The position numbers and the translations under genes are program-made. Positions 1 to 64,000 of a DNA stretch of 64,000 nucleotides are shown piece by piece. Position 1 is the stretch's first letter; every line of letters starts with the position of its first letter. The stretch lies in NCBI RefSeq assembly GCF_001664485.1, contig NZ_CP013632.1, positions 124,001 to 188,000 on the forward strand. Reading direction: 5' to 3'. Under the pieces are notes generated by a model. That model searched no databases. It was not told the DNA's origin and saw nothing but the letters and a program-made list of their open reading frames with translations. Source of the stretch: Rhizobium sp. N324. Its GTDB lineage: Bacteria; Pseudomonadota; Alphaproteobacteria; Rhizobiales; Rhizobiaceae.

Positions 1-685
1 CCGTCGCAGCGCCGTCCTGCTGCTGTTCCTCGAAGTCGAGAAAGACGAATTCCGCGCCCATGGATTCGATCTGCTCCGCCACTTCCGGCCGCACGTCGAA
101 AGCATAGGTGATGGCGCCGAGCGAAACGCTGGTGCCAACGGCCGCAAGGCCGGCGACGCCTGCGCCGATGACCAGGACCTTGGCCGGCGGGATCTTTCCG
201 GCAGCCGTCACCTGGCCCGTAAAGAATCGGCCGAAATTATTTCCGGCCTCGATCAGGGCGCGATAACCGGCAATATTGGCCATGGAGGAGAGCGCGTCCA
301 TCTTCTGGGCGCGCGAGATGCGCGGCACCATATCCATGGCGATCACGTTGGCGCCGGTCGATTTCGCCTGGTCCAGCAGGTCCTTGTTCTGTGCCGGATA
401 GAAGAACGAGATCAGCGTCTTGCCGCTCGAAAGCCTCGCCACCTCGCTTGACTCCGGCGGGCGGACTTTGGCGATCACGTCGGCGCTTGCAAAGAGCGTT
501 TCGGCGCTGTCGACAACCGTTACCCCGGCAGCGCGGTAGGCATCGTCGGAGAAGCCCGCGGGTTTGCCGGCGCCAGTTTCGATGGCACATTGATATCCAA
601 GTTTCTGAAGCTGTGTGGCGCTGTCAGGCGTCATTGCAACGCGCGCCTCTCCTTCCAGCCTCTCTCGAGGCGACCCTATTAGCAC
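1..685 (-). CDS. pntA: NAD(P) transhydrogenase subunit alpha, 5' part (cut by window edge)
   Basis: This is the N-terminal 228 residues of the Re/Si-specific NAD(P)+ transhydrogenase alpha subunit, a membrane enzyme that couples hydride transfer from NADH to NADP+ to proton flow. The frame shows the family opening (GEARVAMTPDS), the conserved stretch around MDMVPRISRAQKMDALSSMA, and the nucleotide-binding segment KVLVIGAGVAGLAAVGTS followed by AFDVRPEVAEQIESMGAEF. I chose the GTG at 683-685 because a strong GAGGGAGGG Shine-Dalgarno sequence lies six bases upstream and this start restores the usual N-terminus; the first ATG would cut off conserved residues. The gene continues past the left edge, so nothing can be said about its C-terminus or about pntB. 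Confidence 0.9.
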   Translation of the reverse strand, partial: MLIGSPRERLEGEARVAMTPDSATQLQKLGYQCAIETGAGKPAGFSDDAYRAAGVTVVDSAETLFASADVIAKVRPPESSEVARLSSGKTLISFFYPAQNKDLLDQAKSTGANVIAMDMVPRISRAQKMDALSSMANIAGYRALIEAGNNFGRFFTGQVTAAGKIPPAKVLVIGAGVAGLAAVGTSVSLGAITYAFDVRPEVAEQIESMGAEFVFLDFEEQQQDGAAT

Positions 686-796
686 GTATCCCTCCCTCAA
701 AATTAGAAAGTCACTGGTCCGACGCGACGCTGGGTTTCGGTCCGGCCGAGGCTAAACCAATGAAAACCTTCGCCGCATTCCGTTCGGAGATTTGCG

Positions 797-1924
797 TCAG
801 TACACGACCACGCCGCGGATGCTTTCGCCCTTGTGCATCATGTCGAAGCCCTTGTTGATATCGTCGAGCGGCATGGTGTGGGTGATCATCGGGTCGATCT
901 GGATCTTGCCCTGCATGTACCAGTCGACGATCTTCGGCACGTCGGTGCGGCCGCGGGCGCCGCCGAAGGCGGTGCCCATCCAGTTGCGGCCGGTGACCAG
1001 CTGGAACGGACGCGTCGAGATCTCCTGGCCGGCGCCGGCAACGCCGATGATGATCGATTTGCCCCAGCCGCGATGGGAGGCTTCCAGCGCCTGGCGCATC
1101 ACCTTGGTGTTGCCGGTGCAGTCGAAGGTGTAATCGGCGCCGCCGATCAAGTCGCCATTGCGCTTGGTCATATTGACGAGATGCGGCACGATGTCGTCGC
1201 CGACCTCCTTCGGATTGACGAAATGCGTCATGCCGAACTTCTCGCCCCAGGCCTTGCGGTCATTGTTGATGTCGACGCCGATGATCATGTCGGCGCCGGC
1301 AAGCCGCAGGCCCTGCAGCACGTTGAGGCCGATGCCGCCGAGACCGAAGACGATCGCCGTCGAACCGATCTCCACCTTGGCGGTGTTGATCACCGCGCCG
1401 ATGCCGGTGGTGACCCCGCAGCCGATATAGCAGATCTTGTCGAAGGGGGCGTCGGGATTGACCTTGGCAAGCGCAATCTCCGGCAGCACGGTGAAATTGG
1501 CGAAGGTCGAGCAGCCCATATAGTGATGGATCTTGTCCTTGCCGATCGAAAAGCGCGAGGTACCGTCCGGCATCAGACCCTGGCCCTGGGTCGAGCGGAT
1601 GGCGGTGCAGAGATTGGTCTTGCGCGACAGGCAGGAATAGCATTCGCGGCATTCGGGCGTGTAGAGCGGGATGACGTGGTCGCCCTTCTTGACCGAGGTC
1701 ACACCAGGGCCGACATCGACGACGATGCCGGCACCCTCATGGCCGAGAATGGCCGGAAACAGGCCCTCCGGATCGGCGCCCGACAGGGTGAAATCGTCGG
1801 TGTGGCAGATGCCGGTCGCCTTGACCTCGATCAGGACTTCGCCGGCCTTCGGGCCGTCGAGCTGCACGGTCATCACTTCGAGCGGTTTGCCGGCCTGAAC
1901 GGCTACGGCGGCGCGAACGTCCAT
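797..1924 (-). CDS. adhC: S-(hydroxymethyl)glutathione dehydrogenase / class III alcohol dehydrogenase
   Basis: A 375-residue class III zinc alcohol dehydrogenase that oxidises S-hydroxymethylglutathione to S-formylglutathione in glutathione-dependent formaldehyde detoxification in the cytoplasm. Catalytic zinc ligands are visible at Cys40 (GICHTDD) and His62-Glu63 (GHEGAG). The structural zinc cysteines are 92, 95, 98 and 106 (CRECYSCLS...C), and the NAD-binding GLGGIGLNVLQG motif is intact. Length matches the family. The next pathway enzymes, fghA and gfa, lie 5-6 kb away on the other strand, so the pathway is gathered in this region although not in one operon. Two copies of a recurring 14-bp motif sit about 220 bp upstream. 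The closest alternative is another class III paralogue, which would have the same chemistry. Confidence 0.95.
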   Translation of the reverse strand: MDVRAAVAVQAGKPLEVMTVQLDGPKAGEVLIEVKATGICHTDDFTLSGADPEGLFPAILGHEGAGIVVDVGPGVTSVKKGDHVIPLYTPECRECYSCLSRKTNLCTAIRSTQGQGLMPDGTSRFSIGKDKIHHYMGCSTFANFTVLPEIALAKVNPDAPFDKICYIGCGVTTGIGAVINTAKVEIGSTAIVFGLGGIGLNVLQGLRLAGADMIIGVDINNDRKAWGEKFGMTHFVNPKEVGDDIVPHLVNMTKRNGDLIGGADYTFDCTGNTKVMRQALEASHRGWGKSIIIGVAGAGQEISTRPFQLVTGRNWMGTAFGGARGRTDVPKIVDWYMQGKIQIDPMITHTMPLDDINKGFDMMHKGESIRGVVVY

Positions 1925-2348
1925 TTAGAATTTCCTTTCAATGAAAACCAAACCTGCTTCGATGGAGCAGTGATCAATGTCCGATGCCGGAGGAACCAGG
2001 GAATGAAGTGGGCTAGCCACGTCCAGGAAAAGGATACGGAGAGGCTCCCGTGACCGAGATCGCAATCGTAGAAATCGTAGCCCTCCTTCAGGTCGGCGCA
2101 GCAACGTCTTCACTCTCAAACTGCACTGGCTCCTCGTTAACATACCAAATAGCATCTGCATACTAAAAAGTATCTGAACGACTACGGATCCTCAGGCATG
2201 CCTACGAACCTTCACAGCGCTCAGCGAAATCGGCGATGGAAATCAAGGGGCTGATCGCCAAATCCGCAGCCGCTGTCGGTGACGGAGTAGCGGGCGCGAT
2301 CGCCGTCTCGGCGGAGTCGGCCGAGGCCAGCCTGAGGCGAAGCTGAAC
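1925..2348. other. Intergenic region upstream of adhC
   Basis: No convincing gene is seen. The stretch holds the presumed adhC promoter and two 14-bp motif copies (listed separately). A 36-codon plus-strand frame at 2236-2346 (starting MEIKGLIAKSAAAVG) is alanine-rich and protein-like in composition, but has no ribosome binding site; it may be a remnant of a small gene or chance. Confidence 0.5.
2142..2173. promoter_or_regulatory. Tandem 14-bp operator-like sites upstream of adhC
   Basis: ATACCAAATAGCAT (2142-2155) and ATACTAAAAAGTAT (2160-2173) lie side by side with centres 18 bp apart; the second has perfect 5-bp arms (ATACT/AGTAT). The same pattern recurs at 4058-4071 and 5338-5351. Assigning it to the TetR regulator encoded at 4243-4860 is inference. 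Confidence 0.6.
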
Positions 2349-2382
2349 AAAAAAGGCGCCGTCGCGATAACACGACGGCGCC
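2349..2382 (-). terminator. Rho-independent terminator of the yceI transcript
   Basis: A perfect 10-bp stem (GGCGCCGTCG/CGACGGCGCC, 2355-2364 and 2373-2382) with an 8-nt loop. Read on the minus strand it is followed by a six-T run (2349-2354). It lies 30 bp past the yceI stop codon. Confidence 0.9.
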
Positions 2383-2411
2383 GTTTCGGGAGGCGACCTG
2401 ACGGTCTCGCA

Positions 2412-3002
2412 TCACGCCTTGTGTTCGCGGCCTTCCACTTGGATCACGAGATCCACCTCATCGCCGATCATGCCGAGCGCGGCCTTCATGCCGAAATCGC
2501 TGCGTTTGACTTTGGTCGTGGCGCTGAAACCGACAACGTGGCTCTTATCCCAGGGGTTCTGCCCTTCCTTGTTGAACGTGACGTCCAAGCTCATGGGTTT
2601 CGTCACTCCCGCTATCGTCAGATCTCCGACGACCTGGCCGGTGTTGTCGCTCGTCTTTTTGAACTCCTTGCCGACAAATGTGATGTCCGGAAATTCCGTG
2701 GCGTTGAACCAGTCGGCGCCCTGGATGTCGCCATCACGCTGTTTGTTATTCGTCGAGATCGACGCAACGGTGACCTTGACATCGAGACTGCTGGCGTCCG
2801 GCTTGGAAGCGTCGAAATCGAACGTGCCGGAGAACTCTTGCGCGACTCCGATCACCTTTGAGAAGCCAAGGTGGTCGATGTAGAACGCAATACCCGAATG
2901 CACCGGATCGATGTCGAATTTCGCGGCCGAGGCGGGCGACACCACGCCGGCGAGCGCCGTCATCGAAAATAGCAATGCTGCTAATCTGTATTTCATTTTC
3001 AT
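2412..3002 (-). CDS. YceI family periplasmic protein
   Basis: A 196-residue protein with a Sec signal peptide (MKMKYRLAALLFSM...SPASAA) followed by the YceI lipocalin-like domain: FDIDPVHSGIAFYIDHLGFSKV near the mature N-terminus, then the ADWFNATEFPDITF and GDLTIAGVTKPMSLDVTF motifs. YceI proteins form a beta-barrel that binds polyisoprenoid or similar lipids in the periplasm; the physiological ligand is usually unknown. The ATG at 3000-3002 is preceded by a very strong GGAGGAGGAG sequence; the second ATG at 2996 is possible. It lies 13 bp after the membrane-protein gene and ends at a clear terminator, so the two are probably one transcript. Confidence 0.9.
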   Translation of the reverse strand: MKMKYRLAALLFSMTALAGVVSPASAAKFDIDPVHSGIAFYIDHLGFSKVIGVAQEFSGTFDFDASKPDASSLDVKVTVASISTNNKQRDGDIQGADWFNATEFPDITFVGKEFKKTSDNTGQVVGDLTIAGVTKPMSLDVTFNKEGQNPWDKSHVVGFSATTKVKRSDFGMKAALGMIGDEVDLVIQVEGREHKA

Positions 3003-3015
3003 TCTCCTCCTCCTG

Positions 3016-3870
3016 TTAAACTGGAAAGCTCGATCCATAATCGACGAACGCGACGGCAAACGCCGCTGCAGCCGGCAGTGCAGCCAAGGCGACATGGACG
3101 AAAAGGCGTGGAAACGGCCGAAAAAGGCCGAGCTTCAGGCAGATACGTTCCGAGAGCGCCGGCAGCACAGCGCAGAGAGCGAGTACCGCAAGTCCGATGA
3201 GATCGGCTTTGCGCGTGATCAGCACGACGGTATCGGCGATGGCGATGAGGCCGCCCAAGGCGCCGAGGGACGAGGCGCCGCCAAAACGGAAGGCCGGCTT
3301 TGCTGTGTGAACAATTAGAATTCCGAAGCATCCAGCCGCAAACATCAGGCAGAGCTGAAACGAGGAAGATGAGGCGCCGAGAAGGGCAATCGGTGCAAAG
3401 CCGGTAGCAAGTACGGCAACGCCGCCGCCTCGCTTCACGCCCTCCTCTGCGCCTGTTGCTCTGCGCAACATGACCATCCCCATGATCGCCATTCCGGCGA
3501 CCGCGGCGAGCGCGACTTCCCAGGACGCTGTCCCCACTCGCGGCGAACCGACATAGAATGCGGCCGCGACCGGCTGCAGAAGCGCGAGAAGGCGCACCGC
3601 GCGTGGGGCCGCTATCTCGGCGGCAAAGCCGAGCGCCGTTCCGACAACGATCACGTAAAATACCTTATTGACCGCACCGACGGGCGGAAACGTCGGCACT
3701 TTGTTGTAGGTGAGCCAATAGGCTGCCAGCAATGCTGCGGGCATCAAGAGGTCGGTCGGCCGAGCCAAGCCGCGCCAGCGCATCAGGCCCGACACAAGAA
3801 AGCCAACAAGCGCCATGGCGAGCAGGGACGCGACCAGCGCCGCCTGAGGGGAGTTGCCAAATCCAAGCAT
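3016..3870 (-). CDS. Multi-pass inner-membrane protein of unknown function
   Basis: About 284 residues dominated by hydrophobic segments (roughly eight predicted spans), beginning LVASLLAMALVGFLVSG and ending with an Ala-rich span before VDYGSSFPV. I do not recognise a named family and see no transporter or enzyme motif. The start is uncertain: the ATG at 3868-3870 opens directly into the first membrane span, whereas a GTG at 3916-3918 would add 16 polar residues. It is followed by yceI after 13 bp. Co-transcription with a lipid-binding periplasmic protein suggests an envelope role, but that is only inference. Confidence 0.6.
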   Translation of the reverse strand: MLGFGNSPQAALVASLLAMALVGFLVSGLMRWRGLARPTDLLMPAALLAAYWLTYNKVPTFPPVGAVNKVFYVIVVGTALGFAAEIAAPRAVRLLALLQPVAAAFYVGSPRVGTASWEVALAAVAGMAIMGMVMLRRATGAEEGVKRGGGVAVLATGFAPIALLGASSSSFQLCLMFAAGCFGILIVHTAKPAFRFGGASSLGALGGLIAIADTVVLITRKADLIGLAVLALCAVLPALSERICLKLGLFRPFPRLFVHVALAALPAAAAFAVAFVDYGSSFPV

Positions 3871-4242
3871 GTAGTGATTTTCCGAATTGCCAATCCACGA
3901 CGTGCCGCTGACGCGCACGACCAGGTGGTGTCTTATCCTGCGGCTCGTGCACTTTGACAGGTCGTCACGATTATGACTTTGTCCATGATCCCCCCATAAC
4001 CCGCATGCTCTTTAACAGCGGTCGCCATTCCCGGCCCAAATACCATTTGATTTTCACATACCAAATAGTTTCTGGATGAAGGCTAGTCTTTGAGTTATCC
4101 CATGTCAAGCCGATCTGCCCGGAAAGATTTGCTTTCCCGCGCTTGGCAAGTCCTTTCGACATGAGCCGAGCTATTGCTCATGCTCAAGAGCGCGCCCGGC
4201 CGCGGCGCGCACTTCACATGATCAGATCGTGGATGATTTTGG
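3871..4242. other. Intergenic region between membrane-protein gene and tetR
   Basis: No gene supported. A 63-codon minus-strand frame (3971-4162) has no ribosome binding site and no recognisable motif. The stretch carries the third copy of the 14-bp motif at 4058-4071. Confidence 0.5.
4058..4071. promoter_or_regulatory. 14-bp operator-like site (third copy)
   Basis: ATACCAAATAGTTT matches the adhC-upstream copy at 11 of 12 positions over ATACCAAATAG and the following base, with a weaker right arm. It is about 190 bp upstream of the membrane protein-yceI unit and is the weakest of the four sites. Confidence 0.45.
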
Positions 4243-4860
4243 TTATGCTGTAGCCGCTTTGCCGGGCGTCGACGCGCGTGAGGACCGGTACATTTCCCTC
4301 AGCACGACCCGGACCATGTCCCCAGGAGCGCCGTCCTTGAGGAAGCTCGAAATACCGCCATAAGTCAGCTCGAGCACGATACCGCCGATATAAAATGGGC
4401 TCGCCGGCGGCTGCAGAACAAGGTTCAGCTTGTCGATAAGGATCTTGCCGACGCCTTCCCACTGATCCCTGAATAGTTTTATATGCCGGTCTCCGAGCGT
4501 GTGGTCATGCTGGGCCATCCGAAGAAGCTCTATCGCCAGCATACCCCATCGGCGATCGTCGCCGCGATCATTTGCCCACCCTGCCAAGACATCGATCAGT
4601 CCCATCGGGTCATCGTGTTTTCCGAGGAGCTCGGTCAGCTGAACGACGTCGCCACCCGCGTTACCGGCAAGAAGTTGCAGGAAGATATCTTCCTTATTGG
4701 CAAAATTTGAATAAAACGCCCCCTTCGAGTAGCCCGCCTCTTCGGCGATGCGTTCGATCGAAGCCCCGGCATAGCCGTAGCGTGCCATGACTTCGTAAGC
4801 GGACGCCAAAAGCTTTTCCTTTGTGCGAGCCTGACTTTGCTCACGTGTCAGCCGTGCCAT
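4243..4860 (-). CDS. TetR/AcrR family transcriptional regulator
   Basis: A 205-residue TetR-type repressor. The N-terminal helix-turn-helix is clear (LLASAYEVMARYGYAGASIERIAEEAGYSKGAFYSNFANKEDIF, residues about 18-60, quoted in part), followed by an all-helical ligand domain. It is placed between the adhC/yceI side and the MDR/gfa side of the formaldehyde island and is the only local regulator, so it is the best candidate to bind the four ATACYAAAnRGTAT-like sites; this is inference. The start at the ATG 4858-4860 is preferred over an in-frame TTG two codons upstream. The inducer is unknown; formaldehyde, an aldehyde or a glutathione adduct are plausible. Confidence 0.9.
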   Translation of the reverse strand: MARLTREQSQARTKEKLLASAYEVMARYGYAGASIERIAEEAGYSKGAFYSNFANKEDIFLQLLAGNAGGDVVQLTELLGKHDDPMGLIDVLAGWANDRGDDRRWGMLAIELLRMAQHDHTLGDRHIKLFRDQWEGVGKILIDKLNLVLQPPASPFYIGGIVLELTYGGISSFLKDGAPGDMVRVVLREMYRSSRASTPGKAATA

Positions 4861-4916
4861 TCGCAAATCCGTTTCGTGCGTATCCAGACACCGAGGCGTA
4901 CCTCAAAACGAGGTCG

Positions 4917-5267
4917 TCACACAAGAGCCGTTAGAAGACAAACGAGTGCCCAGAAAATCGGATACTCGGGACCCATCTTCTGCCAGCGCCAATTCTTGCC
5001 GTTGATTTTCACAACCGCATAGCCCGCTCCGAGCAGCACCAGAGCGCCGAAAAGGGCTGCAACCCGCGGGTATATCGAGAAAATCAGACCGACCGCCGCG
5101 CACGCCTCCGCAATCATGGTGAGGCCAACGAACAGTCTCCCGGGCCTGAAGCCTGCCGCCTCGAATGTTCCACCGGCCTTCTCATAATGCAGTCCCTTGC
5201 CGAGGAGATGGGGAATAAGCCAAGTGCCGCAAAGAATGCGGAGCCAGTCAACCAACACGAAGTCCAT
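4917..5267 (-). CDS. DoxX family membrane protein
   Basis: A 116-residue protein with four hydrophobic segments and the DoxX-like pattern (WLIPHLLGKGLHYEKAGG, then FVGLTMIAEACAAVGLIFSI). DoxX-like proteins are small inner-membrane proteins linked in some bacteria to redox stress; their activity is poorly defined. The ATG at 5265-5267 follows a strong AAGGAGGAG sequence; an upstream ATG would add 17 unlikely residues. It lies 56 bp before tetR on the same strand and diverges from the MDR dehydrogenase, sharing an intergenic region that contains the best copy of the 14-bp motif. Confidence 0.8.
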   Translation of the reverse strand: MDFVLVDWLRILCGTWLIPHLLGKGLHYEKAGGTFEAAGFRPGRLFVGLTMIAEACAAVGLIFSIYPRVAALFGALVLLGAGYAVVKINGKNWRWQKMGPEYPIFWALVCLLTALV

Positions 5268-5337
5268 GTCTCCTCCTTGACGCCGGCCTCTCGCCGCGTC
5301 CGCGAGGATAATTGGCAATCCTCGCTTGCTTTTTCAA

Positions 5338-5351
5338 ATACTAAACGGTAT
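5338..5351. promoter_or_regulatory. 14-bp operator-like site between doxX and the MDR dehydrogenase
   Basis: ATACTAAACGGTAT, with ATAC/GTAT arms, lies in the 142-bp divergent intergenic region, 59 bp before the MDR start codon. It is where a repressor controlling both directions would be expected. Confidence 0.6.
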
Positions 5352-5409
5352 TCACAATCCAGTTAGGATGTCAATACGACTCGATCTCTGAGTTTGGGAG
5401 GGAAAGCTT

Positions 5410-6516
5410 ATGAAAATGATGCTTGCTGCGCGCCTGCATGCCGTTGGTCAACCGATGAGGATTGATGAAGTCGAGCGGCCGAAGGCAACGGGAAGCGATG
5501 TCGTCGTCCGCGTGAAGGCATGTGGAATGGTCCCGAATTTGGCGAACGTCCTGGCCAATTGGGAGACCTGGTATCCGCAGATGCCACTCCCGCCGCGCCC
5601 GGCAATCCATGGCCTCGATCCGAGCGGGATCGTCCATGAGGTCGGCCCCCAGGTCGTCAACCTCAAGCCGGGCGACAGGGTGTATGTGAACCCCGGTCGA
5701 TTCTGCGGAGCTTGCCACCATTGTTCGTCGGGCAAGCCGCAGGCTTGCGAACATTGGACCCTCGGCGGTTACTTCGGCTACAATCAAAAAAGCCTGGAGA
5801 TGTTCGCGCGCTATCCTTACGGTGGCTTCGGCGAATTCATGCTCGCCCCACAGGCGCAGGTCATCAAGATCCCCGGCAACATGAGTTTCGTCCAAGGCTC
5901 TCGCCTTGGTTATCTTGGCACCGCCTACGCCGCCCTCAAGAAATGCGGGCCGCTGATGGGCAAGAACCTGATCATCAACGGTGCGACCGGCACTCTAGGG
6001 CTGGGAGCCACGCTGTTCGCGCTGGCCATGGGCGTCGCAAAAATCTATGCCGTCGCTAGGGGCGAGACGCTGCTTAAGCGGCTGAAGGCGATCGCTCCCG
6101 ACCGGATCGTCACCTTCTCGAATGTCAATGGATCGTCGGGAGGCTTCGTCAAAGAGCAGACCAATGGAAGCGGCGCCGACCTCATGCTCGATACGCTCGG
6201 CGCAAAGGCCCCTTTGGATTCCATGCTGGACGCCATGGGCGGCGTCAAACGCGGCGGTCGCATCGTCAACATCGGCGGCACCTCCGGAGCTTTGCCCGTC
6301 GACGTCAAGTGGTGGATGGACGAGCAGATGGAATTGATCGGTTCTGTCTGGTTCACCGCCGCTGAAGGCATGGAAATCGCTGCGATGGTCGAGGCTGGAA
6401 TCATCGACATGTCGGTCATGTCGCCAATGGTATGGCCGTTGGAGAAGATCAATGATGCCATCTCCGGCGTCGGCAAGGACGAGGGCGGGTTCACCTACTA
6501 CGCCATCGAACTGTAA
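5410..6516 (+). CDS. MDR-superfamily dehydrogenase lacking the usual catalytic zinc His-Glu
   Basis: A 368-residue medium-chain dehydrogenase/reductase. The structural zinc cysteines are intact (Cys99, 102, 105 and 113: CGACHHCSSGKPQAC), and the Rossmann fold shows GATGTLGLGATLFALAMG. The first catalytic zinc ligand is present as Cys38, but the GHE motif of classical zinc alcohol dehydrogenases is replaced by GLD (Leu69-Asp70), so zinc-dependent alcohol oxidation of the classical type is doubtful. A close paralogue with the same substitution is at 19434-20564. A GGGAGGGAAAG ribosome binding site precedes the ATG. It heads an operon with DUF3861, fghA and gfa, which points to aldehyde or glutathione-adduct metabolism; the true substrate is not known. 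Confidence 0.85.
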   Translation: MKMMLAARLHAVGQPMRIDEVERPKATGSDVVVRVKACGMVPNLANVLANWETWYPQMPLPPRPAIHGLDPSGIVHEVGPQVVNLKPGDRVYVNPGRFCGACHHCSSGKPQACEHWTLGGYFGYNQKSLEMFARYPYGGFGEFMLAPQAQVIKIPGNMSFVQGSRLGYLGTAYAALKKCGPLMGKNLIINGATGTLGLGATLFALAMGVAKIYAVARGETLLKRLKAIAPDRIVTFSNVNGSSGGFVKEQTNGSGADLMLDTLGAKAPLDSMLDAMGGVKRGGRIVNIGGTSGALPVDVKWWMDEQMELIGSVWFTAAEGMEIAAMVEAGIIDMSVMSPMVWPLEKINDAISGVGKDEGGFTYYAIEL

Positions 6517-6526
6517 GGAAGCGTCA

Positions 6527-6802
6527 ATGGCTCACAATTACCGCGTCACGGTGGAGCGGCTGGAGGGCGACGTCCCTTCGGCTGCCGACGAAGCTCTCGT
6601 TTTCCACGCCACCAACCACGACGATCTGTTCAAAATCCTCTCGGCAGTGCGCCAAAAGCAGCTGCTGCCTGACGACGAGGCAGCAGAGTTTACTGTCGGA
6701 TTGAAGCTGTTCGCAGAGGTGCTCATGAGACACCGGGCGGATCCGCCTTTCAAGGAACTGTTCCCGCATATCGGCAGCTTCATGAAGTCCCTGAAACGCT
6801 GA
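6527..6802 (+). CDS. DUF3861 family protein
   Basis: A 91-residue protein starting MAHNYRVTVERLEG, ten bases after the MDR stop codon with a GGAAG ribosome binding site. It matches the DUF3861 pattern: HDDLFKIL in the middle, then FTVGLKLFAEVLMRHR and FPHIGSFMKSLKR at the end. The family is small, cytoplasmic and without an assigned function. Its position inside a formaldehyde-metabolism operon is the only clue to its role. Longer in-frame starts overlap the MDR gene and are not credible. Confidence 0.8.
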   Translation: MAHNYRVTVERLEGDVPSAADEALVFHATNHDDLFKILSAVRQKQLLPDDEAAEFTVGLKLFAEVLMRHRADPPFKELFPHIGSFMKSLKR

Positions 6803-6828
6803 CACCGGAGGCAATCGAGGATCATGAC

Positions 6829-7661
6829 ATGAAGACGATTTCGCTCGAGCGGTCGTATGGCGGCACCCAAGGGGTCTACGCCCATCGCTCCGACACCTGC
6901 AGCTGCGACATGACTTTCGCCGTCTATCTGCCGCCGCAAGCGCAGGAGCGTCCGTGCCCAGTGGTCTGGTATCTGTCGGGACTGACCTGCTCCCATGCCA
7001 ATGCCATGGAAAAGGGTGAGTATCGGCGGGTCGCCGCACTCCTGGGGTTGATCGTCATTTGCCCAGACACAAGCCCAAGAGGCGACGGCGTGCCGGACGA
7101 TCCCGGCAATTGGCAGTTTGGCAGTGGTGCCGGCTTTTATCTCGACGCGACATGCCCGCCGATGTGAACTACCGTATGTATTCCTATGTCTCGGAGGAGC
7201 TTCCCCGTCTTATTGCTTCGGAATTCCCCGCGGACATGGCCCGCCAGGGCGTGTTCGGACATTCCATGGGTGGCCATGGGGCGATCACGCTTGCCCTGAA
7301 GCACCCCGACCGCTTCTGCAGCTGCTCTGCATTCGCGCCGATTGCGCGGCCCACAGTGGCTGGGTGGTCCCGCCCCGCCTTCGAGCGCTATCTCGGCACT
7401 GACGAAGGCGCCTGGCGGCAATACGACAGTTGCGCGCTCATCGAAGACGGCTTTCTTTTCCCCGAGCTCCTTGTCGACCAGGGAACGGTCGACGGGTTTA
7501 TCGAGGACGGACTGCGTCCATCTGAACTGCAGAGAGCCTGCGAAAAAGCCGGCATCCGGCTGAACCTTCGAATGCAGGAGGGCTATGGCCACTCCTACTA
7601 TTTTATTTCGACTTTCATGGAAGACCATTTGAAGTGGCACGCTGAGCGGCTCAACCGCTGA
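6829..7661 (+). pseudogene. fghA: S-formylglutathione hydrolase, frameshifted
   Basis: Together the two frames encode a full esterase-D-type S-formylglutathione hydrolase, the enzyme that releases formate and glutathione from S-formylglutathione. The first frame (6829-7167) gives the N-terminal third and ends soon after GAGFYLDAT. The second frame resumes before NYRMYSYVSEELP and carries the catalytic serine (GHSMGGHG), aspartate (DQGTVDGF) and histidine (GYGHSYYF). In FrmB-type proteins seven residues separate DAT from YRMY, needing 21 nt, but here only 17 nt are present. A 4-nt deletion near 7150 therefore explains the shift. The catalytic triad lies entirely beyond the break, so no active product is expected unless the reading is an assembly error. 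Confidence 0.85.
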
Positions 7662-7679
7662 TCTGCCTGCCGCCAGAAG

Positions 7680-7698
7680 GCCGGGCATGGTGCCCGGC
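7680..7698 (+). other. Intercistronic hairpin between fghA and gfa
   Basis: GCCGGGCA and TGCCCGGC form an 8-bp perfect stem around a 3-nt loop, followed by five A's rather than T's. It is more likely an mRNA-stabilising or attenuating hairpin than a terminator. Confidence 0.45.
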
Positions 7699-7717
7699 AA
7701 AAACGAAGGAAGAAACA

Positions 7718-8290
7718 ATGGCAAATATCGGCATACATCCTTACCTCGATGGGGGATTGAAGAAGGATGCGGCATCCTTTGCGGGCGGCACGCTGATCTG
7801 CGAATGCACCACGAATCCGGTGAAAGTGAGGATCAAGAGCGATATCGCCCATAACCACGCCTGTGGCTGCACCAAGTGCTGGAAGCCTGAAGGCGCGGCT
7901 TTCTCGATCGTTGCCATTGCCCCGTCTGAGAGCGTCGAGGTCATCGAAAACGGCGACAAGCTTGCTGTTATCGATGCCAATGCCCTCATCCAGCGGCATG
8001 CCTGCAAGGAATGCGGCGTTCACATGCACGGACCCGTCGAGCGCGATCATCCGTTCAAGGGGCTCTCGTTCCTGCATCCGGAGCGCTTCGAGGAGGACGG
8101 CTGGGCGGAGCCCGGTTTTGCGGCATTCGTATCGTCGGTCATCGAGAGTGGTTCCGACCCAGCACAAATGGGCAATGTCCGCGACCGCCTTCGCGAACTA
8201 AAGCTCGAGCCTTACGATTGCCTGTCTCCTGGCCTGATGGATTACATCGCCACTTGGACGGCGAAAAAGAGCGGCGTTCTGCCGGCCTAG
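7718..8290 (+). CDS. gfa: S-(hydroxymethyl)glutathione synthase (formaldehyde-activating enzyme)
   Basis: A 190-residue Gfa-family zinc protein that speeds condensation of formaldehyde with glutathione, the first step of the pathway completed by adhC and fghA. Zinc-binding cysteine motifs are visible: CECTTNPV near residue 30, [14 protein letters not shown] near residue 50 and [13 protein letters not shown] near residue 100. The start is the ATG at 7718 after a GAAGGAAG ribosome binding site. It is the last gene of the MDR-DUF3861-fghA-gfa series. Length and motifs are normal, in contrast to the broken fghA before it. Confidence 0.93.
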
Positions 8291-8641
8291 ACCGCAAGAG
8301 CCGGCGTCAGCCGGCTCCCAAACGTCCGGGCCATTTGCTCGACAACATCGACTGGCTGGCCGTGTTGCCGTTCCACGTATCTTCCTGAAGAACGGAATCA
8401 GAGTCGTGCCAGGAAGAATCATCCGTATTGAGCAAGCCGATCATCAATCGCTACGAACAAAAAATCCTGAGTAAGTCCTGTGGTAGCGGCTCCCCATCAA
8501 AGCGCCCGGCACTTTGAAAAGCCCAGGGTCGTCCTCGATCAACATCTTCTTTGATGCTCCGTTTGCGCCCTCGACAATAGTCGTCGCGCAACGGTGGTCC
8601 GACCGGGGACCGTCATCTGTTGACGACTCCGGCTTTATTGC
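8291..8641. other. Intergenic region downstream of gfa
   Basis: No gene supported. A 7-bp perfect stem (AGCCGGC/GCCGGCT, 8299-8316) just past the gfa stop codon could act as a weak terminator but has no T run. The right part must contain the promoter of the FAH-family gene, whose operator starts at 8642. Confidence 0.5.
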
Positions 8642-8653
8642 GCTAACGTTAGC
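8642..8653. promoter_or_regulatory. LacI-type operator GCTAACGTTAGC before the FAH gene
   Basis: A perfect 12-bp palindrome with a central CG, ending 17 bp before the chosen start codon. It is identical to copies at 9517, 17010 and 26139 and one base off copies at 11616 and 23273. The shape fits LacI-family operators, and a LacI regulator is encoded at 10338-11339. Confidence 0.85.
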
Positions 8654-8670
8654 AAAAAATGGAGATCAAT

Positions 8671-9444
8671 ATGAAGATTGTGCGCTACCGGGCCGTCGAC
8701 GGAATTCACTATGGGATCGAAACTGAGGATAGGATTGAGCGGATCGTCGGCGATCCGTTCGAGGCTGTCGAGCGGACGGGAAAGGTGGATCACCTTGCCG
8801 ACATCCGTCTGCTGTGCCCGGTCGAACGGCCCCGGATATTCGGCGTTGCCTACAATTACCGGCAGCACACTGACGAGTCCGGAAAAGAGCAGCCGACGCT
8901 TCCGGTGCTGTTCATGAAGCCGAGCACGGCAGCGAGCGGCAATGGAGATGCCATTGAATATCCGAGCGATGGCGAAATTGTTCATTACGAGGCCGAGCTG
9001 GTGGCCATCATCGGCAAAGGCGGGCGCCATATCGGCAAGGAGCAGGCCCTGCAGCACATTCTCGGCTACACATGCGGCAATGATATCAGCGACCGCATCA
9101 TCCAGCGGCAGGAAAGCAAGTTCGGCTGCCTGCTGGCCGGCAAGGGTTACGATACGTTTGCGCCGATGGGGCCGGCCATCGTCACGGATCTCGATCCGAC
9201 GAACCTTGACGTCATCCTTCGCCAGAACGGCACCGTGAAACAGTCGGGCAATACGCGAGACCTCGTCTATTCGGTTGCCGACATAGTTGCCTACTTGAGC
9301 CGCTTCATGACGCTGCTGCCCGGCGATGTGATCATGACCGGGACGCCCGCGGGCGTTGGGCCGATCATTCCCGGCGACGAACTCAAGGTAGAGATTCCCG
9401 GTATCGGCATCTTGACGAATCCAGTGGTTGCGGCACCGCACTAA
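8671..9444 (+). CDS. Fumarylacetoacetate hydrolase (FAH) family protein
   Basis: A 257-residue member of the FAH superfamily, whose members hydrolyse, decarboxylate or isomerise oxo-acid products of aromatic ring cleavage (for example HpaG-type steps or acylpyruvate hydrolysis). The active-site region is clear: FGVAYNYRQHTDE, then YPSDGEIVHYEAELVAIIG with the metal-binding Glu residues, GYTCGNDISDR, and the C-terminal VIMTGTPAGVGPIIPGDEL. The start at ATG 8671 follows GGAG by six bases; an ATG four codons upstream is possible. A perfect LacI-type operator overlaps its promoter region. With the VOC dioxygenase-like gene in the same regulon, a meta-cleavage role is plausible, but the substrate is unknown. 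Confidence 0.85.
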   Translation: MKIVRYRAVDGIHYGIETEDRIERIVGDPFEAVERTGKVDHLADIRLLCPVERPRIFGVAYNYRQHTDESGKEQPTLPVLFMKPSTAASGNGDAIEYPSDGEIVHYEAELVAIIGKGGRHIGKEQALQHILGYTCGNDISDRIIQRQESKFGCLLAGKGYDTFAPMGPAIVTDLDPTNLDVILRQNGTVKQSGNTRDLVYSVADIVAYLSRFMTLLPGDVIMTGTPAGVGPIIPGDELKVEIPGIGILTNPVVAAPH

Positions 9445-9516
9445 CCGGGGATTCTTGCAGGGGTTCGGCTGCGGCCGAAAATTCTGGTTGACCTCAGAAT
9501 CTCTGGCGCTATTAAT

Positions 9517-9528
9517 GCTAACGTTAGC
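9517..9528. promoter_or_regulatory. LacI-type operator GCTAACGTTAGC before the CMD-like gene
   Basis: Second perfect copy of the 12-bp palindrome, 77 bp before the start codon of the carboxymuconolactone decarboxylase-like gene. Confidence 0.85.
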
Positions 9529-9605
9529 ACCTGTTGAGCAGACTGGTTCCACATCGGGCTGCCTTGGACAGGGAGATTTGCGAAGACAAAGCTGAGGGTG
9601 GAGAA

Positions 9606-10139
9606 ATGGCACGCGTAAAATATGTCTCGAATACCGAGCTGGCCGCGACGCAGCCAGCGCTCAATGAGCGCTTGCTGAAGGAGAGGAAAGTTCCGACCGG
9701 AAATATCTTCCTGGCGCTCGCCAACGCTCCCGCGATCCTCGATGATTTCCTCACTTACGCCAATGCGGTGCGGGCTGCCGACCTCAGCCCGAAGCTGCGG
9801 GAGATGGCAATCCTGACGGTCGGGTACTGCACAAACTCCGAATATGAGGTGAAGCATCACCACTCTCATGGGCTCAAGGCCGGCCTGACGGAGGAGCAGT
9901 TCCATGCAATTCCGCATTTCGAGACCTCGGATCTCTTTGACGAGCAGGAAAAGGCTGTGATGGCCTTTGCCAAGGAATCGACGCTGAACGTCGATGTTCC
10001 CGATGAGGTGTGGAACGGAGTCGCAAAGTTCCTGTCGGAGAAGCAACTTGTCGAGCTCTCGATCAACGTCGCTTGGTACAATTCCGGCGTTCGCCTCATG
10101 GGCGCATTGAAGATCGACCTTGAAGAGGGATACCGCTGA
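9606..10139 (+). CDS. Carboxymuconolactone decarboxylase / AhpD-like protein
   Basis: A 177-residue all-helical protein of the CMD/AhpD superfamily. The core helix reads LREMAILTVGYCTNSEYEVKHHHSHG, quoted in part, with the typical Glu and His positions but only one cysteine, so AhpD-type CxxC disulfide chemistry is not expected. Members include true gamma-carboxymuconolactone decarboxylases (usually about 130 residues) and many longer proteins of unknown activity like this one. It has its own operator at 9517-9528 and the ribosome binding site GGTGGAG before ATG 9606. An accessory step in aromatic or oxo-acid breakdown is inferred from context only. Confidence 0.8.
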   Translation: MARVKYVSNTELAATQPALNERLLKERKVPTGNIFLALANAPAILDDFLTYANAVRAADLSPKLREMAILTVGYCTNSEYEVKHHHSHGLKAGLTEEQFHAIPHFETSDLFDEQEKAVMAFAKESTLNVDVPDEVWNGVAKFLSEKQLVELSINVAWYNSGVRLMGALKIDLEEGYR

Positions 10140-10145
10140 GCAGCC

Positions 10146-10170
10146 AGGCGGCGCGCAAGCCGCGCCGCCT
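10146..10170 (+). terminator. Strong hairpin after the CMD-like gene
   Basis: A perfect 10-bp GC stem (AGGCGGCGCG/CGCGCCGCCT) with a 5-nt loop starts 7 bp after the stop codon. There is no T run, so it may be a weak terminator or a 3' stabilising structure. Confidence 0.5.
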
Positions 10171-10337
10171 CGGCTTGCCGCATGGTCTAGCGGCGATCAT
10201 CGAGATCTTCCAGGGCTTTCAGCGTCCGACCCTGGATACGGGATGAGTCGCAGCCGATCGAAGAGAGGTGCGTGTCGCCGGACGGGCGCCTCTCTCCGAT
10301 CCCGCTTGCAGCGGGAGATCTCTGGCCTGCCGGCGTT

Positions 10338-11339
10338 TCACGGAGTGCCCGTGCTGCCGCGGATGACCAGGTGGGGCGGGGAGATGAAGCTGTAGGGCTT
10401 GCTGAGGTCGCCCTTGTTCTGAAGGTGGTGCAGGAACCAAAGTCCGCAGGCGGTCGCCAACTCCGAAACGGGCAATTGGACTGTCGTCAGTCCCGGACCC
10501 CACCACCGATACCCAAGCTCATCGCCAAATCCGACGACCGAAATATCTCGAGGGACGCTCAAGGCCTGGTCCTGGATTTCGTCAATGACGCCGGAGGTAT
10601 TTTGCACCGCGCCGATCACAAGCGCCGTCGGTCGATCCTTTAGGGAAAGGAGGCGGCGCACGGCCTCCCGTCCAAATTCGGGCAAGGAGGGCGCGCCAAG
10701 CTCCTCGTGAACGGTTATGGCTCGGCCGGCGCTTTTGACGGCGTCCCGGAAACCCTGCACGCGCGCCGCGCCGGTGGGCAGTTCTTCCGTGCCGCCGATA
10801 TAGGCGATGCGTTTGTGACCTGCGTTGATGATGTGTTCGGTGCTCTCGTAAAGCGCCCGTCTGTCATCGATCCCAAACCATTGGTCGCCGAGCAGCGGCG
10901 CCTTTCGCAGCAATTGGATATGCGGCGTCATCTTCAGGATTCGCGCGGAATCGGGATGAGGTTTTGCACTCGGGACCAGAATGATCCCGGCGACGTTGAC
11001 GCTCGTGAGTTCCCTGATGTGGCGAAGCTCGTGCATTCTGTCGTCATCGGTTTCGCACAAGGTCAGCTGGTAATTCGCCGACAGAAGGCACTGCGAGAGG
11101 GCGTGGGCAATCGTCGAATAAAAGCTGTTCCGGATATCTGGAACGATCAGCCCGACGAGATTGCTCTGCACCCCACGCATCATGCGTGCAGCACGATTGG
11201 CAACGTAGCCCGCTTGAGCGGCGGCTTCGTTCACCTTTCGCTTCATCTCCGCGCTGATGCGGCGATCGTCGGCCAGGGCGCGGCCCACGGTCGAGGGGGA
11301 AACTTGAAGTATCGCGGCGATGTCTTTAATTGTTACCAT
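10338..11339 (-). CDS. LacI family transcriptional regulator
   Basis: A 333-residue LacI/GalR-type repressor. The N-terminal helix-turn-helix and hinge are textbook (TIKDIAAILQVSPSTVGRAL, residues 3-22, then AAAQAGYVANRAARMMRG), followed by a periplasmic-binding-protein-like ligand domain (VGLIVPDIRNSFYSTIAHAL, later VVGFGDELGYRWWGPGLTTV). I chose the GTG/ATG-region start MVTIKD at 11337-11339 because LacI proteins begin just before this motif. It is transcribed away from the ABC transporter genes. The palindromes with central CG (GCTAACGTTAGC) in front of six transcription units around it are the expected kind of LacI-family site. That link and the ligand are inference. Confidence 0.92.
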   Translation of the reverse strand: MVTIKDIAAILQVSPSTVGRALADDRRISAEMKRKVNEAAAQAGYVANRAARMMRGVQSNLVGLIVPDIRNSFYSTIAHALSQCLLSANYQLTLCETDDDRMHELRHIRELTSVNVAGIILVPSAKPHPDSARILKMTPHIQLLRKAPLLGDQWFGIDDRRALYESTEHIINAGHKRIAYIGGTEELPTGAARVQGFRDAVKSAGRAITVHEELGAPSLPEFGREAVRRLLSLKDRPTALVIGAVQNTSGVIDEIQDQALSVPRDISVVGFGDELGYRWWGPGLTTVQLPVSELATACGLWFLHHLQNKGDLSKPYSFISPPHLVIRGSTGTP

Positions 11340-11579
11340 CGTGTCGAGCTCGGAATTGTCGCTTTGGCCAACGATAGCATTGGCGTCGCGGTTGTCAAAC
11401 CTTCTATACCGTTTAAGTAGCAATCATTTGATTTTTCGCCCCCATGACTTGGCCGGCGTCGCCGATCGCGATTTTAAGTAAAAATCTTTCAGACACTTAA
11501 GTCTATCGGTCGGGATTGCTGCGCCGACGGCGGCGCGCTCGCGCAGGCGCTTCGGAGCCAATTAACGTCGTCAAAGCCG
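11340..11579. other. Divergent intergenic region between lacI and the ABC operon
   Basis: No gene. The lacI side is AT-rich (around CATTTGATTTTT, 11428-11439) as expected for its promoter. A short palindrome ACTTAAGT lies near 11500. I see no GCTAACGTTAGC copy on the lacI side, so autoregulation through the same site is not evident. Confidence 0.5.
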
Positions 11580-11627
11580 TTGACAGGAGGCCCTTGCTGT
11601 GGCACGAATGTTTGTGCGAACGTTAGC
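11580..11627 (+). promoter_or_regulatory. Promoter element and operator variant of the ABC operon
   Basis: A TTGACA -35 hexamer sits at 11580-11585. The operator variant GCGAACGTTAGC, one base from the palindrome, is at 11616-11627 inside the longer context TGCGAACGTTAGCGCA. The -10 element is not clear. Confidence 0.6.
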
Positions 11628-11650
11628 GCAAGCGGGAGGAGGCATAACGT

Positions 11651-11707
11651 ATGGATATTCTGGTGTTCCTGGCATCGGTCATCACCTCAGCAGGGCGTGG
11701 ATCCTGA
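11651..11707 (+). CDS. Possible leader peptide overlapping livH
   Basis: An 18-residue open frame, MDILVFLASVITSAGRGS, follows a GGGAGGAGG ribosome binding site. Its TGA shares its final A with the ATG of the permease (TGATG). The permease itself has no other good ribosome binding site, so translation of this short frame may deliver ribosomes to it. It could also be a decayed older N-terminus. Confidence 0.45.
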   Translation: MDILVFLASVITSAGRGS

Positions 11708-12552
11708 TGACCGCCGCTCTCTTCTTGCAATCCGCTGTTGGCGGCGTCCTGTTGGGCGGGATCTATGGCCTGCTGGCGATGGGTCTCAGCCTGAGCTGGG
11801 GCCTGTTGAGGCTGGTGAATCTCAGCCACTTCGCGCTGGCTTTCCTTGGCGCTTACCTGACCTACCAACTCGGCACCGTTTATGGCGTTCCGGCATTCTT
11901 GAGCGCTCTTCTGATTGCACCGCTGTTCTTTGCGCTCGGCGTTGCCCTGCACAGCGTGTTCGTGCGCTTCAAGGTGAAGGAGTTCGCCTCTCTGCTGGTG
12001 ACGTTCGGCGTCACGATCCTGATCGAGTCGCTGATCCAATGGGTCTGGTCGGCCGACTTCCTTCGTTACGAAACACCCTATGCCCAAACCACCATCCGGC
12101 TCGGCCCGATCTTCGTGCCCGTGCTGGACCTTTCGGCCTTTGTCTGCGCCGGCGTGCTTGCTGGGGGCGCCTGGTACGCGTTGAACAGGACCATGCTCGG
12201 CAAGGCGCTGCGTGCCGCTGCCCATGACGCCCCCGTAGCGTCAGCATTCGGAATCAATGCCACGCGTGTGTCATATATTCTGGCCGGCCTTTGCTCGGCG
12301 ACAGCCGGGATCGCCGGCGTCTTCATTGCCCTGATCGGAACTTTGGCGCCATCTCAAATCGAGGCCTGGATCGGCGTCGTATTTGCTGTCGCCATCATTG
12401 GCGGATTGGGCAGCCCCATCGGGGCGCTGGGTGCCGGAGTGCTGATTGGCGTGGCCGAGAGCCTTACCATGTCCGTCGTCAATCCCGCCTGGGCGCCGCT
12501 CGTGGCATTCAGCGTGCTCATCGTCATCCTCCTGCGTAAACCGGTGATTTGA
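11707..12552 (+). CDS. Branched-chain-type ABC transporter permease (LivH family)
   Basis: A 281-residue inner-membrane permease of the hydrophobic amino acid transporter (HAAT) family. The N-terminal VGGVLLGGIYGLLAMGLSLSWGLLRLVNLSH is diagnostic for LivH (quoted in part), as is the later GINATRVSYILAGLCSATAGIAG region. Such systems import branched-chain amino acids, amides or aromatic acids. The start at ATG 11707 restores the normal LivH N-terminus. It overlaps the TTG/stop junction with the next gene closely (stop 12550-12552, next ATG 12555), so the genes are co-translated. The operator variant upstream places it in the LacI regulon. Confidence 0.9.
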   Translation: MTAALFLQSAVGGVLLGGIYGLLAMGLSLSWGLLRLVNLSHFALAFLGAYLTYQLGTVYGVPAFLSALLIAPLFFALGVALHSVFVRFKVKEFASLLVTFGVTILIESLIQWVWSADFLRYETPYAQTTIRLGPIFVPVLDLSAFVCAGVLAGGAWYALNRTMLGKALRAAAHDAPVASAFGINATRVSYILAGLCSATAGIAGVFIALIGTLAPSQIEAWIGVVFAVAIIGGLGSPIGALGAGVLIGVAESLTMSVVNPAWAPLVAFSVLIVILLRKPVI

Positions 12553-12554
12553 CC

Positions 12555-14297
12555 ATGAAAAAGCTTCTCATCACAGCACCGATCGTGGCGATTTTGGCCT
12601 CGCTGCCTTATCTGGGAATGGCGGATTACTACCTTTCCTACCTGTACATCATCTTCTTCTGGGTCGTGCTGGCAACGAGCTGGGGCATCCTCAGCGGTTA
12701 CACGGGCTACTGGAGCTTTGGTCACGCCGCATTCTTCGGGATTGGTGTCTATACGACGGCCACGCTGACGACGCAGTTGTCCTGGCCTTTCGTCGCCACG
12801 ATTCCTGCCGCGGCCCTGCTGGCGGCCGCGGTCGCCGTCCTGATTGGCTTGGTCGTCTTTCGCTCAGGCGCTCTGCGCGGTGAGTTTTTTGCGCTGCTGA
12901 CTCTGTCGGTGACGTTTGTCATCGCGGCCATTGTGTCGAACACCTCTCTGGACTCCGGCACAGGCGTCTTCCTCTCGGGGATCGAAATCCCGATGATCGG
13001 CGCGACGGCGTCCGGTTCCCTTTATATGTTCGGGCTTATCGCGGCTCTTGCGGCGCTGGCCACCTCATACTTCATCTTTCACAGCAAATTCGGTCTGGGC
13101 TTGCTGGCAATCCACGACGATGAAGACGTCGCAGAGGTGAAGGGCGTTCCGACGTTCCGCTATAAGCTGATCTCGTTTGCCGTCTCGTCGGCGCTTGCCG
13201 GCGCAATGGGTGCGATCCACGCCGTATATGTCGGATACGTCACGGTTGGTGAGACATTTGCTGTGACCGTGCCCCTCTATGTCGTGCTCATGAGCATTCT
13301 TGGCGGTGCGCGCCATTGGGCCGGGCCTGCGATCGGCGCGGTCATGATCACCGTGCTGCAGAGCGCTATCGTCAGCGGCGCTCATGCGGAATTCGGCCGT
13401 GCGGGCGTGGCTCTTGCGCTGATCGTCGTCATTCTGGTGCTGCCGTCAGGCATCGTTCCCAGCCTTATTCGCAGGTTCGCCGGCAAACGCAGCGGAATTG
13501 GCGCAGCTAAGGCGGCTGCCCAGGCCGTTACTGAGCTCGCCCCGTCAACCGCGGCAGGTTCGGATCCGGTGCTTCTCAAATGCGAGGATGTCACGAAGTC
13601 CTTTGGCGGTATCCGCGCCTTAACCGGCGTGAGCTTGGACGTCTGGCGGGGCGAAATCCTAGCCCTGGTTGGGCCGAATGGCTCCGGCAAATCCACACTG
13701 ATCAACATGATCAGCGGCCACTACGCCATGACCTCAGGTACGATCACTCTCGAGGGCGAGGAGATCTCCGGTCGATCACCGCACTGGATCGCGCAGCAGG
13801 GCGTGGCGCGGACCTACCAGATCCCGCGTTTGTTCGACAATCTGAGCGTCCTCGAAAACGTTGAGCTCTGCGCGAAATTCGGCAGTGCGGATGGCATGGG
13901 CGCGGCTGCGACCGACGCAGTCGCCAGGCAGGCGCTCGCCTTCACCGGCCTGGCCGACAAGGCCACCGTTCTGCCCGACGCACTGAACCTGCATGACCGG
14001 AAGTTTGTCGAATTCGCCAGGGCGCTGGCTGCAAAACCGCGGCTGCTCCTGCTCGACGAGGTGCTTTGCGGCTTGAATCCGGCCGAGGTCGACCACGCGG
14101 TCGAAATGATCAAGCGGATCAAGGCCGGCGGTACGACGATCATCTTCGTCGAACATCTCATGAGGGCGGTTGTCGCGCTGGCGGACCGTGTCGCGGTGCT
14201 GGATCAGGGCAAAGTTCTGGCGCTTGGACAACCAAGCGAAACGATGCGGGATCCGGCAGTGGTCCGCGTATATCTGGGAGGCAGTCATGCTGCTTGA
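12555..14297 (+). CDS. Fused LivM-type permease and LivG-type ATPase
   Basis: A 580-residue fusion. Residues 1 to about 310 form a LivM permease (SWGILSGYTGYWSFGHAAFFGIGVY is the typical signature, quoted in part), ending in a basic linker and an Ala-rich stretch near 325-340. Residues from about 345 form an ABC ATPase with Walker A GPNGSGKST and Walker B LLLLDEVLCGLNP, plus the LivG-specific VARTYQIPRLFDNLSVLENV region. The ABC signature, normally LSGGQ-like, reads LNLHDRKFVEFARAL, a divergent form seen in some LivG-type proteins. It supplies one permease and one ATPase of the importer whose other parts are livH, livF and the binding protein at 18124. Confidence 0.9.
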   Translation: MKKLLITAPIVAILASLPYLGMADYYLSYLYIIFFWVVLATSWGILSGYTGYWSFGHAAFFGIGVYTTATLTTQLSWPFVATIPAAALLAAAVAVLIGLVVFRSGALRGEFFALLTLSVTFVIAAIVSNTSLDSGTGVFLSGIEIPMIGATASGSLYMFGLIAALAALATSYFIFHSKFGLGLLAIHDDEDVAEVKGVPTFRYKLISFAVSSALAGAMGAIHAVYVGYVTVGETFAVTVPLYVVLMSILGGARHWAGPAIGAVMITVLQSAIVSGAHAEFGRAGVALALIVVILVLPSGIVPSLIRRFAGKRSGIGAAKAAAQAVTELAPSTAAGSDPVLLKCEDVTKSFGGIRALTGVSLDVWRGEILALVGPNGSGKSTLINMISGHYAMTSGTITLEGEEISGRSPHWIAQQGVARTYQIPRLFDNLSVLENVELCAKFGSADGMGAAATDAVARQALAFTGLADKATVLPDALNLHDRKFVEFARALAAKPRLLLLDEVLCGLNPAEVDHAVEMIKRIKAGGTTIIFVEHLMRAVVALADRVAVLDQGKVLALGQPSETMRDPAVVRVYLGGSHAA

Positions 14298-14994
14298 GGT
14301 CGATAGGATCGAGGTCGGCTACGGAGATGCGATCGCTCTGTGGGACCTGTCCATCAGTGTAAGGCCAGGCGAGATTGTTTCGGTCGTCGGCCCGAACGGC
14401 GCGGGCAAGAGCACGCTGGTAAACGCCATCGCCGGCATTCTTCGGCCGCACAAAGGAAAGATCGTTATCGAGGGTAACGACGTTTCGAAAGTGCCGAGCC
14501 ACCGGGTCTGCGACTACGGCATAGCGGTGGTCCCGGAAGGGCGCCGTCTCTTCACTGCGATGACGGTCCTCGATAACCTGCTGCTCGGTGCCTACCGCTC
14601 GCTCGCTCGTGCGGAGCGCGACGCCACGCTCGCTGAGGTGTTTCAGCTTTTCCCTGTTTTGAAAGAGCGCCAGGCTTCATTGGCTGGCTCCTTGTCGGGC
14701 GGGCAGCAGCAGATGGTGGCGATCGGCCGCGGCCTGATGGCCAAGCCGCGCGTGCTGCTCATGGACGAGCCGTCGCTCGGGCTGTCGCCGTTGATCGTCG
14801 GTGAAATGTTCAAAATCATCCAGATGATCAACGAGCGAGGCGTAGCCGTGCTGCTCGTTGAGCAGAACGTCAACAAGGCGCTGGAAATCGCCCATCAGGC
14901 CTACGTGATCGAGCAGGGCCGCGTGACGGCCTCCGGAGCGCCTGAGGTTCTCGTCAACGATCCAAGCATCAGGGAGGCCTATCTTGGCATCTGA
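14287..14994 (+). CDS. ABC transporter ATP-binding protein (LivF family)
   Basis: A 235-residue ATPase with Walker A GPNGAGKST, signature LSGGQQQMVAIGRGL and Walker B VLLMDEPSLGLSP, all canonical. The LivF hallmark YGIAVVPEGRRLFTAMTVLDN is present. The start ATG 14287 overlaps the end of the LivMG fusion by 11 nt. It completes the importer with livH and the fused livMG; a Tat-exported binding protein lies 3 kb downstream in the same region. Confidence 0.92.
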   Translation: MLLEVDRIEVGYGDAIALWDLSISVRPGEIVSVVGPNGAGKSTLVNAIAGILRPHKGKIVIEGNDVSKVPSHRVCDYGIAVVPEGRRLFTAMTVLDNLLLGAYRSLARAERDATLAEVFQLFPVLKERQASLAGSLSGGQQQMVAIGRGLMAKPRVLLMDEPSLGLSPLIVGEMFKIIQMINERGVAVLLVEQNVNKALEIAHQAYVIEQGRVTASGAPEVLVNDPSIREAYLGI

Positions 14995-15562
14995 AACGTC
15001 GAGCGGGAGAGTCCCCGTGCATATTAGGCGCGTTGTGACCGAGCACGGCAATAAGGGTGCTGCCAGCTTCGCTGAGGACGGCGCCGCGCCGCGCACGGAT
15101 ATATTCAGGACGGTCCCTGGATTGGTGTCGCGGATGATCTGGTCGACGTCGGCTTCGACGGCCGTGCCGTTCAACGGAACCGATCCCACTTCGCAGGTGA
15201 CAAGCTTCGTCCCGGAACCCGGCGAAACGCGGTTTTTAGTGCTAACGTTCCCACCGGATGCCGTTTTTATGTCGCCGGACTTTGACGGTCCGGCAGCTAT
15301 GGCGGAGAATCTGGCGGTCAGTCCCGGTTTGGCCGAACGCTTTGAACCGGATGGCAAACATCAAACGCCCACCGTCGATTATGGAATCGTTCTCGACGGC
15401 GAGATCTGGATGGAACTCGACGATGGCAACGAGACGCGCTTGGGCCAGTTCGACGCCTTCGTACAGAATGGAACGCGCCATGCCTGGCGAAACAAAAGCG
15501 ACAGACCGGCAACCATCGCCGTGGTGCTGGTTGGCGCACGGACCGCCGATACGACGGATTAA
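14984..15562 (+). CDS. Cupin-domain protein
   Basis: A 192-residue protein ending in a cupin barrel: the motif region YGIVLDGEIWMELDDGNETRLGQFDAFVQNGTRHAWRN, quoted in part, has the conserved Gly, Glu and His positions. The start is a TTG at 14984 that overlaps livF by 11 nt and has AGGGAGG six bases upstream. Cupins of this type occur beside aromatic catabolic genes as small metal-dependent enzymes or binding proteins; the activity here is unknown. A sequence resembling half of the LacI operator (GCTAACGTT near 15240) lies inside the coding region and is probably chance. Confidence 0.75.
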   Translation: MASETSSGRVPVHIRRVVTEHGNKGAASFAEDGAAPRTDIFRTVPGLVSRMIWSTSASTAVPFNGTDPTSQVTSFVPEPGETRFLVLTFPPDAVFMSPDFDGPAAMAENLAVSPGLAERFEPDGKHQTPTVDYGIVLDGEIWMELDDGNETRLGQFDAFVQNGTRHAWRNKSDRPATIAVVLVGARTADTTD

Positions 15563-15625
15563 GATGACGGCCTCCGAGGCCTCGATGAGCCAAAATTTCA
15601 ATCTGACCATGTGGACCAACTGAAC

Positions 15626-16942
15626 ATGACCAACACCGAAATCCGAAAAGTGCAGGGCCGCCGCGTCTGGGATTCTCGTGGCAGGCCCACCGTCGAGGTA
15701 GAAATCGAGCTGGCCTCCGGTGCCATCGGCCGGGCCATCGCACCCGCCGGCGCATCGACCGGCACCGGCGAAGCTCTCGACCTTCGTGACGGCGGCAGCG
15801 CCCTTGCCGGCCTGGGCATCAACAAGGCCCTGACTGCCGTCAATGGCGAGATCGCCAAGCTGCTGGTTGGTCGGGATGCCAGCGATCAAGCCGAGCTGGA
15901 CCACGCCATCATCGAGCTTGACGGCACTAAGAACCGGAGCAGGCTGGGTGGAAATGCATCGGTAGCAACATCGATGGCGCTGCTTCACGCCGCAGCGGCG
16001 GCGGCCGATCAACCGATCTGGCGATATCTTGCAGGCTCCGACAAGGGAATTACCATGCCGCTGCCGGAAATCCAGATTTTCGGCGGCGGAGCACACGCGG
16101 CGCGCCGGGTCGATGTCCAGGATTTCATGATCATGTGCCCTGCCGCCTCGACATTCTCGGAGGCTCTGGAGTGGACCGCTGAAGTCTACCGCGCCGCGGG
16201 TGAGATTATGAAACGTGCCGGCAAGCTCCAGGGCGTGGCGGACGAGGGAGGTTACTGGCCAGCCTTCACCAGCAACGAAGAGGCTCTCGATGCCCTGGTG
16301 CGCTCGATCGAGGCTGCGGGGCTGAAGCCAGGCGCCGAAGTTGCGATATCGCTCGACATTGCGGCTTCCGAATTCGGCCGTAAGGGCAAGTATTCGCTGG
16401 CGCTGGAAGATCGGCAGCTCGATACGGCCAAGATGATCGATATGCTTGGCGGCTGGCTCAAGGCCTATCCGATCGTCTCGATCGAGGATCCGCTCGCCGA
16501 GGACGATCCTGACGGCTTCAAGGAATTTACCGCCCGCTACGGCTCCAGATGCCAGATCATCGGCGACGACTTCTTCGTGACGAACGCGGCGCGGGTAACC
16601 GAAGCGATCAGGGATAAAAGCGCCAATGCCGTTCTGATCAAGCCGAACCAGGCGGGCACGATCACTGAGACCTTCGAGGCGCTCTCCGTCGCCAAGAAAG
16701 CGGGTTTCCGGACAATCGTTTCGGCGAGATCAGGCGAGACGGAAGACGTGACGATCGCCCATCTCTCGGTCGGCTGGAATGCCAGGCAGCTCAAGGTCGG
16801 ATCGTTCTCACGCTCCGAGCGGATGGCCAAGTGGAACGAGGTTCTTCGGATCGAGGAGGCGCTTGGAAAAGAGGCTTCGTTCGCCGGGTGGTCGGCGCTG
16901 GACTTGGCTGAAAAGCCAGCCGTCGTTGCCGCCGTCGGTTAG
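15626..16942 (+). CDS. Enolase paralogue with altered active site
   Basis: A 438-residue enolase-fold protein. Enolase converts 2-phosphoglycerate to phosphoenolpyruvate. Most active-site residues, numbered as in yeast enolase, are present: the Ser39 loop (GASTG, here Ser44), His159 (here 157), Glu211 (VADEGG, 207), Asp246 (244), Glu295 (287), Asp320 (314), Lys345 (339), Arg374-Ser375 (368-369) and Lys396 (390). Two differ: Glu168 is Asp166 (QDFMI instead of QEFMI), and His373 is Ala367 (SARSGETED instead of SHRSGETED). It is unlikely to be the housekeeping enzyme. A short 19-codon frame (15564-15623) lies just before it. Either a specialised enolase or a related dehydratase is possible. Confidence 0.88.
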   Translation: MTNTEIRKVQGRRVWDSRGRPTVEVEIELASGAIGRAIAPAGASTGTGEALDLRDGGSALAGLGINKALTAVNGEIAKLLVGRDASDQAELDHAIIELDGTKNRSRLGGNASVATSMALLHAAAAAADQPIWRYLAGSDKGITMPLPEIQIFGGGAHAARRVDVQDFMIMCPAASTFSEALEWTAEVYRAAGEIMKRAGKLQGVADEGGYWPAFTSNEEALDALVRSIEAAGLKPGAEVAISLDIAASEFGRKGKYSLALEDRQLDTAKMIDMLGGWLKAYPIVSIEDPLAEDDPDGFKEFTARYGSRCQIIGDDFFVTNAARVTEAIRDKSANAVLIKPNQAGTITETFEALSVAKKAGFRTIVSARSGETEDVTIAHLSVGWNARQLKVGSFSRSERMAKWNEVLRIEEALGKEASFAGWSALDLAEKPAVVAAVG

Positions 16943-16984
16943 AATTTGGATGGGCCGGGTGCGGGTCTCGCGTAAAAACAGGCG

Positions 16985-17021
16985 TTGACAAAACACTCGG
17001 CCGTTTTATGCTAACGTTAGC
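16985..17021 (+). promoter_or_regulatory. Sigma-70-like promoter overlapped by LacI-type operator
   Basis: TTGACA (16985-16990) and TATGCT (17007-17012) are separated by 16 bp. The perfect palindrome GCTAACGTTAGC (17010-17021) overlaps the -10 hexamer, the classic arrangement for repression. It drives the VOC gene and probably the genes behind it. Confidence 0.8.
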
Positions 17022-17040
17022 AAAACTCGATGAGGATGAC

Positions 17041-18042
17041 ATGCTTCCGGCTGTTAATTTGAAACCTCCCTTCAACATCACGCGCTTCAGCCATGTCGTG
17101 CTTGAGGTCAATGATGTGGGACGCAGCCGGGATTTCTATGTCAATGTCGGCGGCCTCGTCGAAACGGAATTCGAAGATGGTGTCTCCTACCTTCGCGGAC
17201 TGTCAGAGGCCTGTCACCACAGCCTGGTGCTCGCACCCGCCGGCGGCAAGCCGGCGTGCAGGCGGATCGGTTACAGGGTGTTCCTGGAGGAGGATCTGGA
17301 CAAGGCCAAGGTCTTCTTCGAGGAGAAGGGGCTTCCGGCGGAATGGATCGACGTTCGAAACCAGGGGCGGACCCTGCTTGTCAGCGATCCCTCGGGGGCT
17401 CGCATCGAGCTTTGCTCCAGCATGAGCGTTCATCCCCGCAAGTTTCTCGAAGTGCATGAACATCGCGGCGCCCGGGCCCAGGGGCTCGACCATTGCCAGG
17501 TCATCGTCGCCGATCCGCTGGGTCTGAGCGCCTTCTATGGCGAACTCGGTTTCCGGACGTCGGAATATATCGCGGCGGGCGACGATCTCATTGCGAACTT
17601 CATGTATCGCAAAGGTGTCTGCCTCGACCTGGCCCTGGTGCCCGGCATCGGCCCGCAGCTGCATCATTTTGCTTATACGGTTCCCGAAAGCAGCGACATC
17701 TTCGCCGTCTGCGACTTTGCCAGCCGTTACGGATATGGAGACAGCGTCGAGCGAGGGCCTGGCCGTCATGGCCCTTCGGGAGTCCTGTTCGTCTATCTGC
17801 GCGATCCGGATGGCCACCGGGTGGAGTTCTTCAACAATCACTACACCACGATAGATGCGGAATTGGAGCCCATTCGCTGGGACGCGGCATCTCTGAGCAC
17901 CAATGTCCATTGGGGCATGCCGGCCGTCTCGAAGTGGTTCTTCGAGGCCAGCGAATTTACGGGAGTACCGCTGGAGCACCCCGAGAGAATGCCGAACCCG
18001 ATGACGCTGGAACGCTACGCGGAAGGGCTCGCGAAGAGCTGA
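17041..18042 (+). CDS. Extradiol-dioxygenase-like VOC protein (two-domain)
   Basis: A 333-residue protein with two vicinal-oxygen-chelate domains, resembling type I extradiol dioxygenases such as 3,4-dihydroxyphenylacetate 2,3-dioxygenase. The C-terminal domain keeps a 2-His-1-carboxylate iron site: His151 (GLDHCQVIV), His209 or 208 (LHHFAYTV) and Glu262 (DPDGHRVEFF), with spacing close to that of the known enzymes. The ATG at 17008 lies inside the operator, so the ATG at 17041 with GAGGATGAC upstream is the start. It should open a catechol-type ring between or beside hydroxyls, and the FAH-family gene could act on the product. The precise substrate cannot be read from sequence. Confidence 0.85.
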   Translation: MLPAVNLKPPFNITRFSHVVLEVNDVGRSRDFYVNVGGLVETEFEDGVSYLRGLSEACHHSLVLAPAGGKPACRRIGYRVFLEEDLDKAKVFFEEKGLPAEWIDVRNQGRTLLVSDPSGARIELCSSMSVHPRKFLEVHEHRGARAQGLDHCQVIVADPLGLSAFYGELGFRTSEYIAAGDDLIANFMYRKGVCLDLALVPGIGPQLHHFAYTVPESSDIFAVCDFASRYGYGDSVERGPGRHGPSGVLFVYLRDPDGHRVEFFNNHYTTIDAELEPIRWDAASLSTNVHWGMPAVSKWFFEASEFTGVPLEHPERMPNPMTLERYAEGLAKS

Positions 18043-18123
18043 GACCTGCCGCCGGCGGCAGGAGACCGAGGCGCCGCGGACCCGTGAGCGCGATGCCATG
18101 CCGGAAACACTTGGGAGGATGAG

Positions 18124-19341
18124 ATGAGTGCGAATTCCATTAAACTGAACAGACGTGCATTTCTCGGCTCTGCCGCCGCCGCGGCGGCTTTCGGCGCGAT
18201 GCCGAAGGTTTTCGCGCAAGGTGGGCCCATCCGCGTCGGCGGAACGCTGCCGTTGACAGGTCCGCTTGCAGGCGTCGGCGCAATCCATAAGCTTGCGGCA
18301 GAGGTGTTCGTCGAACAGATCAACGCCAAAGGCGGTATTCTCGGACGGAAGGTGGAGTTCGTCCTTCTCGACGACCAATCGCTTCCCGCCAATGCGCGAA
18401 CCCTTTACGAGCGTCTGGTGACGGCCGATAAGGTCGATCTGCTGATGGGGCCTTATGGCACCTCCTCGATTATCGCGGCGATGGGCGTTGCCGCGCGGTT
18501 CAAGAAGATGCTCGTTCAGAGCAGCCTCGGCGACCCGAGCCTCGCGCCCTATCCGCTGCAGTTCCCGTCGCTTCCGATCGGGGCCGAGCCGCAGTTGACC
18601 GACACCGAGGTCGTTCTCGATGCCTATGCGAGCCTGCCGACCCCTCCCAAGACGATCGCCTTCGTCACCAGCAAATTCCCGTCGGCACTGACAATCGCCA
18701 AGGGCGGCCAGCAAGTCGCCGAGAAGCGTGGCATCAAGAACGTGCTGGAGCTTGAATACGAATTCGGCACCAAGGACTTCGGCGCCATCGCCAACCGCAT
18801 CAAGGCGGCAGATCCGGATCTGTTGTGGTCCGGTGCGATCGGCATGGAGGCCGTGCAGCTTCTCGATGCGATGAGCCGGATCGATTACCAGCCAAGAAAC
18901 CAGTTCTATCTGTTCCCGGCGCCCGGCCCGACTGCGGCGCACCCCAAAGCGAGTGGCCTGACCTCGCTGACCTGGTTCGAAGAGCACGAACCATTCCTCA
19001 AAAATCACGGCGCCCAGGAGTTCGTAAGCGCCTATGACGGAAAGGCGAAGGCGGCAGGCTTCCCCTATCCGCGCGCCGAATATCAGGCCGCCGTCGAATA
19101 TGCTGCGTGGCAGATCCTTGCGGCGGCAGCTGAAGGGGCGGGGAAGCTGGACGATGCCGCGATGGCTGCGTGGCTGCGCGCAAATCCCGTCGAGACGGTC
19201 GTCGGGACAAGGACTTTCGACGGCAAGTTCAATGCCGGAAAGCCATCGACGAAGCTCAAGCAAGTTCAAGGAAAGGATTGGGTGACTGTCTGGCCTGCGG
19301 ACTTCCGACCGGCCGGCAAGGAGTTCCTGGCCGCCCTCTGA
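18124..19341 (+). CDS. ABC transporter substrate-binding protein (HAAT type, Tat signal)
   Basis: A 405-residue periplasmic binding protein of the LivJ/LivK-like family (type 1 periplasmic fold). The N-terminus has a twin-arginine signal: LNRRAFLGSAAAAAAFGAMPKVFA. The mature part begins IRVGGTLPLTGPLAGVG, the usual HAAT opening, and contains VEFVLLDDQSLPANARTLYERLV. It must partner with the livH, livMG and livF genes 3-6 kb upstream. It sits in the unit controlled by the operator at 17010. The ligand is unknown; in this regulon an aromatic or hydroxy acid is more likely than an amino acid. Confidence 0.92.
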   Translation: MSANSIKLNRRAFLGSAAAAAAFGAMPKVFAQGGPIRVGGTLPLTGPLAGVGAIHKLAAEVFVEQINAKGGILGRKVEFVLLDDQSLPANARTLYERLVTADKVDLLMGPYGTSSIIAAMGVAARFKKMLVQSSLGDPSLAPYPLQFPSLPIGAEPQLTDTEVVLDAYASLPTPPKTIAFVTSKFPSALTIAKGGQQVAEKRGIKNVLELEYEFGTKDFGAIANRIKAADPDLLWSGAIGMEAVQLLDAMSRIDYQPRNQFYLFPAPGPTAAHPKASGLTSLTWFEEHEPFLKNHGAQEFVSAYDGKAKAAGFPYPRAEYQAAVEYAAWQILAAAAEGAGKLDDAAMAAWLRANPVETVVGTRTFDGKFNAGKPSTKLKQVQGKDWVTVWPADFRPAGKEFLAAL

Positions 19342-19433
19342 CGAAACCGCTCGGCGCTGCCGCGCACCTGTCTGAAACTGAAAAAATGCATTCGGTCGGG
19401 CACGGTTCGACCGATGTCCCTATGGAGGAGTAA

Positions 19434-20564
19434 ATGGTTAAAACTATGATCGCCGCCCGGCTGCATGCTCTGCATCAGCCGATGTCGTTGGATGAGATTC
19501 CGGTTCCCACGCCCCGGCCCAACGACGTCCTGGTGCAGGTCAGGGCTTGCGGTATCGTGCCCAACATGGCCAACGTCATCAATAACTGGCCAACCTGGTT
19601 TCCCCACCAGCCGCTGCCGAAGTTTCCGGCAGTGTTCGGCCTGGATCCGGCCGGGGTCGTCGCCGAAGTGGGCGAGGCGGTCACCAATGTCAAAATTGGC
19701 GATCGTGTTTATGTCAGCCCTCTCAGATCCTGTGGTTCCTGCAAGGCGTGCCGGTCAGGCAACCGCAGCCAATGCCGCTACTACACCTTGAACGGCTACT
19801 TCAGCACCAGCCGCGATGGTCAAAGAATCTTCGATCTTTATCCCTATGGCGGCTTCAGCCAGTACATGACTGCCCCGGAATATTCACTCGTGTGCCTGCC
19901 GGATAATCTCAGCTTCGAACAGGCCGGCCGCTTCGGCTATCTCGGCACATCCTACGGCGCCCTGAAGAATGCACAGGCCGGACCCGGCCAAGTTTGCCTC
20001 ATCGACGGGATTACCGGCACGCTTGGCGTCGCGGCTACCAAGCTCGCTCTCGCCATGGGCCTCTCCAAAATTCTGGGCACCGGCAGAAACAAGGAATTGA
20101 TGGACCGCATAAAGGCCATCGCTCCCGATCGCATCGACACGATCATGCTCGGCGAGGGCTCGACCGGAGAATGGGCAAAGGCCCAAACCGGCGGCGAGGG
20201 GGTGGATTTCGTCATCAGCGCGCTGGGTGCCAGAGCCCCCGCCGCGACCGTGGTCGATTCCATGCGCGGCGTTCGTCGAGGCGGCCGTGTGGTTGTGGTT
20301 GGCGGCGTCGCGGAAGATGTTCCTGTTGATGTGAAGTGGCTGATGGACGAGCAGGTTCAGCTCATCGGCTCTAACTGGTTCAGCGCTGCCCAGGGGCAGG
20401 AAATGGCCGACATGGTCCGCACCGGTGCGCTCGACCTCTCCTATCTCGAGCACAAGGTCTATCCGCTCGAGCGGGTGAACGAAGCCATCTCCGGCATCGG
20501 CGAACGCGATGGCGGCTTCAGCAACTACGTGGTCGTTCCGCCGGTTCCCGCCGTCTGGCAATAA
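19434..20564 (+). CDS. MDR-superfamily dehydrogenase, paralogue of the one at 5410
   Basis: A 376-residue MDR protein closely related to the product of 5410-6516: both share the ACGxVPNxANV, FPYGGF-like and VDVKWxMDEQ segments. Structural zinc cysteines are at 100, 103, 106 and 114. As in its paralogue, the catalytic GHE is replaced by GLD (Leu70-Asp71), while Cys39 remains. The nucleotide-binding motif reads GITGTLGVAATKLALAMG. The ribosome binding site GGAGGAG precedes ATG 19434. It follows the binding-protein gene and is probably part of the same transcript. An oxidoreductase step in the regulon's pathway is inferred; the substrate is unknown. Confidence 0.85.
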   Translation: MVKTMIAARLHALHQPMSLDEIPVPTPRPNDVLVQVRACGIVPNMANVINNWPTWFPHQPLPKFPAVFGLDPAGVVAEVGEAVTNVKIGDRVYVSPLRSCGSCKACRSGNRSQCRYYTLNGYFSTSRDGQRIFDLYPYGGFSQYMTAPEYSLVCLPDNLSFEQAGRFGYLGTSYGALKNAQAGPGQVCLIDGITGTLGVAATKLALAMGLSKILGTGRNKELMDRIKAIAPDRIDTIMLGEGSTGEWAKAQTGGEGVDFVISALGARAPAATVVDSMRGVRRGGRVVVVGGVAEDVPVDVKWLMDEQVQLIGSNWFSAAQGQEMADMVRTGALDLSYLEHKVYPLERVNEAISGIGERDGGFSNYVVVPPVPAVWQ

Positions 20565-20572
20565 CAATCACC

Positions 20573-20594
20573 GGCGCCGGCTGCGGCCGGCGCC
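20573..20594 (+). other. Intercistronic hairpin after the second MDR gene
   Basis: GGCGCCGG and CCGGCGCC form an 8-bp GC-only stem with a 6-nt loop, without a T run, between the MDR and FMN reductase genes. It probably tunes mRNA stability rather than ending transcription. Confidence 0.4.
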
Positions 20595-20617
20595 TCCCTC
20601 ACGCGAGAAGAGAGAAC

Positions 20618-21169
20618 ATGTCCAAGAAAGATATCGCGGTCCTGGTCGGGAGCCTTCGTCAGGCTTCGATCAACCTGAAATTCGCCCGTGCCATGCAGAA
20701 AGTGGCGCCTGACGGATTGAACCTGGAAATCGTGCCGATCGGCGACCTTCCGCTCTATAACCAGGACCTTGAGACCGAAACGCCGCCGGTGGAATGGTCG
20801 TCCTTCCGCGAGCGCATCAAGGCTTGCGATGGCGCAATCTTCGTGACGCCGGAATATAATAGATCCGTGCCTGCGGCATTGAAGAATGCGATCGAAGTCG
20901 GCTCCCGGCCGTATGGGAATAGCGTGTGGGATCACAAGCCCGGCGCGGTGACCGGCGCTTCTCCCGGTCTCATCGGCGGCGCAGCGGCAGCACTTCAGCT
21001 CCGAGTTATCCTGACCAACATCAACGTGCCGACTATGCCCCAGCCTGAAGTTTACCTCAGCACGGCCGACAAATTGGTGGGCGACCATGGGATATTCCTC
21101 AACGAAGGAACCCAGAAGTTCATCGAGAGCTTCCTGGTTGCGTTCGAAAGCTGGGTCGCCCGGTTCTGA
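20618..21169 (+). CDS. NADPH-dependent FMN reductase
   Basis: A 183-residue flavodoxin-like protein of the NADPH-dependent FMN reductase family. The phosphate-binding loop GSLRQASINLKFARAM and the TPEYNRSVPAALKNAIE motif are characteristic, and PGLIGGAAAALQLR matches the second flavin contact. Such enzymes supply reduced flavin to monooxygenases or reduce quinones and azo compounds. No flavin-dependent monooxygenase is visible in the window, so a direct quinone-reducing role is equally likely. It is the last plus-strand gene of the regulon, followed by a terminator. Confidence 0.9.
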   Translation: MSKKDIAVLVGSLRQASINLKFARAMQKVAPDGLNLEIVPIGDLPLYNQDLETETPPVEWSSFRERIKACDGAIFVTPEYNRSVPAALKNAIEVGSRPYGNSVWDHKPGAVTGASPGLIGGAAAALQLRVILTNINVPTMPQPEVYLSTADKLVGDHGIFLNEGTQKFIESFLVAFESWVARF

Positions 21170-21194
21170 GCCGCAGCAGAGCAACACTTCATCC

Positions 21195-21230
21195 GCCATC
21201 GCGAACACAGCGCGGTGGCTTTTTCTTTTT
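21195..21230 (+). terminator. Rho-independent terminator after the FMN reductase gene
   Basis: GCCATCGCG and CGCGGTGGC (21195-21203, 21211-21219) form a 9-bp stem with one G-U pair, followed by TTTTTCTTTTT. It separates two convergent units. Confidence 0.85.
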
Positions 21231-21274
21231 CATCTGCAGTGAAAAGCGTACTGCTCCGGAAAAGCCTGGGTTCC

Positions 21275-22270
21275 TTACGGAAACCAGGCCTGCGCCACGT
21301 CAGCGAGCTTTTGCGGAGGCGACGCGATCAATGGAATAGCAGCCTTGCGGACCGCCTCGCGCTGGCATTCGTCGCTTATGTATTCGACGGGCGATTTGCC
21401 ATCGACCCGGGCGAGGAAGAGGGTGGGCAGCAGGCTTGCGGCCCGGGCCTCGAGAGCGTCCCGATCTTCCCAATCGACCTGATCCATGTAGGCTGCCGTC
21501 AAGGCCGCGAATGACGATGCGAGCTCGGATGCCGCCTTTGCGGCAACGATCTTCTTCAGCAGCAGATGGTTCAGGCAGAAGGCCAGGTCGAAAGCCGGAT
21601 CGCCGAACCAGGCGCATTCGGCATCGAGGAACACAGGGCCGTTCCTGCCCAGCAGGATGTTCTTCGGGCTGACGTCGCCATGGACCAGCGCCAGCTTTGT
21701 TTCGGCCGTGCGCTGAACCAACTCGGCCAGGCGATCGCTGACGAAAGGATGTTTGGCGGCAGTCGCCACCAGGTAGGGCTCCAGCCGAAGCGCAAAGAAG
21801 TTCGATCCGGAGTCAAATTTTTCCGGCAACCCCGGAGTGCGGGCACTGACGGAATGGATCTGTCCAATCCGCTGGCCAATGACCTCTGCCGCCTTTCGGT
21901 CGACGCTCCCATGAAGCAGGTTGGTCTTCCAGAGCGGGTAGTCGTCGCTCGGAAGAAACTCCATTGCGAAAACACCAGACGGCCCGTCGTGCGCGAGAGG
22001 CTTCGGAACGGCGGAAGGGAAATGCTCGGCCACGAAGGAGATCCAGTTCCATTCGTATAGATTTCTCGACACCGGCGCCTGCCAATCGGCGGATACTTTA
22101 AGCTTGGCAAGTGCGCGTTTCACGCAGATAAGCCGGCCGGGAAGCTCCACGCGGTAGATATCTGAAGAAACGCCACCCGTCAGGGGCTTATAGATCGCTT
22201 CCTCGGAAGCGCTCTTCAGGCCGCTCTTCAGCAGGAAATCGTCGAAAATCGTGGTCTCGGCTGCAGACAT
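21275..22270 (-). CDS. APH-fold small-molecule kinase
   Basis: A 331-residue protein of the aminoglycoside phosphotransferase/choline kinase superfamily. The catalytic loop LVHGDVSPKNILLGRNG and the magnesium-binding FLDAECAWFGDPAFDLAFCL are intact, so it should be an active kinase. In bacteria this fold phosphorylates many hydroxyl compounds (methylthioribose, homoserine, choline and others) besides antibiotics. Because it is co-transcribed with a D-2-hydroxyacid dehydrogenase (21-bp gap) under a LacI-type operator, a metabolic substrate, perhaps a hydroxy acid, is more likely than a drug. The substrate cannot be read from the sequence. Confidence 0.85.
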   Translation of the reverse strand: MSAAETTIFDDFLLKSGLKSASEEAIYKPLTGGVSSDIYRVELPGRLICVKRALAKLKVSADWQAPVSRNLYEWNWISFVAEHFPSAVPKPLAHDGPSGVFAMEFLPSDDYPLWKTNLLHGSVDRKAAEVIGQRIGQIHSVSARTPGLPEKFDSGSNFFALRLEPYLVATAAKHPFVSDRLAELVQRTAETKLALVHGDVSPKNILLGRNGPVFLDAECAWFGDPAFDLAFCLNHLLLKKIVAAKAASELASSFAALTAAYMDQVDWEDRDALEARAASLLPTLFLARVDGKSPVEYISDECQREAVRKAAIPLIASPPQKLADVAQAWFP

Positions 22271-22291
22271 GAATTCAGTGTCCTTGCGGCA

Positions 22292-23254
22292 TTAGCGGCG
22301 GGGGCTGTTGCGGGCTTGTTCGGGCATCTCTCCAGAGAGAACCCTGACGACCTCTTCTGCTGCCCGGCGGCGCAGCTCGATCAGCGAGGCATCCGAGGAG
22401 AAGGCGACATGCGGCGTGATCATCGCGCCCGGGTGAGCAATCAACTCCGGGGGAACGCGTGGCTCATCCTCGAGCACATCGAGGCCGACACCGCTCAGAA
22501 TGCCGGCGGCCAAGCCCTCGATCACGGCGGCGGTATCCACGACGCCGCCTCGGCTGACGTTGATCAGCAGGCTTCCACGCCGCATCTTCGAGATGGCGTC
22601 CCTGTTGATCAGATGACGCGTCGCAGGCGAAAGCGGCGCATGGACAATGACGATATCGCTCTTGGCCAGAAGCGTATCGAAGTCGGCAAGCTCCACATTA
22701 TCAGGCACGTTCGAGGCATGGGGATCGTGCGCCGTCACGCGGCATCCCAGCGCCTGCATCTTTGCCGCCGTCGCACGGCCGATGCGACCGAAGCCGACGA
22801 TGCCGCAGGTCAGTTCCGAAAGCCGGCGGAGATTTGCCGAAGCCGGGTCCCAGCGGCCATCGCGAACCTCGCGATCGAAGTGGATCAGGCCGCGGGCCCA
22901 GGCAATTGCAAAGCCGATGGCATGATCGGACACTTCCGTGACGCAGTAGTCGGGCACGTTCGTGACCCATATTCCCCGCTCGGTGGCCGCATCGACGGCA
23001 ATATTGTCCAGGCCGACTCCGAGACGCGCGACGATCTTGAGATTGGGAGATGCAGCGATCGCCGTCTCGCTGACCTGAGCCCAGCAGGTCAGGATGGCGT
23101 CCGGCTTATGCTCTGCGGCCAAAGCGTCGATATCGGAAGAGGGCGACGGCTCGGCAGGGCCGCTGACGAGGGTAAACCCGGCTCCCTCGATCACCTCCCG
23201 CTCCACCTTGTCATCCGGCCAGGCGTAGTCCGTCAACAGTACGGTCCGCGTCAT
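22292..23254 (-). CDS. D-2-hydroxyacid dehydrogenase (CtBP/phosphoglycerate dehydrogenase-like)
   Basis: A 320-residue NAD-dependent D-2-hydroxyacid dehydrogenase. The nucleotide-binding motif CGIVGFGRIGRATAAKMQAL is clear. The catalytic Arg lies at RLGVGLDNI/NVSRGGVVD, Glu at DVLEDEP and His at ITPHVAF. These enzymes interconvert 2-oxo acids and D-2-hydroxy acids, for example hydroxypyruvate and D-glycerate. A GGGAGG ribosome binding site precedes ATG 23254, and an operator variant lies 18 bp upstream. It is the first gene of a two-gene unit with the APH-fold kinase. A hydroxypyruvate or glyoxylate reductase role is one option among several. Confidence 0.9.
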   Translation of the reverse strand: MTRTVLLTDYAWPDDKVEREVIEGAGFTLVSGPAEPSPSSDIDALAAEHKPDAILTCWAQVSETAIAASPNLKIVARLGVGLDNIAVDAATERGIWVTNVPDYCVTEVSDHAIGFAIAWARGLIHFDREVRDGRWDPASANLRRLSELTCGIVGFGRIGRATAAKMQALGCRVTAHDPHASNVPDNVELADFDTLLAKSDIVIVHAPLSPATRHLINRDAISKMRRGSLLINVSRGGVVDTAAVIEGLAAGILSGVGLDVLEDEPRVPPELIAHPGAMITPHVAFSSDASLIELRRRAAEEVVRVLSGEMPEQARNSPRR

Positions 23255-23272
23255 GATTTCCTCCCAATTTGT

Positions 23273-23284
23273 GCAAACGTTAGC
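23273..23284. promoter_or_regulatory. LacI-type operator variant before the dehydrogenase-kinase unit
   Basis: GCAAACGTTAGC, one base from the palindrome, in the context GTGCAAACGTTAGCGCAA. It lies between the PEP carboxylase stop codon and the dehydrogenase start, 18 bp from the latter. Confidence 0.75.
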
Positions 23285-23342
23285 GCAATAATTTCACCGT
23301 GGTCAAGAAAAATAGGCTGACGCCATCCGCATTGACGGCTCG

Positions 23343-26123
23343 CTAGCCGCTGTTTCGCAGCCCGGCGGCGATTCCATTGATGGTCAGGTGCAGCGCCTCC
23401 TCCGTATCCTGATCTCGTTCTCCGGCGCGGTGGCGGCGAAGAAGGTCGATCTGCATGTGGTTCAGTGGATCGAGGCATGGAAAGCGATGATGGATCGACT
23501 GCTTCAACGCCGGATTATTCTCCAGGAGCGAGGCCTGATCCGTTATGTCGAACAATGCGGCCGTCGTCGCTTCCCATTCGTCTTTTATGCGTGCGAAGAT
23601 TTTCTCGTGGGCGGATGCATCAGGGGCGAGGGCCACGTAGCCTGCCGCGATCGTCATGTTGGTTTTGGCCAGCACCATCTCCATGTTGGCGATCAGCGTC
23701 TGAAAGAAAGGCCAATCCCGACGCATCCTTTGAAGAGTTTGCAATCCGTCGGGGTGTCTGGCCAGCCACTGTCCGATGGCCGAGCCAAATCCAAACCAGC
23801 CCGGCAGCATGATGCGGCTTTGCGACCAGCCGAACACCCATGGGATCGCGCGAAGGTCTTCGATGCGGTGAGACGAACTGCGTGAGGCTGGGCGGCTGCC
23901 AATGTTCAGTTTTGCGATTTCGCCAATGATTGTGGCTTCCCAGAAGAACCGTTCAAATCCTTCGGTCTCGTAAACCAAAGAGCGATAGGCGGCAAAAGCG
24001 AGCTCGGACAGCTCTTCCATGGCGTCGAGATATTCGGGATCCGGCTCGTGTGCGTCGGAAGGCAGTAAAGACGCTTCCAGCGTCGCGGCGATCAGCAGTT
24101 CCAGATTTCGCCGGCCGAGTGCTTGATTGGAATATTTCGCTGCAATGACTTCGCCTTGTTCCGTCAGCCGGATCGATCCGGCAACCGCGCCGGGCGGCAG
24201 GGCGGTGATGGCCTCATAGCTCGGACCGCCGCCGCGGCCTACGGAGCCGCCGCGGCCGTGAAACAGGCTGAGGCGAATGCCCTCACGCTCGAAAAGCCGA
24301 ATGAAGGCCATCTCTGCCTTATAAAGTTCCCATCCCGACGTCAGATAACCGCCGTCCTTGTTGCTGTCGGAATAGCCGAGCATGATTTCCTGTTTGCCGC
24401 CGAGCGCCTTCAAGTATGTGCGATAAGCTTCTGTGGCCAAAACCGTCTGCATCACGTCATGCGAGTTTCGAAGATCCGAGATTGTCTCGAAAAGCGGTAT
24501 GATGTTGACTGACGCCGCTTCTGGCTCATCGGGCCGGAACATTCCCACCTCGCGGAATAGGATCATGACCTCGAGAAGGTCGGAAGGGCTTGCCGCCTTC
24601 GAGATGATGTAATTCGGGATGCTGGCGCTGCCATAATGCTTATGCGCCTCGGCGGCTTCACGCAGGACGGATAGCTCCGACATCGTCTCGGCCGAATAGG
24701 TCTTGAGCGGTGTAACCAGCAGCTGGGAGGAGCGGAGTTCCTCGGTGAGCAAGCGGATCCTGTCGCTCTCGGCGAGCGCTTCATAGCTTGTGCCGGGGCG
24801 CACGTTCTCGAAAAGCTCATGAATAACCCGCTGATGAACCTCGGAATTCTGTCTCAGATCGAGGCTGACAAGGTGAAAGCCGAAGACGTCTACGGCGCGT
24901 TGGAGGTTGCGCAGCTTCCCAGCGGCGATCTTTTCTGCGCCATTGGCTTTTAGCGATTTGCTGATCGTCGCCAGGTCTGCGGCGAATTCTGTAGGGTTCT
25001 GGTAGCGAGGGGCGGCGGCTACAGGTTCGCGAACCAGCTCCGTGCTGCCGAATTTACGGGCCGTGGCCGCCAGGCGAGCATAGATACCCGAGATCGCCAA
25101 GCGATATGGCTCGTGCCGGCGTTGCTCCGATCTATCGGGAGAGACGGTCGCGAGGCGCTGAAGGTCCCGCGAGACCTTCACATACCGATCATCCAAGGAA
25201 AGTTCGGCGCCAAGGCTGTGCAGCTCGCCGAGATAGAACGAGAAAACTCTCTCACTCTGCAGCCGGAGCGCCTCCCTCAGGGTCTCGCCGTTGACATAGG
25301 GATTGCCATCCCTGTCGCCGCCGATCCACGAACCCATGCGCAGGAATGGCGGCAGCGCGTCATGACCGAAGCTCCAGGGCGAGGCTCGAAGCTGATTTTC
25401 GAGAGCCCCATAAACTTCCGGGATGACGCGGAAAATGGTACTGTCGTAATAGGACAGGCCATTGAGGATTTCGTCCACGACCTGCAGCCGCCGCCCTCGC
25501 AGGCTGTTCGTTTGCCAAAGCGTCGTCGTCGCTCTTTCCAAATCCTCCCGATATCGATCCGCCTCCTGCGCCGTCAGGCCGGCATGGTCGAGCCGGCTCA
25601 AGCATCGTGCAAGCTCCTGCTCGATGTCGATAACGCTCTTTCGCCGAACCTCGGTGGGGTGCGCGGTAAAAACGGGCGAGACGATCGCTTCCGACAGCAG
25701 CTTACGGATATCCTCCACCTCTACGCCGGCGGCAGCGAGAACCGAAAGCGATCTGGCAATCGTTCCCGGCATGGCAGGTTCGCCATCGGCGATGCCGAAG
25801 CGCTGCACTCTGGCCTGATGAGCGTCTTCGGCGATGTTTACGAGCTGAGAGAACTGGCTGAACGCGCGGATCACGCGCTTCAGGGTGCGGGGAGGCATGT
25901 CTGCGCAGAAGGGGGCGAGTTCGCCGTTCAGGCGTGGGCTGGTCTTTCTGCGGCCGGTTACCGAGAGGGCGCGGACGCGTTCTACGGTCTCCCGGGTCTC
26001 CCTGCCGTCGCTGGCTTCAATGGCTTCGCACAAAAGGCGGCCGAGCAGTCGAACATCCTTCACCAGGGCCCTGGCCGTGAGGCGCCTTCCCGGCATGCCT
26101 GTTTTTCTCACTTGAAGATCCAC
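23343..26123 (-). CDS. ppc: Phosphoenolpyruvate carboxylase
   Basis: A 926-residue PEP carboxylase, which makes oxaloacetate from PEP and bicarbonate. Conserved motifs are present: VFTAHPTEVRRKSV, GSWIGGDRDGNPYV, LGYSDSNKDGGYL, FHGRGGSVGRGGGP and RLTEQGEVIAAKY. The C-terminus ends RNSG where RNTG is usual. The start is a GTG at 26121-26123 with AAGGA upstream, because longer frames read through the operator; this gives the normal family length. Regulation is unusual: a perfect copy of the LacI-type operator (26139-26150) lies 15 bp upstream, so this enzyme appears to belong to the catabolic regulon rather than to constant housekeeping. Whether another ppc exists elsewhere cannot be seen. Confidence 0.93.
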   Translation of the reverse strand: MDLQVRKTGMPGRRLTARALVKDVRLLGRLLCEAIEASDGRETRETVERVRALSVTGRRKTSPRLNGELAPFCADMPPRTLKRVIRAFSQFSQLVNIAEDAHQARVQRFGIADGEPAMPGTIARSLSVLAAAGVEVEDIRKLLSEAIVSPVFTAHPTEVRRKSVIDIEQELARCLSRLDHAGLTAQEADRYREDLERATTTLWQTNSLRGRRLQVVDEILNGLSYYDSTIFRVIPEVYGALENQLRASPWSFGHDALPPFLRMGSWIGGDRDGNPYVNGETLREALRLQSERVFSFYLGELHSLGAELSLDDRYVKVSRDLQRLATVSPDRSEQRRHEPYRLAISGIYARLAATARKFGSTELVREPVAAAPRYQNPTEFAADLATISKSLKANGAEKIAAGKLRNLQRAVDVFGFHLVSLDLRQNSEVHQRVIHELFENVRPGTSYEALAESDRIRLLTEELRSSQLLVTPLKTYSAETMSELSVLREAAEAHKHYGSASIPNYIISKAASPSDLLEVMILFREVGMFRPDEPEAASVNIIPLFETISDLRNSHDVMQTVLATEAYRTYLKALGGKQEIMLGYSDSNKDGGYLTSGWELYKAEMAFIRLFEREGIRLSLFHGRGGSVGRGGGPSYEAITALPPGAVAGSIRLTEQGEVIAAKYSNQALGRRNLELLIAATLEASLLPSDAHEPDPEYLDAMEELSELAFAAYRSLVYETEGFERFFWEATIIGEIAKLNIGSRPASRSSSHRIEDLRAIPWVFGWSQSRIMLPGWFGFGSAIGQWLARHPDGLQTLQRMRRDWPFFQTLIANMEMVLAKTNMTIAAGYVALAPDASAHEKIFARIKDEWEATTAALFDITDQASLLENNPALKQSIHHRFPCLDPLNHMQIDLLRRHRAGERDQDTEEALHLTINGIAAGLRNSG

Positions 26124-26138
26124 ATGTGCATTCCTTAT

Positions 26139-26150
26139 GCTAACGTTAGC
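26139..26150. promoter_or_regulatory. LacI-type operator GCTAACGTTAGC before ppc
   Basis: Perfect copy of the palindrome, extended to ATGCTAACGTTAGCAT (16 bp). It lies just upstream of the GTG start of ppc and presumably overlaps its promoter. Confidence 0.85.
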
Positions 26151-26227
26151 ATAAAACTGGCAGGATTTGGCCGAAGAGTCAAGAATGCTTGCAATCGAGC
26201 AGGAGCGAAGGGTCGAATAGCTCCGGA

Positions 26228-27142
26228 TTAGCCGGCAGCGCCTTGCTGGTAACGCGCGATCTCTTCCAAGAGCCATGCTCGGAATGCGACGACAGGGCGG
26301 AAGTCCTTCCTGCTGAGCGGCGCGACCGCATAATAGGCGCTGGGGCTTTTGACCTGATGCGGGAAGGCTTGAACGAGCTGGCCATTCGCAAGCTCGGAAT
26401 CGATGAGGAAAAGCGGCATCAAAGCGAGCCCCAGCCCGGCAATGCAGGCTTGGGCCACGCTGCTGAACTGTTCGAACCGCATCGCCTGCGACGGGGCCCC
26501 GCTGACCTGGAGGCTTTCGAAAAAATGGCTCCAGGCTCCAGGCCGCGATGCCATCTGCAGAAGCGGAAGGCGAAGTAGATCTTCAGCTTTCAGGACGGGA
26601 TGCGAGTTCAGAAAAGACGGGGAGGCGACCGGCGCCACCATCTCCTCCATGAGAAATGTGCTTTCCGCACCCGGCCAGTCGGGCTGGCCGATATGGATCG
26701 CCATATCGATGTCGTCGCGGTCGAAATCGAACACTCCTATGCGCGTCGCGAAGTTCAATGTGATCTCCGGATGTCTGGCGACAAACTGCGGAATGCGCGG
26801 CATCAGCCAGCGGGTGCCGAATGTTGGCAGGATCGCCAGATTGAGTTGATCGTTATGCTGTTTGGTCATGGCATGCAGTGACGCGGAACGGATTTCCGCC
26901 AGAGCGGCGGCAATTGCCCGCGCATAGTCGGTGCCGGCGTCGGTGAGGATGACACCACGGCTGGTGCGCTCGAAAAGCAAAACGCCCAGTTGTTCTTCCA
27001 GCGCGGCAATCTGCCGGCTGATGGCACCCTGCGTCAGCGAAAGCTCCTCGGCCGCCGCAGAGAAGGTGTTCAGCCGTGCGACGGAATCGAAAGCGGCGAG
27101 AGCGGAGGTCGAGGGAAGGAGCCGTCGCGAGAGGTTTGCCAT
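26228..27142 (-). CDS. LysR family regulator (GcvA-like), divergent from gcdH
   Basis: A 304-residue LysR-type regulator. The winged helix-turn-helix is at residues about 12-65 (TFSAAAEELSLTQGAISRQI, then LFERTSRGVILTDAG), followed by the effector domain beginning LNLAILPTFGTRWLMPRI, as in GcvA-like regulators. It is divergently transcribed from the glutaryl-CoA dehydrogenase gene with 116 bp between them, the usual layout for a LysR activator and its target. Activation of glutarate catabolism in response to glutarate or a CoA ester is inferred from this arrangement. Confidence 0.92.
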   Translation of the reverse strand: MANLSRRLLPSTSALAAFDSVARLNTFSAAAEELSLTQGAISRQIAALEEQLGVLLFERTSRGVILTDAGTDYARAIAAALAEIRSASLHAMTKQHNDQLNLAILPTFGTRWLMPRIPQFVARHPEITLNFATRIGVFDFDRDDIDMAIHIGQPDWPGAESTFLMEEMVAPVASPSFLNSHPVLKAEDLLRLPLLQMASRPGAWSHFFESLQVSGAPSQAMRFEQFSSVAQACIAGLGLALMPLFLIDSELANGQLVQAFPHQVKSPSAYYAVAPLSRKDFRPVVAFRAWLLEEIARYQQGAAG

Positions 27143-27258
27143 GGGCTATTACTACAGCTCATAGGCCGATGAGTAAACCTCGCTTTCTCGATGGTGGAAA
27201 ACCGGCTTTTATTTCATCAAATTGAACTGCCAAAAACCTCAACGGGAGGATAACGATC

Positions 27259-28434
27259 TTGGCCTTTTCTTGGAATGACCCTTTTCTGCTCGATGACCAG
27301 TTGACCGAAGATGAACGGATGATCCGCGAGTCCGCTGCGGCTTTCGCACAATCCGAACTTTTGCCGCGCGTCCACGACGCCTATCTCGAGGAAACGACCG
27401 ATCCGGCGCTGTTCAGGTTGATGGGGCAGACCGGCCTTCTCGGTGTGACGCTGCCGGAAGAGTACGGGGCCGCGAACGCATCCTACGTCGCTTACGGCCT
27501 TGTGGCTCGCGAGGTCGAACGCATCGACTCCGGATATCGCTCGATGATGAGCGTGCAATCCTCACTGGTCATCTACCCGATCTTCGCCTACGGCTCTGAC
27601 GAGCAGAAGAAGAAGTATCTGCCGAGCCTCGTTTCGGGTGAACTGATCGGCTGTTTCGGCCTGACCGAGCCCGATGCCGGCTCCGATCCCGGCGGTATGA
27701 AAACCCGCGCCGAGAAAATTGAAGGCGGCTACCGACTCCGCGGCTCGAAGATGTGGATCTCGAACTCGCCGATTGCCGATGTTTTCGTCGTCTGGGCAAA
27801 ATCCGAGGCCCACAACAATGAAATACGCGGCTTCGTTCTCGAAAAGGGCATGAAGGGACTTTCGGCTCCGAAGATCGGCGGCAAGCTTTCGCTGCGTGCC
27901 TCGATCACAGGCGAAATCGTGATGGACAGTGTCGAGGTTACCGAGGATGCGCTCCTGCCCGGCGTTTCCGGTCTCAAGGGGCCGTTCGGCTGTCTCAACC
28001 GCGCCCGTTACGGCATCTCCTGGGGCGTCATGGGAGCGGCCGAGGACTGCTGGTTCCGCGCTCGTCAATATGGCCTGGACCGCAAGCAGTTCGGCAAACC
28101 GCTTGCAGGGATGCAGCTCTATCAAAAGAAGCTCGCCGATATGATGACCGAGATCACGCTCGGACTGCAGGGTTCGCTTCGGGTTGGCCGCCTGATGGAT
28201 GAGCACAAGATGGCCCCGGAAATGGTCTCGCTCGTCAAGCGCAACAATTGCGGGAAGGCGCTGGATATCGCGCGGCAGGCCCGGGATATGCATGGCGGCA
28301 ACGGCATCCAGATCGAATACCATGTCATGCGCCACGCGCAGAATCTGGAAACGGTCAACACATATGAAGGCACCCATGACGTCCACGCCCTGATCCTTGG
28401 GCGGGCCCAGACGAGCCTCCAGGCGTTCTTCTAA
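27259..28434 (+). CDS. gcdH: Glutaryl-CoA dehydrogenase
   Basis: A 391-residue acyl-CoA dehydrogenase that oxidatively decarboxylates glutaryl-CoA to crotonyl-CoA and passes electrons to ETF. Family features are visible: the FAD-binding [18 protein letters not shown] and the C-terminal [16 protein letters not shown] with the catalytic glutamate characteristic of this subgroup. The start is a TTG at 27259 with GGGAGG eleven bases upstream; no better ATG exists. It heads a cluster containing its electron acceptors (etfAB, ETF-QO), a CoA-transferase and the enzyme for a later step. Confidence 0.94.
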
Positions 28435-28493
28435 TTCCCCATAAACTGTTTGGCAGAGATCGTCCTTCAATCTCCGGATCAACGAGAGGCAGC

Positions 28494-29381
28494 ATGCCTA
28501 TAGCGAATAAGATATCTACCGTCGCCGTCATCGGCGCCGGCCAGATGGGGACTGGCATCGCGGAAGTCGTGGCGAAACACGGGTACGAGGCAATGGTCTA
28601 CGACCTCGATGGCAATCGAGTGCGAGCGAGCATCGAAGCAAGTGCCGGATATTTCGAACGGCAGGTCGAATCCGGCAAAATGCCGGGCGAGGCGGCTGCG
28701 CAAGCGATCTCCCGAATAAAGGGAGCGTTCTCGCTCTCGGATCTGGCGAGCGCCGATTTGGTCGTCGAAGCGGTCAGTGAGAATGAAGACGTCAAGAGAA
28801 AGGTCTTCACGGGCGTCTGCCCCGCCCTGAAGCCCGAGGCGATCGTGGCGACGAACACATCGTCGCTCTCCATAACGCGGCTCGCCGCGTCGACCGACAG
28901 GCCCCATCGTTTCATAGGGATACACTTCATGAATCCGGTACCGGTTATGAAGCTGGTCGAGCTAGTTCGCGGCATCGGTACGGATCAGGAGACGTTTGCT
29001 ATTGCGAGGGATTTCGCCGAATCCATCGGCAAAACCGTCACCGTCTCCGAGGATTTTCCGGCTTTCATCGTAAACCGCGTCCTCATCCCCATGATCAACG
29101 AAGCGATCTACACGCTCTATGAGGGTGTCGGAAACGTGGAAGCCATAGACACCGGCATGAAGCTCGGCGCCAATCATCCGATGGGGCCGCTCGAACTGGC
29201 CGATTTCATCGGTTTGGACACATGCCTTTCCATCATGCAGGTCCTTCACGAAGGACTGGCTGATAGCAAATACCGCCCATGCCCGCTGCTGGTCAAGTAT
29301 GTCGAGGCCGGCTGGCTCGGCCGCAAGGCGCAACGCGGGTTCTACGACTACAGCTACGTTCCGGCGCGGCCAACCCGCTGA
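28494..29381 (+). CDS. 3-hydroxybutyryl-CoA dehydrogenase
   Basis: A 295-residue NAD-dependent 3-hydroxyacyl-CoA dehydrogenase. The N-terminal VAVIGAGQMGTGIAEVVAKHGYE is the NAD-binding fold (quoted in part), and GIHFMNPVPVMKLVELV holds the catalytic histidine. The C-terminal domain has NHPMGPLELADFIGLD. It converts 3-hydroxybutyryl-CoA to acetoacetyl-CoA, the step after hydration of crotonyl-CoA from gcdH. No crotonase gene is seen in the window, so that step must come from elsewhere. Only 60 bp separate it from gcdH. Confidence 0.93.
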   Translation: MPIANKISTVAVIGAGQMGTGIAEVVAKHGYEAMVYDLDGNRVRASIEASAGYFERQVESGKMPGEAAAQAISRIKGAFSLSDLASADLVVEAVSENEDVKRKVFTGVCPALKPEAIVATNTSSLSITRLAASTDRPHRFIGIHFMNPVPVMKLVELVRGIGTDQETFAIARDFAESIGKTVTVSEDFPAFIVNRVLIPMINEAIYTLYEGVGNVEAIDTGMKLGANHPMGPLELADFIGLDTCLSIMQVLHEGLADSKYRPCPLLVKYVEAGWLGRKAQRGFYDYSYVPARPTR

Positions 29382-29421
29382 TCCCATCGCATTTCAACCT
29401 CGAGATTGTCAGGCATCGATC

Positions 29422-31086
29422 ATGAGCGAAGAACACGTAGGCGAGGGTCGAGAGAGCATGGAATTCGACGTGGTGATCGTCGGCGGTGGTCCGGCCGGTC
29501 TTTCTGCGGCGATCCGGCTGAAGCAGGTCAATCCGGAATTGTCGGTCGTGGTCCTGGAGAAGGGCGCCGAGGTCGGCGCCCATATTCTCTCCGGCGCCGT
29601 GGTCGATCCGATCGGCATCGACCGGCTGCTGCCCGGCTGGCGCGACGAGGCCGATCATCCGTTCAAGACGGAAGTCACATCAGACCACTTCCTGCTGCTC
29701 GGCCCGGCCGGCTCGATCCGCCTGCCGAATGCGCTGATGCCGCCCTTGATGAACAATCACGGCAACTACATCGTCTCGCTCGGCAACGTCTGTCGCTGGC
29801 TGGCGGGCAAGGCCGAAGAGCTCGGCGTCGAGATCTATCCGGGCTTTGCCGCCGCCGAAGTGCTCTACGACGACAAGGGCGCGGTCATCGGTGTCGCCAC
29901 CGGCGACATGGGCATCGAGAAGAACGGCGAGCCCGGCCCGAACTATACCCGCGGCATGGAGCTGCGCGGCAAGTACACGCTGATCGGCGAAGGCGTGCGC
30001 GGTTCGCTTGCCAAGCAGCTGATCGCCAAGTTCGATCTGCAGAAGGATCGTGAGCCGCAGAAGTTCGGCATCGGCATCAAGGAACTCTGGCAGGTCAAGC
30101 CGGAGAACCACAAGCAGGGCCTGGTGCAGCACTCCTTTGGCTGGCCACTGGGGATGAAGACCGGCGGCGGTTCGTTCCTCTATCACCTCGAAGACAATCT
30201 GGTGGCGGTCGGCTTCGTCGTTCATCTCAATTACAAGAACCCTTACCTTTATCCCTTCGAGGAATTCCAGCGCTTTAAGACCCATCCGGCGATCCGCGGA
30301 ACCTTCGAGGGCGGCAAGCGGCTCTCCTATGGGGCGCGTGCCATCACCGAGGGCGGTTATCAGTCGGTGCCGAAGCTGTCTTTCCCCGGCGGAGCGCTGA
30401 TCGGCTGTTCGGCCGGTCTCGTCAACGTTCCCCGCATCAAGGGCAGCCACAATGCGGTGCTGTCGGGCATGCTCGCGGCCGAGAAGCTGGCCGCTGCCAT
30501 CGAAGCTGGCCGCAGCCATGACGAGGTGGCCGAGATCGAGAACGACTGGCGCAAGGGCGACATCGGCAAGGATCTCAAGCGGGTGCGCAACGTCAAGCCG
30601 CTGTGGTCGAAGTTCGGCACGGCACTCGGTGTGGCGCTCGGAGGCCTCGACATGTGGACGAACACGCTGTTCGGCTTTTCTTTCTTCGGCACGCTTGGCC
30701 ACGGCAAGACCGATGCGCAAAGCCTGGAACCGGCCGCGCAGCACAAGCCGATCGCCTATCCGAAGCCGGACGGCGTTTTGACCTTCGACCGCCTGTCCTC
30801 GGTGTTCCTGTCGAACACCAATCACGAGGAGGATCAGCCGGTGCATCTGCAGGTCAAGGACATGGGCCTGCAGAAGCGTTCGGAACACGACATCTATGCC
30901 GGCCCGTCGACGCGCTACTGTCCGGCCGGGGTCTACGAATGGGTGGAGAAGGACGGGCAGGACACCTTCGTCATCAACGCCCAGAACTGCGTGCACTGCA
31001 AGACCTGCGACATCAAGGACCCCAACCAGAACATCAACTGGGTGCCGCCACAGGGCGGCGAGGGGCCGGTCTATCCGAACATGTAG
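29422..31086 (+). CDS. Electron transfer flavoprotein-ubiquinone oxidoreductase
   Basis: A 554-residue membrane-associated flavoprotein that transfers electrons from ETF to ubiquinone. It has the FAD-binding VVIVGGGPAGLSAAIRLKQ near the N-terminus and GALIGCSAGLVNVPRIKGSHNA in the middle. The C-terminal [4Fe-4S] cluster site comprises RYCPAGVYEW and CVHCKTCDIKDPNQNINWV. I chose ATG 29422 because it gives the usual ETF-QO start; a longer frame overlaps the previous gene. Codon use here and in etfAB is more regular (strong G/C third positions) than in the flanking genes, as expected of well-expressed core genes. Confidence 0.95.
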   Translation: MSEEHVGEGRESMEFDVVIVGGGPAGLSAAIRLKQVNPELSVVVLEKGAEVGAHILSGAVVDPIGIDRLLPGWRDEADHPFKTEVTSDHFLLLGPAGSIRLPNALMPPLMNNHGNYIVSLGNVCRWLAGKAEELGVEIYPGFAAAEVLYDDKGAVIGVATGDMGIEKNGEPGPNYTRGMELRGKYTLIGEGVRGSLAKQLIAKFDLQKDREPQKFGIGIKELWQVKPENHKQGLVQHSFGWPLGMKTGGGSFLYHLEDNLVAVGFVVHLNYKNPYLYPFEEFQRFKTHPAIRGTFEGGKRLSYGARAITEGGYQSVPKLSFPGGALIGCSAGLVNVPRIKGSHNAVLSGMLAAEKLAAAIEAGRSHDEVAEIENDWRKGDIGKDLKRVRNVKPLWSKFGTALGVALGGLDMWTNTLFGFSFFGTLGHGKTDAQSLEPAAQHKPIAYPKPDGVLTFDRLSSVFLSNTNHEEDQPVHLQVKDMGLQKRSEHDIYAGPSTRYCPAGVYEWVEKDGQDTFVINAQNCVHCKTCDIKDPNQNINWVPPQGGEGPVYPNM

Positions 31087-31133
31087 GGCAGGATGTTGGT
31101 CTGCGGGCTTGGGAATGATGAAAGGAGTTACCG

Positions 31134-32279
31134 ATGCAATTTCCGCTTGAAGGCGTTCGAATCGTCGAACTGGCGCGTATCCTGGCCGGTCCATGGGCTG
31201 GACAGACACTTGCCGACCTGGGAGCAACCGTCATCAAGGTGGAAAGTCCGGAGGGCGACGATACGCGCCGCTGGGGACCTCCCTTCATCAGCGATGGCGA
31301 TGATGTCGCTGCAGCCTACTTCCATAGCTGCAATCGCGGAAAACTGAGCATAACGGCGGATTTCAACTCGGCGGAAGACGTCGACAGACTTCGTGCACTG
31401 ATCGCAAACGCGGACGTCGTGATCGAGAACTTCAAGGTCGACGGGCTGAAGAAGTTCGGTCTCGATTACGAGAGTCTGAAGGCGATCAATCCGAGGCTGA
31501 TCTACTGCTCTATTACCGGCTTCGGCCAAACCGGCCCATATGCCGGGCGTGCAGGTTATGATTTTATCGTCCAGGGCATGGCCGGCATCATGGATTTGAC
31601 TGGTGAGCCGGGCCGGGAACCGCAGAAAATTGGCGTGGCATTTGGCGATATCTTCACCGGCCTCTATTCGGTCATCGCAATCCAGGCCGCCCTGATCCTC
31701 CGGAACAGCACAGGTAAGGGACAGCATATCGATATGTCCCTCTTCGATAGCACGGTCGCTGTGCTGGCCAATCAGGCGATGAATTTCCTGGCCTCCGGAA
31801 AGGCGCCGACGCGGCTCGGCAATGCGCATCCGAACATCGCGCCATATCAGGTATTCCCGGTGTCAGACGGCAATATCATTATCGCCTGCGGAAACGACAG
31901 CCAGTTCGCACGCGTCTGCGATGTCCTGCGGCTGTCGTCTGTGGCCGCCGACGCCCGTTTCAAGACGAACGCGGACAGGGTTCGTCATCGAGAGGAACTC
32001 ACGTCGGTGATGGAGGCGCGGACGAAGCTGTTCAAACGGACGGATTTGCTAGCCGACCTGGCGCGCGTGGGGGTTCCGGCCGGACCGATAAACACTGTGG
32101 AAGACGTTTTCGCGGATCCGCAAGTCGCGCATCGAGGAATGTCGATCATAAATGACGGGATTGCAGGCATCCGGACACCAATCATCTTCTCTGGAACTGC
32201 GCTTACCTCCAACAGGAGATCGCCCAAGTTGGGTGAGCACAATGGCGCGGTTCCCTTTGATTGGTCATCGAAGACCTAG
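31134..32279 (+). CDS. CaiB/BaiF family CoA-transferase (probable glutarate CoA-transferase)
   Basis: A 381-residue class III CoA-transferase. The N-terminus LEGVRIVELARILAGPWAGQ and the catalytic aspartate region GRAGYDFIVQGMAGIMDLTG are typical. Class III enzymes move CoA from a donor such as succinyl-CoA to a carboxylic acid. Within a gcdH cluster the natural acceptor is glutarate, as for the eukaryotic SUGCT enzyme; this is inference from context. AAGGAG lies six bases before ATG 31134. It is placed between the ETF-QO and etfB genes. Confidence 0.88.
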   Translation: MQFPLEGVRIVELARILAGPWAGQTLADLGATVIKVESPEGDDTRRWGPPFISDGDDVAAAYFHSCNRGKLSITADFNSAEDVDRLRALIANADVVIENFKVDGLKKFGLDYESLKAINPRLIYCSITGFGQTGPYAGRAGYDFIVQGMAGIMDLTGEPGREPQKIGVAFGDIFTGLYSVIAIQAALILRNSTGKGQHIDMSLFDSTVAVLANQAMNFLASGKAPTRLGNAHPNIAPYQVFPVSDGNIIIACGNDSQFARVCDVLRLSSVAADARFKTNADRVRHREELTSVMEARTKLFKRTDLLADLARVGVPAGPINTVEDVFADPQVAHRGMSIINDGIAGIRTPIIFSGTALTSNRRSPKLGEHNGAVPFDWSSKT

Positions 32280-32393
32280 CTCGGCGAATGCGTGTTGAAT
32301 ATCGACGTGAGATGCCTGCGCCATAAGCCCGCCGCGGCGCAGTGGGCAGCTTTGTCGGCACAGCTAACACATTGGCAAAGATGGAGATAGGCC

Positions 32394-33143
32394 ATGAAGA
32401 TTCTCGTGCCCGTCAAGCGCGTCGTCGACTACAACGTGAAGATCCGGGTGAAGCCGGATGGTTCCGGTGTCGAGCTTGCCAATGTGAAGATGTCGATGAA
32501 CCCGTTCGACGAGATCTCGGTGGAAGAGGCGCTGCGGCTGAAGGAAGCCGGCAAGGCTGAGGAAGTGGTGGTGGTGTCGATCGGTCCGGCCAAGGCCGAG
32601 GAGACGCTGCGCACCGCGCTGGCCATGGGTGCCGACCGGGCGATCCTGGTCGAGACCGATGATGCCGTCGAGCCGCTGGCTGTCGCCAAGATCCTCAAGG
32701 GCGTGGCCGATGCCGAGCAGCCGGGATTGGTCATCGTCGGCAAGCAGGCGATCGACGACGACAGCAACCAGACCGGCCAGATGCTGGCCGCCCTGCTCGG
32801 TTCGGCGCAGGCGACCTTCGCCTCGAAGATCGAGATCGGTGACGGCAAGGCAACGGTCACCCGCGAGGTCGATGGCGGCCTGCAGACGATCGAGATCAAG
32901 CTGCCGGCGGTGATCACCTCGGATCTGCGTCTCAACGAACCGCGTTATGCCTCGCTGCCGAACATCATGAAGGCGAAGAAGAAGCCGCTCGACAAGAAGA
33001 GCCCGGCTGATTTCGGCGTCTCCACCACGCCGCGGCTGAAGGTGCTGAAGACCGAGGAGCCCTCGGGCCGCAAGGCCGGCGTCAAGGTCAAGTCGGTCGC
33101 CGAACTCGTCGACAAGCTGAAGAACGAAGCCGGCGTGCTTTAA
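32394..33143 (+). CDS. etfB: Electron transfer flavoprotein subunit beta
   Basis: A 249-residue ETF beta subunit. It opens [20 protein letters not shown], and contains [19 protein letters not shown] and [22 protein letters not shown], all standard. With the alpha subunit it accepts electrons from gcdH and other acyl-CoA dehydrogenases and hands them to ETF-QO. Its ribosome binding site is GGAGATAG before ATG 32394. The alpha gene follows after 23 bp. Confidence 0.96.
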
Positions 33144-33166
33144 GGCAGGAAAGAGAGAACACCATC

Positions 33167-34096
33167 ATGACCATTCTTCTTCTGGCCGACCACGACAATG
33201 TCAGCCTTTCCGACCAGACCGCCAAGGCGCTGACGGCCGCAAGCCAGATCGGCTCCGATATTCATATTCTCGTCGCCGGCAAGGGCGCCAGGGCTGCGGC
33301 CGATGCCACGGCCAAACTCGCCGGTGTCTCCAAGGTGCTGCTCGCCGAAAGCGACGAACTGGCTAACAATCTGGCCGAGCCGCTCGCCGACCTGATCGTC
33401 TCGCTCGCCGGCGCCTACGACACCATCCTCTCGGCCGCCACCTCGGTCGGCAAGAACGTGCTGCCGCGGGTCGCCGCCCTGCTCGATGTCGCCCAGGTCT
33501 CGGAGATCATCGAGGTCGTCAGCCCCGACACCTTCAAGCGGCCGATCTATGCCGGCAATGCCATCCAGACGGTGCAGGCAAGTGATGCCAAGAAAGTGAT
33601 CACCGTGCGCACCGCCTCGTTTGCCTCAGCCACGGAAGGCGGCTCGGCAACGGTGGAGGCGATCGCGGCAATCTCCAATCCGGGCCTGTCGCGTTTCGTC
33701 GACGATGCGCTGTCGGCTTCCGATCGTCCGGAACTGACCTCGGCGAAAATCATCCTTTCCGGCGGCCGGGCACTCGGCTCGGCGGAGAAGTTCCGGGAAG
33801 TCATCCTGCCGCTTGCCGACAAGCTCGGGGCTGCCGTCGGCGCCAGCCGTGCGGCCGTCGACGCCGGTTATGCGCCGAACGACTGGCAGGTCGGTCAGAC
33901 CGGCAAGGTCGTCGCGCCGCAGCTTTATATCGCCGCCGGCATCTCCGGGGCGATCCAGCATCTGGCCGGCATGAAGGATTCGAAGCTGATCGTCGCCATC
34001 AACAAGGACGAGGAGGCGCCGATCTTCCAGGTTGCCGACTACGGTCTGGTCGCCGATCTGTTCGAGGCTCTGCCGGAACTGGAAAAGGCGCTCTAA
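33167..34096 (+). CDS. etfA: Electron transfer flavoprotein subunit alpha
   Basis: A 309-residue ETF alpha subunit. The C-terminal FAD-binding domain shows [30 protein letters not shown], quoted in part, and [23 protein letters not shown], with [20 protein letters not shown] near the end. It forms the heterodimer with EtfB. It ends the glutarate/ETF cluster; no obvious hairpin terminator follows within 100 bp. Confidence 0.96.
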
Positions 34097-34409
34097 GCGA
34101 GGGGACAGAACGTGGCGCGCGCGGTAGGACGTCCAATCAAACGAGGGGCAGACCTTCTCCCGAACCAGATCGACAATCTAACCCGATGTGTCGGCGGCTC
34201 GGGGTGTTTCAAGGCGAGAAAGCCAGCACAGCAATCTTAGTTATTCTCAGCACGAGCCGCAAGGCGACCCCGGCGAGCGCGCGAGCTTATGGCGCCGCGA
34301 CTGACCGGGGCCACTCGGTCTCAAGCCAGTGGCAAATGGGCGTAAGAACAGCCCGCCGATGTTCGAAGGCAGAGTTGAGTATGATGGCTCAGCATTTCCA
34401 CAGGAGTTC
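34097..34409. other. Intergenic region after etfA
   Basis: I see no gene, hairpin terminator or repeat here. Coding potential drops sharply after the etfA stop codon, marking the change from a core-type cluster to an accessory region. Confidence 0.5.
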
Positions 34410-34607
34410 TCATCGGTGAACGACGGCTAGCGCGGCGATACCTGCCTCATTGGCCGCACGCAAAAATATTTGGCGAAATTGCTCCGGAGCAATCTGGCCG
34501 CTGATCGCATCGACGCAGGCCTTCACTGCGCTGACGTATTCCTCGCCGTCATCGGAAGGCCAGTTCTTAATCAGGATATGCGCTGCGTCGCCGAGCGTGC
34601 ACACCAC
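34410..34607 (-). CDS. DUF982 family protein, N-terminus unclear
   Basis: The frame contains the DUF982 pattern: [20 protein letters not shown], then [11 protein letters not shown] and [13 protein letters not shown]982 proteins are small, mostly rhizobial and of unknown function. Protein-like sequence continues upstream in the same frame for about 25 residues (including WNTSSTFTPVGLAL), typical of the family N-terminus, but no ATG, GTG or TTG is found there. The GTG at 34605-34607 would give a shortened product. The gene may therefore be losing its start. Confidence 0.55.
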
Positions 34608-35224
34608 CTTGTGGGCTGGTCGGCCGCGCAGGGCAAGCCCGACTGGCGTGAAGGTCGACGATGTGTTCCAGTTCGTTGCTCTTGATCCCTCACGGCATGG
34701 ATGCGCAATCCCAAGTGGACTATGCGCGTGCGAAAAGCCTCCTGCGGCAGCTCCGATGATCAGCTAAGGGGCGTGAACCGGCCGACCTCTAACCCCTCTC
34801 CGGATTTCCGGCCAAGATTGTTATAACGCGTGTACGGTGCGCGAAAAGCGACCCAAAAGAATTAGGTCGCCCGCGCATTACAGGTCTCCTCGACGATCGA
34901 CTTCGTGACCTGGAGATATCGGTCTAGCTGTCAGTCCACAGCCGTTTCGGCCGATTGGGCAGCTCCTATGTCGCTGGCACAGCGTGAGCTTTCAAGGTCA
35001 GCCCGCTTGTTGCTATGGTGTTCACGTTCCGGGCCAGAAAGATCGCATAATGGATCGACGGGAACCTTTTGAAAAATGTTCGAACCACTGGCCGCCGCTT
35101 CCGTTCATAGCTTTGAGCGTATAGCGTCCCCTATTAGATTAGCCACATATTCTACCCCGGAGATGCTGCGGTGAATCGGATGTGACGGTGGTATAGACTG
35201 GCAGTCCGGTTGGCGCTATTCGTG
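34608..35224. other. Intergenic region before the SyrB-like gene
   Basis: Apart from the upstream extension of the DUF982 frame, I see no gene, repeat or recognisable insertion sequence. Base composition is less GC-rich than in the flanking operons. Confidence 0.45.
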
Positions 35225-35947
35225 ATGGACCAGCGCATCACCACACCATCCGTGGATTCTCCAAGGTCTCTTATATTGAAAAAAGCGCAACGCAGTTTTG
35301 CCGTCGAATACAGAAGCGGCAGGCGAAAACTCGATACCAGGTCAAACTCGATCTGGGGTAACGTGGATCTAAAGTCTGTCGCTCGCGACTTAGAGGAAGA
35401 GGCATTGCCCTATCTGTCGGGTAGCTCTCAGAGTGGCTCCAACAAAGAAATGTCTTTGCCAAAAGCAGATCAAGCCGAGTCGTTGTTGACACTGCCCCTC
35501 GGGCCGTCAACAACTGCATCAAATACACAGGAGATGAGCATGACCGACGAGACTGCTACGACAACCAGTGCCGATGGGCCGACTGTTGTCGAAACGCCGA
35601 TTGCGCCGAAGAAACAGCGCAAGCCCCGCGCCAAGAAAGCCGCGGCACTCGAAACCGCGTCAGCTGACACTACGGCAGAGCCAGCAGCTGCTCTGGCCGG
35701 CGCCGGTGGTGCGAAGAGGAGAGGGCGCAAGACAAAGGGGATCGAAGCTGCGGCGAGCGCCAAGCGTGCACCTGTGGGCCGTGCTCCAAAGGCGGTGCAG
35801 GCAGCCGCGACCGCGCCGATGACGGCGATCGATGAGATGGCAGATCTCCTGCAGTTGGAAGAGGAAAATCAACGGCTGCGCAAGCTTCTGGCTGAAAAAC
35901 TTCGCGCTGAAAATGCCGATCTGCGCAAGCGGCTGAAGCTCGATTGA
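35225..35947 (+). CDS. SyrB-like rhizobial regulator
   Basis: A protein of up to 240 residues. The C-terminal half is closely like Sinorhizobium SyrB, a repressor that acts on syrM: an Ala/Lys-rich basic linker (KKQRKPRAKKAA), then AIDEMADLLQLEEENQRLRKLL and AEKLRAENADLRKRLKLD, a leucine-zipper-like tail. An internal ATG at 35540 with AGGAG upstream would give a SyrB-sized product of 135 residues. Upstream in-frame sequence is also protein-like (SIWGNVDLKSVARDLEEEA), so a longer form is likely. The first ATG of the long form is at 35225. DNA binding and a link to symbiosis genes are inferred from the SyrB family; no nod or syrM gene is in the window. Confidence 0.7.
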   Translation: MDQRITTPSVDSPRSLILKKAQRSFAVEYRSGRRKLDTRSNSIWGNVDLKSVARDLEEEALPYLSGSSQSGSNKEMSLPKADQAESLLTLPLGPSTTASNTQEMSMTDETATTTSADGPTVVETPIAPKKQRKPRAKKAAALETASADTTAEPAAALAGAGGAKRRGRKTKGIEAAASAKRAPVGRAPKAVQAAATAPMTAIDEMADLLQLEEENQRLRKLLAEKLRAENADLRKRLKLD

Positions 35948-36076
35948 TAAAAGCAGCCGGTCAACCGCCCGCCGCATTTCCATGCTTATCAAGACGTAGA
36001 ATTTGGCAACGGTGAATGCTGTTGCTGAAACTAATACTCACTGCCTGCTTGCGGGATAAAACGCGAGGTCGGATAG

Positions 36077-36634
36077 ATGGCGTCTCCCTGGAAATTCCTT
36101 ACCCGACTGATCTCACCGGGACGCGCACAAAAGAGAGAAAGCGGCTCGACAGATGAGTTTACGCCGGACCCTTTGGTTATTTCCGGTCCGACTGAAACGC
36201 CTGCCGAGGAGAGCCTGATTAGCGCTACTCGACCGGCAGGCGATGAGCTACCTCCTCACGATCAAGCCTCTGCAATCTCTGCGGTGCCTGTGCATTCCGA
36301 AGAAGCCGAGAACGATGTCCACGACAAGCTCGACGGCGAAGTCGTCGGCAAAATCGTGAAGGTCGCTGATCCCGCTCTATCCGATGGTACTGGTATCGCC
36401 GTCACCGCTGCACATGATACCCATAGGACCAAGAGAACAGTCGAGGTCGCACCGCGCAAGCAACGGAGTCGTGGCAAGGAAGCGGTGGCGATAGCGAACG
36501 ATCGCCAGGTTATCCACACTGCAAACGAGACGAGCCTTGACGACGAGATCAGGGTGCTCAGGGATCAGTTGGCCAGAAAGCTAACGCTGCAAAACGCGCA
36601 GTTGAGAAAAATGCTGGAGCGGTTCGAACGGTGA
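36077..36634 (+). CDS. Conserved rhizobial protein with SyrB-like C-terminal zipper
   Basis: A 185-residue hydrophilic protein beginning MASPWKFLTRLISPGR. It has a long acidic, probably disordered middle (residues 20-120), a basic patch RKQRSRGKEA, and a C-terminal helix LDDEIRVLRDQLARKLTLQ followed by NAQLRKMLERFER. That helix resembles the tail of the SyrB-like protein 130 bp upstream (both have xKLxx[EQ]NAxLRK). The shared tail suggests that the two proteins arose from one another or pair through their zippers. No enzyme motif is seen and the function is unknown. Confidence 0.7.
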   Translation: MASPWKFLTRLISPGRAQKRESGSTDEFTPDPLVISGPTETPAEESLISATRPAGDELPPHDQASAISAVPVHSEEAENDVHDKLDGEVVGKIVKVADPALSDGTGIAVTAAHDTHRTKRTVEVAPRKQRSRGKEAVAIANDRQVIHTANETSLDDEIRVLRDQLARKLTLQNAQLRKMLERFER

Positions 36635-36708
36635 GCATGGCGCGCTGCCCGCCTTTTAACCCAGGATCGATTGCAAGCCTGTTGCGGTGAACGTCTCAGA
36701 TTGGACGC

Positions 36709-36730
36709 TTCGAGTCTGTTCAAGGCGATA
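36709..36730 (+). repeat. Direct repeat, left copy
   Basis: A 22-bp sequence beginning TTCGAGTCTGTTCAAGG; 20 of 22 positions match the copy at 37969-37990. The two copies bracket the nucleotidyltransferase gene. Confidence 0.6.
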
Positions 36731-36755
36731 GAGGCGGCATCCTATCCTCACGACT

Positions 36756-36784
36756 GTTATACTGTTTTTGAAAAACAGTATAAC
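36756..36784. promoter_or_regulatory. 29-bp perfect palindrome upstream of the nucleotidyltransferase gene
   Basis: Two 14-bp arms, GTTATACTGTTTTT and its exact complement AAAAACAGTATAAC, flank a single G. It lies about 30 bp before the ATG at 36817 and is AT-rich, like a repressor site. In RNA it could also fold into a long hairpin. Confidence 0.65.
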
Positions 36785-36816
36785 ACTGGGGACGAGCTAC
36801 GAAGTCTATCGACCTC

Positions 36817-37924
36817 ATGTATCAGACGATGCTCGCTGAGCTCGGTCAGCGGTCGCTCGACGCCGCTTTGGACGGCCGATTTCCCTCCGGAGGGTCGGTT
36901 CACACCGGCAAACATCAAGGGGCGCAAGTACTGGTATTTCGACATCCCGAATGGACATGGTGGTACGAAACGTCGTTACGTCGGTTCCGCTGATGATCCG
37001 GTTATCGCACAGCGCGTAGCTGATCATAAGCGGGACAAGGACGATCTACGCGCTCGCAGGCGCTTGGTAAATACCCTGACCCGCGAAGGCGGGATGATCG
37101 CCCCTGACGCCATGTCGGGCGATATCGTCGAGGCTCTTGCCGATGGCGGTCTCTTTCGGCTCCGGGGTATTCTCATAGGCACGGTGGCCTTTCAGTGCTA
37201 TTCAGGGCTGCTCGGTGTCCGTCTTCCCATGGCTGCGATCCTGACCGGCGATGCTGACATCGCCCAGGACTATGCCATCAGTCGGGAGGTCGAAGATAGT
37301 CTGCCTCCGATCCTTGAGTTGCTGCAGGGCGTCGACGCCAGCTTTCGTCCAGTTCCACATCGATCGGGAGCCGCGGTCTCGTCAGCGTTTCAGAATGCCG
37401 ACGGCTACAGGGTTGAGTTCCTGACGTCGAACCGTGGTTCGGATGACTACATCGATCAGCCGGCGAAGATGCCCGCTCTTGGTGGCGCCAGCGCGGATCC
37501 ACTGCGCTTTCTCGACTTCCTCATAAGCGAACCAGTCAGGACAATGCTGCTCCACCGAAGCGGTGTTCCGGTCGTCGTCCCTGATCCGTCCCGGTATGCC
37601 GTCCACAAGCTGATAGTCGCCAGCCGCCGAAACACCGACGGGCAGGGGCCGGCGAAGCGTGAGAAGGACATCCGACAAGCTGCGCTGCTCTTCGAAGCGC
37701 TGCGGCAGACAAGGCGATCTAGCGACTTGGCGCTCGTCTACAACGAAGCATGGAAGCGCGGGCCTACATGGCGAGAAGGTATTCGAACCGGGGCGGGAAT
37801 GCTGCCAGCACAAGATGCCGAGCGGCTCAACACGGTCCTGACCGAGGGCGCAAAAGAAACCGCGAAGAAATTGAGCTTCCGTTTGGAGAGTAGGCCGTCT
37901 TTCAAGGCTAAGCAGCTGATTTGA
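36817..37924 (+). pseudogene. GSU2403-type nucleotidyltransferase-fold protein with N-terminal frameshift
   Basis: Most of the gene encodes a nucleotidyltransferase-fold protein of the GSU2403 group (GREGGMIAPD-like NTLTREGG region, LRGILIGTVAFQCYSGLLG, AAILTGDADIAQDYAIS, and YAVHKLIVASRR). These proteins resemble toxins or abortive-infection-type transferases, but no function is proven. The natural N-terminus MYQTMLAELGQRSLDAALDG begins at 36817 in one frame. The rest, from DFPPEGRFTPANIKGRKYWYFD, is in the next frame. One extra base in the C/T run near 36886-36891 explains this. A product from a downstream start may still be made, since the transferase domain is intact. Confidence 0.65.
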
Positions 37925-37968
37925 TTCGAAGTGGCGAAGACAAATGAAGATGAATATGGTGCCGACAG

Positions 37969-37990
37969 TTCGAGTCCGCTCAAGGCGATA
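37969..37990 (+). repeat. Direct repeat, right copy
   Basis: Begins TTCGAGTCCGCTCAAGG; 20 of 22 positions match 36709-36730. The TTCGAGTCC part resembles a tRNA T-arm, but no tRNA folds around it. Confidence 0.6.
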
Positions 37991-38002
37991 ACAGCGCCTA
38001 GG

Positions 38003-38229
38003 TACCGCTCGTCGCGTCTGTTGCCGCGGCGAAGACGCAGCCGTGAGCGAGGCGCTCCCAAAATTAGTTGCCAGGCTTAATAGAGATGACTGCGCGATGG
38101 CTTCTGCGGCCGGCACAAGCTCGTTCAAAACATCTTTGTCGGCGGTCACCGACATGGCGATGGTTCGACCCTCCTTTGCGATGGCCAAGTACATGAGGAA
38201 GCGCTTTGGCCGCGGGGGCTTCATCCAAC
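38003..38229 (-). other. Unassigned coding-like fragment behind the truncated MDR gene
   Basis: A minus-strand frame starting at 38227-38229 reads MKPPRPKRFLMYLAIAKEG, then MSVTADKDVLNELVPAAEAI and LSLATNFGSASL. It looks protein-like for about 60 residues and then continues as nonsense antisense to the nucleotidyltransferase gene. It may be the surviving start of a broken gene. I do not recognise it. Confidence 0.3.
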
Positions 38230-38742
38230 GGCGATTAGAGCCCCGCGGATCACCTTCGCCCCGGCTTGACGCGCCAGCTGAACCGCAGCAATCCCGAGTC
38301 CATCCGCAGCAGCATGGATCAGCACCGCCTCTTCGGCCTTCAACTGGCCCTTGGTGATTACGCAGTGATAGGCCGCACCGAATGAGATCGGCACTACCGC
38401 CGCCTCGGCCATGCTCAAGCCGTCGGGGACCAGCCATGTGCGTGTTCCCGGCACCGCCCAGAGTTCGGCATGCGATCCCTTGCATGTCGAAGGCCGCCAC
38501 TTTTCTCCGACGGTTCGGTTCCTCACGTTTTCGCCGACTGCGACAATTGTCCCCGCGGCGGCGTAACCGACAATCCACCGCGATTGCTGTTTCGTCGAAC
38601 GGCGATTAATGAGGTCGCCTCCCTCGATGGAAATAGCCTCGACGGCAATGAGCACATCGCCCTGCCCGCAGACGGGATCCGGCATGTCGACATATTCGAG
38701 AACGGCCGAAACACCAGGATTGTCATAGACTGCAGCCTTCAT
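38221..38742 (-). pseudogene. Zinc-independent MDR oxidoreductase, C-terminally truncated
   Basis: The 173 residues match the first half of a quinone oxidoreductase/zinc-type alcohol dehydrogenase-like MDR protein (usual length about 320): MKAAVYDNPGVSAVLEYVDM, then DVLIAVEAISIEGGDLINRR, and VLIHAAADGLGIAAVQLARQAGAKVIR at the start of the cofactor domain (quoted in part). After AKVIR the frame runs into an unrelated GALIAVG and a stop. The missing half includes most of the NADPH fold, so it should be inactive. The break, near 38240, marks a recombination junction. GGAAGAACAG precedes the ATG at 38742. Confidence 0.8.
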
Positions 38743-38770
38743 CTGTTCTTCCTTTTCCGTAACGGCACGG

Positions 38771-39142
38771 CTAACTGTCATTCACCGCTAATCCCAATTT
38801 GCAGCTCGTGGTGTGTGCATTTTGGCTCTTCCAATAGGTGTCAATGATGTTGCGACAGTTCCGAACGACATGATCGCCAACCTCCGGGTTTCCTCCCCGC
38901 AGCGTATCCGGATTGCCTCCACAAAGGCGCACGAACGTTGCCTGCTGAACCGCAAACATGAAGTAGCCTTCACTGGTCGGTTCGAAACCCAAACCGGCGT
39001 CCCGAACGTTCGTTGCAACTTCGGTTGTTGCATCGGAGATGGCGCGCGCCACCTTCTCAAGCATCGTCTGTTCGGCGGCTTGCTGGATGGCTAGGAAGGA
39101 GCGCTCCTGCGGTGTGGGAATGGGGCAGCTGTCGGTCTTCAT
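38771..39142 (-). CDS. Hypothetical protein
   Basis: A 123-residue protein starting MKTDSCPIPTPQERSFLAIQQ, with AAGGAG just upstream. It is mostly helical by composition (KVARAISDATTEVATNVRDA) and contains four cysteines, none in a recognisable metal motif. No signal peptide or membrane span is seen. It lies between RidA and the truncated MDR gene on the same strand. I do not recognise a family. Confidence 0.55.
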   Translation of the reverse strand: MKTDSCPIPTPQERSFLAIQQAAEQTMLEKVARAISDATTEVATNVRDAGLGFEPTSEGYFMFAVQQATFVRLCGGNPDTLRGGNPEVGDHVVRNCRNIIDTYWKSQNAHTTSCKLGLAVNDS

Positions 39143-39270
39143 CACATTCTCCTTGGTGGAAGGCTGAGGTTCTGGTCGCGTTGAGGCGTCAGCTGGCTAC
39201 AGCCCTGGTTCGGCCGTTGCTCAGCGCGACTAGTCATTGCGCACTAATGCAGCCGTGGCAGGCACCAGTG

Positions 39271-39672
39271 TCATTCCAGGATGGCAGTGACACGGATCTC
39301 AATTCGCATGGCGGGGAGCCCAAGGGCTTCCACACCGGTTTGCGTCCAAATCGGAGCGCGATCGGGCATGTACTTACGGAAAAGACCGGCAATCGTCTCG
39401 TTCACAATCAGTGGAAAGCCTCCAACGTGATAAGAATTGACATGGACGACATCCCTCCACTTCGCGCCAGCCGTGGCCAAGGTTCGCTGGACATTCTCAA
39501 ACGCTCTCTCGATCTCGCTCACGATCGAATCCGGGATTTCAAGCTCATCGTTCCATCCGCCCTGGCCGGAAATCTCGATGCGATCACCAATCTTGAGCGC
39601 TTGTGAAAAGTGCAAAAGCTCATGAAATTTCTGCCCATACCCGGGTGTGACGAAAAGTTCAGGCTTGGCCAT
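39271..39672 (-). CDS. RidA family protein
   Basis: A 133-residue member of the RidA/YjgF/UK114 family, starting MAKPELFVTPGYGQKFHELLHFSQALKIGDRIEISG (quoted in part) and ending PAMRIEIRVTAILE. The family includes enamine/imine deaminases that remove reactive 2-aminoacrylate, as well as substrate-specific members in catabolic operons. The Arg in MRIEI near the C-terminus sits where RidA has its catalytic arginine. It is in a minus-strand series with an SDR and an alpha/beta hydrolase. Confidence 0.85.
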   Translation of the reverse strand: MAKPELFVTPGYGQKFHELLHFSQALKIGDRIEISGQGGWNDELEIPDSIVSEIERAFENVQRTLATAGAKWRDVVHVNSYHVGGFPLIVNETIAGLFRKYMPDRAPIWTQTGVEALGLPAMRIEIRVTAILE

Positions 39673-39796
39673 CAAGGTCTCCTATTGTCAAAAGTAGAAG
39701 CATGGAGAAGACGCCCACCGAAGTGATCAATGGCCGGCATGCACAGGCGATCAACGGTGGGCACCATTATCCTATTCGGAATTTCACGAGAGAAAA

Positions 39797-40537
39797 TCAG
39801 GCGATCGCTCCGCCGTCTGCGGTTAGAATGGCACCCGTAATGACACTCGCAGCCGGACTTGCGAGAAACACCACGGCGTTGGCAATCTCCCGCGGTTCGC
39901 CGTAACGCCCCAAGGACGTCAAGCTCTTCTGCAAGTCTGCAGCTGGTCCATCCGCCGGGTTGCTCTCCGTATCGGTTGCTCCGGGTTGCACGAGATTGAC
40001 GGTGATACCACTCGGACCAAGTTCACGCGAAAGACCGCGTGTGAAGGATGTGAGTGCTGCTTTGGACATTGCGTAGGGAGTAATGCCGGGAAACGGTACC
40101 CTCTCCCCCAGCGCCGAGCCGATTGTGACGATGCGGCCGCCTTTGCCGAGATGCGGGATGACGGCTTTCGCGAACAGGACCGGAGCTCGTACGTTGACAT
40201 CCATCAACGTCTGATACGCTGAGACATCTAGGTCGACGATCATGCCATTGTGGCCGATCGCAGCGCTGTTCACAAGGATGTCCAGCCCGCCCAAAATGGA
40301 GACGGCCTCCCTTACTGAGCTAGCAATTGCCTCGGGGTCGGCACTGTCAGCTTGGATTGCAGCGACGCGGCGCCCCATCTTTTCGATCGCTTCAGTTACC
40401 TTTGAAGCCTTTTCGGCGGAGCGTTGGTATGTGAACGCGACATTTGCGCCGTTTTCCGCCAGCGCCAATGCGATCGCAGCACCAATGCCTCGCGACCCGC
40501 CAGTTACCAATGCCCGTTTGCCTTCAAGATTGATCAT
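39797..40537 (-). CDS. Short-chain dehydrogenase/reductase
   Basis: A 246-residue classical SDR. The cofactor motif is GGSRGIGAAIALALAENGA, and the Arg after TYQ favours NADPH. The active site is Ser in TIGSALGERVPF and Tyr-Lys in YAMSKAALTSF. The C-terminal ITGAILTADGGAIA is standard. I chose the ATG at 40537 because it opens directly into the fold with AAAGGAAC upstream; the longer frame adds 37 unlikely residues. It resembles 3-oxoacyl-ACP reductases but the genomic setting suggests a catabolic alcohol or ketone substrate. Confidence 0.92.
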   Translation of the reverse strand: MINLEGKRALVTGGSRGIGAAIALALAENGANVAFTYQRSAEKASKVTEAIEKMGRRVAAIQADSADPEAIASSVREAVSILGGLDILVNSAAIGHNGMIVDLDVSAYQTLMDVNVRAPVLFAKAVIPHLGKGGRIVTIGSALGERVPFPGITPYAMSKAALTSFTRGLSRELGPSGITVNLVQPGATDTESNPADGPAADLQKSLTSLGRYGEPREIANAVVFLASPAASVITGAILTADGGAIA

Positions 40538-40804
40538 GTATCTGTTCCTTTCTTCCAACGGTAAGTTGATGTGTTTCAAGTCATTTGCGAAAGATGCCGA
40601 AGCTGCGAACCGAACTAGCGAACAATATTTCGTGGAGCTTGCTGGCATCCTGTAGGTGCGCGACGTGCAAAACTCTGTTGCGTGAGCTGGAACGCTGGGA
40701 CTGGTTCATAAAACCTGAACCTGTCTCCCCCGCGAAGCTTCACCCATTGTTTCCTTTTCAGTGATCCTGGAGCCAAACTCGACCACGAGACTGTCGTATC
40801 GGGC

Positions 40805-41662
40805 TTAGACGTGTCTGATCAGGAAGCTCCGGATGAACTGAGCAATCTCCTCTGCATGTGTTTCCAAAGCGAAATGGCCGGTATCGAGCAGATGGACCTC
40901 CGCGGCGGGCAGGTCACGCTTATAGGCCTCGGCACCCGCCGGGACGAATGCTGGATCATGTCTGCCCCAGACCGCCAGGAACGGTGGTTGATGATCCTGG
41001 AAATACGCTTGAAACTCCCCATACCGGTCGATGTTTGTTCTGTAGTCGAGGATAAGATCGAGTTGAATGTCTTCCGCACCCGGCCGCGACATGAACGCGA
41101 TATCGAGTTGGTAACCATCGGGCGAAAGACGCTCTTTTGATGTACCGGTGCGGTATTGCCAGTTCTCGATAACCTCCGAAGACAACGAGGCCCGACATGT
41201 CTCTCTGTTTTCGGTGGAGGGCTCCCGCCAATAGGCCTCCCACGCAGTCCATTCATCACTGAACCCGTCAATGTAGGCGTTGCCATTCTGGCTGATTATG
41301 GCGGTGATCCGCTCCGGATTGGCCGTCGCCATCCTGAACCCGACCGGTGCGCCGTAATCGAACACGTAAAGTGCATAGCGGCTGAGGCCGAGCGCCTCTG
41401 TGAACCCAGTCACGACAGCGGCGAGATTATCGAATGTGTAAGCAAAATCCCCACGTGGAGGTGAGATCGTTCGACCGAACCCAGGAAGGTCTGGTGCGAT
41501 GACGCGGTACCGATCTGCCAACAGCGGGATCAGATCACGGAACATGTGGCTGGATGACGGAAAACCGTGGAGCAGGAGTAGGACCGGCGCTTCCTTTGAA
41601 CCGGCCTCTCTGTAGAAAACCTCGATGTCTCTAACCTTTTGCGTTTTGTAGCTTACGACCAT
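40805..41662 (-). CDS. Alpha/beta hydrolase with aspartate nucleophile (epoxide hydrolase/dehalogenase-like)
   Basis: A 285-residue alpha/beta hydrolase. The oxyanion region is LLLLHGFPSSSHMFRDLIP. The nucleophile elbow reads YVFDYGAPVGFRM with Asp102 in place of the usual serine, which places it with epoxide hydrolases and haloalkane dehalogenases. The acid and base are likely in VWGRHDPAFVP and DTGHFALETH. It is divergent from a TetR gene with a clear palindrome between them. The substrate is unknown. Confidence 0.9.
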   Translation of the reverse strand: MVVSYKTQKVRDIEVFYREAGSKEAPVLLLLHGFPSSSHMFRDLIPLLADRYRVIAPDLPGFGRTISPPRGDFAYTFDNLAAVVTGFTEALGLSRYALYVFDYGAPVGFRMATANPERITAIISQNGNAYIDGFSDEWTAWEAYWREPSTENRETCRASLSSEVIENWQYRTGTSKERLSPDGYQLDIAFMSRPGAEDIQLDLILDYRTNIDRYGEFQAYFQDHQPPFLAVWGRHDPAFVPAGAEAYKRDLPAAEVHLLDTGHFALETHAEEIAQFIRSFLIRHV

Positions 41663-41722
41663 TTTTGGAACTCCTTCTCAAACGTCTCGGCAAACCAACA
41701 GTCAACGGATGGATGTAAAATA

Positions 41723-41736
41723 CGACCGAACGGTCG
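41723..41736. promoter_or_regulatory. TetR-type operator between the hydrolase and tetR genes
   Basis: CGACCGAACGGTCG is a perfect 6+2+6 palindrome in the 135-bp divergent region. It resembles known TetR-family operators rich in ACCGnnCGGT and probably controls both genes. Confidence 0.75.
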
Positions 41737-41797
41737 GTTGTCAACCCTTCAAGGTTGCTGTATCAAGTGTCGTAGAAGCCTGGCTCGGAGAAGACGT

Positions 41798-42364
41798 ATG
41801 AAAGTCATGAGAGAAACGATCGTATCGACGGCGAGGGAATTGTTTCGATCGAGAGGGTATGCCGGCGCATCGATGAACGACCTCGCGGATGCCGTGGGCC
41901 TGAAGAAATCATCGCTATACGTCCGCTTCCCCAACAAGGAAGCTCTCGTTCCGGCGGTCCTGGATCTCACCTTGCAAGAGACATTCGGTGAAAGAGACCT
42001 AGGATCAAGGCAATGGGACGCCGAGTTCCTCGAGGTCATAGAACTGATTGCAACCACTCTCGCCGATCGCGGGCGATGCGTAGGCCTGCATCTTGCTTAT
42101 GGCACGAGTGACGAGACCCCGATTGCCAAGGATGCAGTTCGAGCCTTTTTTCAAGCGCACCGCGATAATCTGGCGAGCATCTTGTCCCGCGCCATGCCAG
42201 CCGATGTAGCTCGGAACATCGCGACTGACACATTAGCCCGTTTGGAAGGTGCCACGGCTTTTGTTGCGATATTCGGGGAAAAGGATGCCATGAAGCGAGC
42301 GGTTCGCCTTTCCATCGAAGAAGCTAAAAATGCAGCCGCTGCGACGTCACTGTCTAGCCGGTAG
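41798..42364 (+). CDS. TetR family regulator, divergent from the hydrolase
   Basis: A 188-residue TetR-type repressor: TARELFRSRGYAGASMNDLADAVGLKKSSLYVRFPNKEAL, quoted in part, is the helix-turn-helix near the N-terminus. The start is the ATG at 41798 with CGGAG upstream; longer frames run back into the hydrolase gene. The C-terminal ligand domain is not diagnostic. The palindrome at 41723-41736 is its likely site, by position. Confidence 0.92.
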   Translation: MKVMRETIVSTARELFRSRGYAGASMNDLADAVGLKKSSLYVRFPNKEALVPAVLDLTLQETFGERDLGSRQWDAEFLEVIELIATTLADRGRCVGLHLAYGTSDETPIAKDAVRAFFQAHRDNLASILSRAMPADVARNIATDTLARLEGATAFVAIFGEKDAMKRAVRLSIEEAKNAAAATSLSSR

Positions 42365-43077
42365 CTGCTAAGCAGTGCCGGTCACCGTGGCCCCGCTACC
42401 TCACTGAGTTATGTCGTCAGTTCGAACAGGATTGGGCAATCTGGGGATGGTCCATGCTTCGGCGGGGGCGGCTTTGCCATCACTCCCGCGGGCGGTCTGG
42501 CTGGGCGGACTGAAACCAGTTCGGCCATCATGCTCATTGACATTGACGCGCAGGTCTCTGCCCGCCAGCGGCAGGAGTATCCCTGTTACGTGGACGAACT
42601 GCATGACGCTGTCGGCATCGAGGTCCCCTGATATCGATATTTAATTGTCAAAAAACTCAGTCACCGTAGTTCTCGGCAGGACTCCCACTACGTTGCGCTG
42701 CGGTGTCGCCGGTCCTCCCGCTATAGGGAGGGCGCGATCATGCCTGTTCCTTCCAAAGACGGCTTTGGATCAGGCTTTGCCCCACCGGTTGATCGCCAGG
42801 AAATGGCGCACGAACGGCTTGCCGGGACCATCGAGATAAGTCAGAAGCTTGCCCTGCAGATCGGCTCGGCATTCGAGACCGCCTATGCTGGCGCAGGTGC
42901 TCGGCACAGGATTCGACCATGAGCCATTCGACCATCTTTTGCGGATCGGCGCTGTTTTCAGTCACGCCCCACACATATGCTTGCAATCAAGCATGGTGCC
43001 GTGCCCCCCGGACGATGGGACTGCCGGCTGAGAGAGAGAGCTGCTCGTTAGTTGAAGCCGGGCGAGGGGACTTACCT
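42365..43077. other. Gene-poor stretch between tetR and the SnoaL-like gene
   Basis: Several short frames exist on both strands (for example 42401-42604 minus and 42740-42922 plus), but none has a convincing ribosome binding site with a recognisable motif. I treat the stretch as probable gene debris or spacer. No repeats were seen. Confidence 0.45.
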
Positions 43078-43590
43078 TCAGACGGTAATTTCGGACCCAT
43101 CCGGGTTCGCTTTGATAGAATACCCACCGCCATCTCTGAAACTGCGGACGGTTGCGAAGGTATCTTCCATAAACTGCACGTAGGACAATTTGCCGTTCTC
43201 GCCGCGCGCCAGAACCGAGAAGGGCGACGTCACCGTTTTACCCAAAACGTTTGATGTGTAGGTGAACGTGCCGAAGATCGCCGCGCCGTTCTTATTTTCG
43301 AAACTGTCCTGGATTTCGAAGTTGTCTGTTGTCCAGTAACGGCCGACATCGACGAAAGTCTGAACTAGCCCCTCGGTACCTTCGTTGGTACCAGCCCAAG
43401 GCATGATCCGTTTCAGCTCCGGGTGCTCATAGTTCAGCGAAACATAAATGAAATCGTCTGTCGTGAATTGTTTGACGAACTCCAGGTCGGTCGGGTTCGA
43501 CAGGATCGACTGCAACACCCCCAAAGGCGATGTCGGCGACGCTGGTTCTGCTTTCGATAACTTCTTCTCGGCGTTCGTATCGGTAGACAT
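43078..43590 (-). CDS. SnoaL-like / NTF2-fold protein
   Basis: A 170-residue protein. After a Lys/Ser-rich N-terminus of about 25 residues it shows the NTF2-like pattern: VKQFTTDDFIYVSLNYEHPEL, then FVDVGRYWTTDNFEIQDSF and a beta-rich C-terminus with VRSFRDGG. NTF2-fold proteins include small isomerases, dehydratases and binding proteins; nothing identifies the ligand. It follows the aldehyde dehydrogenase gene after 32 bp on the same strand. Confidence 0.75.
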   Translation of the reverse strand: MSTDTNAEKKLSKAEPASPTSPLGVLQSILSNPTDLEFVKQFTTDDFIYVSLNYEHPELKRIMPWAGTNEGTEGLVQTFVDVGRYWTTDNFEIQDSFENKNGAAIFGTFTYTSNVLGKTVTSPFSVLARGENGKLSYVQFMEDTFATVRSFRDGGGYSIKANPDGSEITV

Positions 43591-43622
43591 GGTTATTCCT
43601 CCTTTTGAGCGACCTTGGGGTG

Positions 43623-45101
43623 TTAGCGTTGCGTCAAGCCCGGCTTGAGCGCGATGTGCTTGTGTTCGATGAAATCGTCGAGCGCCGCCAGACCGTTCAG
43701 GCGGCCAAGGCCAGACTGCTTGAACCCGCCCTCTTCGGTACCGTCGTAAACTTTCGCCCAGTCATTGATCCACACCGAGCCCGCTTCGAGCGCCTGCGCA
43801 ACGCGCAAGGATCGATCGACATCGCGTGTCCAAATGCTGGCCGACAGTCCGTACTCATTGTCGTTGGCAAGCCGGATCGCTTCCGCCTCGTCTGAGAACC
43901 GCTGAATCGTCAGCACCGGACCAAAGGTTTCCTCTCGGATGATGGCGAGACTGTTGTCGGAGACTTCCAGAAGGGCTGGGCGGAAGAACGCTCCGCTTGC
44001 GAGCAAACCCTCTTTGATGGGACCGCCACGCTCGACCACCTTCGCCCCGGCTGCGATAGCGGCCTCGACAACACCATCGACCCGCTCGACGTTAGCGCGG
44101 TCGATCAAAGGCCCCATGTCGCTGGATGGTTCGGCGGCAGGGCCGACTTTGACGTTGCGCAACCGCTCAGCCAAGCCGTCGCGAACGGCCTCGTATTTCC
44201 CATTTTGCACGAGCAAGCGGGAGCCCGTCATGCAGAATTGGCCGCTGAAGACAGTCAGCGCCTTTTCCAGAACCGGCAAGGCGGCATCAAGGTCTGCATC
44301 GTCAAAGACGATCATCGGCGTCTTACCGCCGAGCTCCATTCCGAAGCGCTTGAGATACTTCGCGCCGGTGCTGCTGATGGCTCGGCCGGTACGTGTCGAC
44401 CCGGTGAAACTGACAACCGGAACCTCCGGCGAATCCACGAGATAGGCAGAGCCCTCAGGCCCGCTCTCGAAAAACAAATTGATCACGCCATTCGGCAGGT
44501 CTTCTGCTTCGGCCATGACCTCCGCCATGACGCTCGCTGTCTGTGCTACTTGCGCCGGGAGCTTGATGACCGTGGTGCATCCAGCAGCAAGCGCTGGGGC
44601 GAGTGATCGGATCGTCAGAATAACCGGAGAGTTCCAAGGCGCAATGACCGCCGCGACCCCCATCGGTTGCCGAAGGATCAGGGAGATGCTGCCGGGCTTT
44701 GGTGCCAATGCCCGTCCACCTTCGACCAGGGCAGTCGCTGCCGAGTAGCGAAGTTTGCTCGCAACCATGTCCAATTCGAACGCGGCTTCTGCCTTCACCT
44801 TGCCGTTCTCCAGCGACAGAATTTCAAGCAGTCTGTCGCGGTTTCGTTCAAAGGCGCAGGCTAGTTGATCGAGCACACGCGCCCGCAATTCATGATCATG
44901 CGCCCACATGGTCTCACGAAAGGCTTTAGAGGCTGCTGCCACCGCAAATTTCGCTGCCTCAAGGCCATAGTCGGGGTAGTGACCGATTACGTTATAAGTC
45001 GCTGGGTCAATTGACTGTTTCAACTGACCTTCTTGGCACTGAGATCCGTTGATCCAATTGAAGGCGTTGCGGCTCGCTATGCTGTCAGGGGTCGTGGTCA
45101 T
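43623..45101 (-). CDS. Aldehyde dehydrogenase
   Basis: A 492-residue NAD(P)-dependent aldehyde dehydrogenase. Key sites are the cofactor region VIAPWNSPVILTIRSLAPAL, the general base in MELGGKTPMIVFDDADLD, the catalytic cysteine in SGQFCMTGSRLLV, and EETFGPVLTIQRF near the C-terminus. All essential residues are present and the length is normal. The ATG at 45101 is preferred over an upstream ATG that would overlap the next gene. It is in a minus-strand set with the SnoaL-like protein and a small membrane protein, divergent from a LysR regulator. Confidence 0.93.
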   Translation of the reverse strand: MTTTPDSIASRNAFNWINGSQCQEGQLKQSIDPATYNVIGHYPDYGLEAAKFAVAAASKAFRETMWAHDHELRARVLDQLACAFERNRDRLLEILSLENGKVKAEAAFELDMVASKLRYSAATALVEGGRALAPKPGSISLILRQPMGVAAVIAPWNSPVILTIRSLAPALAAGCTTVIKLPAQVAQTASVMAEVMAEAEDLPNGVINLFFESGPEGSAYLVDSPEVPVVSFTGSTRTGRAISSTGAKYLKRFGMELGGKTPMIVFDDADLDAALPVLEKALTVFSGQFCMTGSRLLVQNGKYEAVRDGLAERLRNVKVGPAAEPSSDMGPLIDRANVERVDGVVEAAIAAGAKVVERGGPIKEGLLASGAFFRPALLEVSDNSLAIIREETFGPVLTIQRFSDEAEAIRLANDNEYGLSASIWTRDVDRSLRVAQALEAGSVWINDWAKVYDGTEEGGFKQSGLGRLNGLAALDDFIEHKHIALKPGLTQR

Positions 45102-45148
45102 ATCTCTGGATCCTTCGACTTTCGAGTAATCGTCCAAGAAGGACGAGA

Positions 45149-45406
45149 TTAGAGCCGGTTTCTCGATTGCCACCGCACAATTGCCTTTTCCATTTTCCCG
45201 ACAACTGTCCTGACTGTGGGCAGGCTAACGTTGGTTACAATCGGTACGATCATGAGCGTTGCGCCCAAAACACGCAGTGGCAGTGGCCAGTTTTGCGTAC
45301 GGTCGCCCACAAGCCAAATAATCAGAAGGACGCTCGGGTAGACGGCGAGCCAAACCATCACGGTCGTTTTCAAGCGTTCTAGGATCGCCTGTCGCAGCCG
45401 GGTCAT
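45149..45406 (-). CDS. Small two-span membrane protein
   Basis: An 85-residue protein with two hydrophobic segments (TVMVWLAVYPSVLLIIWLVG and LRVLGATLMIVPIVTNV) and basic ends, the layout of a small inner-membrane hairpin protein. No family is recognised. It is the first gene after the LysR promoter region and lies 47 bp before the aldehyde dehydrogenase gene, so it is probably co-transcribed with it. Confidence 0.65.
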   Translation of the reverse strand: MTRLRQAILERLKTTVMVWLAVYPSVLLIIWLVGDRTQNWPLPLRVLGATLMIVPIVTNVSLPTVRTVVGKMEKAIVRWQSRNRL

Positions 45407-45588
45407 TACTTGTCCGACCCGTTAGCCGGCGCGTTGGTAGATAGGGGTGCGCGAGTGAAAGACATGACTACTTCCTCCCAAAGCTAGTTCGACATTTTAT
45501 GGCGATCTGCGCCAGCGTTTGCTGCCTGATATTGAACAATCGTAGTAGTTGACGGAATAGGGGTACGCGTCGCATCATACCGGACATA

Positions 45589-46500
45589 ATGTCGTCAATC
45601 GTCACCATAGAGTCCCTCAGCGGCCTTGTCGCATTTTCAGTCGCCGTCGAAACCGGAAGTTTCGCGGCTGCGGGAAGGAAGCTCGGCCTATCCGCATCGG
45701 CCGTGGGCAAAGCGGTAGAGCGCCTTGAAGCGCGTCTAGGTCTGCGGTTGTTGAACCGTACGACCAGGTCGCTAGCCGTGACCGGCGAAGGTGACATCCT
45801 GTACCGGTACGTCACCCGTATCGTGAAAGAACTGCAAGATGCTGAGCAAGAGCTTCATCTGGTCCAGAAGGCGCCCCGAGGTCGCCTAAAGGTGAGCGTG
45901 CCCACAGTGTTAGGTCGCAAGATCGTCATGCCGGCGCTCCTTGATTTTCGAACCCGGTTTCCAGAGGTGACGACCGAAATCAGCCTCGATGACGTGAAGG
46001 TCGATATCATCGAGGGCGGATATGACGTGGTGCTGCGACTTGGAGAGCTGGACGACTCAACCTTACGCGCACGAAGGATCGGACCACATACGTTCACAAC
46101 GTGCGCCTCACCCGAATATCTTGCCCACCGCGGCATTCCGCAAAGTCCAGCAGATCTCCATAATCATTGCTGTATATACTATCGTTTTCCAACCACCGGT
46201 CGGCCTGAGGTTTGGGCGTTCAAGAATTCACCCCAAGCAACGCCAATCAAGCCGTCTACGATTTTGAACGACGGCGAGGCACTTGCATCGGCCGCACTGG
46301 GTGGATTAGGAATCATTCAGGTGCCGAGCTATCTCGTGAGCGATGACATTGCGGCGGGGCGTCTCCAAGCCGTCCTCGCACATTACACGGACGAACGTGG
46401 CAGCGTTTCCCTTGTCTGGCCCCCTATGTCGGCAAGAGCGCCTAAAGTTCGCGCTTTCATTGATTTCATGGCCGAGCGCGTTTCTCAAAAGCTTTATTGA
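45589..46500 (+). CDS. LysR family regulator, divergent from the aldehyde dehydrogenase operon
   Basis: A 303-residue LysR-type protein. The N-terminus has SFAAAGRKLGLSASAVGKAV and LLNRTTRSLAVTGEG (helix-turn-helix), and the effector domain begins GRLKVSVPTVLGRKIVMPAL. The valine/glycine in SAVGKAV instead of the common SAVSRAV is a small peculiarity of the recognition helix. It is divergent, with 182 bp, from the small membrane protein-aldehyde dehydrogenase set and is their likely regulator. Confidence 0.92.
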   Translation: MSSIVTIESLSGLVAFSVAVETGSFAAAGRKLGLSASAVGKAVERLEARLGLRLLNRTTRSLAVTGEGDILYRYVTRIVKELQDAEQELHLVQKAPRGRLKVSVPTVLGRKIVMPALLDFRTRFPEVTTEISLDDVKVDIIEGGYDVVLRLGELDDSTLRARRIGPHTFTTCASPEYLAHRGIPQSPADLHNHCCIYYRFPTTGRPEVWAFKNSPQATPIKPSTILNDGEALASAALGGLGIIQVPSYLVSDDIAAGRLQAVLAHYTDERGSVSLVWPPMSARAPKVRAFIDFMAERVSQKLY

Positions 46501-46584
46501 GCCCAAGATCCGTTGTCCATCGCCATCAGACAAACTGTCTGTTTAGTTTTTTATGGCTTAGCGAAAGGCCGTGAACGCGTGAAG

Positions 46585-47463
46585 CTAGGACTTGGAGCCG
46601 GCGTCGAAGCATTCGATCAGCATCTCGGTCAGCACTCGTACTTTCCGGGACGGGTGCTGTCCGGGAGGTCGGACCACGAATATGCCGGCCGTCGGCGGCG
46701 GGTGACGCTGCATCACCTCGACGAGCGTACCGGCGGCGACATGCTGGTCCGTCAGGCCGTTCGGAAGTCTTGCAATTCCAATTCCTTCGAGCGCGGCTGC
46801 AAGGAGCGCGACCCCGTTGTCGGCCTTGAAGCGGCCTTGCGGGCGAATGTTAAGGATCTGGTCGCCATCGGTCACCTGCCAGACTTCCGTTCCCTGCATG
46901 AGGGCTTCATGCTCGAGGAGTTCGTCCGGCGTTTCGGGGGCGCCGTTTGCGGCAATGTAGGAAGGGCTCGCTACGAATTTCCCGTAGAGAGGCCCCACGC
47001 GTCGGGCAATGAGGTTCGAGTCCGGCAGATACCCGATCCGGATGGCGCAGTCGAAACCCTCGGTGAGCAGATCGACGAAGCGGTCGGTGTAGCAGGAGTG
47101 GACATGAAGCTGCGGGTGTCGGCGCGCCATCTGAGACAAGACGGGGGCGAAGTGCGTCGGGCCGAAGGATAGCGGCACCGCAACCCGCAGGCGACCTCGA
47201 AGCTCGCCTGCCGGCAGGATCGTCTCGCGAGCGGCGTCGATTTCGGCCGTTACCCGAGCGGCATAGTCCCGGAAAGTCGTCCCTTCTTCCGTGAGTGCGA
47301 TGCCCCGCGTCGTACGCGAGACGAGCTGCGCGCCAAGCTCGGCTTCGAGCCTGGCGATCCGTCTGCTGACCATGGACTTCGAGACGCCGAGGCGCTGCGC
47401 GGCAGGCGTCACACCGCCCGCATCGGCGACTTCCACAAAGGTCCTGAGATCCTCGACTTCCAT
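46585..47463 (-). CDS. LysR family regulator, divergent from the isochorismatase-like gene
   Basis: A 292-residue LysR-type regulator: MEVEDLRTFVEVADAGGVTPAAQRLGVSKSMVSRRI (quoted in part) is the DNA-binding domain, and GRLRVAVPLSFGPTHFAPVL starts the effector domain. It is divergently arranged, with 135 bp, from the isochorismatase-like and pirin genes, and so is their probable regulator. Confidence 0.92.
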   Translation of the reverse strand: MEVEDLRTFVEVADAGGVTPAAQRLGVSKSMVSRRIARLEAELGAQLVSRTTRGIALTEEGTTFRDYAARVTAEIDAARETILPAGELRGRLRVAVPLSFGPTHFAPVLSQMARRHPQLHVHSCYTDRFVDLLTEGFDCAIRIGYLPDSNLIARRVGPLYGKFVASPSYIAANGAPETPDELLEHEALMQGTEVWQVTDGDQILNIRPQGRFKADNGVALLAAALEGIGIARLPNGLTDQHVAAGTLVEVMQRHPPPTAGIFVVRPPGQHPSRKVRVLTEMLIECFDAGSKS

Positions 47464-47598
47464 TGGCGTTCCCCAACCTGCAACACGGCTTGCCTCCTTT
47501 CAGGACTACCGTATCGCGTCCTGGACTGACAAGGTCAGCGTGGATCGCTCCTTAGAGAGCGCTCGCCTTTCGTTTCAACGAACAGCCAAGGACATTGC

Positions 47599-48258
47599 AT
47601 GACCTTTCGTAACGGCCTCAACTCGCTTCTTCGCCCGCAAGACTCGGTACTCGTTCTCATCGACCATCAGGCGTACCAACTCGCGAACGTGAACAGCCAC
47701 GAACCCACGATGGTGGTCAACAACACGGTCGGACTGGCAAAGGCGGCAAAAGCCTTTGAGGTCCCGACGATCCTCACGACCGTCATCGCGGAGCGCGGCG
47801 GCAATCTCTTCCCGCAGATCGCGGACGTGTTTCCCGGCCAGGAGATCATCGACCGTACGTTCATTAACACCTGGCAGGATCCGAAGGTCGTCGATGTCGT
47901 AAAGGCGACCGGTCGCAGGCAACTGATCATCGCGGGCCTCTGGACGGAGGTATGTGTTGCCATGCCGGCAATTCAGGCAGCCGGCGAGGGCTGGGACGTC
48001 ACGGTGATCACCGACGCGTCGGGGGGCGTCTCGGTTGAGGCGCACCAGATCGCGATCCAGCGCATGATCGCAGCCGGCGTCAACATGATGACCTGGCTGG
48101 CGCTCGCAGCTGAGTGGCAGCGGGACTGGGCGCGCGCCGAACAGGCTGCGAAGATCACGGACGTCATCGTCCAGCATTCAGGCGGTAGCGGGATTGCATA
48201 TCTGTGGGAGCAGCAGTTGCTCAACACGGCGGCACCAAGGGCTGGCGCAGGAGTATAA
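47599..48258 (+). CDS. Isochorismatase-like cysteine hydrolase (YcaC type)
   Basis: A 219-residue member of the isochorismatase-like hydrolase superfamily. The catalytic Asp is in SVLVLIDHQAYQLANVNSH and the nucleophilic cysteine in LWTEVCVAMPAIQA; a cis-peptide-like turn precedes it. The YcaC-type C-terminus (VTVITDASGGVSVEAHQIAI) is present. YcaC proteins have no agreed substrate. The pirin gene follows after 88 bp, a pairing seen in other proteobacteria as part of LysR-controlled units. Confidence 0.9.
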   Translation: MTFRNGLNSLLRPQDSVLVLIDHQAYQLANVNSHEPTMVVNNTVGLAKAAKAFEVPTILTTVIAERGGNLFPQIADVFPGQEIIDRTFINTWQDPKVVDVVKATGRRQLIIAGLWTEVCVAMPAIQAAGEGWDVTVITDASGGVSVEAHQIAIQRMIAAGVNMMTWLALAAEWQRDWARAEQAAKITDVIVQHSGGSGIAYLWEQQLLNTAAPRAGAGV

Positions 48259-48346
48259 TCCGACGTAAACGGAGAGTGGGATGCGCTCTGTCGCAGCTTG
48301 CTCTCCCTCTACGAACGGAGATCAGGCCACAAGGAGGATGTAGAAC

Positions 48347-49282
48347 ATGAGCTGGAACCCCGCGATCGAACCCGGATGCCCTGATCAGGTCGGCGTGGAC
48401 GCGATCGAAACGTTGATCGTTCCACGAGCCCGCGACCTCGGCGGTTTCGAGGTCCGACGCGCGCTACCTGCGCCGAACCGACAGATGGTCGGCCCGTTCA
48501 TCTTCTTCGACCAGGCCGGCCCCGCCGAACTCCTGACCGGGCAGGGCGTCGACGTCCGGCCCCACCCTCACATCGGTCTCGGCACCGTCACCTACCTCTA
48601 CCGCGGCGACTTCCACCATCGCGACAGCACTGGAGCTGACCAGATCATCAAGCCGGGCGAGCTGAACTGGATGGTCGCGGGCAGGGGTGTATCGCATTCG
48701 GAGCGCACGAGCTCGGCGGCCCGGACCGGCCCAAACAGCCTATTTGGAATCCAGACATGGCTGGCGCTGCCGGACGGGCAGGAGGACGTGGCGCCTTCTT
48801 TCGAGCACCACGGCAGGAACACGCTTCCGATGATCGAAGACAACGGCATCTCGGCGCGGCTGATCCTGGGAAATGCCTACGGCGAGCACGCTCCCGCCAG
48901 AATGTTTTCGGAGACCTTTTACGCCGACGTCAAGCTGAATCCGCTCGCGCGTCTACCCATGCCCGATGAACATGAAGATCGGGCGATCTACGTTGTCGAA
49001 GGTTCGATCTCGGTCGCCGGACAGGAGTTTGGCACGATGCAGATGATGGTATTCCGTCCCGGCGACAGTATAACCGTCGCGGCCGGCGAGCGGGGCGCCC
49101 GGATCATGATACTCGGGGGCGCAACGTTCTGTGGGCCAAGATACATCTGGTGGAATTTTGTCGCCTCGTCGATGGAACGTATCGAAGACGCCAAGGCCGA
49201 ATGGCGAGCCGGAAAATGGGGCGAGGGCCGTTTCGACCTTCCTGCCGACGACCGCGGGGAGTTCATACCCTTGCCCGATTGA
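48347..49282 (+). CDS. Pirin family protein
   Basis: A 311-residue bicupin of the pirin family. Metal ligands are visible in RPHPHIGLGTVTYLYRGDFHHRDS and in WMVAGRGVSHSERT. Pirins are non-haem iron proteins; some have quercetinase activity and others act as redox-sensing partners. An AAGGAGG ribosome binding site precedes ATG 48347. Which activity applies here is not clear from sequence. Confidence 0.92.
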   Translation: MSWNPAIEPGCPDQVGVDAIETLIVPRARDLGGFEVRRALPAPNRQMVGPFIFFDQAGPAELLTGQGVDVRPHPHIGLGTVTYLYRGDFHHRDSTGADQIIKPGELNWMVAGRGVSHSERTSSAARTGPNSLFGIQTWLALPDGQEDVAPSFEHHGRNTLPMIEDNGISARLILGNAYGEHAPARMFSETFYADVKLNPLARLPMPDEHEDRAIYVVEGSISVAGQEFGTMQMMVFRPGDSITVAAGERGARIMILGGATFCGPRYIWWNFVASSMERIEDAKAEWRAGKWGEGRFDLPADDRGEFIPLPD

Positions 49283-49371
49283 GTCCGCTCCTCAGCCTAA
49301 AGGCAAAGGGTCTGGGTCCGCGGCGATGCAATGAAAGTGGCGAGGTTGCGGGAGAGCGACTGTCTTCGTTG

Positions 49372-49467
49372 TCAAGCGTTTTGCCATGGTCGTCCGTCCC
49401 TGATGATGGCGTTGAGGATGGTGAGCAGCTTGCGCATGGTGGCGACGGTTGCGACGATCTTGGGCTC
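49372..49467 (-). mobile_element. IS110-family transposase C-terminal remnant
   Basis: Read on the minus strand, EPKIVATVATMRKLLTILN and AIIRDGRPWQNA end in a stop at 49372-49374, which is the typical tail of IS110/IS116-type transposases. A TAG lies directly before the fragment and no upstream transposase domain is present, so only about 32 codons survive. Flanking terminal repeats are not evident. Confidence 0.7.
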
Positions 49468-49699
49468 CTATTCGGGCGGTATGTCCGATGCCTTTTTCGA
49501 GACGCAAGTGTGGCTGGTCGCATTGATCATTCGGGCCGGAACGCCTTGATCAGGCGGAAGAGCTCCTCAAACAGCCGACAACAAACGCGTCCTGATTCCA
49601 CCACGCCCCATCAGTCGGAGAGCCGTTTGTATTTCACGCTCTTGCGACTACGTTAAGGGCAATCTCCCTCTCACCAGGGGAAACGACCGGGAGCAAGCC
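49468..49699. other. Spacer between the transposase tail and DUF2277
   Basis: No gene is supported. Sequence on the minus strand just beyond the fragment (encoding LEKGIGHTARI) could be more of a degraded element. Together with 49283-49371 this forms a gene-free stretch of about 400 bp around the remnant. Confidence 0.4.
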
Positions 49700-49966
49700 A
49701 TGTGCCGAAACATCAGACCTCTGTTTAATTTCGACCCGCCAGCGACGGATGAGGAGATTCATGACGCTGCGCTTCAGTTTGTGCGGAAGCTAAGCGGAGC
49801 TACCAAGCCGTCAAAACGCAACGAGGCGGCTTTCGAGCAGGCTGTCCTTACGATCGCGGAGTGCGCCAAGGAGCTGCTGAGTTCGCTGGAGACCTCTCAA
49901 CCTCCTCGAAATCGAGACGAAGTCGCCGCGAAGGCGCTCGCGAGAGCAGCGAAGCGCTTCGCGTAA
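49700..49966 (+). CDS. DUF2277 family protein
   Basis: An 88-residue protein starting MCRNIRPLFNFDPPATDEEI and containing AALQFVRKLSGATKPSKRNEAAFEQAV, quoted in part, an excellent match to DUF2277. The family is widespread, cytoplasmic and without assigned function. It stands alone, flanked by the transposase remnant and a decayed gene. Confidence 0.88.
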   Translation: MCRNIRPLFNFDPPATDEEIHDAALQFVRKLSGATKPSKRNEAAFEQAVLTIAECAKELLSSLETSQPPRNRDEVAAKALARAAKRFA

Positions 49967-50380
49967 GATGAAGGCGCCACGCGAACTCCGCGAAATCGAG
50001 CCTGTGAAAACCCGCAACCCAGCTGTCTTGTGAAGGTGCCATCGGCGTTTGCCATCTGCAGCACAGCGATCAGAGAAACGACGTCTGGATGCACATAGCT
50101 TTTCGCTTTCGCGGGGAGCTTCACCGTTTCCTTGACAGCGGAGTACAGCTTGATCACTCAGCGGTGCGACCCTCGCGGGGCGCGCTCGCGACCTTCAGAG
50201 CCGATAACGGCTGCGTTCTTTCGCCACTTGTTCGGGACTATAGGGGTCGAGCGCGTCATCGAACCTGGTCCACCCCTCTGCTATGTAAGCGGCGCGGCGC
50301 TCAGCCGGGTCGACAAAGTTGGACCGCTTGAGGATCGCTCCCGCTTCGGGGACAAGGGCGTCTTGAACCCTTGCAGTGAC
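49967..50380. other. Gene-free stretch after DUF2277
   Basis: A minus-strand frame (49897-50157, starting MIKLYSAVKETVKLPAKAKS) looks partly protein-like but overlaps DUF2277 and has no good ribosome binding site. No other structure was recognised. Confidence 0.4.
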
Positions 50381-50733
50381 CTATGAGCCACCCCGGCGGA
50401 CGCCTTCGGCGTACACGCCGGAATTCGTCATCGCGCCAATGATGCGCCTGTGGCACCGCCAGCGACAGCACCGGCGGCGGTTGCCGCCAGCCAGCCAGCG
50501 GCGACGACGGGGCCAAGTCTTGGAATTGCCATCAAGGCGAGGCCGGTAAGATGTCCGCCGGTGCCGCCGCCGACGGCGCCGATACCCGCACCAGCACCCG
50601 CGCCTTCACCTGCGTTGGAATAATCGCCGTGGCGATTGGTCGGCATTATTGAAGCGCCCAGAAGCACTGCGCGAAAACGAACTTGTTCATGGGGGATATC
50701 CTCTCGTGGCGAATCTCTTTGATCCGTGCTCAC
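50381..50733 (-). pseudogene. Decayed glycine/alanine-rich membrane-associated protein
   Basis: The frame reads EGAGAGAGIGAVGGGTGGHL, then MAIPRLGPVVAAGWLAATAAGAVAGGATG, quoted in part, typical of glycine-zipper stress-type proteins. It then meets an early stop (GASLAR). Shifting by one base restores RIIGAMTNSGVYAEGVRRGGS, which matches the expected continuation (GGIIGA...VYAEGVRRGG) and ends at 50381. A one-base deletion near 50445 and an internal loss before VYAEGV explain the sequence. The start is uncertain (50733 or 50646). Confidence 0.6.
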
Positions 50734-51066
50734 CTGAATTGGAGAGACCGAACAACCATCTTGATTTTGACGGCAAAGTCCTCGGGGAAGTGGGACTGCA
50801 TTGCGCGATTACATCGTCGATATCGCCCGCTCACTGCCGCGCCCGGCATGTAGCCATCCTCGATGCTCTTCATGTGCGCGGCGCGGCGAGATAGGGGATT
50901 GGATTTGCCATTTCTGCCTGCGTCAAAACCTGGCCGTCGTCTTTCAGCCATCGCGTCCTGCCCCGGCTCTGGTCCTGCCAGGCTCGCGCCGCCCACAACG
51001 GCTTTGCCGTCCTCCACTTCGTTGCGGCCCTGCGGATGCGGGCCGCGCTTGCAGCCCGGCTTTTGG
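50734..51066. other. Region upstream of the ardC inverted repeat
   Basis: The frame of ardC stays open here but without conserved residues or a start signal, so I do not extend the gene. A 95-codon minus-strand frame (50730-51017) is not recognised. The ardC promoter should lie in this stretch. Confidence 0.4.
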
Positions 51067-51109
51067 ACCTCCGTTCGAGGTCGCGATGGCCGCGACCTCG
51101 AACGGAGGT
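51067..51109. promoter_or_regulatory. Perfect 19-bp inverted repeat covering the ardC ribosome binding site
   Basis: Two 19-bp arms (ACCTCCGTTCGAGGTCGCG and its exact complement) flank ATGGC. The right arm contains CGGAGG, the Shine-Dalgarno sequence of ardC, seven bases before its ATG. In mRNA the hairpin would hide that site; in DNA it could be an operator. Confidence 0.75.
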
Positions 51110-51115
51110 TCAGAC

Positions 51116-52036
51116 ATGAACAGGCAGCAATCCAATCAACGATCCGATATCTACAGCCGCATCACCACCAAGATCATCGCCGATCTCGAACAGGGCGTCC
51201 GTCCATGGACCAAGCCGTGGACGGCGGGAAGCGGGACGGCCGAGGTCAGCCGGCCACTGCGCCACAATGGCCAACCATACACCGGCATCAATGTTCTGCT
51301 CCTCTGGTCTGAAGCCATCGCCCGCGGCTTCGCATCACCAAGGTGGATGACGTTTCGTCAGGCAATCGAGCTTGGCGGCGCCGTTCGCAGGGGCGAAACC
51401 GGCACGACCGTCGTCTTTGCCAGCTCTTTCATTCGCGCCGAGAGGACGGAGACAGGCGCCGAAATCGAACGGGATATCCCCTTTCTCAAAACCTACACCG
51501 TGTTCAACACCGATCAGATCACCGGGCTCAATGGCCTTGCCCATTCCATCGCGCCTGACCAGGATTGGATGAGCCGCATCGGTGCTGCCGGCCGCTTCTT
51601 TGCCAATACCGGCGCCCTGATCCGCCACGGTGGATCGGCGGCCTATTATGCTCCTGCTCGGGACTACATCCAGATGCCATGCGTCGACGCCTTCCGGCAC
51701 GATGCCTCCTACGTCGCCGTCCTCAGTCACGAGATGACGCACTGGACCGCTGCACCGCGAAGGCTCGATCGGGATCTGAGCCGCTACGCGAAAGACAGGA
51801 GCGAACGCGCCCGCGAAGAGCTCATTGCCGAACTTGGCAGCTGCTTTCTCTGCGCCGATCTTGGTGTCGTTCCAGAGCTCGAACCGCGCCCCGACCACGC
51901 GAGCTATCTCGACAGCTGGCTCAAGGTTCTCGGCAACGACAAGCGCGCCATCTTTTCAGCGGCAGCTCATGCGCAACGGGCCGTCGACTACCTGCATGAC
52001 CTGCAGCCGGATCTCAACAAGGAGGAGGCGGCTTGA
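51116..52036 (+). CDS. ArdC-like anti-restriction / zincin metallopeptidase protein
   Basis: A 306-residue ArdC family protein. The N-terminal DUF1738/ArdC-N domain (IYSRITTKIIADLEQGVRPWTKPW) binds single-stranded DNA in studied members. The C-terminal zincin-like domain has SHEMTHWTAAPRRLDRDL with the HEMTH metal motif and EELIAELGSCFL with the third ligand. ArdC proteins travel on conjugative plasmids and integrative elements and protect incoming DNA from restriction. I chose ATG 51116, right after CGGAGG. No conjugation genes are next to it, so it may be a leftover of a transferred element. Confidence 0.9.
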   Translation: MNRQQSNQRSDIYSRITTKIIADLEQGVRPWTKPWTAGSGTAEVSRPLRHNGQPYTGINVLLLWSEAIARGFASPRWMTFRQAIELGGAVRRGETGTTVVFASSFIRAERTETGAEIERDIPFLKTYTVFNTDQITGLNGLAHSIAPDQDWMSRIGAAGRFFANTGALIRHGGSAAYYAPARDYIQMPCVDAFRHDASYVAVLSHEMTHWTAAPRRLDRDLSRYAKDRSERAREELIAELGSCFLCADLGVVPELEPRPDHASYLDSWLKVLGNDKRAIFSAAAHAQRAVDYLHDLQPDLNKEEAA

Positions 52037-52045
52037 GCCGCCTCC
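52024..52045 (+). terminator. Terminator overlapping the ardC stop codon
   Basis: GGAGGCGGC and GCCGCCTCC form a 9-bp perfect stem around TTGA, which contains the TGA stop. TTATT follows. The T run is short. Confidence 0.65.
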
Positions 52046-52467
52046 TTATTGGCCCACATCATGAGCCGCCAAGGCTTGCCATCGGATGCTCATCGGAAAA
52101 CAAGTCCTGCTATTGCGAATTTGCACGCAGTGAACTCTATGCTCCGGGTTCGTCGTGCCCGGACGACTCTCTGAGTGGGGATGAGGAGCTTCATCCTCGT
52201 TCAAAAAACGCGAAGCCTATCTCAGAAAGATGTCACGCTATCTGACCGCGGTTCCCATCACCGTGCGATCGCAGCGCGTCACGGCGCAATAGATTTGGTA
52301 ACGACTCCCCAGCCCACTCGAACAGGCAAACCGCACCCAAGCTCGCGAAAAGCTACAAGGGCAAGACTATGAAGCGGAGCGTGAGAAGTTCCATGTCGCC
52401 GACGATGCCAATGGAAAGTATCTGGTCGGCGCGGCCGCAACCGTCGTCGCGCGGTGAGGTCAGGCCC
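52046..52467. other. Gene debris between ardC and the CGNR gene
   Basis: Near the right end a plus-strand frame, ending at about 52457, reads EQANRTQAREKLQGQDYEAE and EKFHVADDANGKYLVGAAAT before a stop. It is protein-like but has an upstream stop and no start codon, so it looks like the tail of a lost gene. Nothing else was recognised. Confidence 0.4.
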
Positions 52468-53079
52468 TTATGTGCCTTTCACTCGGGATCGGAAGCGTCT
52501 GATACGAGCGCGGCTGCCGCAGCTCGCGTCAGAGCACCACAGTCGTCGCCCACTCTTGGATTGATCAACAAACAGCCATCCACAGTTGCTGCCCTTGCAC
52601 TCACGCACCGCGCGCCGCCGATTGCGCTCCAGCAACAGATCGATCGCCTTGATCGCAAAGAGCTGGACCAGTTGGGGAAGATCGTCAAAGGGTGAAGTCC
52701 ACGCATAACCAGCTTCATTTGCCGCGAGGACCTGATGGGCCCGGCCGCGTCGCGCCCAGTCCTCCACGAGGTGAAGATCTGCGATTGGGTGGGGCTCTCC
52801 GGCGCCTTCGGAAAGAAAGAGCCGGTAGATCGATTCACGCAATGTCAGAGCGTCTGCCAGCGCTGCAGCCGCCTTCGTCGCATCGTTTTCCGCCTGCCTG
52901 CGAAGACGCGCCGCCGCTTGTTGATCGACAAGGTCCAGCCGTTCGGCCAGGACAAGCAAATCGTCGAATGACCGCAGAAAGTCCGGCCCCCAGCGGCCGC
53001 GCCGGCTGTCCACGGTATTGGCGAGGTCGAGGGCCGGATGACCGCCGCTCAGGCGCATGTCAGCTGTCGAATTGGCCAT
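52468..53079 (-). CDS. CGNR zinc-finger regulator with ABATE domain
   Basis: A 203-residue protein. The N-terminal ABATE domain (GGHPALDLANTVDSRRGRWG) is followed by a C-terminal CGNR-type zinc finger: CKGSNCGWLFVDQSKSGRRLW and CSDASCGSRARIRRF. All four cysteines are present; the motif reads CGSR rather than CGNR. Such proteins are thought to be stress-related transcriptional regulators. It is divergent from an EamA transporter with a palindrome in between, so it probably controls that gene and itself. Confidence 0.88.
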   Translation of the reverse strand: MANSTADMRLSGGHPALDLANTVDSRRGRWGPDFLRSFDDLLVLAERLDLVDQQAAARLRRQAENDATKAAAALADALTLRESIYRLFLSEGAGEPHPIADLHLVEDWARRGRAHQVLAANEAGYAWTSPFDDLPQLVQLFAIKAIDLLLERNRRRAVRECKGSNCGWLFVDQSKSGRRLWCSDASCGSRARIRRFRSRVKGT

Positions 53080-53106
53080 GCCTGGAACAACTCCCGGAGA
53101 ATAAAG

Positions 53107-53140
53107 TTGTAACGGTATAAATGGTCTTTAACCGTTACAA
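53107..53140. promoter_or_regulatory. Interrupted palindrome between the CGNR and EamA genes
   Basis: TTGTAACGGT (53107-53116) and its exact complement ACCGTTACAA (53131-53140) are 14 bp apart in the 76-bp divergent region. This looks like a dimer binding site overlapping both promoters. Confidence 0.75.
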
Positions 53141-53155
53141 TCGCAAGGCCGGAAC

Positions 53156-54106
53156 ATGTCTAGGCGCAATTTTCTGAAATTTGCTGTTTTATGCTGCGTA
53201 TGGGGGCTGACCTGGATCGCCGTCAAGCTCGGTGTCGAAACGGTGCCCCCGATGGTGTTTGCCGCAACGCGATTCATGGTGGCAGGTGCTGCCTTCATCG
53301 TGTTGGCGTGGGCGAGAGGACAAGGAAAAGCCGTCGCAAAGGCGGATATAAGACGCCTGATCATTGTCAGTCTGCTGATGATCACGCTTTGCTACGGGCC
53401 GTTGTTCTGGGGCATGCAGTTCGTGCCTTCGGGGACCGCAGCGGTTCTGGAGATGTCGCTGACCCCACTTGCACTGCTCGCCTTCGGCGTTGCCTTGGGG
53501 GAGGAACATTGGAATGGCCTTCGCGCCTTCGCCATGCTCCTTGGCGCTTTTGGCCTTGGCCTTCTTTTCGCGCCGTCGGTCGATCTGACTGGGCTTGAGA
53601 AAGGTTCGCCGATGATCGGGCTCGGGGCGATCGCCTGGGCAGCCGTTTCCTCGGCCTGGGGATCCGTGCTGGCAAAACCTCTGATATCAAACTATGGCAG
53701 CTGGCGCCTTTCCGGGTTGACGACGCTGATCGGCGGTACCGTGTTGCTGATTGCCTCGCTCGCGATAGAGCCTCGGTCGGCCGAGAGCCTGGTCACGCCC
53801 TGGGAATGGCAAGCGGTTGCCGGCTGGCTATTCCTCGTCATCTTCGGTTCGCTGCTCGGCTACAGCATCTATATGCAGCTCTTGCGCGACACCGGCCCTG
53901 CAAGAGCAGGCAGCTTCGCTTTCGTGTCTCCTGCCATTGCGGTCTCAGTCGGCGTGATCTTCGCCGACGAGCCCGCTGAACCGCAAAGATTTATCGGCAT
54001 GGGACTGATGGTCCTTGCCGCGGCGATCTGCTTATCCGCTGACCGCTTGCCGCGCTTTTCAAACAGGCGACCGACCTTGGGCGTCACAGATGATTGCCAC
54101 CGTTAG
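53156..54106 (+). CDS. EamA family transporter (DMT superfamily)
   Basis: A 316-residue protein with about ten membrane spans in two EamA repeats: FAVLCCVWGLTWIAVKLGVE opens the first, and FGSLLGYSIYMQLLRDTGPARAGSFAFVSP, quoted in part, marks the second with the conserved YxxxL...PARAxxxxxxxP pattern. DMT exporters move amino acids, metabolites or drugs out of the cell. Divergent placement from a CGNR regulator suggests control by its substrate or a stress signal; the cargo is unknown. Confidence 0.92.
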   Translation: MSRRNFLKFAVLCCVWGLTWIAVKLGVETVPPMVFAATRFMVAGAAFIVLAWARGQGKAVAKADIRRLIIVSLLMITLCYGPLFWGMQFVPSGTAAVLEMSLTPLALLAFGVALGEEHWNGLRAFAMLLGAFGLGLLFAPSVDLTGLEKGSPMIGLGAIAWAAVSSAWGSVLAKPLISNYGSWRLSGLTTLIGGTVLLIASLAIEPRSAESLVTPWEWQAVAGWLFLVIFGSLLGYSIYMQLLRDTGPARAGSFAFVSPAIAVSVGVIFADEPAEPQRFIGMGLMVLAAAICLSADRLPRFSNRRPTLGVTDDCHR

Positions 54107-54181
54107 CGGACAGGACGATCAGGGCCGTCTGCTACTCCAGGCCGCGGCTCATGGTCAGCTCTGCGTAGCAGATCCGGGGAC

Positions 54182-54772
54182 TCAGCCGACCTGCTCGACA
54201 GAAAGGGTGCCCCCCGGGAGCGGCTTGATCAACGACTTCGCGGAAACGGTCGGGTCAAGCCAATCTGCCCAGGAGCCGCGTTCCAGGATGACAATCTGCC
54301 GATCGTGGTACGGCGCGATGTCCGGCCCTGGCTCCATCGTCAGCATGGTGAAGGCTTGGCCCAACTCCGGTGTTTCGCGCCAGATGCCGGCAATGCAGAA
54401 GATCGGTTCGTTCTTCTTCGTGAACAGCCACTTGTCCTTGCGCTTCTTTTTCGGGTCTGTTGGATCGGTGAACTCGTAAAAGCCGCCGGCAACAATCAGG
54501 CAGCGATTGGAAGTGAACTCGCGACCTTCCGACCGAAAGTTATAAACCGGCCGTTTGTTCGGTCCGGGCCAGCTCCAACGCCGCTGCACGAGCTCGGCTT
54601 CCTCGCGGTCACCATCGATCGTCCTGACGATCGGGCCTATATCGGTGATCTTGATGTCTTCGCGCGCTTCGAGATTGGGCGCGCCTTCACCGAAACGGAT
54701 CTTGATCTTGAGATCGGCGAAATCCTCGACAACCGAGGCGACATCCACCATCAGCCGATAATCATTGCACAT
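54182..54772 (-). CDS. SOS response-associated peptidase (SRAP/YedK type)
   Basis: A 196-residue SRAP protein, the family of YedK and HMCES that crosslinks to abasic sites in single-stranded DNA. The start at 54772 is fixed by the catalytic Cys2 (MCNDYRLMVD), which must follow Met1. Other active-site elements are NFRSEGREFTSNRC, the glutamate in GGFYEF and the histidine in APYHDRQIVI. GGGAAGAG lies just upstream. A second SRAP-like gene and dinB are close by, forming a small DNA-repair group. Confidence 0.92.
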   Translation of the reverse strand: MCNDYRLMVDVASVVEDFADLKIKIRFGEGAPNLEAREDIKITDIGPIVRTIDGDREEAELVQRRWSWPGPNKRPVYNFRSEGREFTSNRCLIVAGGFYEFTDPTDPKKKRKDKWLFTKKNEPIFCIAGIWRETPELGQAFTMLTMEPGPDIAPYHDRQIVILERGSWADWLDPTVSAKSLIKPLPGGTLSVEQVG

Positions 54773-55075
54773 CGCTCTTCCCTTCACGTGTGGTCCAGTC
54801 ATTGAGGCGCTACAGGTGCAAAATATGCTCGAATTGTATGCGCCCCGGGGTGAGGCGTTCGCCCGCCTTCTTTGTCGGCAGGCGGAGCGCGACCAGTCTT
54901 TGATCAGTAAAGTTTGCCGCCCGACGATGGGTGGGCGATCGCGAACGTGCCGCATGACCATCTGAAGTACAGTCTCATTTGCACGCATCCATTGGACTAC
55001 CAGTCTTCGATTATCAGCACAGTTTTATCCATCGGTCTTGTCTAATATGCGTGTTCTTGGTATGTTCCAGAAGTT

Positions 55076-55570
55076 ATGAACGCGATCGTTTTTCGGTCCG
55101 ATGCTCCGCTCAATGAGCGCCGCGTCATCATCCGGCGCCATGACGGCGATGTGGAGATGGTGGAACTGCCGTGGGGCCTGCGCCCACGCGACGGCGGTCC
55201 GCGCGCGGTGAACGTCATCCGTTCGGAAGGACGGAGATTTCCGACACACCGCTGCCTGGTGCCGGTCTCGGAGTTTCGCCACAAGAGCTTCAGATTCTCG
55301 CTCGCCAATGGCGACTGGTTCTATTTCGCGGGAATCTGGCGGCCGACAGCTGCGGATTGGGCGGAGGCCTATGCCGTCCTGACGATCGAGGCAAATGCCG
55401 ATATCGCGCCGTTCCACGACCGGCAGATGGCGGCGCTGACACGCGACCAGCGCATGGCTTGGCTGGACGGACTTGTCCCCGAAGAGGAAATCCTACGGCC
55501 GCTGCCGGCGGGCACCTTCCGGGTCAAGCGCCACGCTGGCGCGCCTGCCCAGCCGATGCTGGCGGTCTAA
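55076..55570 (+). CDS. SRAP-like protein lacking the catalytic Cys2
   Basis: A 164-residue protein related to SRAP: NVIRSEGRRFPTHRCLVPVSEF, quoted in part, AVLTIEANADIAPFHDRQMA and ILRPLPAGTF all match. It begins MNAIVFRSDAPLNERR, so the Met-Cys N-terminus needed for the abasic-site crosslink is absent. No in-frame Met-Cys is found upstream. The glutamate (SEF) and histidine (FHDRQ) positions remain. It overlaps the end of dinB by 4 bp in a convergent arrangement. A non-crosslinking, structural or regulatory role is possible. Confidence 0.85.
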   Translation: MNAIVFRSDAPLNERRVIIRRHDGDVEMVELPWGLRPRDGGPRAVNVIRSEGRRFPTHRCLVPVSEFRHKSFRFSLANGDWFYFAGIWRPTAADWAEAYAVLTIEANADIAPFHDRQMAALTRDQRMAWLDGLVPEEEILRPLPAGTFRVKRHAGAPAQPMLAV

Positions 55571-56646
55571 AGCGCCAGTCTCAGCTGCGGTTCCGTCCCG
55601 AAGCTCTGCCGCTCCAGCGATGACAGCGAGACGCCGAGCAGCCGAACGCCCTTTCGAGGCGGAAAGACCGGCGCCAGCAACAGGCTGACGATGTCCTCCA
55701 GATCGGTGATCGCCGCGAGAGGAGCCGGAATCGTTTTGCTGCGGGTAATCTGGTTGAAGTCGGCATATTTGACCTTAAGCGTCACCGTTTTGGCGCCGAT
55801 CCCATTGGCCTCGCAATAGCCCCACACCTTTTCGATCAGCGGCTGAAGACCTTCGCGCGCCGCCTCGTAGGCATGGAGGTCTTTGGAGAAGGTATCTTCG
55901 GCGCCGACGGATTTGCGCACTCGGTTCGGCCTGACCTGGCGCTCGTCGACCCCGCGCGCAATGCCGTAAAAATAGGGTCCCGACTTCCCGAAATGCTCCA
56001 CCAGGAACTCAAGGGTTTGCTGCTTGAGGTCCGCGCCGGTTTCGATCCCAAGCCGGTGCATCTTCTCAGTCGTCGCGGGACCGACGCCATGGAATTTCTT
56101 GACCGGAAGGGCCTCCACGAAAGCTGGGCCGTTCTTCGGCGTGATGACGGCCTGACCATTGGGCTTGTTGAGGTCACTCGCCATCTTGGCGAGGAATTTG
56201 TTGTAGGAAATTCCAGCCGACGCATTGAGGCCGGTGATCTGCTTGATCTTGGTTCGGATCTCCCGGGCGATGTCGGTGGCGATCTGCATGCCCCTGAGAT
56301 TTTCGGTGACATCGAGATAGGCCTCATCGAGCGAGAGGGGCTCGACGTCAGGCGTGTATTCGGCGAAGATCTCGCGGATCTGCTGCGACACCGCCTTATA
56401 AACGTCGAAGCGTGGCGGCACGAAGATGAGGTCCGGGCATTTTCTCCTAGCGGTCACCGACGGCATCGCCGAATGGATACCATAGGCGCGGGCCTCGTAA
56501 CTCGCTGCCGCCACCACGCCGCGGGCGGCCGATCCGCCGACGGCTATCGGTTTGCCGCGCAGCTCGGGATTATCGCGTTGCTCGACCGACGCGTAGAAGG
56601 CGTCCATGTCGACGTGGACGATTTTTCGAAAGGGGGTCGAGCTCAT
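55567..56646 (-). CDS. dinB: DNA polymerase IV
   Basis: A 359-residue Y-family polymerase for translesion synthesis. Catalytic motifs are VHVDMDAFYASVEQRDNP and the SLDEAYLDVT acidic pair, with YSYNKFLAKMASDLNKP-like ISYNKFLAKMASDLNKPNG and the PVKKFHGVGPATTEKM thumb helix-hairpin-helix. I looked for the alphaproteobacterial LexA site GTTC-N7-GTTC in the 70 bp upstream and did not see one. It lies beside two SRAP genes, so the three probably serve damaged-DNA tolerance. Confidence 0.95.
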   Translation of the reverse strand: MSSTPFRKIVHVDMDAFYASVEQRDNPELRGKPIAVGGSAARGVVAAASYEARAYGIHSAMPSVTARRKCPDLIFVPPRFDVYKAVSQQIREIFAEYTPDVEPLSLDEAYLDVTENLRGMQIATDIAREIRTKIKQITGLNASAGISYNKFLAKMASDLNKPNGQAVITPKNGPAFVEALPVKKFHGVGPATTEKMHRLGIETGADLKQQTLEFLVEHFGKSGPYFYGIARGVDERQVRPNRVRKSVGAEDTFSKDLHAYEAAREGLQPLIEKVWGYCEANGIGAKTVTLKVKYADFNQITRSKTIPAPLAAITDLEDIVSLLLAPVFPPRKGVRLLGVSLSSLERQSFGTEPQLRLAL

Positions 56647-57055
56647 CGTTCGTTCATGGCGGCTTCAGCGCTAGTCTATGGGATCGGCAATCAATCAAAG
56701 CCGAAACAAAGAGAGAACATAGCAGGCTTCGGCGCTATATCAACTATCCCCGCGGATGCCTCGGTTCTGCGCCGAACTTCCAGCCGCCCAAGGCGTTCTC
56801 ATTCTGTGGAAACCTTCTATCAGAGACACTGAGCGGACGGCGGCACCGCGACGATCAGAGCCACGTTCGAGACGTGATGGTTCAGCACGGTAGCCTCACT
56901 CGGCCGCTGACATCGGCGCTAGTCGAGCAGACGATAATAGTCGCTCCCCGACCTGAATATAGCGACCTGAAATCTTCTGGAGCGGATGCGCGGGCTGAAT
57001 CTGGCGCCTCCCAAACCTACCCTCAATACAGGGATTCTGAGGTTATCATGTTCCC
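56647..57055. other. Intergenic region upstream of dinB
   Basis: No gene is supported. It should contain the dinB promoter (left end) and that of the small gene at 57056 (right end), but no clear operator is seen. Confidence 0.45.
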
Positions 57056-57247
57056 GTGGCAAACTGCACAAGGTGCAAACCCCTCGAAAAGGCCGATCTC
57101 GCTTTGTGTCAGAGGGTGTTCTACCACCTCGTTGCCGCTAGACGGATCAAATCGGAAGCGGAGCGCGAGGAACTGGCCAATCGAATTCTTCAGTCGTTTC
57201 GACATGGGGTGAAAGATGAGGACGCTCTGGTGCGGTTGCTGATGTAA
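57056..57247 (+). CDS. Small conserved-looking hypothetical protein
   Basis: A 63-residue protein with a GTG start: MANCTRCKPLEKADLALCQR, then VFYHLVAARRIKSEAEREELANRILQSF. It is helical with an N-terminal CxxC and ends DEDALVRLLM. The codon pattern and the very good terminator about 95 bp downstream support a real gene. No function is known; the composition resembles small rhizobial proteins of unknown role. Confidence 0.5.
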   Translation: MANCTRCKPLEKADLALCQRVFYHLVAARRIKSEAEREELANRILQSFRHGVKDEDALVRLLM

Positions 57248-57342
57248 AGCTCGCAAGAGTGGGAACTTATTTACAAGCGGTGAGTTCGACGGGCGGATGC
57301 GGGTCCCTTCTTCCCCCATCCGCCTTTCCACTGAATATCATT

Positions 57343-57370
57343 GCCCCGCAAAACTTGCGGGGCTTTTTTT
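57343..57370 (+). terminator. Strong rho-independent terminator
   Basis: GCCCCGCAA and TTGCGGGGC form a perfect 9-bp stem with a 3-nt loop and are followed by seven T's. It ends the transcript of the small gene at 57056. Confidence 0.95.
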
Positions 57371-57538
57371 GATCGATAAATCGACTTCCAGTCCGTCCAT
57401 GTTGATCAAGCGTGAAGCATCCGAACCTTCGATGGGCGAGGCATGCATTCGCCTGGATGCGCAGCGTTCGATTGCGACCACCGGCGCCGGAACCGTGACG
57501 TCTCGTCGAGGTTGGAGGGCTGCAAAGGAGTTCCAGCG

Positions 57539-58480
57539 ATGACAGCTACGCCGGCAATACTGGACGCGATGGTGATAGGTGCCGGGCCGGCAGGCATGGC
57601 GGCCGCCATTTACCTGGCACGGCTAAACCGCAGCGTTGTCGTCATCGATTCAGGCCACAGCCGTGCACTGCTTATCCCGCTCTCGCGAAATCATCCGGCC
57701 TTTCCCGAAGGCATCGAAGGGCGCGAGCTATCGAGACGCATGAAAACGCAGCTGCAGAACCTGGGTGTCGAGATCGTGCGGGAAGCCGTATCTCTGGTCG
57801 AGCGGGAAGGTAACTCCGGCTTCATCGCGGGACTTGAAGAAGACCGGCACATGCGCGCCAAAAACATCATCCTGGCGACGGGTGTCGAAGATCGATTGCC
57901 GCCTATCAGCGAAGCGACTGATTTCGTTCGGTCAGGACATATTCGCCTCTGCCCGATTTGCGACGGCTATGAGATTGCTGGAAGATCCACGGTGGTGATT
58001 GGCGCGACACAGCGAGCGGCGTCAGAAGCCCTTTTCCTTAAATCGTTCACGAAAAAGATCACCATCGCGACACTCGGTGAAAGACTGGATGTGGAAGACG
58101 CTACGTTGGCTCGGTTGATCGAGCACGGTGTCACCATCCGTGGCGAGAAGCTGGTGCACTGCTTTCGTTCGGTGAACGGAACCGTTGATCTCATCATGAA
58201 GGCCTCGGCCGCGTTGCAAGGGGTGGTCCTATATTCGGCGTTAGGGATAGCCCCGCGTTCACAGCTCGCCGAACAGCTGGGGGCAGAGTTGGAGCAGGAC
58301 AGGCGCATAAAGGTTGACCCACATCAGACGACCCAGGTCCCGGGCCTCTATGCAGTTGGCGATGTCGTGACCGGCCTTAATCAACTGGGTGTGGCCATGG
58401 CGCAAGGGGAGATAGCAGCGGTCGCAGTGCATAACCACCTACGGCAACTGCAAGAAGACCATAACCCGCTTGTCGGGTGA
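57539..58480 (+). CDS. Thioredoxin reductase-like NAD(P)/FAD oxidoreductase
   Basis: A 313-residue flavoprotein of the thioredoxin reductase family. FAD binding is at [20 protein letters not shown]. The redox-active pair is in [12 protein letters not shown] (CPIC rather than the common CATC), followed by the NADPH region [13 protein letters not shown], and [20 protein letters not shown] closes the FAD site. AAGGAG lies eight bases before ATG 57539. NADPH-site residues (GATQRA) differ from the classical GGGxxA, so it may be a ferredoxin/NAD(P)H reductase or act on a partner other than thioredoxin. Confidence 0.85.
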
Positions 58481-58716
58481 GCAGGAGTTCGGCCAGGGCT
58501 TGTCCCCGACGCTGACGACCATGCTCGGCGGCACCAGATCGAAATGCCGCCTTTTTGCGAGACACCGGTTTCCCGGAAAGTCTCAGCATGTCCGTGCGGG
58601 GAGCCCCTGCGGGGCATCTCTCGCGAACGCCGGAAAGCCCCGCGTCTTGGATAATGGAACTAACCGTCTTGGCCGTGGTTCGAGGGGTTCCTGAGGTTCA
58701 AGCAGAGGGGGTTCCT

Positions 58717-60258
58717 TTGAGCGAGCTGCATCGTGAGTTCCTCCTGCAAAGAGAGTTTCCGCCAGAACTCCGGGAGGATGACCGCCTTGAGCCAACGCAC
58801 GCGTCGCCATCGGCGGTCGGTTCCGAAGCCCTTGAAACGTTACTGCAGCCTTGTCCGTTGGTGGTCGATCTCGACGGCACTCTCGTACGATCAGATCTCC
58901 TGATCGAAACCGCATTCGCCGAACTCGGTCGTCACCCTCACTCGGCTGTGGCTCTGGTCAAGGCTGTGTGCCGCGGAAAGGCCTGCCTGAAGCACCGTCT
59001 TTCGCAACCAGCTGATTTCGATCCCGCTTTCCTTCCGTATGACGAGGAGGTCGTGAAGGTAATACGGGCCGCAAGAGAGGAAGGACGGTCCATCTATCTC
59101 GCGTCCGCGAGCCATGAGCGTCTCGTTGCCGCAGTCGCCAAACATCTCGGCCTTTTCGACGGCTGGTTTGCAACCAGCGAAACAACAAATTGCGCGGCCG
59201 ATGTCAAAGCGGGAAAACTCATAGCCGCTTTCGGAAAAAGCGGATTTGACTACATCGGGAACGACGCGGCAGACCTTCCTGTTTGGCGTTATGCCGCCAA
59301 ATCCTATGCGATACGAACTCCGCCCGCGGTCGCACAAAAACTCGCGCTACAGTGCGCTGACGTCCAATATCTCCCCTATGAAAAAGCGACCTGGCGCACC
59401 TGGGCGCGGCTGTTGCGTTTGCATCAGTACGTCAAGAACGGGCTTGTCTTTATCCCGCTGCTGATAAATCAGCTCTTCGATGTCAACAGCTTTGTCAGCA
59501 CCGGTCTGGCTTTCCTCGCATTCTCACTTTGTGCTTCCGGCGTCTATATCCTCAATGATCTGGTGGATCTCCAGGACGACCGCGGCCATCGCACGAAATG
59601 CCGCAGGCCTCTTGCGTGCGGTGACATTCCGCTTTCGGACGCCATTGCCGTCATTCCAATCCTCCTTCTCCTATCGCTCACGGTCGCCGTCATGGTGACG
59701 CCGGGGTTCGTTCTTGTTTTGGGGGGATATTTTGCGTTGACCACCGCCTATTCGTTTTTCTTCAAGCGCAGGATGATCCTGGATGTCGTGGCTCTCGCGT
59801 CTCTCTATACGACCCGGGTGATCGGCGGGGCGGCCGCCGTCTCGGTTTGGCCGTCGCCCTGGCTCTTGGCGTTCATGATGAGCTGGTTTCTCTCGCTCGC
59901 TTTGGTCAAACGATACACCGAGCTGATCGGGCGCCGCGCTGCGCGCCTGCCGGACTCCAAGGGCCGGGACTACAGGAAGGCCGACATCGGCATGGTGGGT
60001 GCCCTGGCAGCGGGCGCCGGGATGAATGCGCTGACGCTGTTTGCCCTCTACGCCGCGAGCGAAAACGCGCAAGACATCTTTGCGCGGCCGGGAATGTTAT
60101 GGCTCGTGGGCCCGATCCTCGCCTGCTGGATCGCGCGCATTCTCATGCTCGCCCACCGCGGCCAGATGCATGATGATCCGGTTGTCTTTGCCATCAAGGA
60201 TAAAGTCAGTCTCGCGACACTCGGGGCCGCCAGCCTATTCGTCTTGGCCGCGATGTGA
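58717..60258 (+). CDS. HAD phosphatase-UbiA prenyltransferase fusion (decaprenyl-phosphate phosphoribosyltransferase-like)
   Basis: About 513 residues in two domains. The N-terminal HAD domain has VVDLDGTLVRSD and GNDAADLPVWRYA, the phosphatase motifs. From about residue 230 on, a UbiA-type domain with several spans begins LRLHQYVKNGLVFIPLLIN and carries the NDLVDLQDDRGH prenyl-phosphate site. In arabinan precursor synthesis, a UbiA enzyme joins phosphoribose to decaprenyl phosphate and a phosphatase removes the 5'-phosphate; here both steps appear joined. The start is uncertain: TTG 58717 has AGAGGGGG upstream, but longer in-frame starts exist. It heads an overlapping operon. Confidence 0.85.
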   Translation: MSELHREFLLQREFPPELREDDRLEPTHASPSAVGSEALETLLQPCPLVVDLDGTLVRSDLLIETAFAELGRHPHSAVALVKAVCRGKACLKHRLSQPADFDPAFLPYDEEVVKVIRAAREEGRSIYLASASHERLVAAVAKHLGLFDGWFATSETTNCAADVKAGKLIAAFGKSGFDYIGNDAADLPVWRYAAKSYAIRTPPAVAQKLALQCADVQYLPYEKATWRTWARLLRLHQYVKNGLVFIPLLINQLFDVNSFVSTGLAFLAFSLCASGVYILNDLVDLQDDRGHRTKCRRPLACGDIPLSDAIAVIPILLLLSLTVAVMVTPGFVLVLGGYFALTTAYSFFFKRRMILDVVALASLYTTRVIGGAAAVSVWPSPWLLAFMMSWFLSLALVKRYTELIGRRAARLPDSKGRDYRKADIGMVGALAAGAGMNALTLFALYAASENAQDIFARPGMLWLVGPILACWIARILMLAHRGQMHDDPVVFAIKDKVSLATLGAASLFVLAAM

Positions 60259-60268
60259 GGTGGTCATC

Positions 60269-60703
60269 ATGGATTCGCAGTTCCAGCAGCGAAGCACCAC
60301 CACCACCGGCGTCGCGGTCCGCTATGTCGCCTTCGCGGTGCTCTCCACCGCCGCCAATTTCTTTGTCCAGGCAATCGTTCTCCAAATGGCGCCTCGGTGC
60401 GGCCTGATGCCATCGATCCTCGCGGGCACCGCCGCCGGCTTTGCCCTGAAATACGTTCTCGATAAAAACTGGATATTCTTCGACCGTTACACCTCTCATC
60501 GCGACGAGGTGTCGAAGGTCGTACTGTATGGCTTGTTCAGCGTGCTGACGACGCTCATATTCTGGGGGTTCGAAATCGCCTTCTGGACAATCTGGAAGAC
60601 GGAGCTTGCCAAATTTACCGGTGGCGCGATCGGCCTGGGGATTGGCTATATCGCGAAATACGCTCTCGACCGAAAATTCGTCTTCAAGCCAAGGGAGGCG
60701 TAG
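60269..60703 (+). CDS. GtrA family membrane protein
   Basis: A 144-residue protein with four membrane spans. The GtrA pattern is clear: VRYVAFAVLSTAANFFVQAIV, GFALKYVLDKNWIFFDR and a final YIAKYALDRKFVFKPRE. GtrA-like proteins are thought to help move polyprenyl-linked sugars across the inner membrane. Here the cargo would be the decaprenylphosphoryl sugar made by its neighbours. It starts at ATG 60269, ten bases after the UbiA stop, and is followed by the DprE1-like gene after five bases. Confidence 0.85.
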   Translation: MDSQFQQRSTTTTGVAVRYVAFAVLSTAANFFVQAIVLQMAPRCGLMPSILAGTAAGFALKYVLDKNWIFFDRYTSHRDEVSKVVLYGLFSVLTTLIFWGFEIAFWTIWKTELAKFTGGAIGLGIGYIAKYALDRKFVFKPREA

Positions 60704-60708
60704 CGACG

Positions 60709-62031
60709 ATGGAGGGCTGGGGACGCTATCCGCGTCATGAGAGCGAGGTATTGCACTGCCGGGTTCCGGAGGCCCTAGGCAGGTTTGTGGCATCGCGTCC
60801 AGGTTTGATCGCTCGTGGCAATGGCCGCTCCTATGGTGACGCTGCGATCGGCGAGAATTCGACCTTGATGTGCGGTGGATTGAACCGGATGAAAAGCTTC
60901 GATGCCGCCGATCGCGTCCTCACCGCAGAGGGCGGCGTCATGCTTTCCGACGTCCTGCGCTCGCTGGTGCCCCGGGGCTGTTTTCCGCCGGTGGTTCCGG
61001 GCACGAAGTTCGTGACGATCGGGGGGATGGTTGCGTCAGATGTTCACGGAAAGAATCATCATTGCGATGGCGGATTCGGCGATCACGTCAACGAACTGAA
61101 ATTGGTGACCGCCAACGGCGAAATCCTCACGTGTAGCCGCTCGCAGAACGCGGAGCTTTTTTCAGCGACGGTCGGCGGGATGGGCCTGACTGGAGTAATT
61201 GCTGAAGCAACCTTTCGCTTGAGACAGATTGAGACCGGCTGGATTGCGCAGAAGACGACCGTAGCCGAGAACCTCGCCGAAGCATTAAAAGCGTTGCGGC
61301 AATCGGAGGAGGCGACCTACTCGGTGGCTTGGATCGATTGTCTGTCGAAAGGCGCTTCGCTCGGACGGTCTTTGATTTTTGCGGGTGAGCACGCGACACC
61401 GGATCAGGTCAGGGAGACGCTAAGGGCCGATCTCTTTCCCTCGCCGAACAGCGCAGCCCTTACCCTGCCGCTCGATATGCCGGCTTGGCTCTTGAACAAG
61501 GCGAGCGTATCCGCCTTCAATGAGCTTTACTTCCGGGCCGGTATCCGCAAGTCGGCCAAGCCCATGTTGGTCCATTGGGATAATTACTTCTTCCCTCTCG
61601 ACCGCATCCTTCGATGGAACAGATTGTACGGCAAACGAGGCTTCATCCAGCATCAATGCGTGGTACCGGATGCTGACGCGCTCCAGGTCCTCTCGAGCAT
61701 CCTCGACCGTTTTGCGCAGTCGGGCAAAGGCTCCTTTCTTGCCGTGCTGAAAAGGCTGCGAGGCAGTGCGGGTCTGCTTTCTTTTGCTGCGCCGGGCTAT
61801 ACGCTCGCGCTCGACCTCCCAGCCACGCAGGAGGTGTTGCGGCTGCTCGACGAAATCGATGAGCTGGTTGTCAAGGCAGGGGGGCGTCTCTATCTGGCCA
61901 AAGATGCGCGCCAGTCCCGCCTTACGTTCGAATGCGGTTACCCCAGACTGGACGCGTTCAAAGTACTGCGAAGAGCAACCGGAGCCGACCGTCGTTTCAA
62001 TTCGCGTTTGGCAAAAAGGCTCGGCATATGA
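60709..62031 (+). CDS. DprE1-like decaprenylphosphoryl-ribose oxidase
   Basis: A 440-residue FAD-dependent oxidase of the vanillyl-alcohol oxidase type. The FAD domain shows ARGNGRSYGDAAIGENSTLM and PPVVPGTKFVTIGGMVASDVHGKNHHCDGGFG (quoted in part). The C-terminal region has LYLAKDARQSRLTFECGYPRLDAFK, matching DprE1-type proteins. DprE1 oxidises the 2'-hydroxyl of decaprenylphosphoryl ribose, and DprE2 reduces the product to the arabinose form. The stop overlaps the next ATG by 4 bp (ATGA), so the two are translationally coupled. Confidence 0.9.
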   Translation: MEGWGRYPRHESEVLHCRVPEALGRFVASRPGLIARGNGRSYGDAAIGENSTLMCGGLNRMKSFDAADRVLTAEGGVMLSDVLRSLVPRGCFPPVVPGTKFVTIGGMVASDVHGKNHHCDGGFGDHVNELKLVTANGEILTCSRSQNAELFSATVGGMGLTGVIAEATFRLRQIETGWIAQKTTVAENLAEALKALRQSEEATYSVAWIDCLSKGASLGRSLIFAGEHATPDQVRETLRADLFPSPNSAALTLPLDMPAWLLNKASVSAFNELYFRAGIRKSAKPMLVHWDNYFFPLDRILRWNRLYGKRGFIQHQCVVPDADALQVLSSILDRFAQSGKGSFLAVLKRLRGSAGLLSFAAPGYTLALDLPATQEVLRLLDEIDELVVKAGGRLYLAKDARQSRLTFECGYPRLDAFKVLRRATGADRRFNSRLAKRLGI

Positions 62032-62777
62032 AGCGGATCGGCAAGACACTGCTCATGATCGGGGCGACCTCTGATATAGGCCGTGCGACGGCAAGCTATT
62101 ATGGCGAGGCAGGCTGGGACATCCATTTGGCCGGACGGGCGCACGCGGCCGTCCAACGTGAAGCCAACGACATCGCTACGCGCACGGGCGCATCTGTCAC
62201 GGTTCATGAGCTGGATATCCTCCAGACGGCTCGTTTCGAGGCCTTCCTCGGCGCCCTGTCACCTTTGCCTGACACGGTGATCTGCGTCGTCGGCGAACTT
62301 GGTGAGCAGTCTCGGGCTGAAAAGGAGCTCGAATACGCCGCCATGGTCATGCGGACAAACTTCGAGGGGCCGGCTTTGCTCCTCGGTCTGCTGGCTGAGC
62401 GATTTGCGGCGCGCGGATCGGGCACGATCGTGGGAACAAGCTCTGTCGCCGGCGATCGCGGACGGGCGTCGAACTACGTGTATGGCGCCGCCAAAGCCGG
62501 CTTGACCGCGTTCTTGTCCGGCCTGAGGAACAGGCTGTCCCGTTCGGGGGTGCGCGTGTTGACCGTGAAGCCAGGCTTTGTTCGCACGCGGATGACGGAC
62601 GGAATGAGGCTTCCGTCGCTTCTTACGGCCGAACCGCAGGAGGTGGCGCAAAAGATCTTCGCGGTCGCCGAGGGCGGTAGCCGCAGTGACGTGGTCTACG
62701 TCAGGGGGATATGGCGACCGCTCATGACGGTAATCAGGTCAATCCCTGAGTCCATCTTCAAGAGGTTGCGGCTGTGA
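62028..62777 (+). CDS. DprE2-like short-chain dehydrogenase
   Basis: A 249-residue SDR. Cofactor motif: MIGATSDIGRATASYYGEAG. The active site is Ser in GTSSVAGDRGRASN and Tyr-Lys in YVYGAAKAGLTAFLSG. The placement behind a DprE1-like oxidase supports a DprE2-type role: reducing the 2'-keto intermediate to decaprenylphosphoryl arabinose. Its start overlaps dprE1 by 4 nt, and its stop overlaps the next GTG start by 4 nt. Confidence 0.9.
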   Translation: MKRIGKTLLMIGATSDIGRATASYYGEAGWDIHLAGRAHAAVQREANDIATRTGASVTVHELDILQTARFEAFLGALSPLPDTVICVVGELGEQSRAEKELEYAAMVMRTNFEGPALLLGLLAERFAARGSGTIVGTSSVAGDRGRASNYVYGAAKAGLTAFLSGLRNRLSRSGVRVLTVKPGFVRTRMTDGMRLPSLLTAEPQEVAQKIFAVAEGGSRSDVVYVRGIWRPLMTVIRSIPESIFKRLRL

Positions 62778-64000
62778 CGAAACCCACCAATCAGGCCGCC
62801 TACGCAATCGGAGCCAGAGGTGGTGCCCACAGACGATCCGCAGCCTGGGTACGGCGGTTCCTGTCGGCGGAACTTGCAATCATCGTCGTCGCCCTGGCCT
62901 GTGCAGCCATGCTCGCACTGCCGGGCAGGACCATCAATGCCGCCTTCATCAATGACGTTCTGATCTTTATCGACGGCGCGCATCGCATCGCCTGGGGTCA
63001 GGTGCCGAACCGAGATTTCCACACGGCGCTCGGGCCACTCGTCTTTTACATTCCGGCTGCGGGATACTTTCTGTCCGGAAATTTTGGAGCTGCCGTACCA
63101 CTGGGGATGGCGATCGTGCTCGTCGCTTTCATCCCCGCGATGATCCGCATCCTTGTGTCGCGTCTGGACACGTCTTTGGCCGCCGCACTCGGGATATTCC
63201 TTGTTCTCATTCTTGCAGCTCCGATCAATCTTGGCAGCTCCATCTGGTATCCTTCCTTCGCGATGTTCTATAACCGCATCGGTTGGGCCGCTCTCGGCCT
63301 GTTGCTGGTCATGTATCTGGCACCGCAGTCATCTAGCAGGCGCAATGATAGTGCCGATGCTCTCGCAGCTGCCTTTCTTCTGCTTGTCTCGTTCTACACC
63401 AAGGTGACCTACGGTCTTGCGGGCACCGGGATGATCCTCATCATTTTGTCGGATCGGCAGCAACGCCGCTGGGGCGTGACGGCTCTGCTGCTGACGGGAC
63501 TGGCGATGGTCGCCATCGAGTTCTTCTGGCGCGGAACTGCCCAGCACATCGAGGATCTGCGGGCGGCCGCCCGCGTCAGCGGTGGTCATGATGTCGGCAG
63601 CATTCTGAAAAATTTGCGCGAAAATATATCCGATCTCGCCGTATTCGCTGCCGTCGCTTCGCTCGCCATCTGGCAAAGCCGCAGCCTGCGAGATCTTTTC
63701 TTCTGTGGGTTTTGCTTAGGGGCGGGCGTCGCGCTCATCAATCAGAACGCCCACAGCTGGGGCATCATCACGCTCTATTGCGGGGCAACCGCGCTGGCCC
63801 AGAAGACGCCCTGGCTTCAACCGGGCCATGACGGCGGACCAGCAGGACGCTCAGCTCGTGCTGCGGGCGTCCTGCCGCTAATGGTTATCCTGTTCCTGTT
63901 GCCTCCGATCGTGCACCACAGCGCGGCCCTCGTCCTGCATACGGCCCTCGCGGCGGAGAAGGCGGGGCAGCCTCTCGGGCTGCCGCGATTTGCTGATGTC
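62774..64000 (+). CDS. Large multi-span membrane protein, 5' part (possible GT-C glycosyltransferase)
   Basis: At least 409 residues, open to the window edge. The GTG start at 62774 overlaps the previous stop (GTGA). After a basic N-terminus come many hydrophobic spans (LAIIVVALACAAMLALPG near residue 35, LAAALGIFLVLILAAPINLG near 140, and others). The sequence NDVLIFIDGAHRIAWGQVPNRDFHTALGP between the first two spans, quoted in part, is a large first loop with acidic residues, as in GT-C glycosyltransferases that use polyprenyl-phosphate sugars. The function is inferred from the operon: it might use decaprenylphosphoryl arabinose. Confidence 0.7.
   Translation, partial: MTKPTNQAAYAIGARGGAHRRSAAWVRRFLSAELAIIVVALACAAMLALPGRTINAAFINDVLIFIDGAHRIAWGQVPNRDFHTALGPLVFYIPAAGYFLSGNFGAAVPLGMAIVLVAFIPAMIRILVSRLDTSLAAALGIFLVLILAAPINLGSSIWYPSFAMFYNRIGWAALGLLLVMYLAPQSSSRRNDSADALAAAFLLLVSFYTKVTYGLAGTGMILIILSDRQQRRWGVTALLLTGLAMVAIEFFWRGTAQHIEDLRAAARVSGGHDVGSILKNLRENISDLAVFAAVASLAIWQSRSLRDLFFCGFCLGAGVALINQNAHSWGIITLYCGATALAQKTPWLQPGHDGGPAGRSARAAGVLPLMVILFLLPPIVHHSAALVLHTALAAEKAGQPLGLPRFADV

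Follow-up and report, generated by a model that had tools for sequence, protein, structure and literature searches.

The catabolic gene cluster of Rhizobium sp. N324 described here is almost certainly a single regulon of one local LacI-family protein. This regulator is encoded among its targets within the window (the whole 64,000-nucleotide stretch analyzed) and is predicted to bind the palindrome GCTAACGTTAGC, with a central CG, at six promoters and at its own promoter, the sites lying on the -10 region or directly behind it. The cluster would be kept silent until a pathway-derived inducer frees LacI. An ABC transporter would then import a compound, an HpaD-like extradiol dioxygenase would open its ring, and the FAH, CMD, cupin, ADH and FMN reductase-like proteins would process the cleavage product. 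A C3 fragment, most likely hydroxypyruvate or glycerate, would pass through the 2-hydroxyacid dehydrogenase (reduction), the APH-type kinase (phosphorylation) and a variant enolase (dehydration to PEP), and PEP carboxylase (PEPC) would convert the PEP to oxaloacetate. Taken as a whole, this scheme of repressor-controlled import, ring cleavage and C3-to-oxaloacetate conversion is probably correct.

Genes and predicted operators of the cluster

8642..8653, operator 1: perfect, 5' of the FAH-family gene
8671..9444, plus strand: FAH-family (fumarylacetoacetate-hydrolase) enzyme, PF01557; nearest NCBIfam HpaG C-terminal, below cut-off
9517..9528, operator 2: perfect, 5' of the CMD gene
9606..10139, plus strand: carboxymuconolactone-decarboxylase-family protein (CMD), PF02627
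10338..11339, minus strand: LacI-family regulator, PF00356/PF13377
11367..11378, operator 7: GCCAACGATAGC, two mismatches, in the lacI promoter, 27 bases 5' of lacI
11616..11627, operator 3: one mismatch (perfect in L017, L037 and L041), 5' of the LivH-type gene
11707..12552, plus strand: LivH-type permease, PF02653 on the longer reading 11599-12552; start chosen by us
12549..14297, plus strand: LivM-LivG fusion (permease and ATPase), PF02653 and PF00005
14287..14994, plus strand: LivF-type ATPase, PF00005
14984..15562, plus strand: cupin protein, PF07883; start uncertain
15241..15252, possible internal operator: two mismatches, inside the cupin gene
15626..16942, plus strand: variant enolase Eno2, TIGR01060; E168D and H373A (yeast numbering)
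17010..17021, operator 4: perfect, overlaps the -10 box, 5' of the HpaD-like gene
17041..18042, plus strand: HpaD-like extradiol dioxygenase (VOC), PF00903
18124..19341, plus strand: HAAT-type solute-binding protein, PF13458
19434..20564, plus strand: zinc-type alcohol dehydrogenase (ADH), PF08240; 74-83% in other clusters
20618..21169, plus strand: NADPH-dependent FMN reductase family protein (FMNr), possible quinone reductase, PF03358
21275..22270, minus strand: APH-family small-molecule kinase, PF01636
22292..23254, minus strand: D-2-hydroxyacid dehydrogenase (HADH), PF02826; similar to PGDH and glyoxylate and hydroxypyruvate reductase
23273..23284, operator 5: one mismatch, 5' of the HADH gene
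23343..26117, minus strand: PEPC, PF00311; start approximate, GTG at 26117
26139..26150, operator 6: perfect, 5' of the PEPC gene

Fourteen targets plus lacI are counted here, instead of the roughly 16 regulon genes of the original prediction.

Rarity of the palindrome

The window scan exactly reproduced the sites from which the regulon had been proposed, namely the perfect copies of GCTAACGTTAGC at 8642, 9517, 17010 and 26139 and the one-mismatch copies at 11616 (GCGAACGTTAGC) and 23273 (GCAAACGTTAGC). At up to three mismatches, the window holds 21 matches versus 15.6 expected, and 21 is reached in 9 of 100 shuffles. The window is ordinary at this level, and it is therefore the perfect and one-mismatch copies that carry the signal. 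Across the whole genome (6,972,593 bases), the perfect palindrome occurs at four places, all within the 17.5 kb of the cluster, with no similar frequency elsewhere; this is the outcome of the full-genome scan for which the original prediction had called. One-mismatch copies are found at three places, two of them in the cluster and the third (C1:3506451) within a reading frame that runs for 702 codons or more. At up to one mismatch, 44 places in the genome match the reversed control pattern. The uniform-chance probability that four perfect sites share one 17.5-kb stretch is ~6e-8. A chance origin of the palindromes is ruled out by the whole-genome count together with conservation in 16 loci. 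The perfect site occurs in 10 of 297 genomes of the order; three of these contain the cluster, and the other seven have one site apiece.

Conservation in Rhizobium, Pararhizobium and other genera

In 16 Rhizobium and Pararhizobium loci, the same units keep their sites while the flanks diverge, leaving the operators as islands of conservation. These loci are in part redundant (L008 comes from almost the same strain as the window, and L037 resembles L041), and the flank identities leave out FAH, where the short distance from site to gene does not allow the calculation. The Pararhizobium cluster (L039) is rearranged, with CMD behind HpaD and lacI beside PEPC, and its regrouped units bear copies of the palindrome; no site lies within 260 bp of its FAH gene (a partial match) or of the moved CMD gene.

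LacI orthologues (55-65%) occur with the same gene set in Cupriavidus, Paraburkholderia and Rhodococcus, the last of another phylum, and the three clusters carry the palindrome in the same or a sister form. The comparison of orthologue neighbourhoods proposed at the outset thus rules out a Rhizobium-specific feature. In the clusters of the three genera, the class GCTAWCGWTAGC, with one mismatch allowed, is matched at 6-8 sites, compared with a mean of 0.15-0.25 in first-order Markov sequences (20 sequences per locus for L039, L104, L106 and L107, with the class drawn post hoc). The recognition helix reads SPST[VI]GR where the half-sites are GCTAAC and SVSTVGR in Rhodococcus, where the sites are mostly GCTATC. 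Shared across phyla are the HpaD-like dioxygenase, 2-hydroxyacid dehydrogenase, APH-type kinase, variant enolase and PEPC; FMNr relatives (33-35%) are present in L106 and L108 and were not found in L104, L105 or L107.

The assignment to a single LacI-family regulator, as originally predicted, is supported because the sites are rare, are conserved in 16 loci, move with their units in Pararhizobium and recur in the same or sister form beside regulator orthologues across phyla. The genes had also been described as not normally regulated together. They do not form an odd mixture: this set of enzymes recurs as a group in different phyla, and the mixed list is therefore most simply read as one catabolic pathway, not as a cross-pathway regulon.

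Proposed pathway and alternative chemistries

Sequence comparison by itself establishes the shared conserved sites, the enzyme families, the kinase-enolase linkage and the cluster-only placement of PEPC in the sampled genus. The chemistry is graded separately. Ring cleavage by the cluster is likely, with a presumably aromatic substrate, and the PEP branch, each step of which is conjectural, has about an even chance of being right. We infer that the pathway ends at PEP, feeding oxaloacetate.

Eno2 scores 504.6 bits against TIGR01060, above the curated cut-off of 300. At the positions that we take to be the catalytic E168 and H373 of yeast enolase, 26 of 26 Eno2-type sequences have D and A, substitutions not present in the canonical enolase of the genome; H159, E211, D246, E295, D320 and K345 are kept in the 20 Eno2-type sequences aligned. 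Since Eno2 lacks two canonical-site residues, its substrate may not be 2-phosphoglycerate. In another family (f77), all eight genomes with Eno2 have the kinase adjacent to it (L091 is cut by a contig end), and an APH kinase lies beside or near Eno2 in other genomes. Eighteen of 23 plasmid records were fetched, including L037-L041 and leaving out Rhizobium Pop5, NXC24, the older PD630, one A. brasilense and Persicobacter, and Eno2 is within the fetched stretch in 17 of the 18. No enolase is annotated beside the kinase (35%) of the Enterobacter plasmid record, and no glycerate kinase appears among the matches of the APH-family kinase.

A possible, although doubtful, alternative accepts the regulon but has the kinase and Eno2 acting on something else, such as L-glycerate and L-2-phosphoglycerate or a longer 2,3-dihydroxyacid, with PEPC as an anaplerotic helper only. 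The Eno2-type substitutions fit this view, a dedicated enolase seems superfluous for D-2-phosphoglycerate, some clusters have no PEPC, and in Paracoccus and Roseibium the kinase-Eno2 pair is accompanied by FAH, SDR and sugar ABC genes. However, the reductase partner is a D-2-hydroxyacid dehydrogenase in Rhizobium, Rhodococcus, Cupriavidus and Paraburkholderia or a PanE-type enzyme in five of the eight f77 loci (Pfam), and cluster PEPCs of at least three sources favour PEP as the product.

The HpaD-like enzyme matches TIGR02295 across the full model at 275.4 bits, below the cut-off of 321.4, and HpaD, FAH and HADH all score below every NCBIfam cut-off listed. Aligned to the homoprotocatechuate dioxygenase chain 5bwg_A, it keeps the two-His-one-Glu metal ligands at what are presumably the ligand positions of that chain. 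The full-model match and the kept ligands, together with an HsaAB/HPA-hydroxylase-like pair added in the Rhodococcus cluster, make it unlikely that the VOC enzyme cleaves no aromatic ring and that the substrate is a sugar acid, cyclitol or other enediol, even though FAH relatives include diketo-sugar-acid hydrolases, the kinase-enolase pair is reused beside sugar transporters and the regulator is of the LacI type, a family that mostly senses sugars, not aromatics (PMC4052901). The Rhodococcus MFS transporter matches the D-galactonate, phosphoglycerate and aromatic-acid subfamilies about equally, always below cut-off, and therefore does not decide between an aromatic compound and a sugar acid.

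Distribution and origin of PEPC

The window PEPC matches PF00311 over its full length (1040.7 bits, profile positions 2-919 of 919) and is the only one found in the Rhizobium sp. N324 genome. PEPC is present in 15 of 120 sampled Rhizobium genomes, always inside the cluster, and a perfect operator lies just upstream in 14; the 15th gene is truncated and has no operator. Among the 16 LacI-bearing Rhizobium genomes, PEPC is missing in G313 and truncated in G187, and it was not found in L037, L041 or the Paraburkholderia locus. PEPC is therefore not obligatory. Twelve of the 14 loci holding PEPC have its site; in the other two, the locus ends inside the gene (L014) or the gene is truncated (L016). 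In Rhodococcus and Cupriavidus, the nearest site is ~490-810 bp from the PEPC start. L037 and L041 have an extra operator before HADH with a core extension like that of the PEPC operator and unlike flanks; whether it is a relic of the PEPC operator is undecided.

A single origin of the cluster PEPCs was rejected under a one-clade constraint (p-AU 2e-72) in a tree whose 19 rows were hand-picked from plasmid matches and one protein search, in which three reference rows have long branches and which does not itself determine the cluster membership of the nearest Rhodococcus references (e.g. P0248). The regulon PEPCs appear to come from at least three sources: on more than one occasion the cluster seems to have taken in a PEPC or to have exchanged its own for a local copy, and the tree would look the same if local copies had replaced an older cluster PEPC. 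We tentatively propose, at slightly less than even chances, an unreported ring-cleavage route to PEP that alpha- and betaproteobacteria have in common with Rhodococcus, that is governed by a single LacI/operator system and that acquired PEPC independently at least three times.

Promoter arrangement and mode of control

Each of the six original sites precedes a gene or operon, as predicted, and the site-to-start distances of operators 1-6 are 17, 77, 79, 19, 18 and 21 bases, with the LivH and PEPC starts chosen by us. The set was incomplete: it missed operator 7 at 11367, which is identical in 15 of 15 Rhizobium loci and present as a variant in Pararhizobium L039, and lacI is probably autoregulated. 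The 15241 site may be an eighth operator. All 12 of its columns are invariant in the 14 Rhizobium loci compared (L041, with a partial cupin match, is left out), and 0.9% of the 12-mers of the cupin gene are as conserved; no such internal site was seen in L039. The overlap of the 17010 site with a TTGACA/TATGCT promoter proved real, and TTGAC lies 19-20 bases 5' of this site in 16 of 16 loci.

LacI very probably acts by repression. Activation of some units is improbable: some sites lie 77-79 bases from the first gene, and paired sites in other genera are 67-154 bp apart, but wherever site and box were found in the 16 loci, the operators are 14-30 bases behind TTGAC, at or behind the -10 region, as is usual for repression (the CMD gene of L037 and L041 and the lacI gene of L039 showed no TTGAC). 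It is highly improbable that the palindromes serve some other LacI-family protein, such as PckR, a predicted rhizobial regulator of central carbon genes (PMC4052901), or another paralogue, with the linked lacI as a bystander: lone palindrome copies adjoin other LacI-family genes in four of the seven other genomes (two of the four from one genus), and the motif alone therefore does not name the regulator, but the promoter of the linked lacI itself contains a conserved site, and this lacI accompanies the cluster and its sites across phyla, and the perfect and one-mismatch genome sites are confined to the cluster, bar one inside a reading frame.

Relation to known systems

The regulator contains the helix-turn-helix and periplasmic-binding-like domains of the LacI family (PF00356, PF13377 and PF00532). 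The regulon resembles local LacI-family catabolic regulons, which have the regulator among its targets, an even palindrome with a central CG and autoregulation (PMC4052901); here too, the palindrome is recurrent, lies upstream of target units and is conserved together with an orthologous regulator. It differs in that its targets look like aromatic ring cleavage and PEP handling (the word "aromatic" is absent from the main text of that survey) and in that the regulator, site and gene set are common to three classes and two phyla. PckR (Rhizobiales), GapR and FruR/Cra also belong to the LacI family and reach enolase or PEP-node genes. Their regulons, as described in the same survey (PMC4052901), are global and sugar-centred, whereas the present one is one catabolic cluster with a dedicated enolase; PckR is set apart by its regulon description, not by motif comparison.

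The HpaD-like extradiol dioxygenase and HpaG-like FAH enzyme recall homoprotocatechuate (Hpa) meta-cleavage. In contrast to that pathway, the cluster scores below the HpaD and HpaG cut-offs and has a kinase and an enolase instead; none of its scanned genes resembles HpaE, HpaH or HpaI. The lower serine cycle uses hydroxypyruvate reductase, glycerate 2-kinase, enolase and PEPC, the reaction order proposed for the cluster; here, however, an APH-family kinase and a variant enolase stand in their place, in a probable ring-cleavage cluster. No precedent for the regulon or pathway was found in the open-access PMC literature.

From a single regulator and a single palindrome it can be predicted which genes cooperate, and the pathway becomes testable. 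New roles are possible for an enolase branch annotated plainly as phosphopyruvate hydratase and for kinases annotated as aminoglycoside phosphotransferase, and the cluster offers a reason for the occurrence of PEPC in only a minority of Rhizobium species. If the route is true, the cluster PEPC being the only one seen in Rhizobium, a classical anaplerotic enzyme would there be a catabolic accessory under an inducible repressor, and its repeated recruitment to a single regulon would offer a clean natural experiment in how pathways are assembled.

Neighbouring genes

The upstream formaldehyde-type genes ADH1 (5410-6516) and GFA (7718-8290) have no operator and are excluded from the regulon. GFA was not found in L008-L017, whose sequence covers only ~1.3-1.6 kb before the first operator, or in L038 and L040 (~8 kb). 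The LysR/acyl-CoA dehydrogenase operon (26228 onwards) is likewise excluded, having no operator before it in the window; parts of this operon also neighbour the cluster in L037, L039, L105 and L107.

Operators in the window and the genome

The regulon of the cluster LacI is almost certainly real, and this LacI very probably acts by repression. The six palindromes of the original prediction stand where it placed them:

8642: perfect 12-bp palindrome
9517: perfect
11616: one change
17010: perfect
23273: one change
26139: perfect

A genome-wide scan bears out the grouping of these sites into one regulon. The perfect palindrome occurs at four places in the whole genome (6,972,593 bases), every one inside the cluster, and two of the three one-mismatch places also fall there, the third being internal to a reading frame that spans at least 702 codons. 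At a tolerance of up to three mismatches, the window is unremarkable (21 matches versus 15.6 expected), and thus the signal is carried by the perfect and one-mismatch sites only. Among 297 genomes of the order, ten contain the perfect site; three of these hold the cluster (N324 itself, G023 and G187), and the remaining seven have one copy each. Four of the seven lone copies, two of them from one genus, adjoin another LacI-family gene with 25-27% identity, which fits a LacI-type operator and indicates that the motif is not private to the cluster LacI.

Conservation of the sites across rhizobial loci

The cluster is found in ten named Rhizobium genomes (L008-L017) and on plasmids of Rhizobium sp. 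CIAT894, R. indicum, Rhizobium sp. CB3060 and CB3171, and Pararhizobium sp. A13. The footprint comparison covers 16 loci, which are not independent because L008 is nearly the window's strain and L037 resembles L041. All 16 loci have a site with at most two mismatches upstream of LivH, HpaD, the 2-hydroxyacid dehydrogenase gene (HADH) and LacI. FAH and CMD each have such an upstream site in 15 loci, and the PEP carboxylase gene (PEPC) has one in 12 of the 14 loci holding it. The 12-mer has a mean pairwise identity of 0.94-1.00, compared with 0.32-0.64 for the 45 bp before it and 0.39-0.90 for the 20 bp after it (0.90 for HpaD), in a count that includes only two sequences for HpaD, three for HADH and none for FAH. 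TTGAC lies upstream of the site, at a distance of 14-20 bases for FAH, lacI, HpaD and HADH, 22-23 bases for CMD and 25-30 bases for LivH and PEPC; no TTGAC was found in three cases among the loci compared (CMD of L037 and L041, lacI of L039). Read in the direction of lacI, the site in the lacI promoter is GCTATCGTTGGC in all 15 Rhizobium loci. Given this retention, the cluster LacI is probably autoregulated via its promoter site, a feature absent from the original prediction.

In the Pararhizobium cluster (L039), the gene order is changed, with FAH inverted, CMD behind HpaD and lacI beside PEPC. Palindromes precede the regrouped units at L039 positions 11762, 11883, 17209, 17320, 24296, 24439 and 28279. 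The palindrome at 24439 belongs to lacI and differs from the perfect site by two mismatches; the palindrome of CMD itself is gone.

A two-mismatch operator copy within the cupin gene (window 15241-15252), invariant in 14 Rhizobium loci, is a possible internal operator before eno2. LivH is preceded by a short leader ORF (window 11651-11706) that has a strong ribosome-binding site and a start codon not conserved in every relative. In L037 and L041, where the locus lacks PEPC, a second, perfect operator lies 156 or 208 bp before HADH (27166 and 26025, respectively).

Clusters in other classes and phyla

Querying protein sequences with the kinase leads to plasmids from three further genera, Rhodococcus, Cupriavidus and Paraburkholderia. 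The comparison of LacI orthologue neighbourhoods upholds the regulon there, as LacI, the gene set and the sites recur in all three genera.

Protein identities in the clusters of Rhodococcus opacus PD630 (L104) and R. pseudokoreensis (L105)
LacI: 55%
HpaD: 62-63%
CMD: 58%
ADH: 74-75%
HADH: 67%
Kinase: 52%
Eno2 (variant enolase): 47%
Cupin: 43%
PEPC: 45%

Each of the two Rhodococcus clusters also contains FAH-type genes and six sites, most of which read GCTATCGATAGC or GCTAACGATAGC. The LacI proteins of Cupriavidus (L106, L108) and Paraburkholderia (L107) show 64-65% identity, and each of these loci has three perfect GCTAACGTTAGC sites plus near ones. Site counts are 6-8 versus 0.15-0.25 under a first-order Markov model in the four loci tested, for a site class defined after the Rhodococcus sites had been seen. 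Outside Rhizobium proper, in L039, L106, L107 and L108, operators are often paired 67-154 bp apart, suggesting looping. The LacI recognition helix reads SPST[VI]GR with GCTAAC sites and SVSTVGR in Rhodococcus; both groups share the hinge AARMMRG. With two classes only, covariation of helix and site is suggestive. The importer varies, being of the ABC type in rhizobia and of the MFS type in the other three genera.

GCTAACGTTAGC was not found in the open-access literature searched, and nothing relevant to the gene-set combination was apparent there. The LacI regulon survey covers PckR, GapR and GluR, and "aromatic" does not occur in its main text (PMC4052901).

PEP carboxylase in the regulon

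The cluster PEPC is the only copy found in the N324 genome. A sample of 120 Rhizobium genomes, drawn from a larger group, has PEPC in 15, all of which belong to the 16 that have the cluster LacI. All 15 genes sit between HADH/APH and LysR of the cluster, and 14 of them are closely preceded by a perfect operator. The fifteenth, from Rhizobium sp. CF122 (G187; L055/L016), has lost approximately 250 N-terminal residues and the operator too.

PEPCs from the rhizobial, Cupriavidus and Rhodococcus clusters do not group together as a clade, and the tree needs a minimum of three changes to account for them; a single clade is rejected (p-AU 2e-72). Rhizobial cluster PEPCs group with Azospirillum and Skermanella, and rhodococcal ones with other Rhodococcus PEPCs; the Cupriavidus placement is weakly supported, with long branches. 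Because the cluster PEPCs are not one clade, we read the tree as pointing to repeated uptake of PEPC into one regulon. Alternatively, local PEPC copies may have replaced the cluster PEPC. The closest operator to PEPC lies approximately 490-810 bp from the gene in Rhodococcus and Cupriavidus, where control of PEPC is therefore less certain than in Rhizobium.

A Cupriavidus taiwanensis plasmid (L111) has a different cluster centred on PEP, in which PEPC occurs with genes for enolase, pyruvate kinase and NADP-dependent glyceraldehyde-3-phosphate dehydrogenase next to a GntR regulator.

Pathway enzymes and the kinase-enolase module

The pathway likely cleaves an aromatic ring. The HpaD-like protein aligns over its full length with homoprotocatechuate dioxygenase and retains the metal ligands; it scores under the HpaD equivalog cut-off. 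The Rhodococcus clusters have an extra HsaA/HsaB- or HPA-hydroxylase-like pair, which favours an aromatic substrate, and their MFS transporters do not decide for or against one.

For a branch running from hydroxypyruvate through glycerate, 2-phosphoglycerate and PEP to oxaloacetate, the balance is even. The nearest relatives of HADH are phosphoglycerate dehydrogenases and glyoxylate/hydroxypyruvate reductases. The genome has two enolases, Eno2 scoring 504 bits versus 674 for the other copy. Eno2-type sequences have D at position 168 and A at position 373 in 20 of 20 cases and in six added sequences from Cupriavidus, Paraburkholderia, Azospirillum, Sinorhizobium and Caballeronia; the canonical enolase of the same genome has E and H (we take the numbering and residue roles to be those of the yeast enzyme). 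This variant active site is the main doubt on the PEP branch, and Eno2 may use another stereoisomer or a longer substrate.

An Eno2-type gene (E <= 1e-150) is present in 8 of 250 genomes of family f77, the family of G1007, which may belong to the Burkholderiales. The APH kinase gene adjoins it in all eight (one is cut by the contig end), and a PanE/ApbA-type reductase is encoded directly upstream in five of the eight loci, as judged by Pfam. Locus L075 has the same reductase arrangement by eye; in L086, the frames tried gave no Pfam match. Given this adjacency and the upstream reductase, the reductase, kinase and enolase look like a module with an exchangeable reductase type. In Paracoccus and Roseibium, a different LacI (30-31%) lies next to the kinase-enolase pair, which occurs together with genes for FAH, SDR and sugar transport.

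Flanking genes

The regulon is bordered by the following features of the window (the first three identified by eye):

5410-6516: zinc alcohol dehydrogenase gene
6831-7661: S-formylglutathione-hydrolase-like gene, flanked by its two neighbours in this list, with the reading frame broken mid-gene
7718-8290: GFA-type gene
26228-33000: operon for LysR, acyl-CoA dehydrogenase, 3-hydroxyacyl-CoA dehydrogenase, ETF-QO and CoA-transferase, without an operator in the window

Parts of the 26228-33000 operon also adjoin the cluster in Pararhizobium, Paraburkholderia and Rhodococcus.
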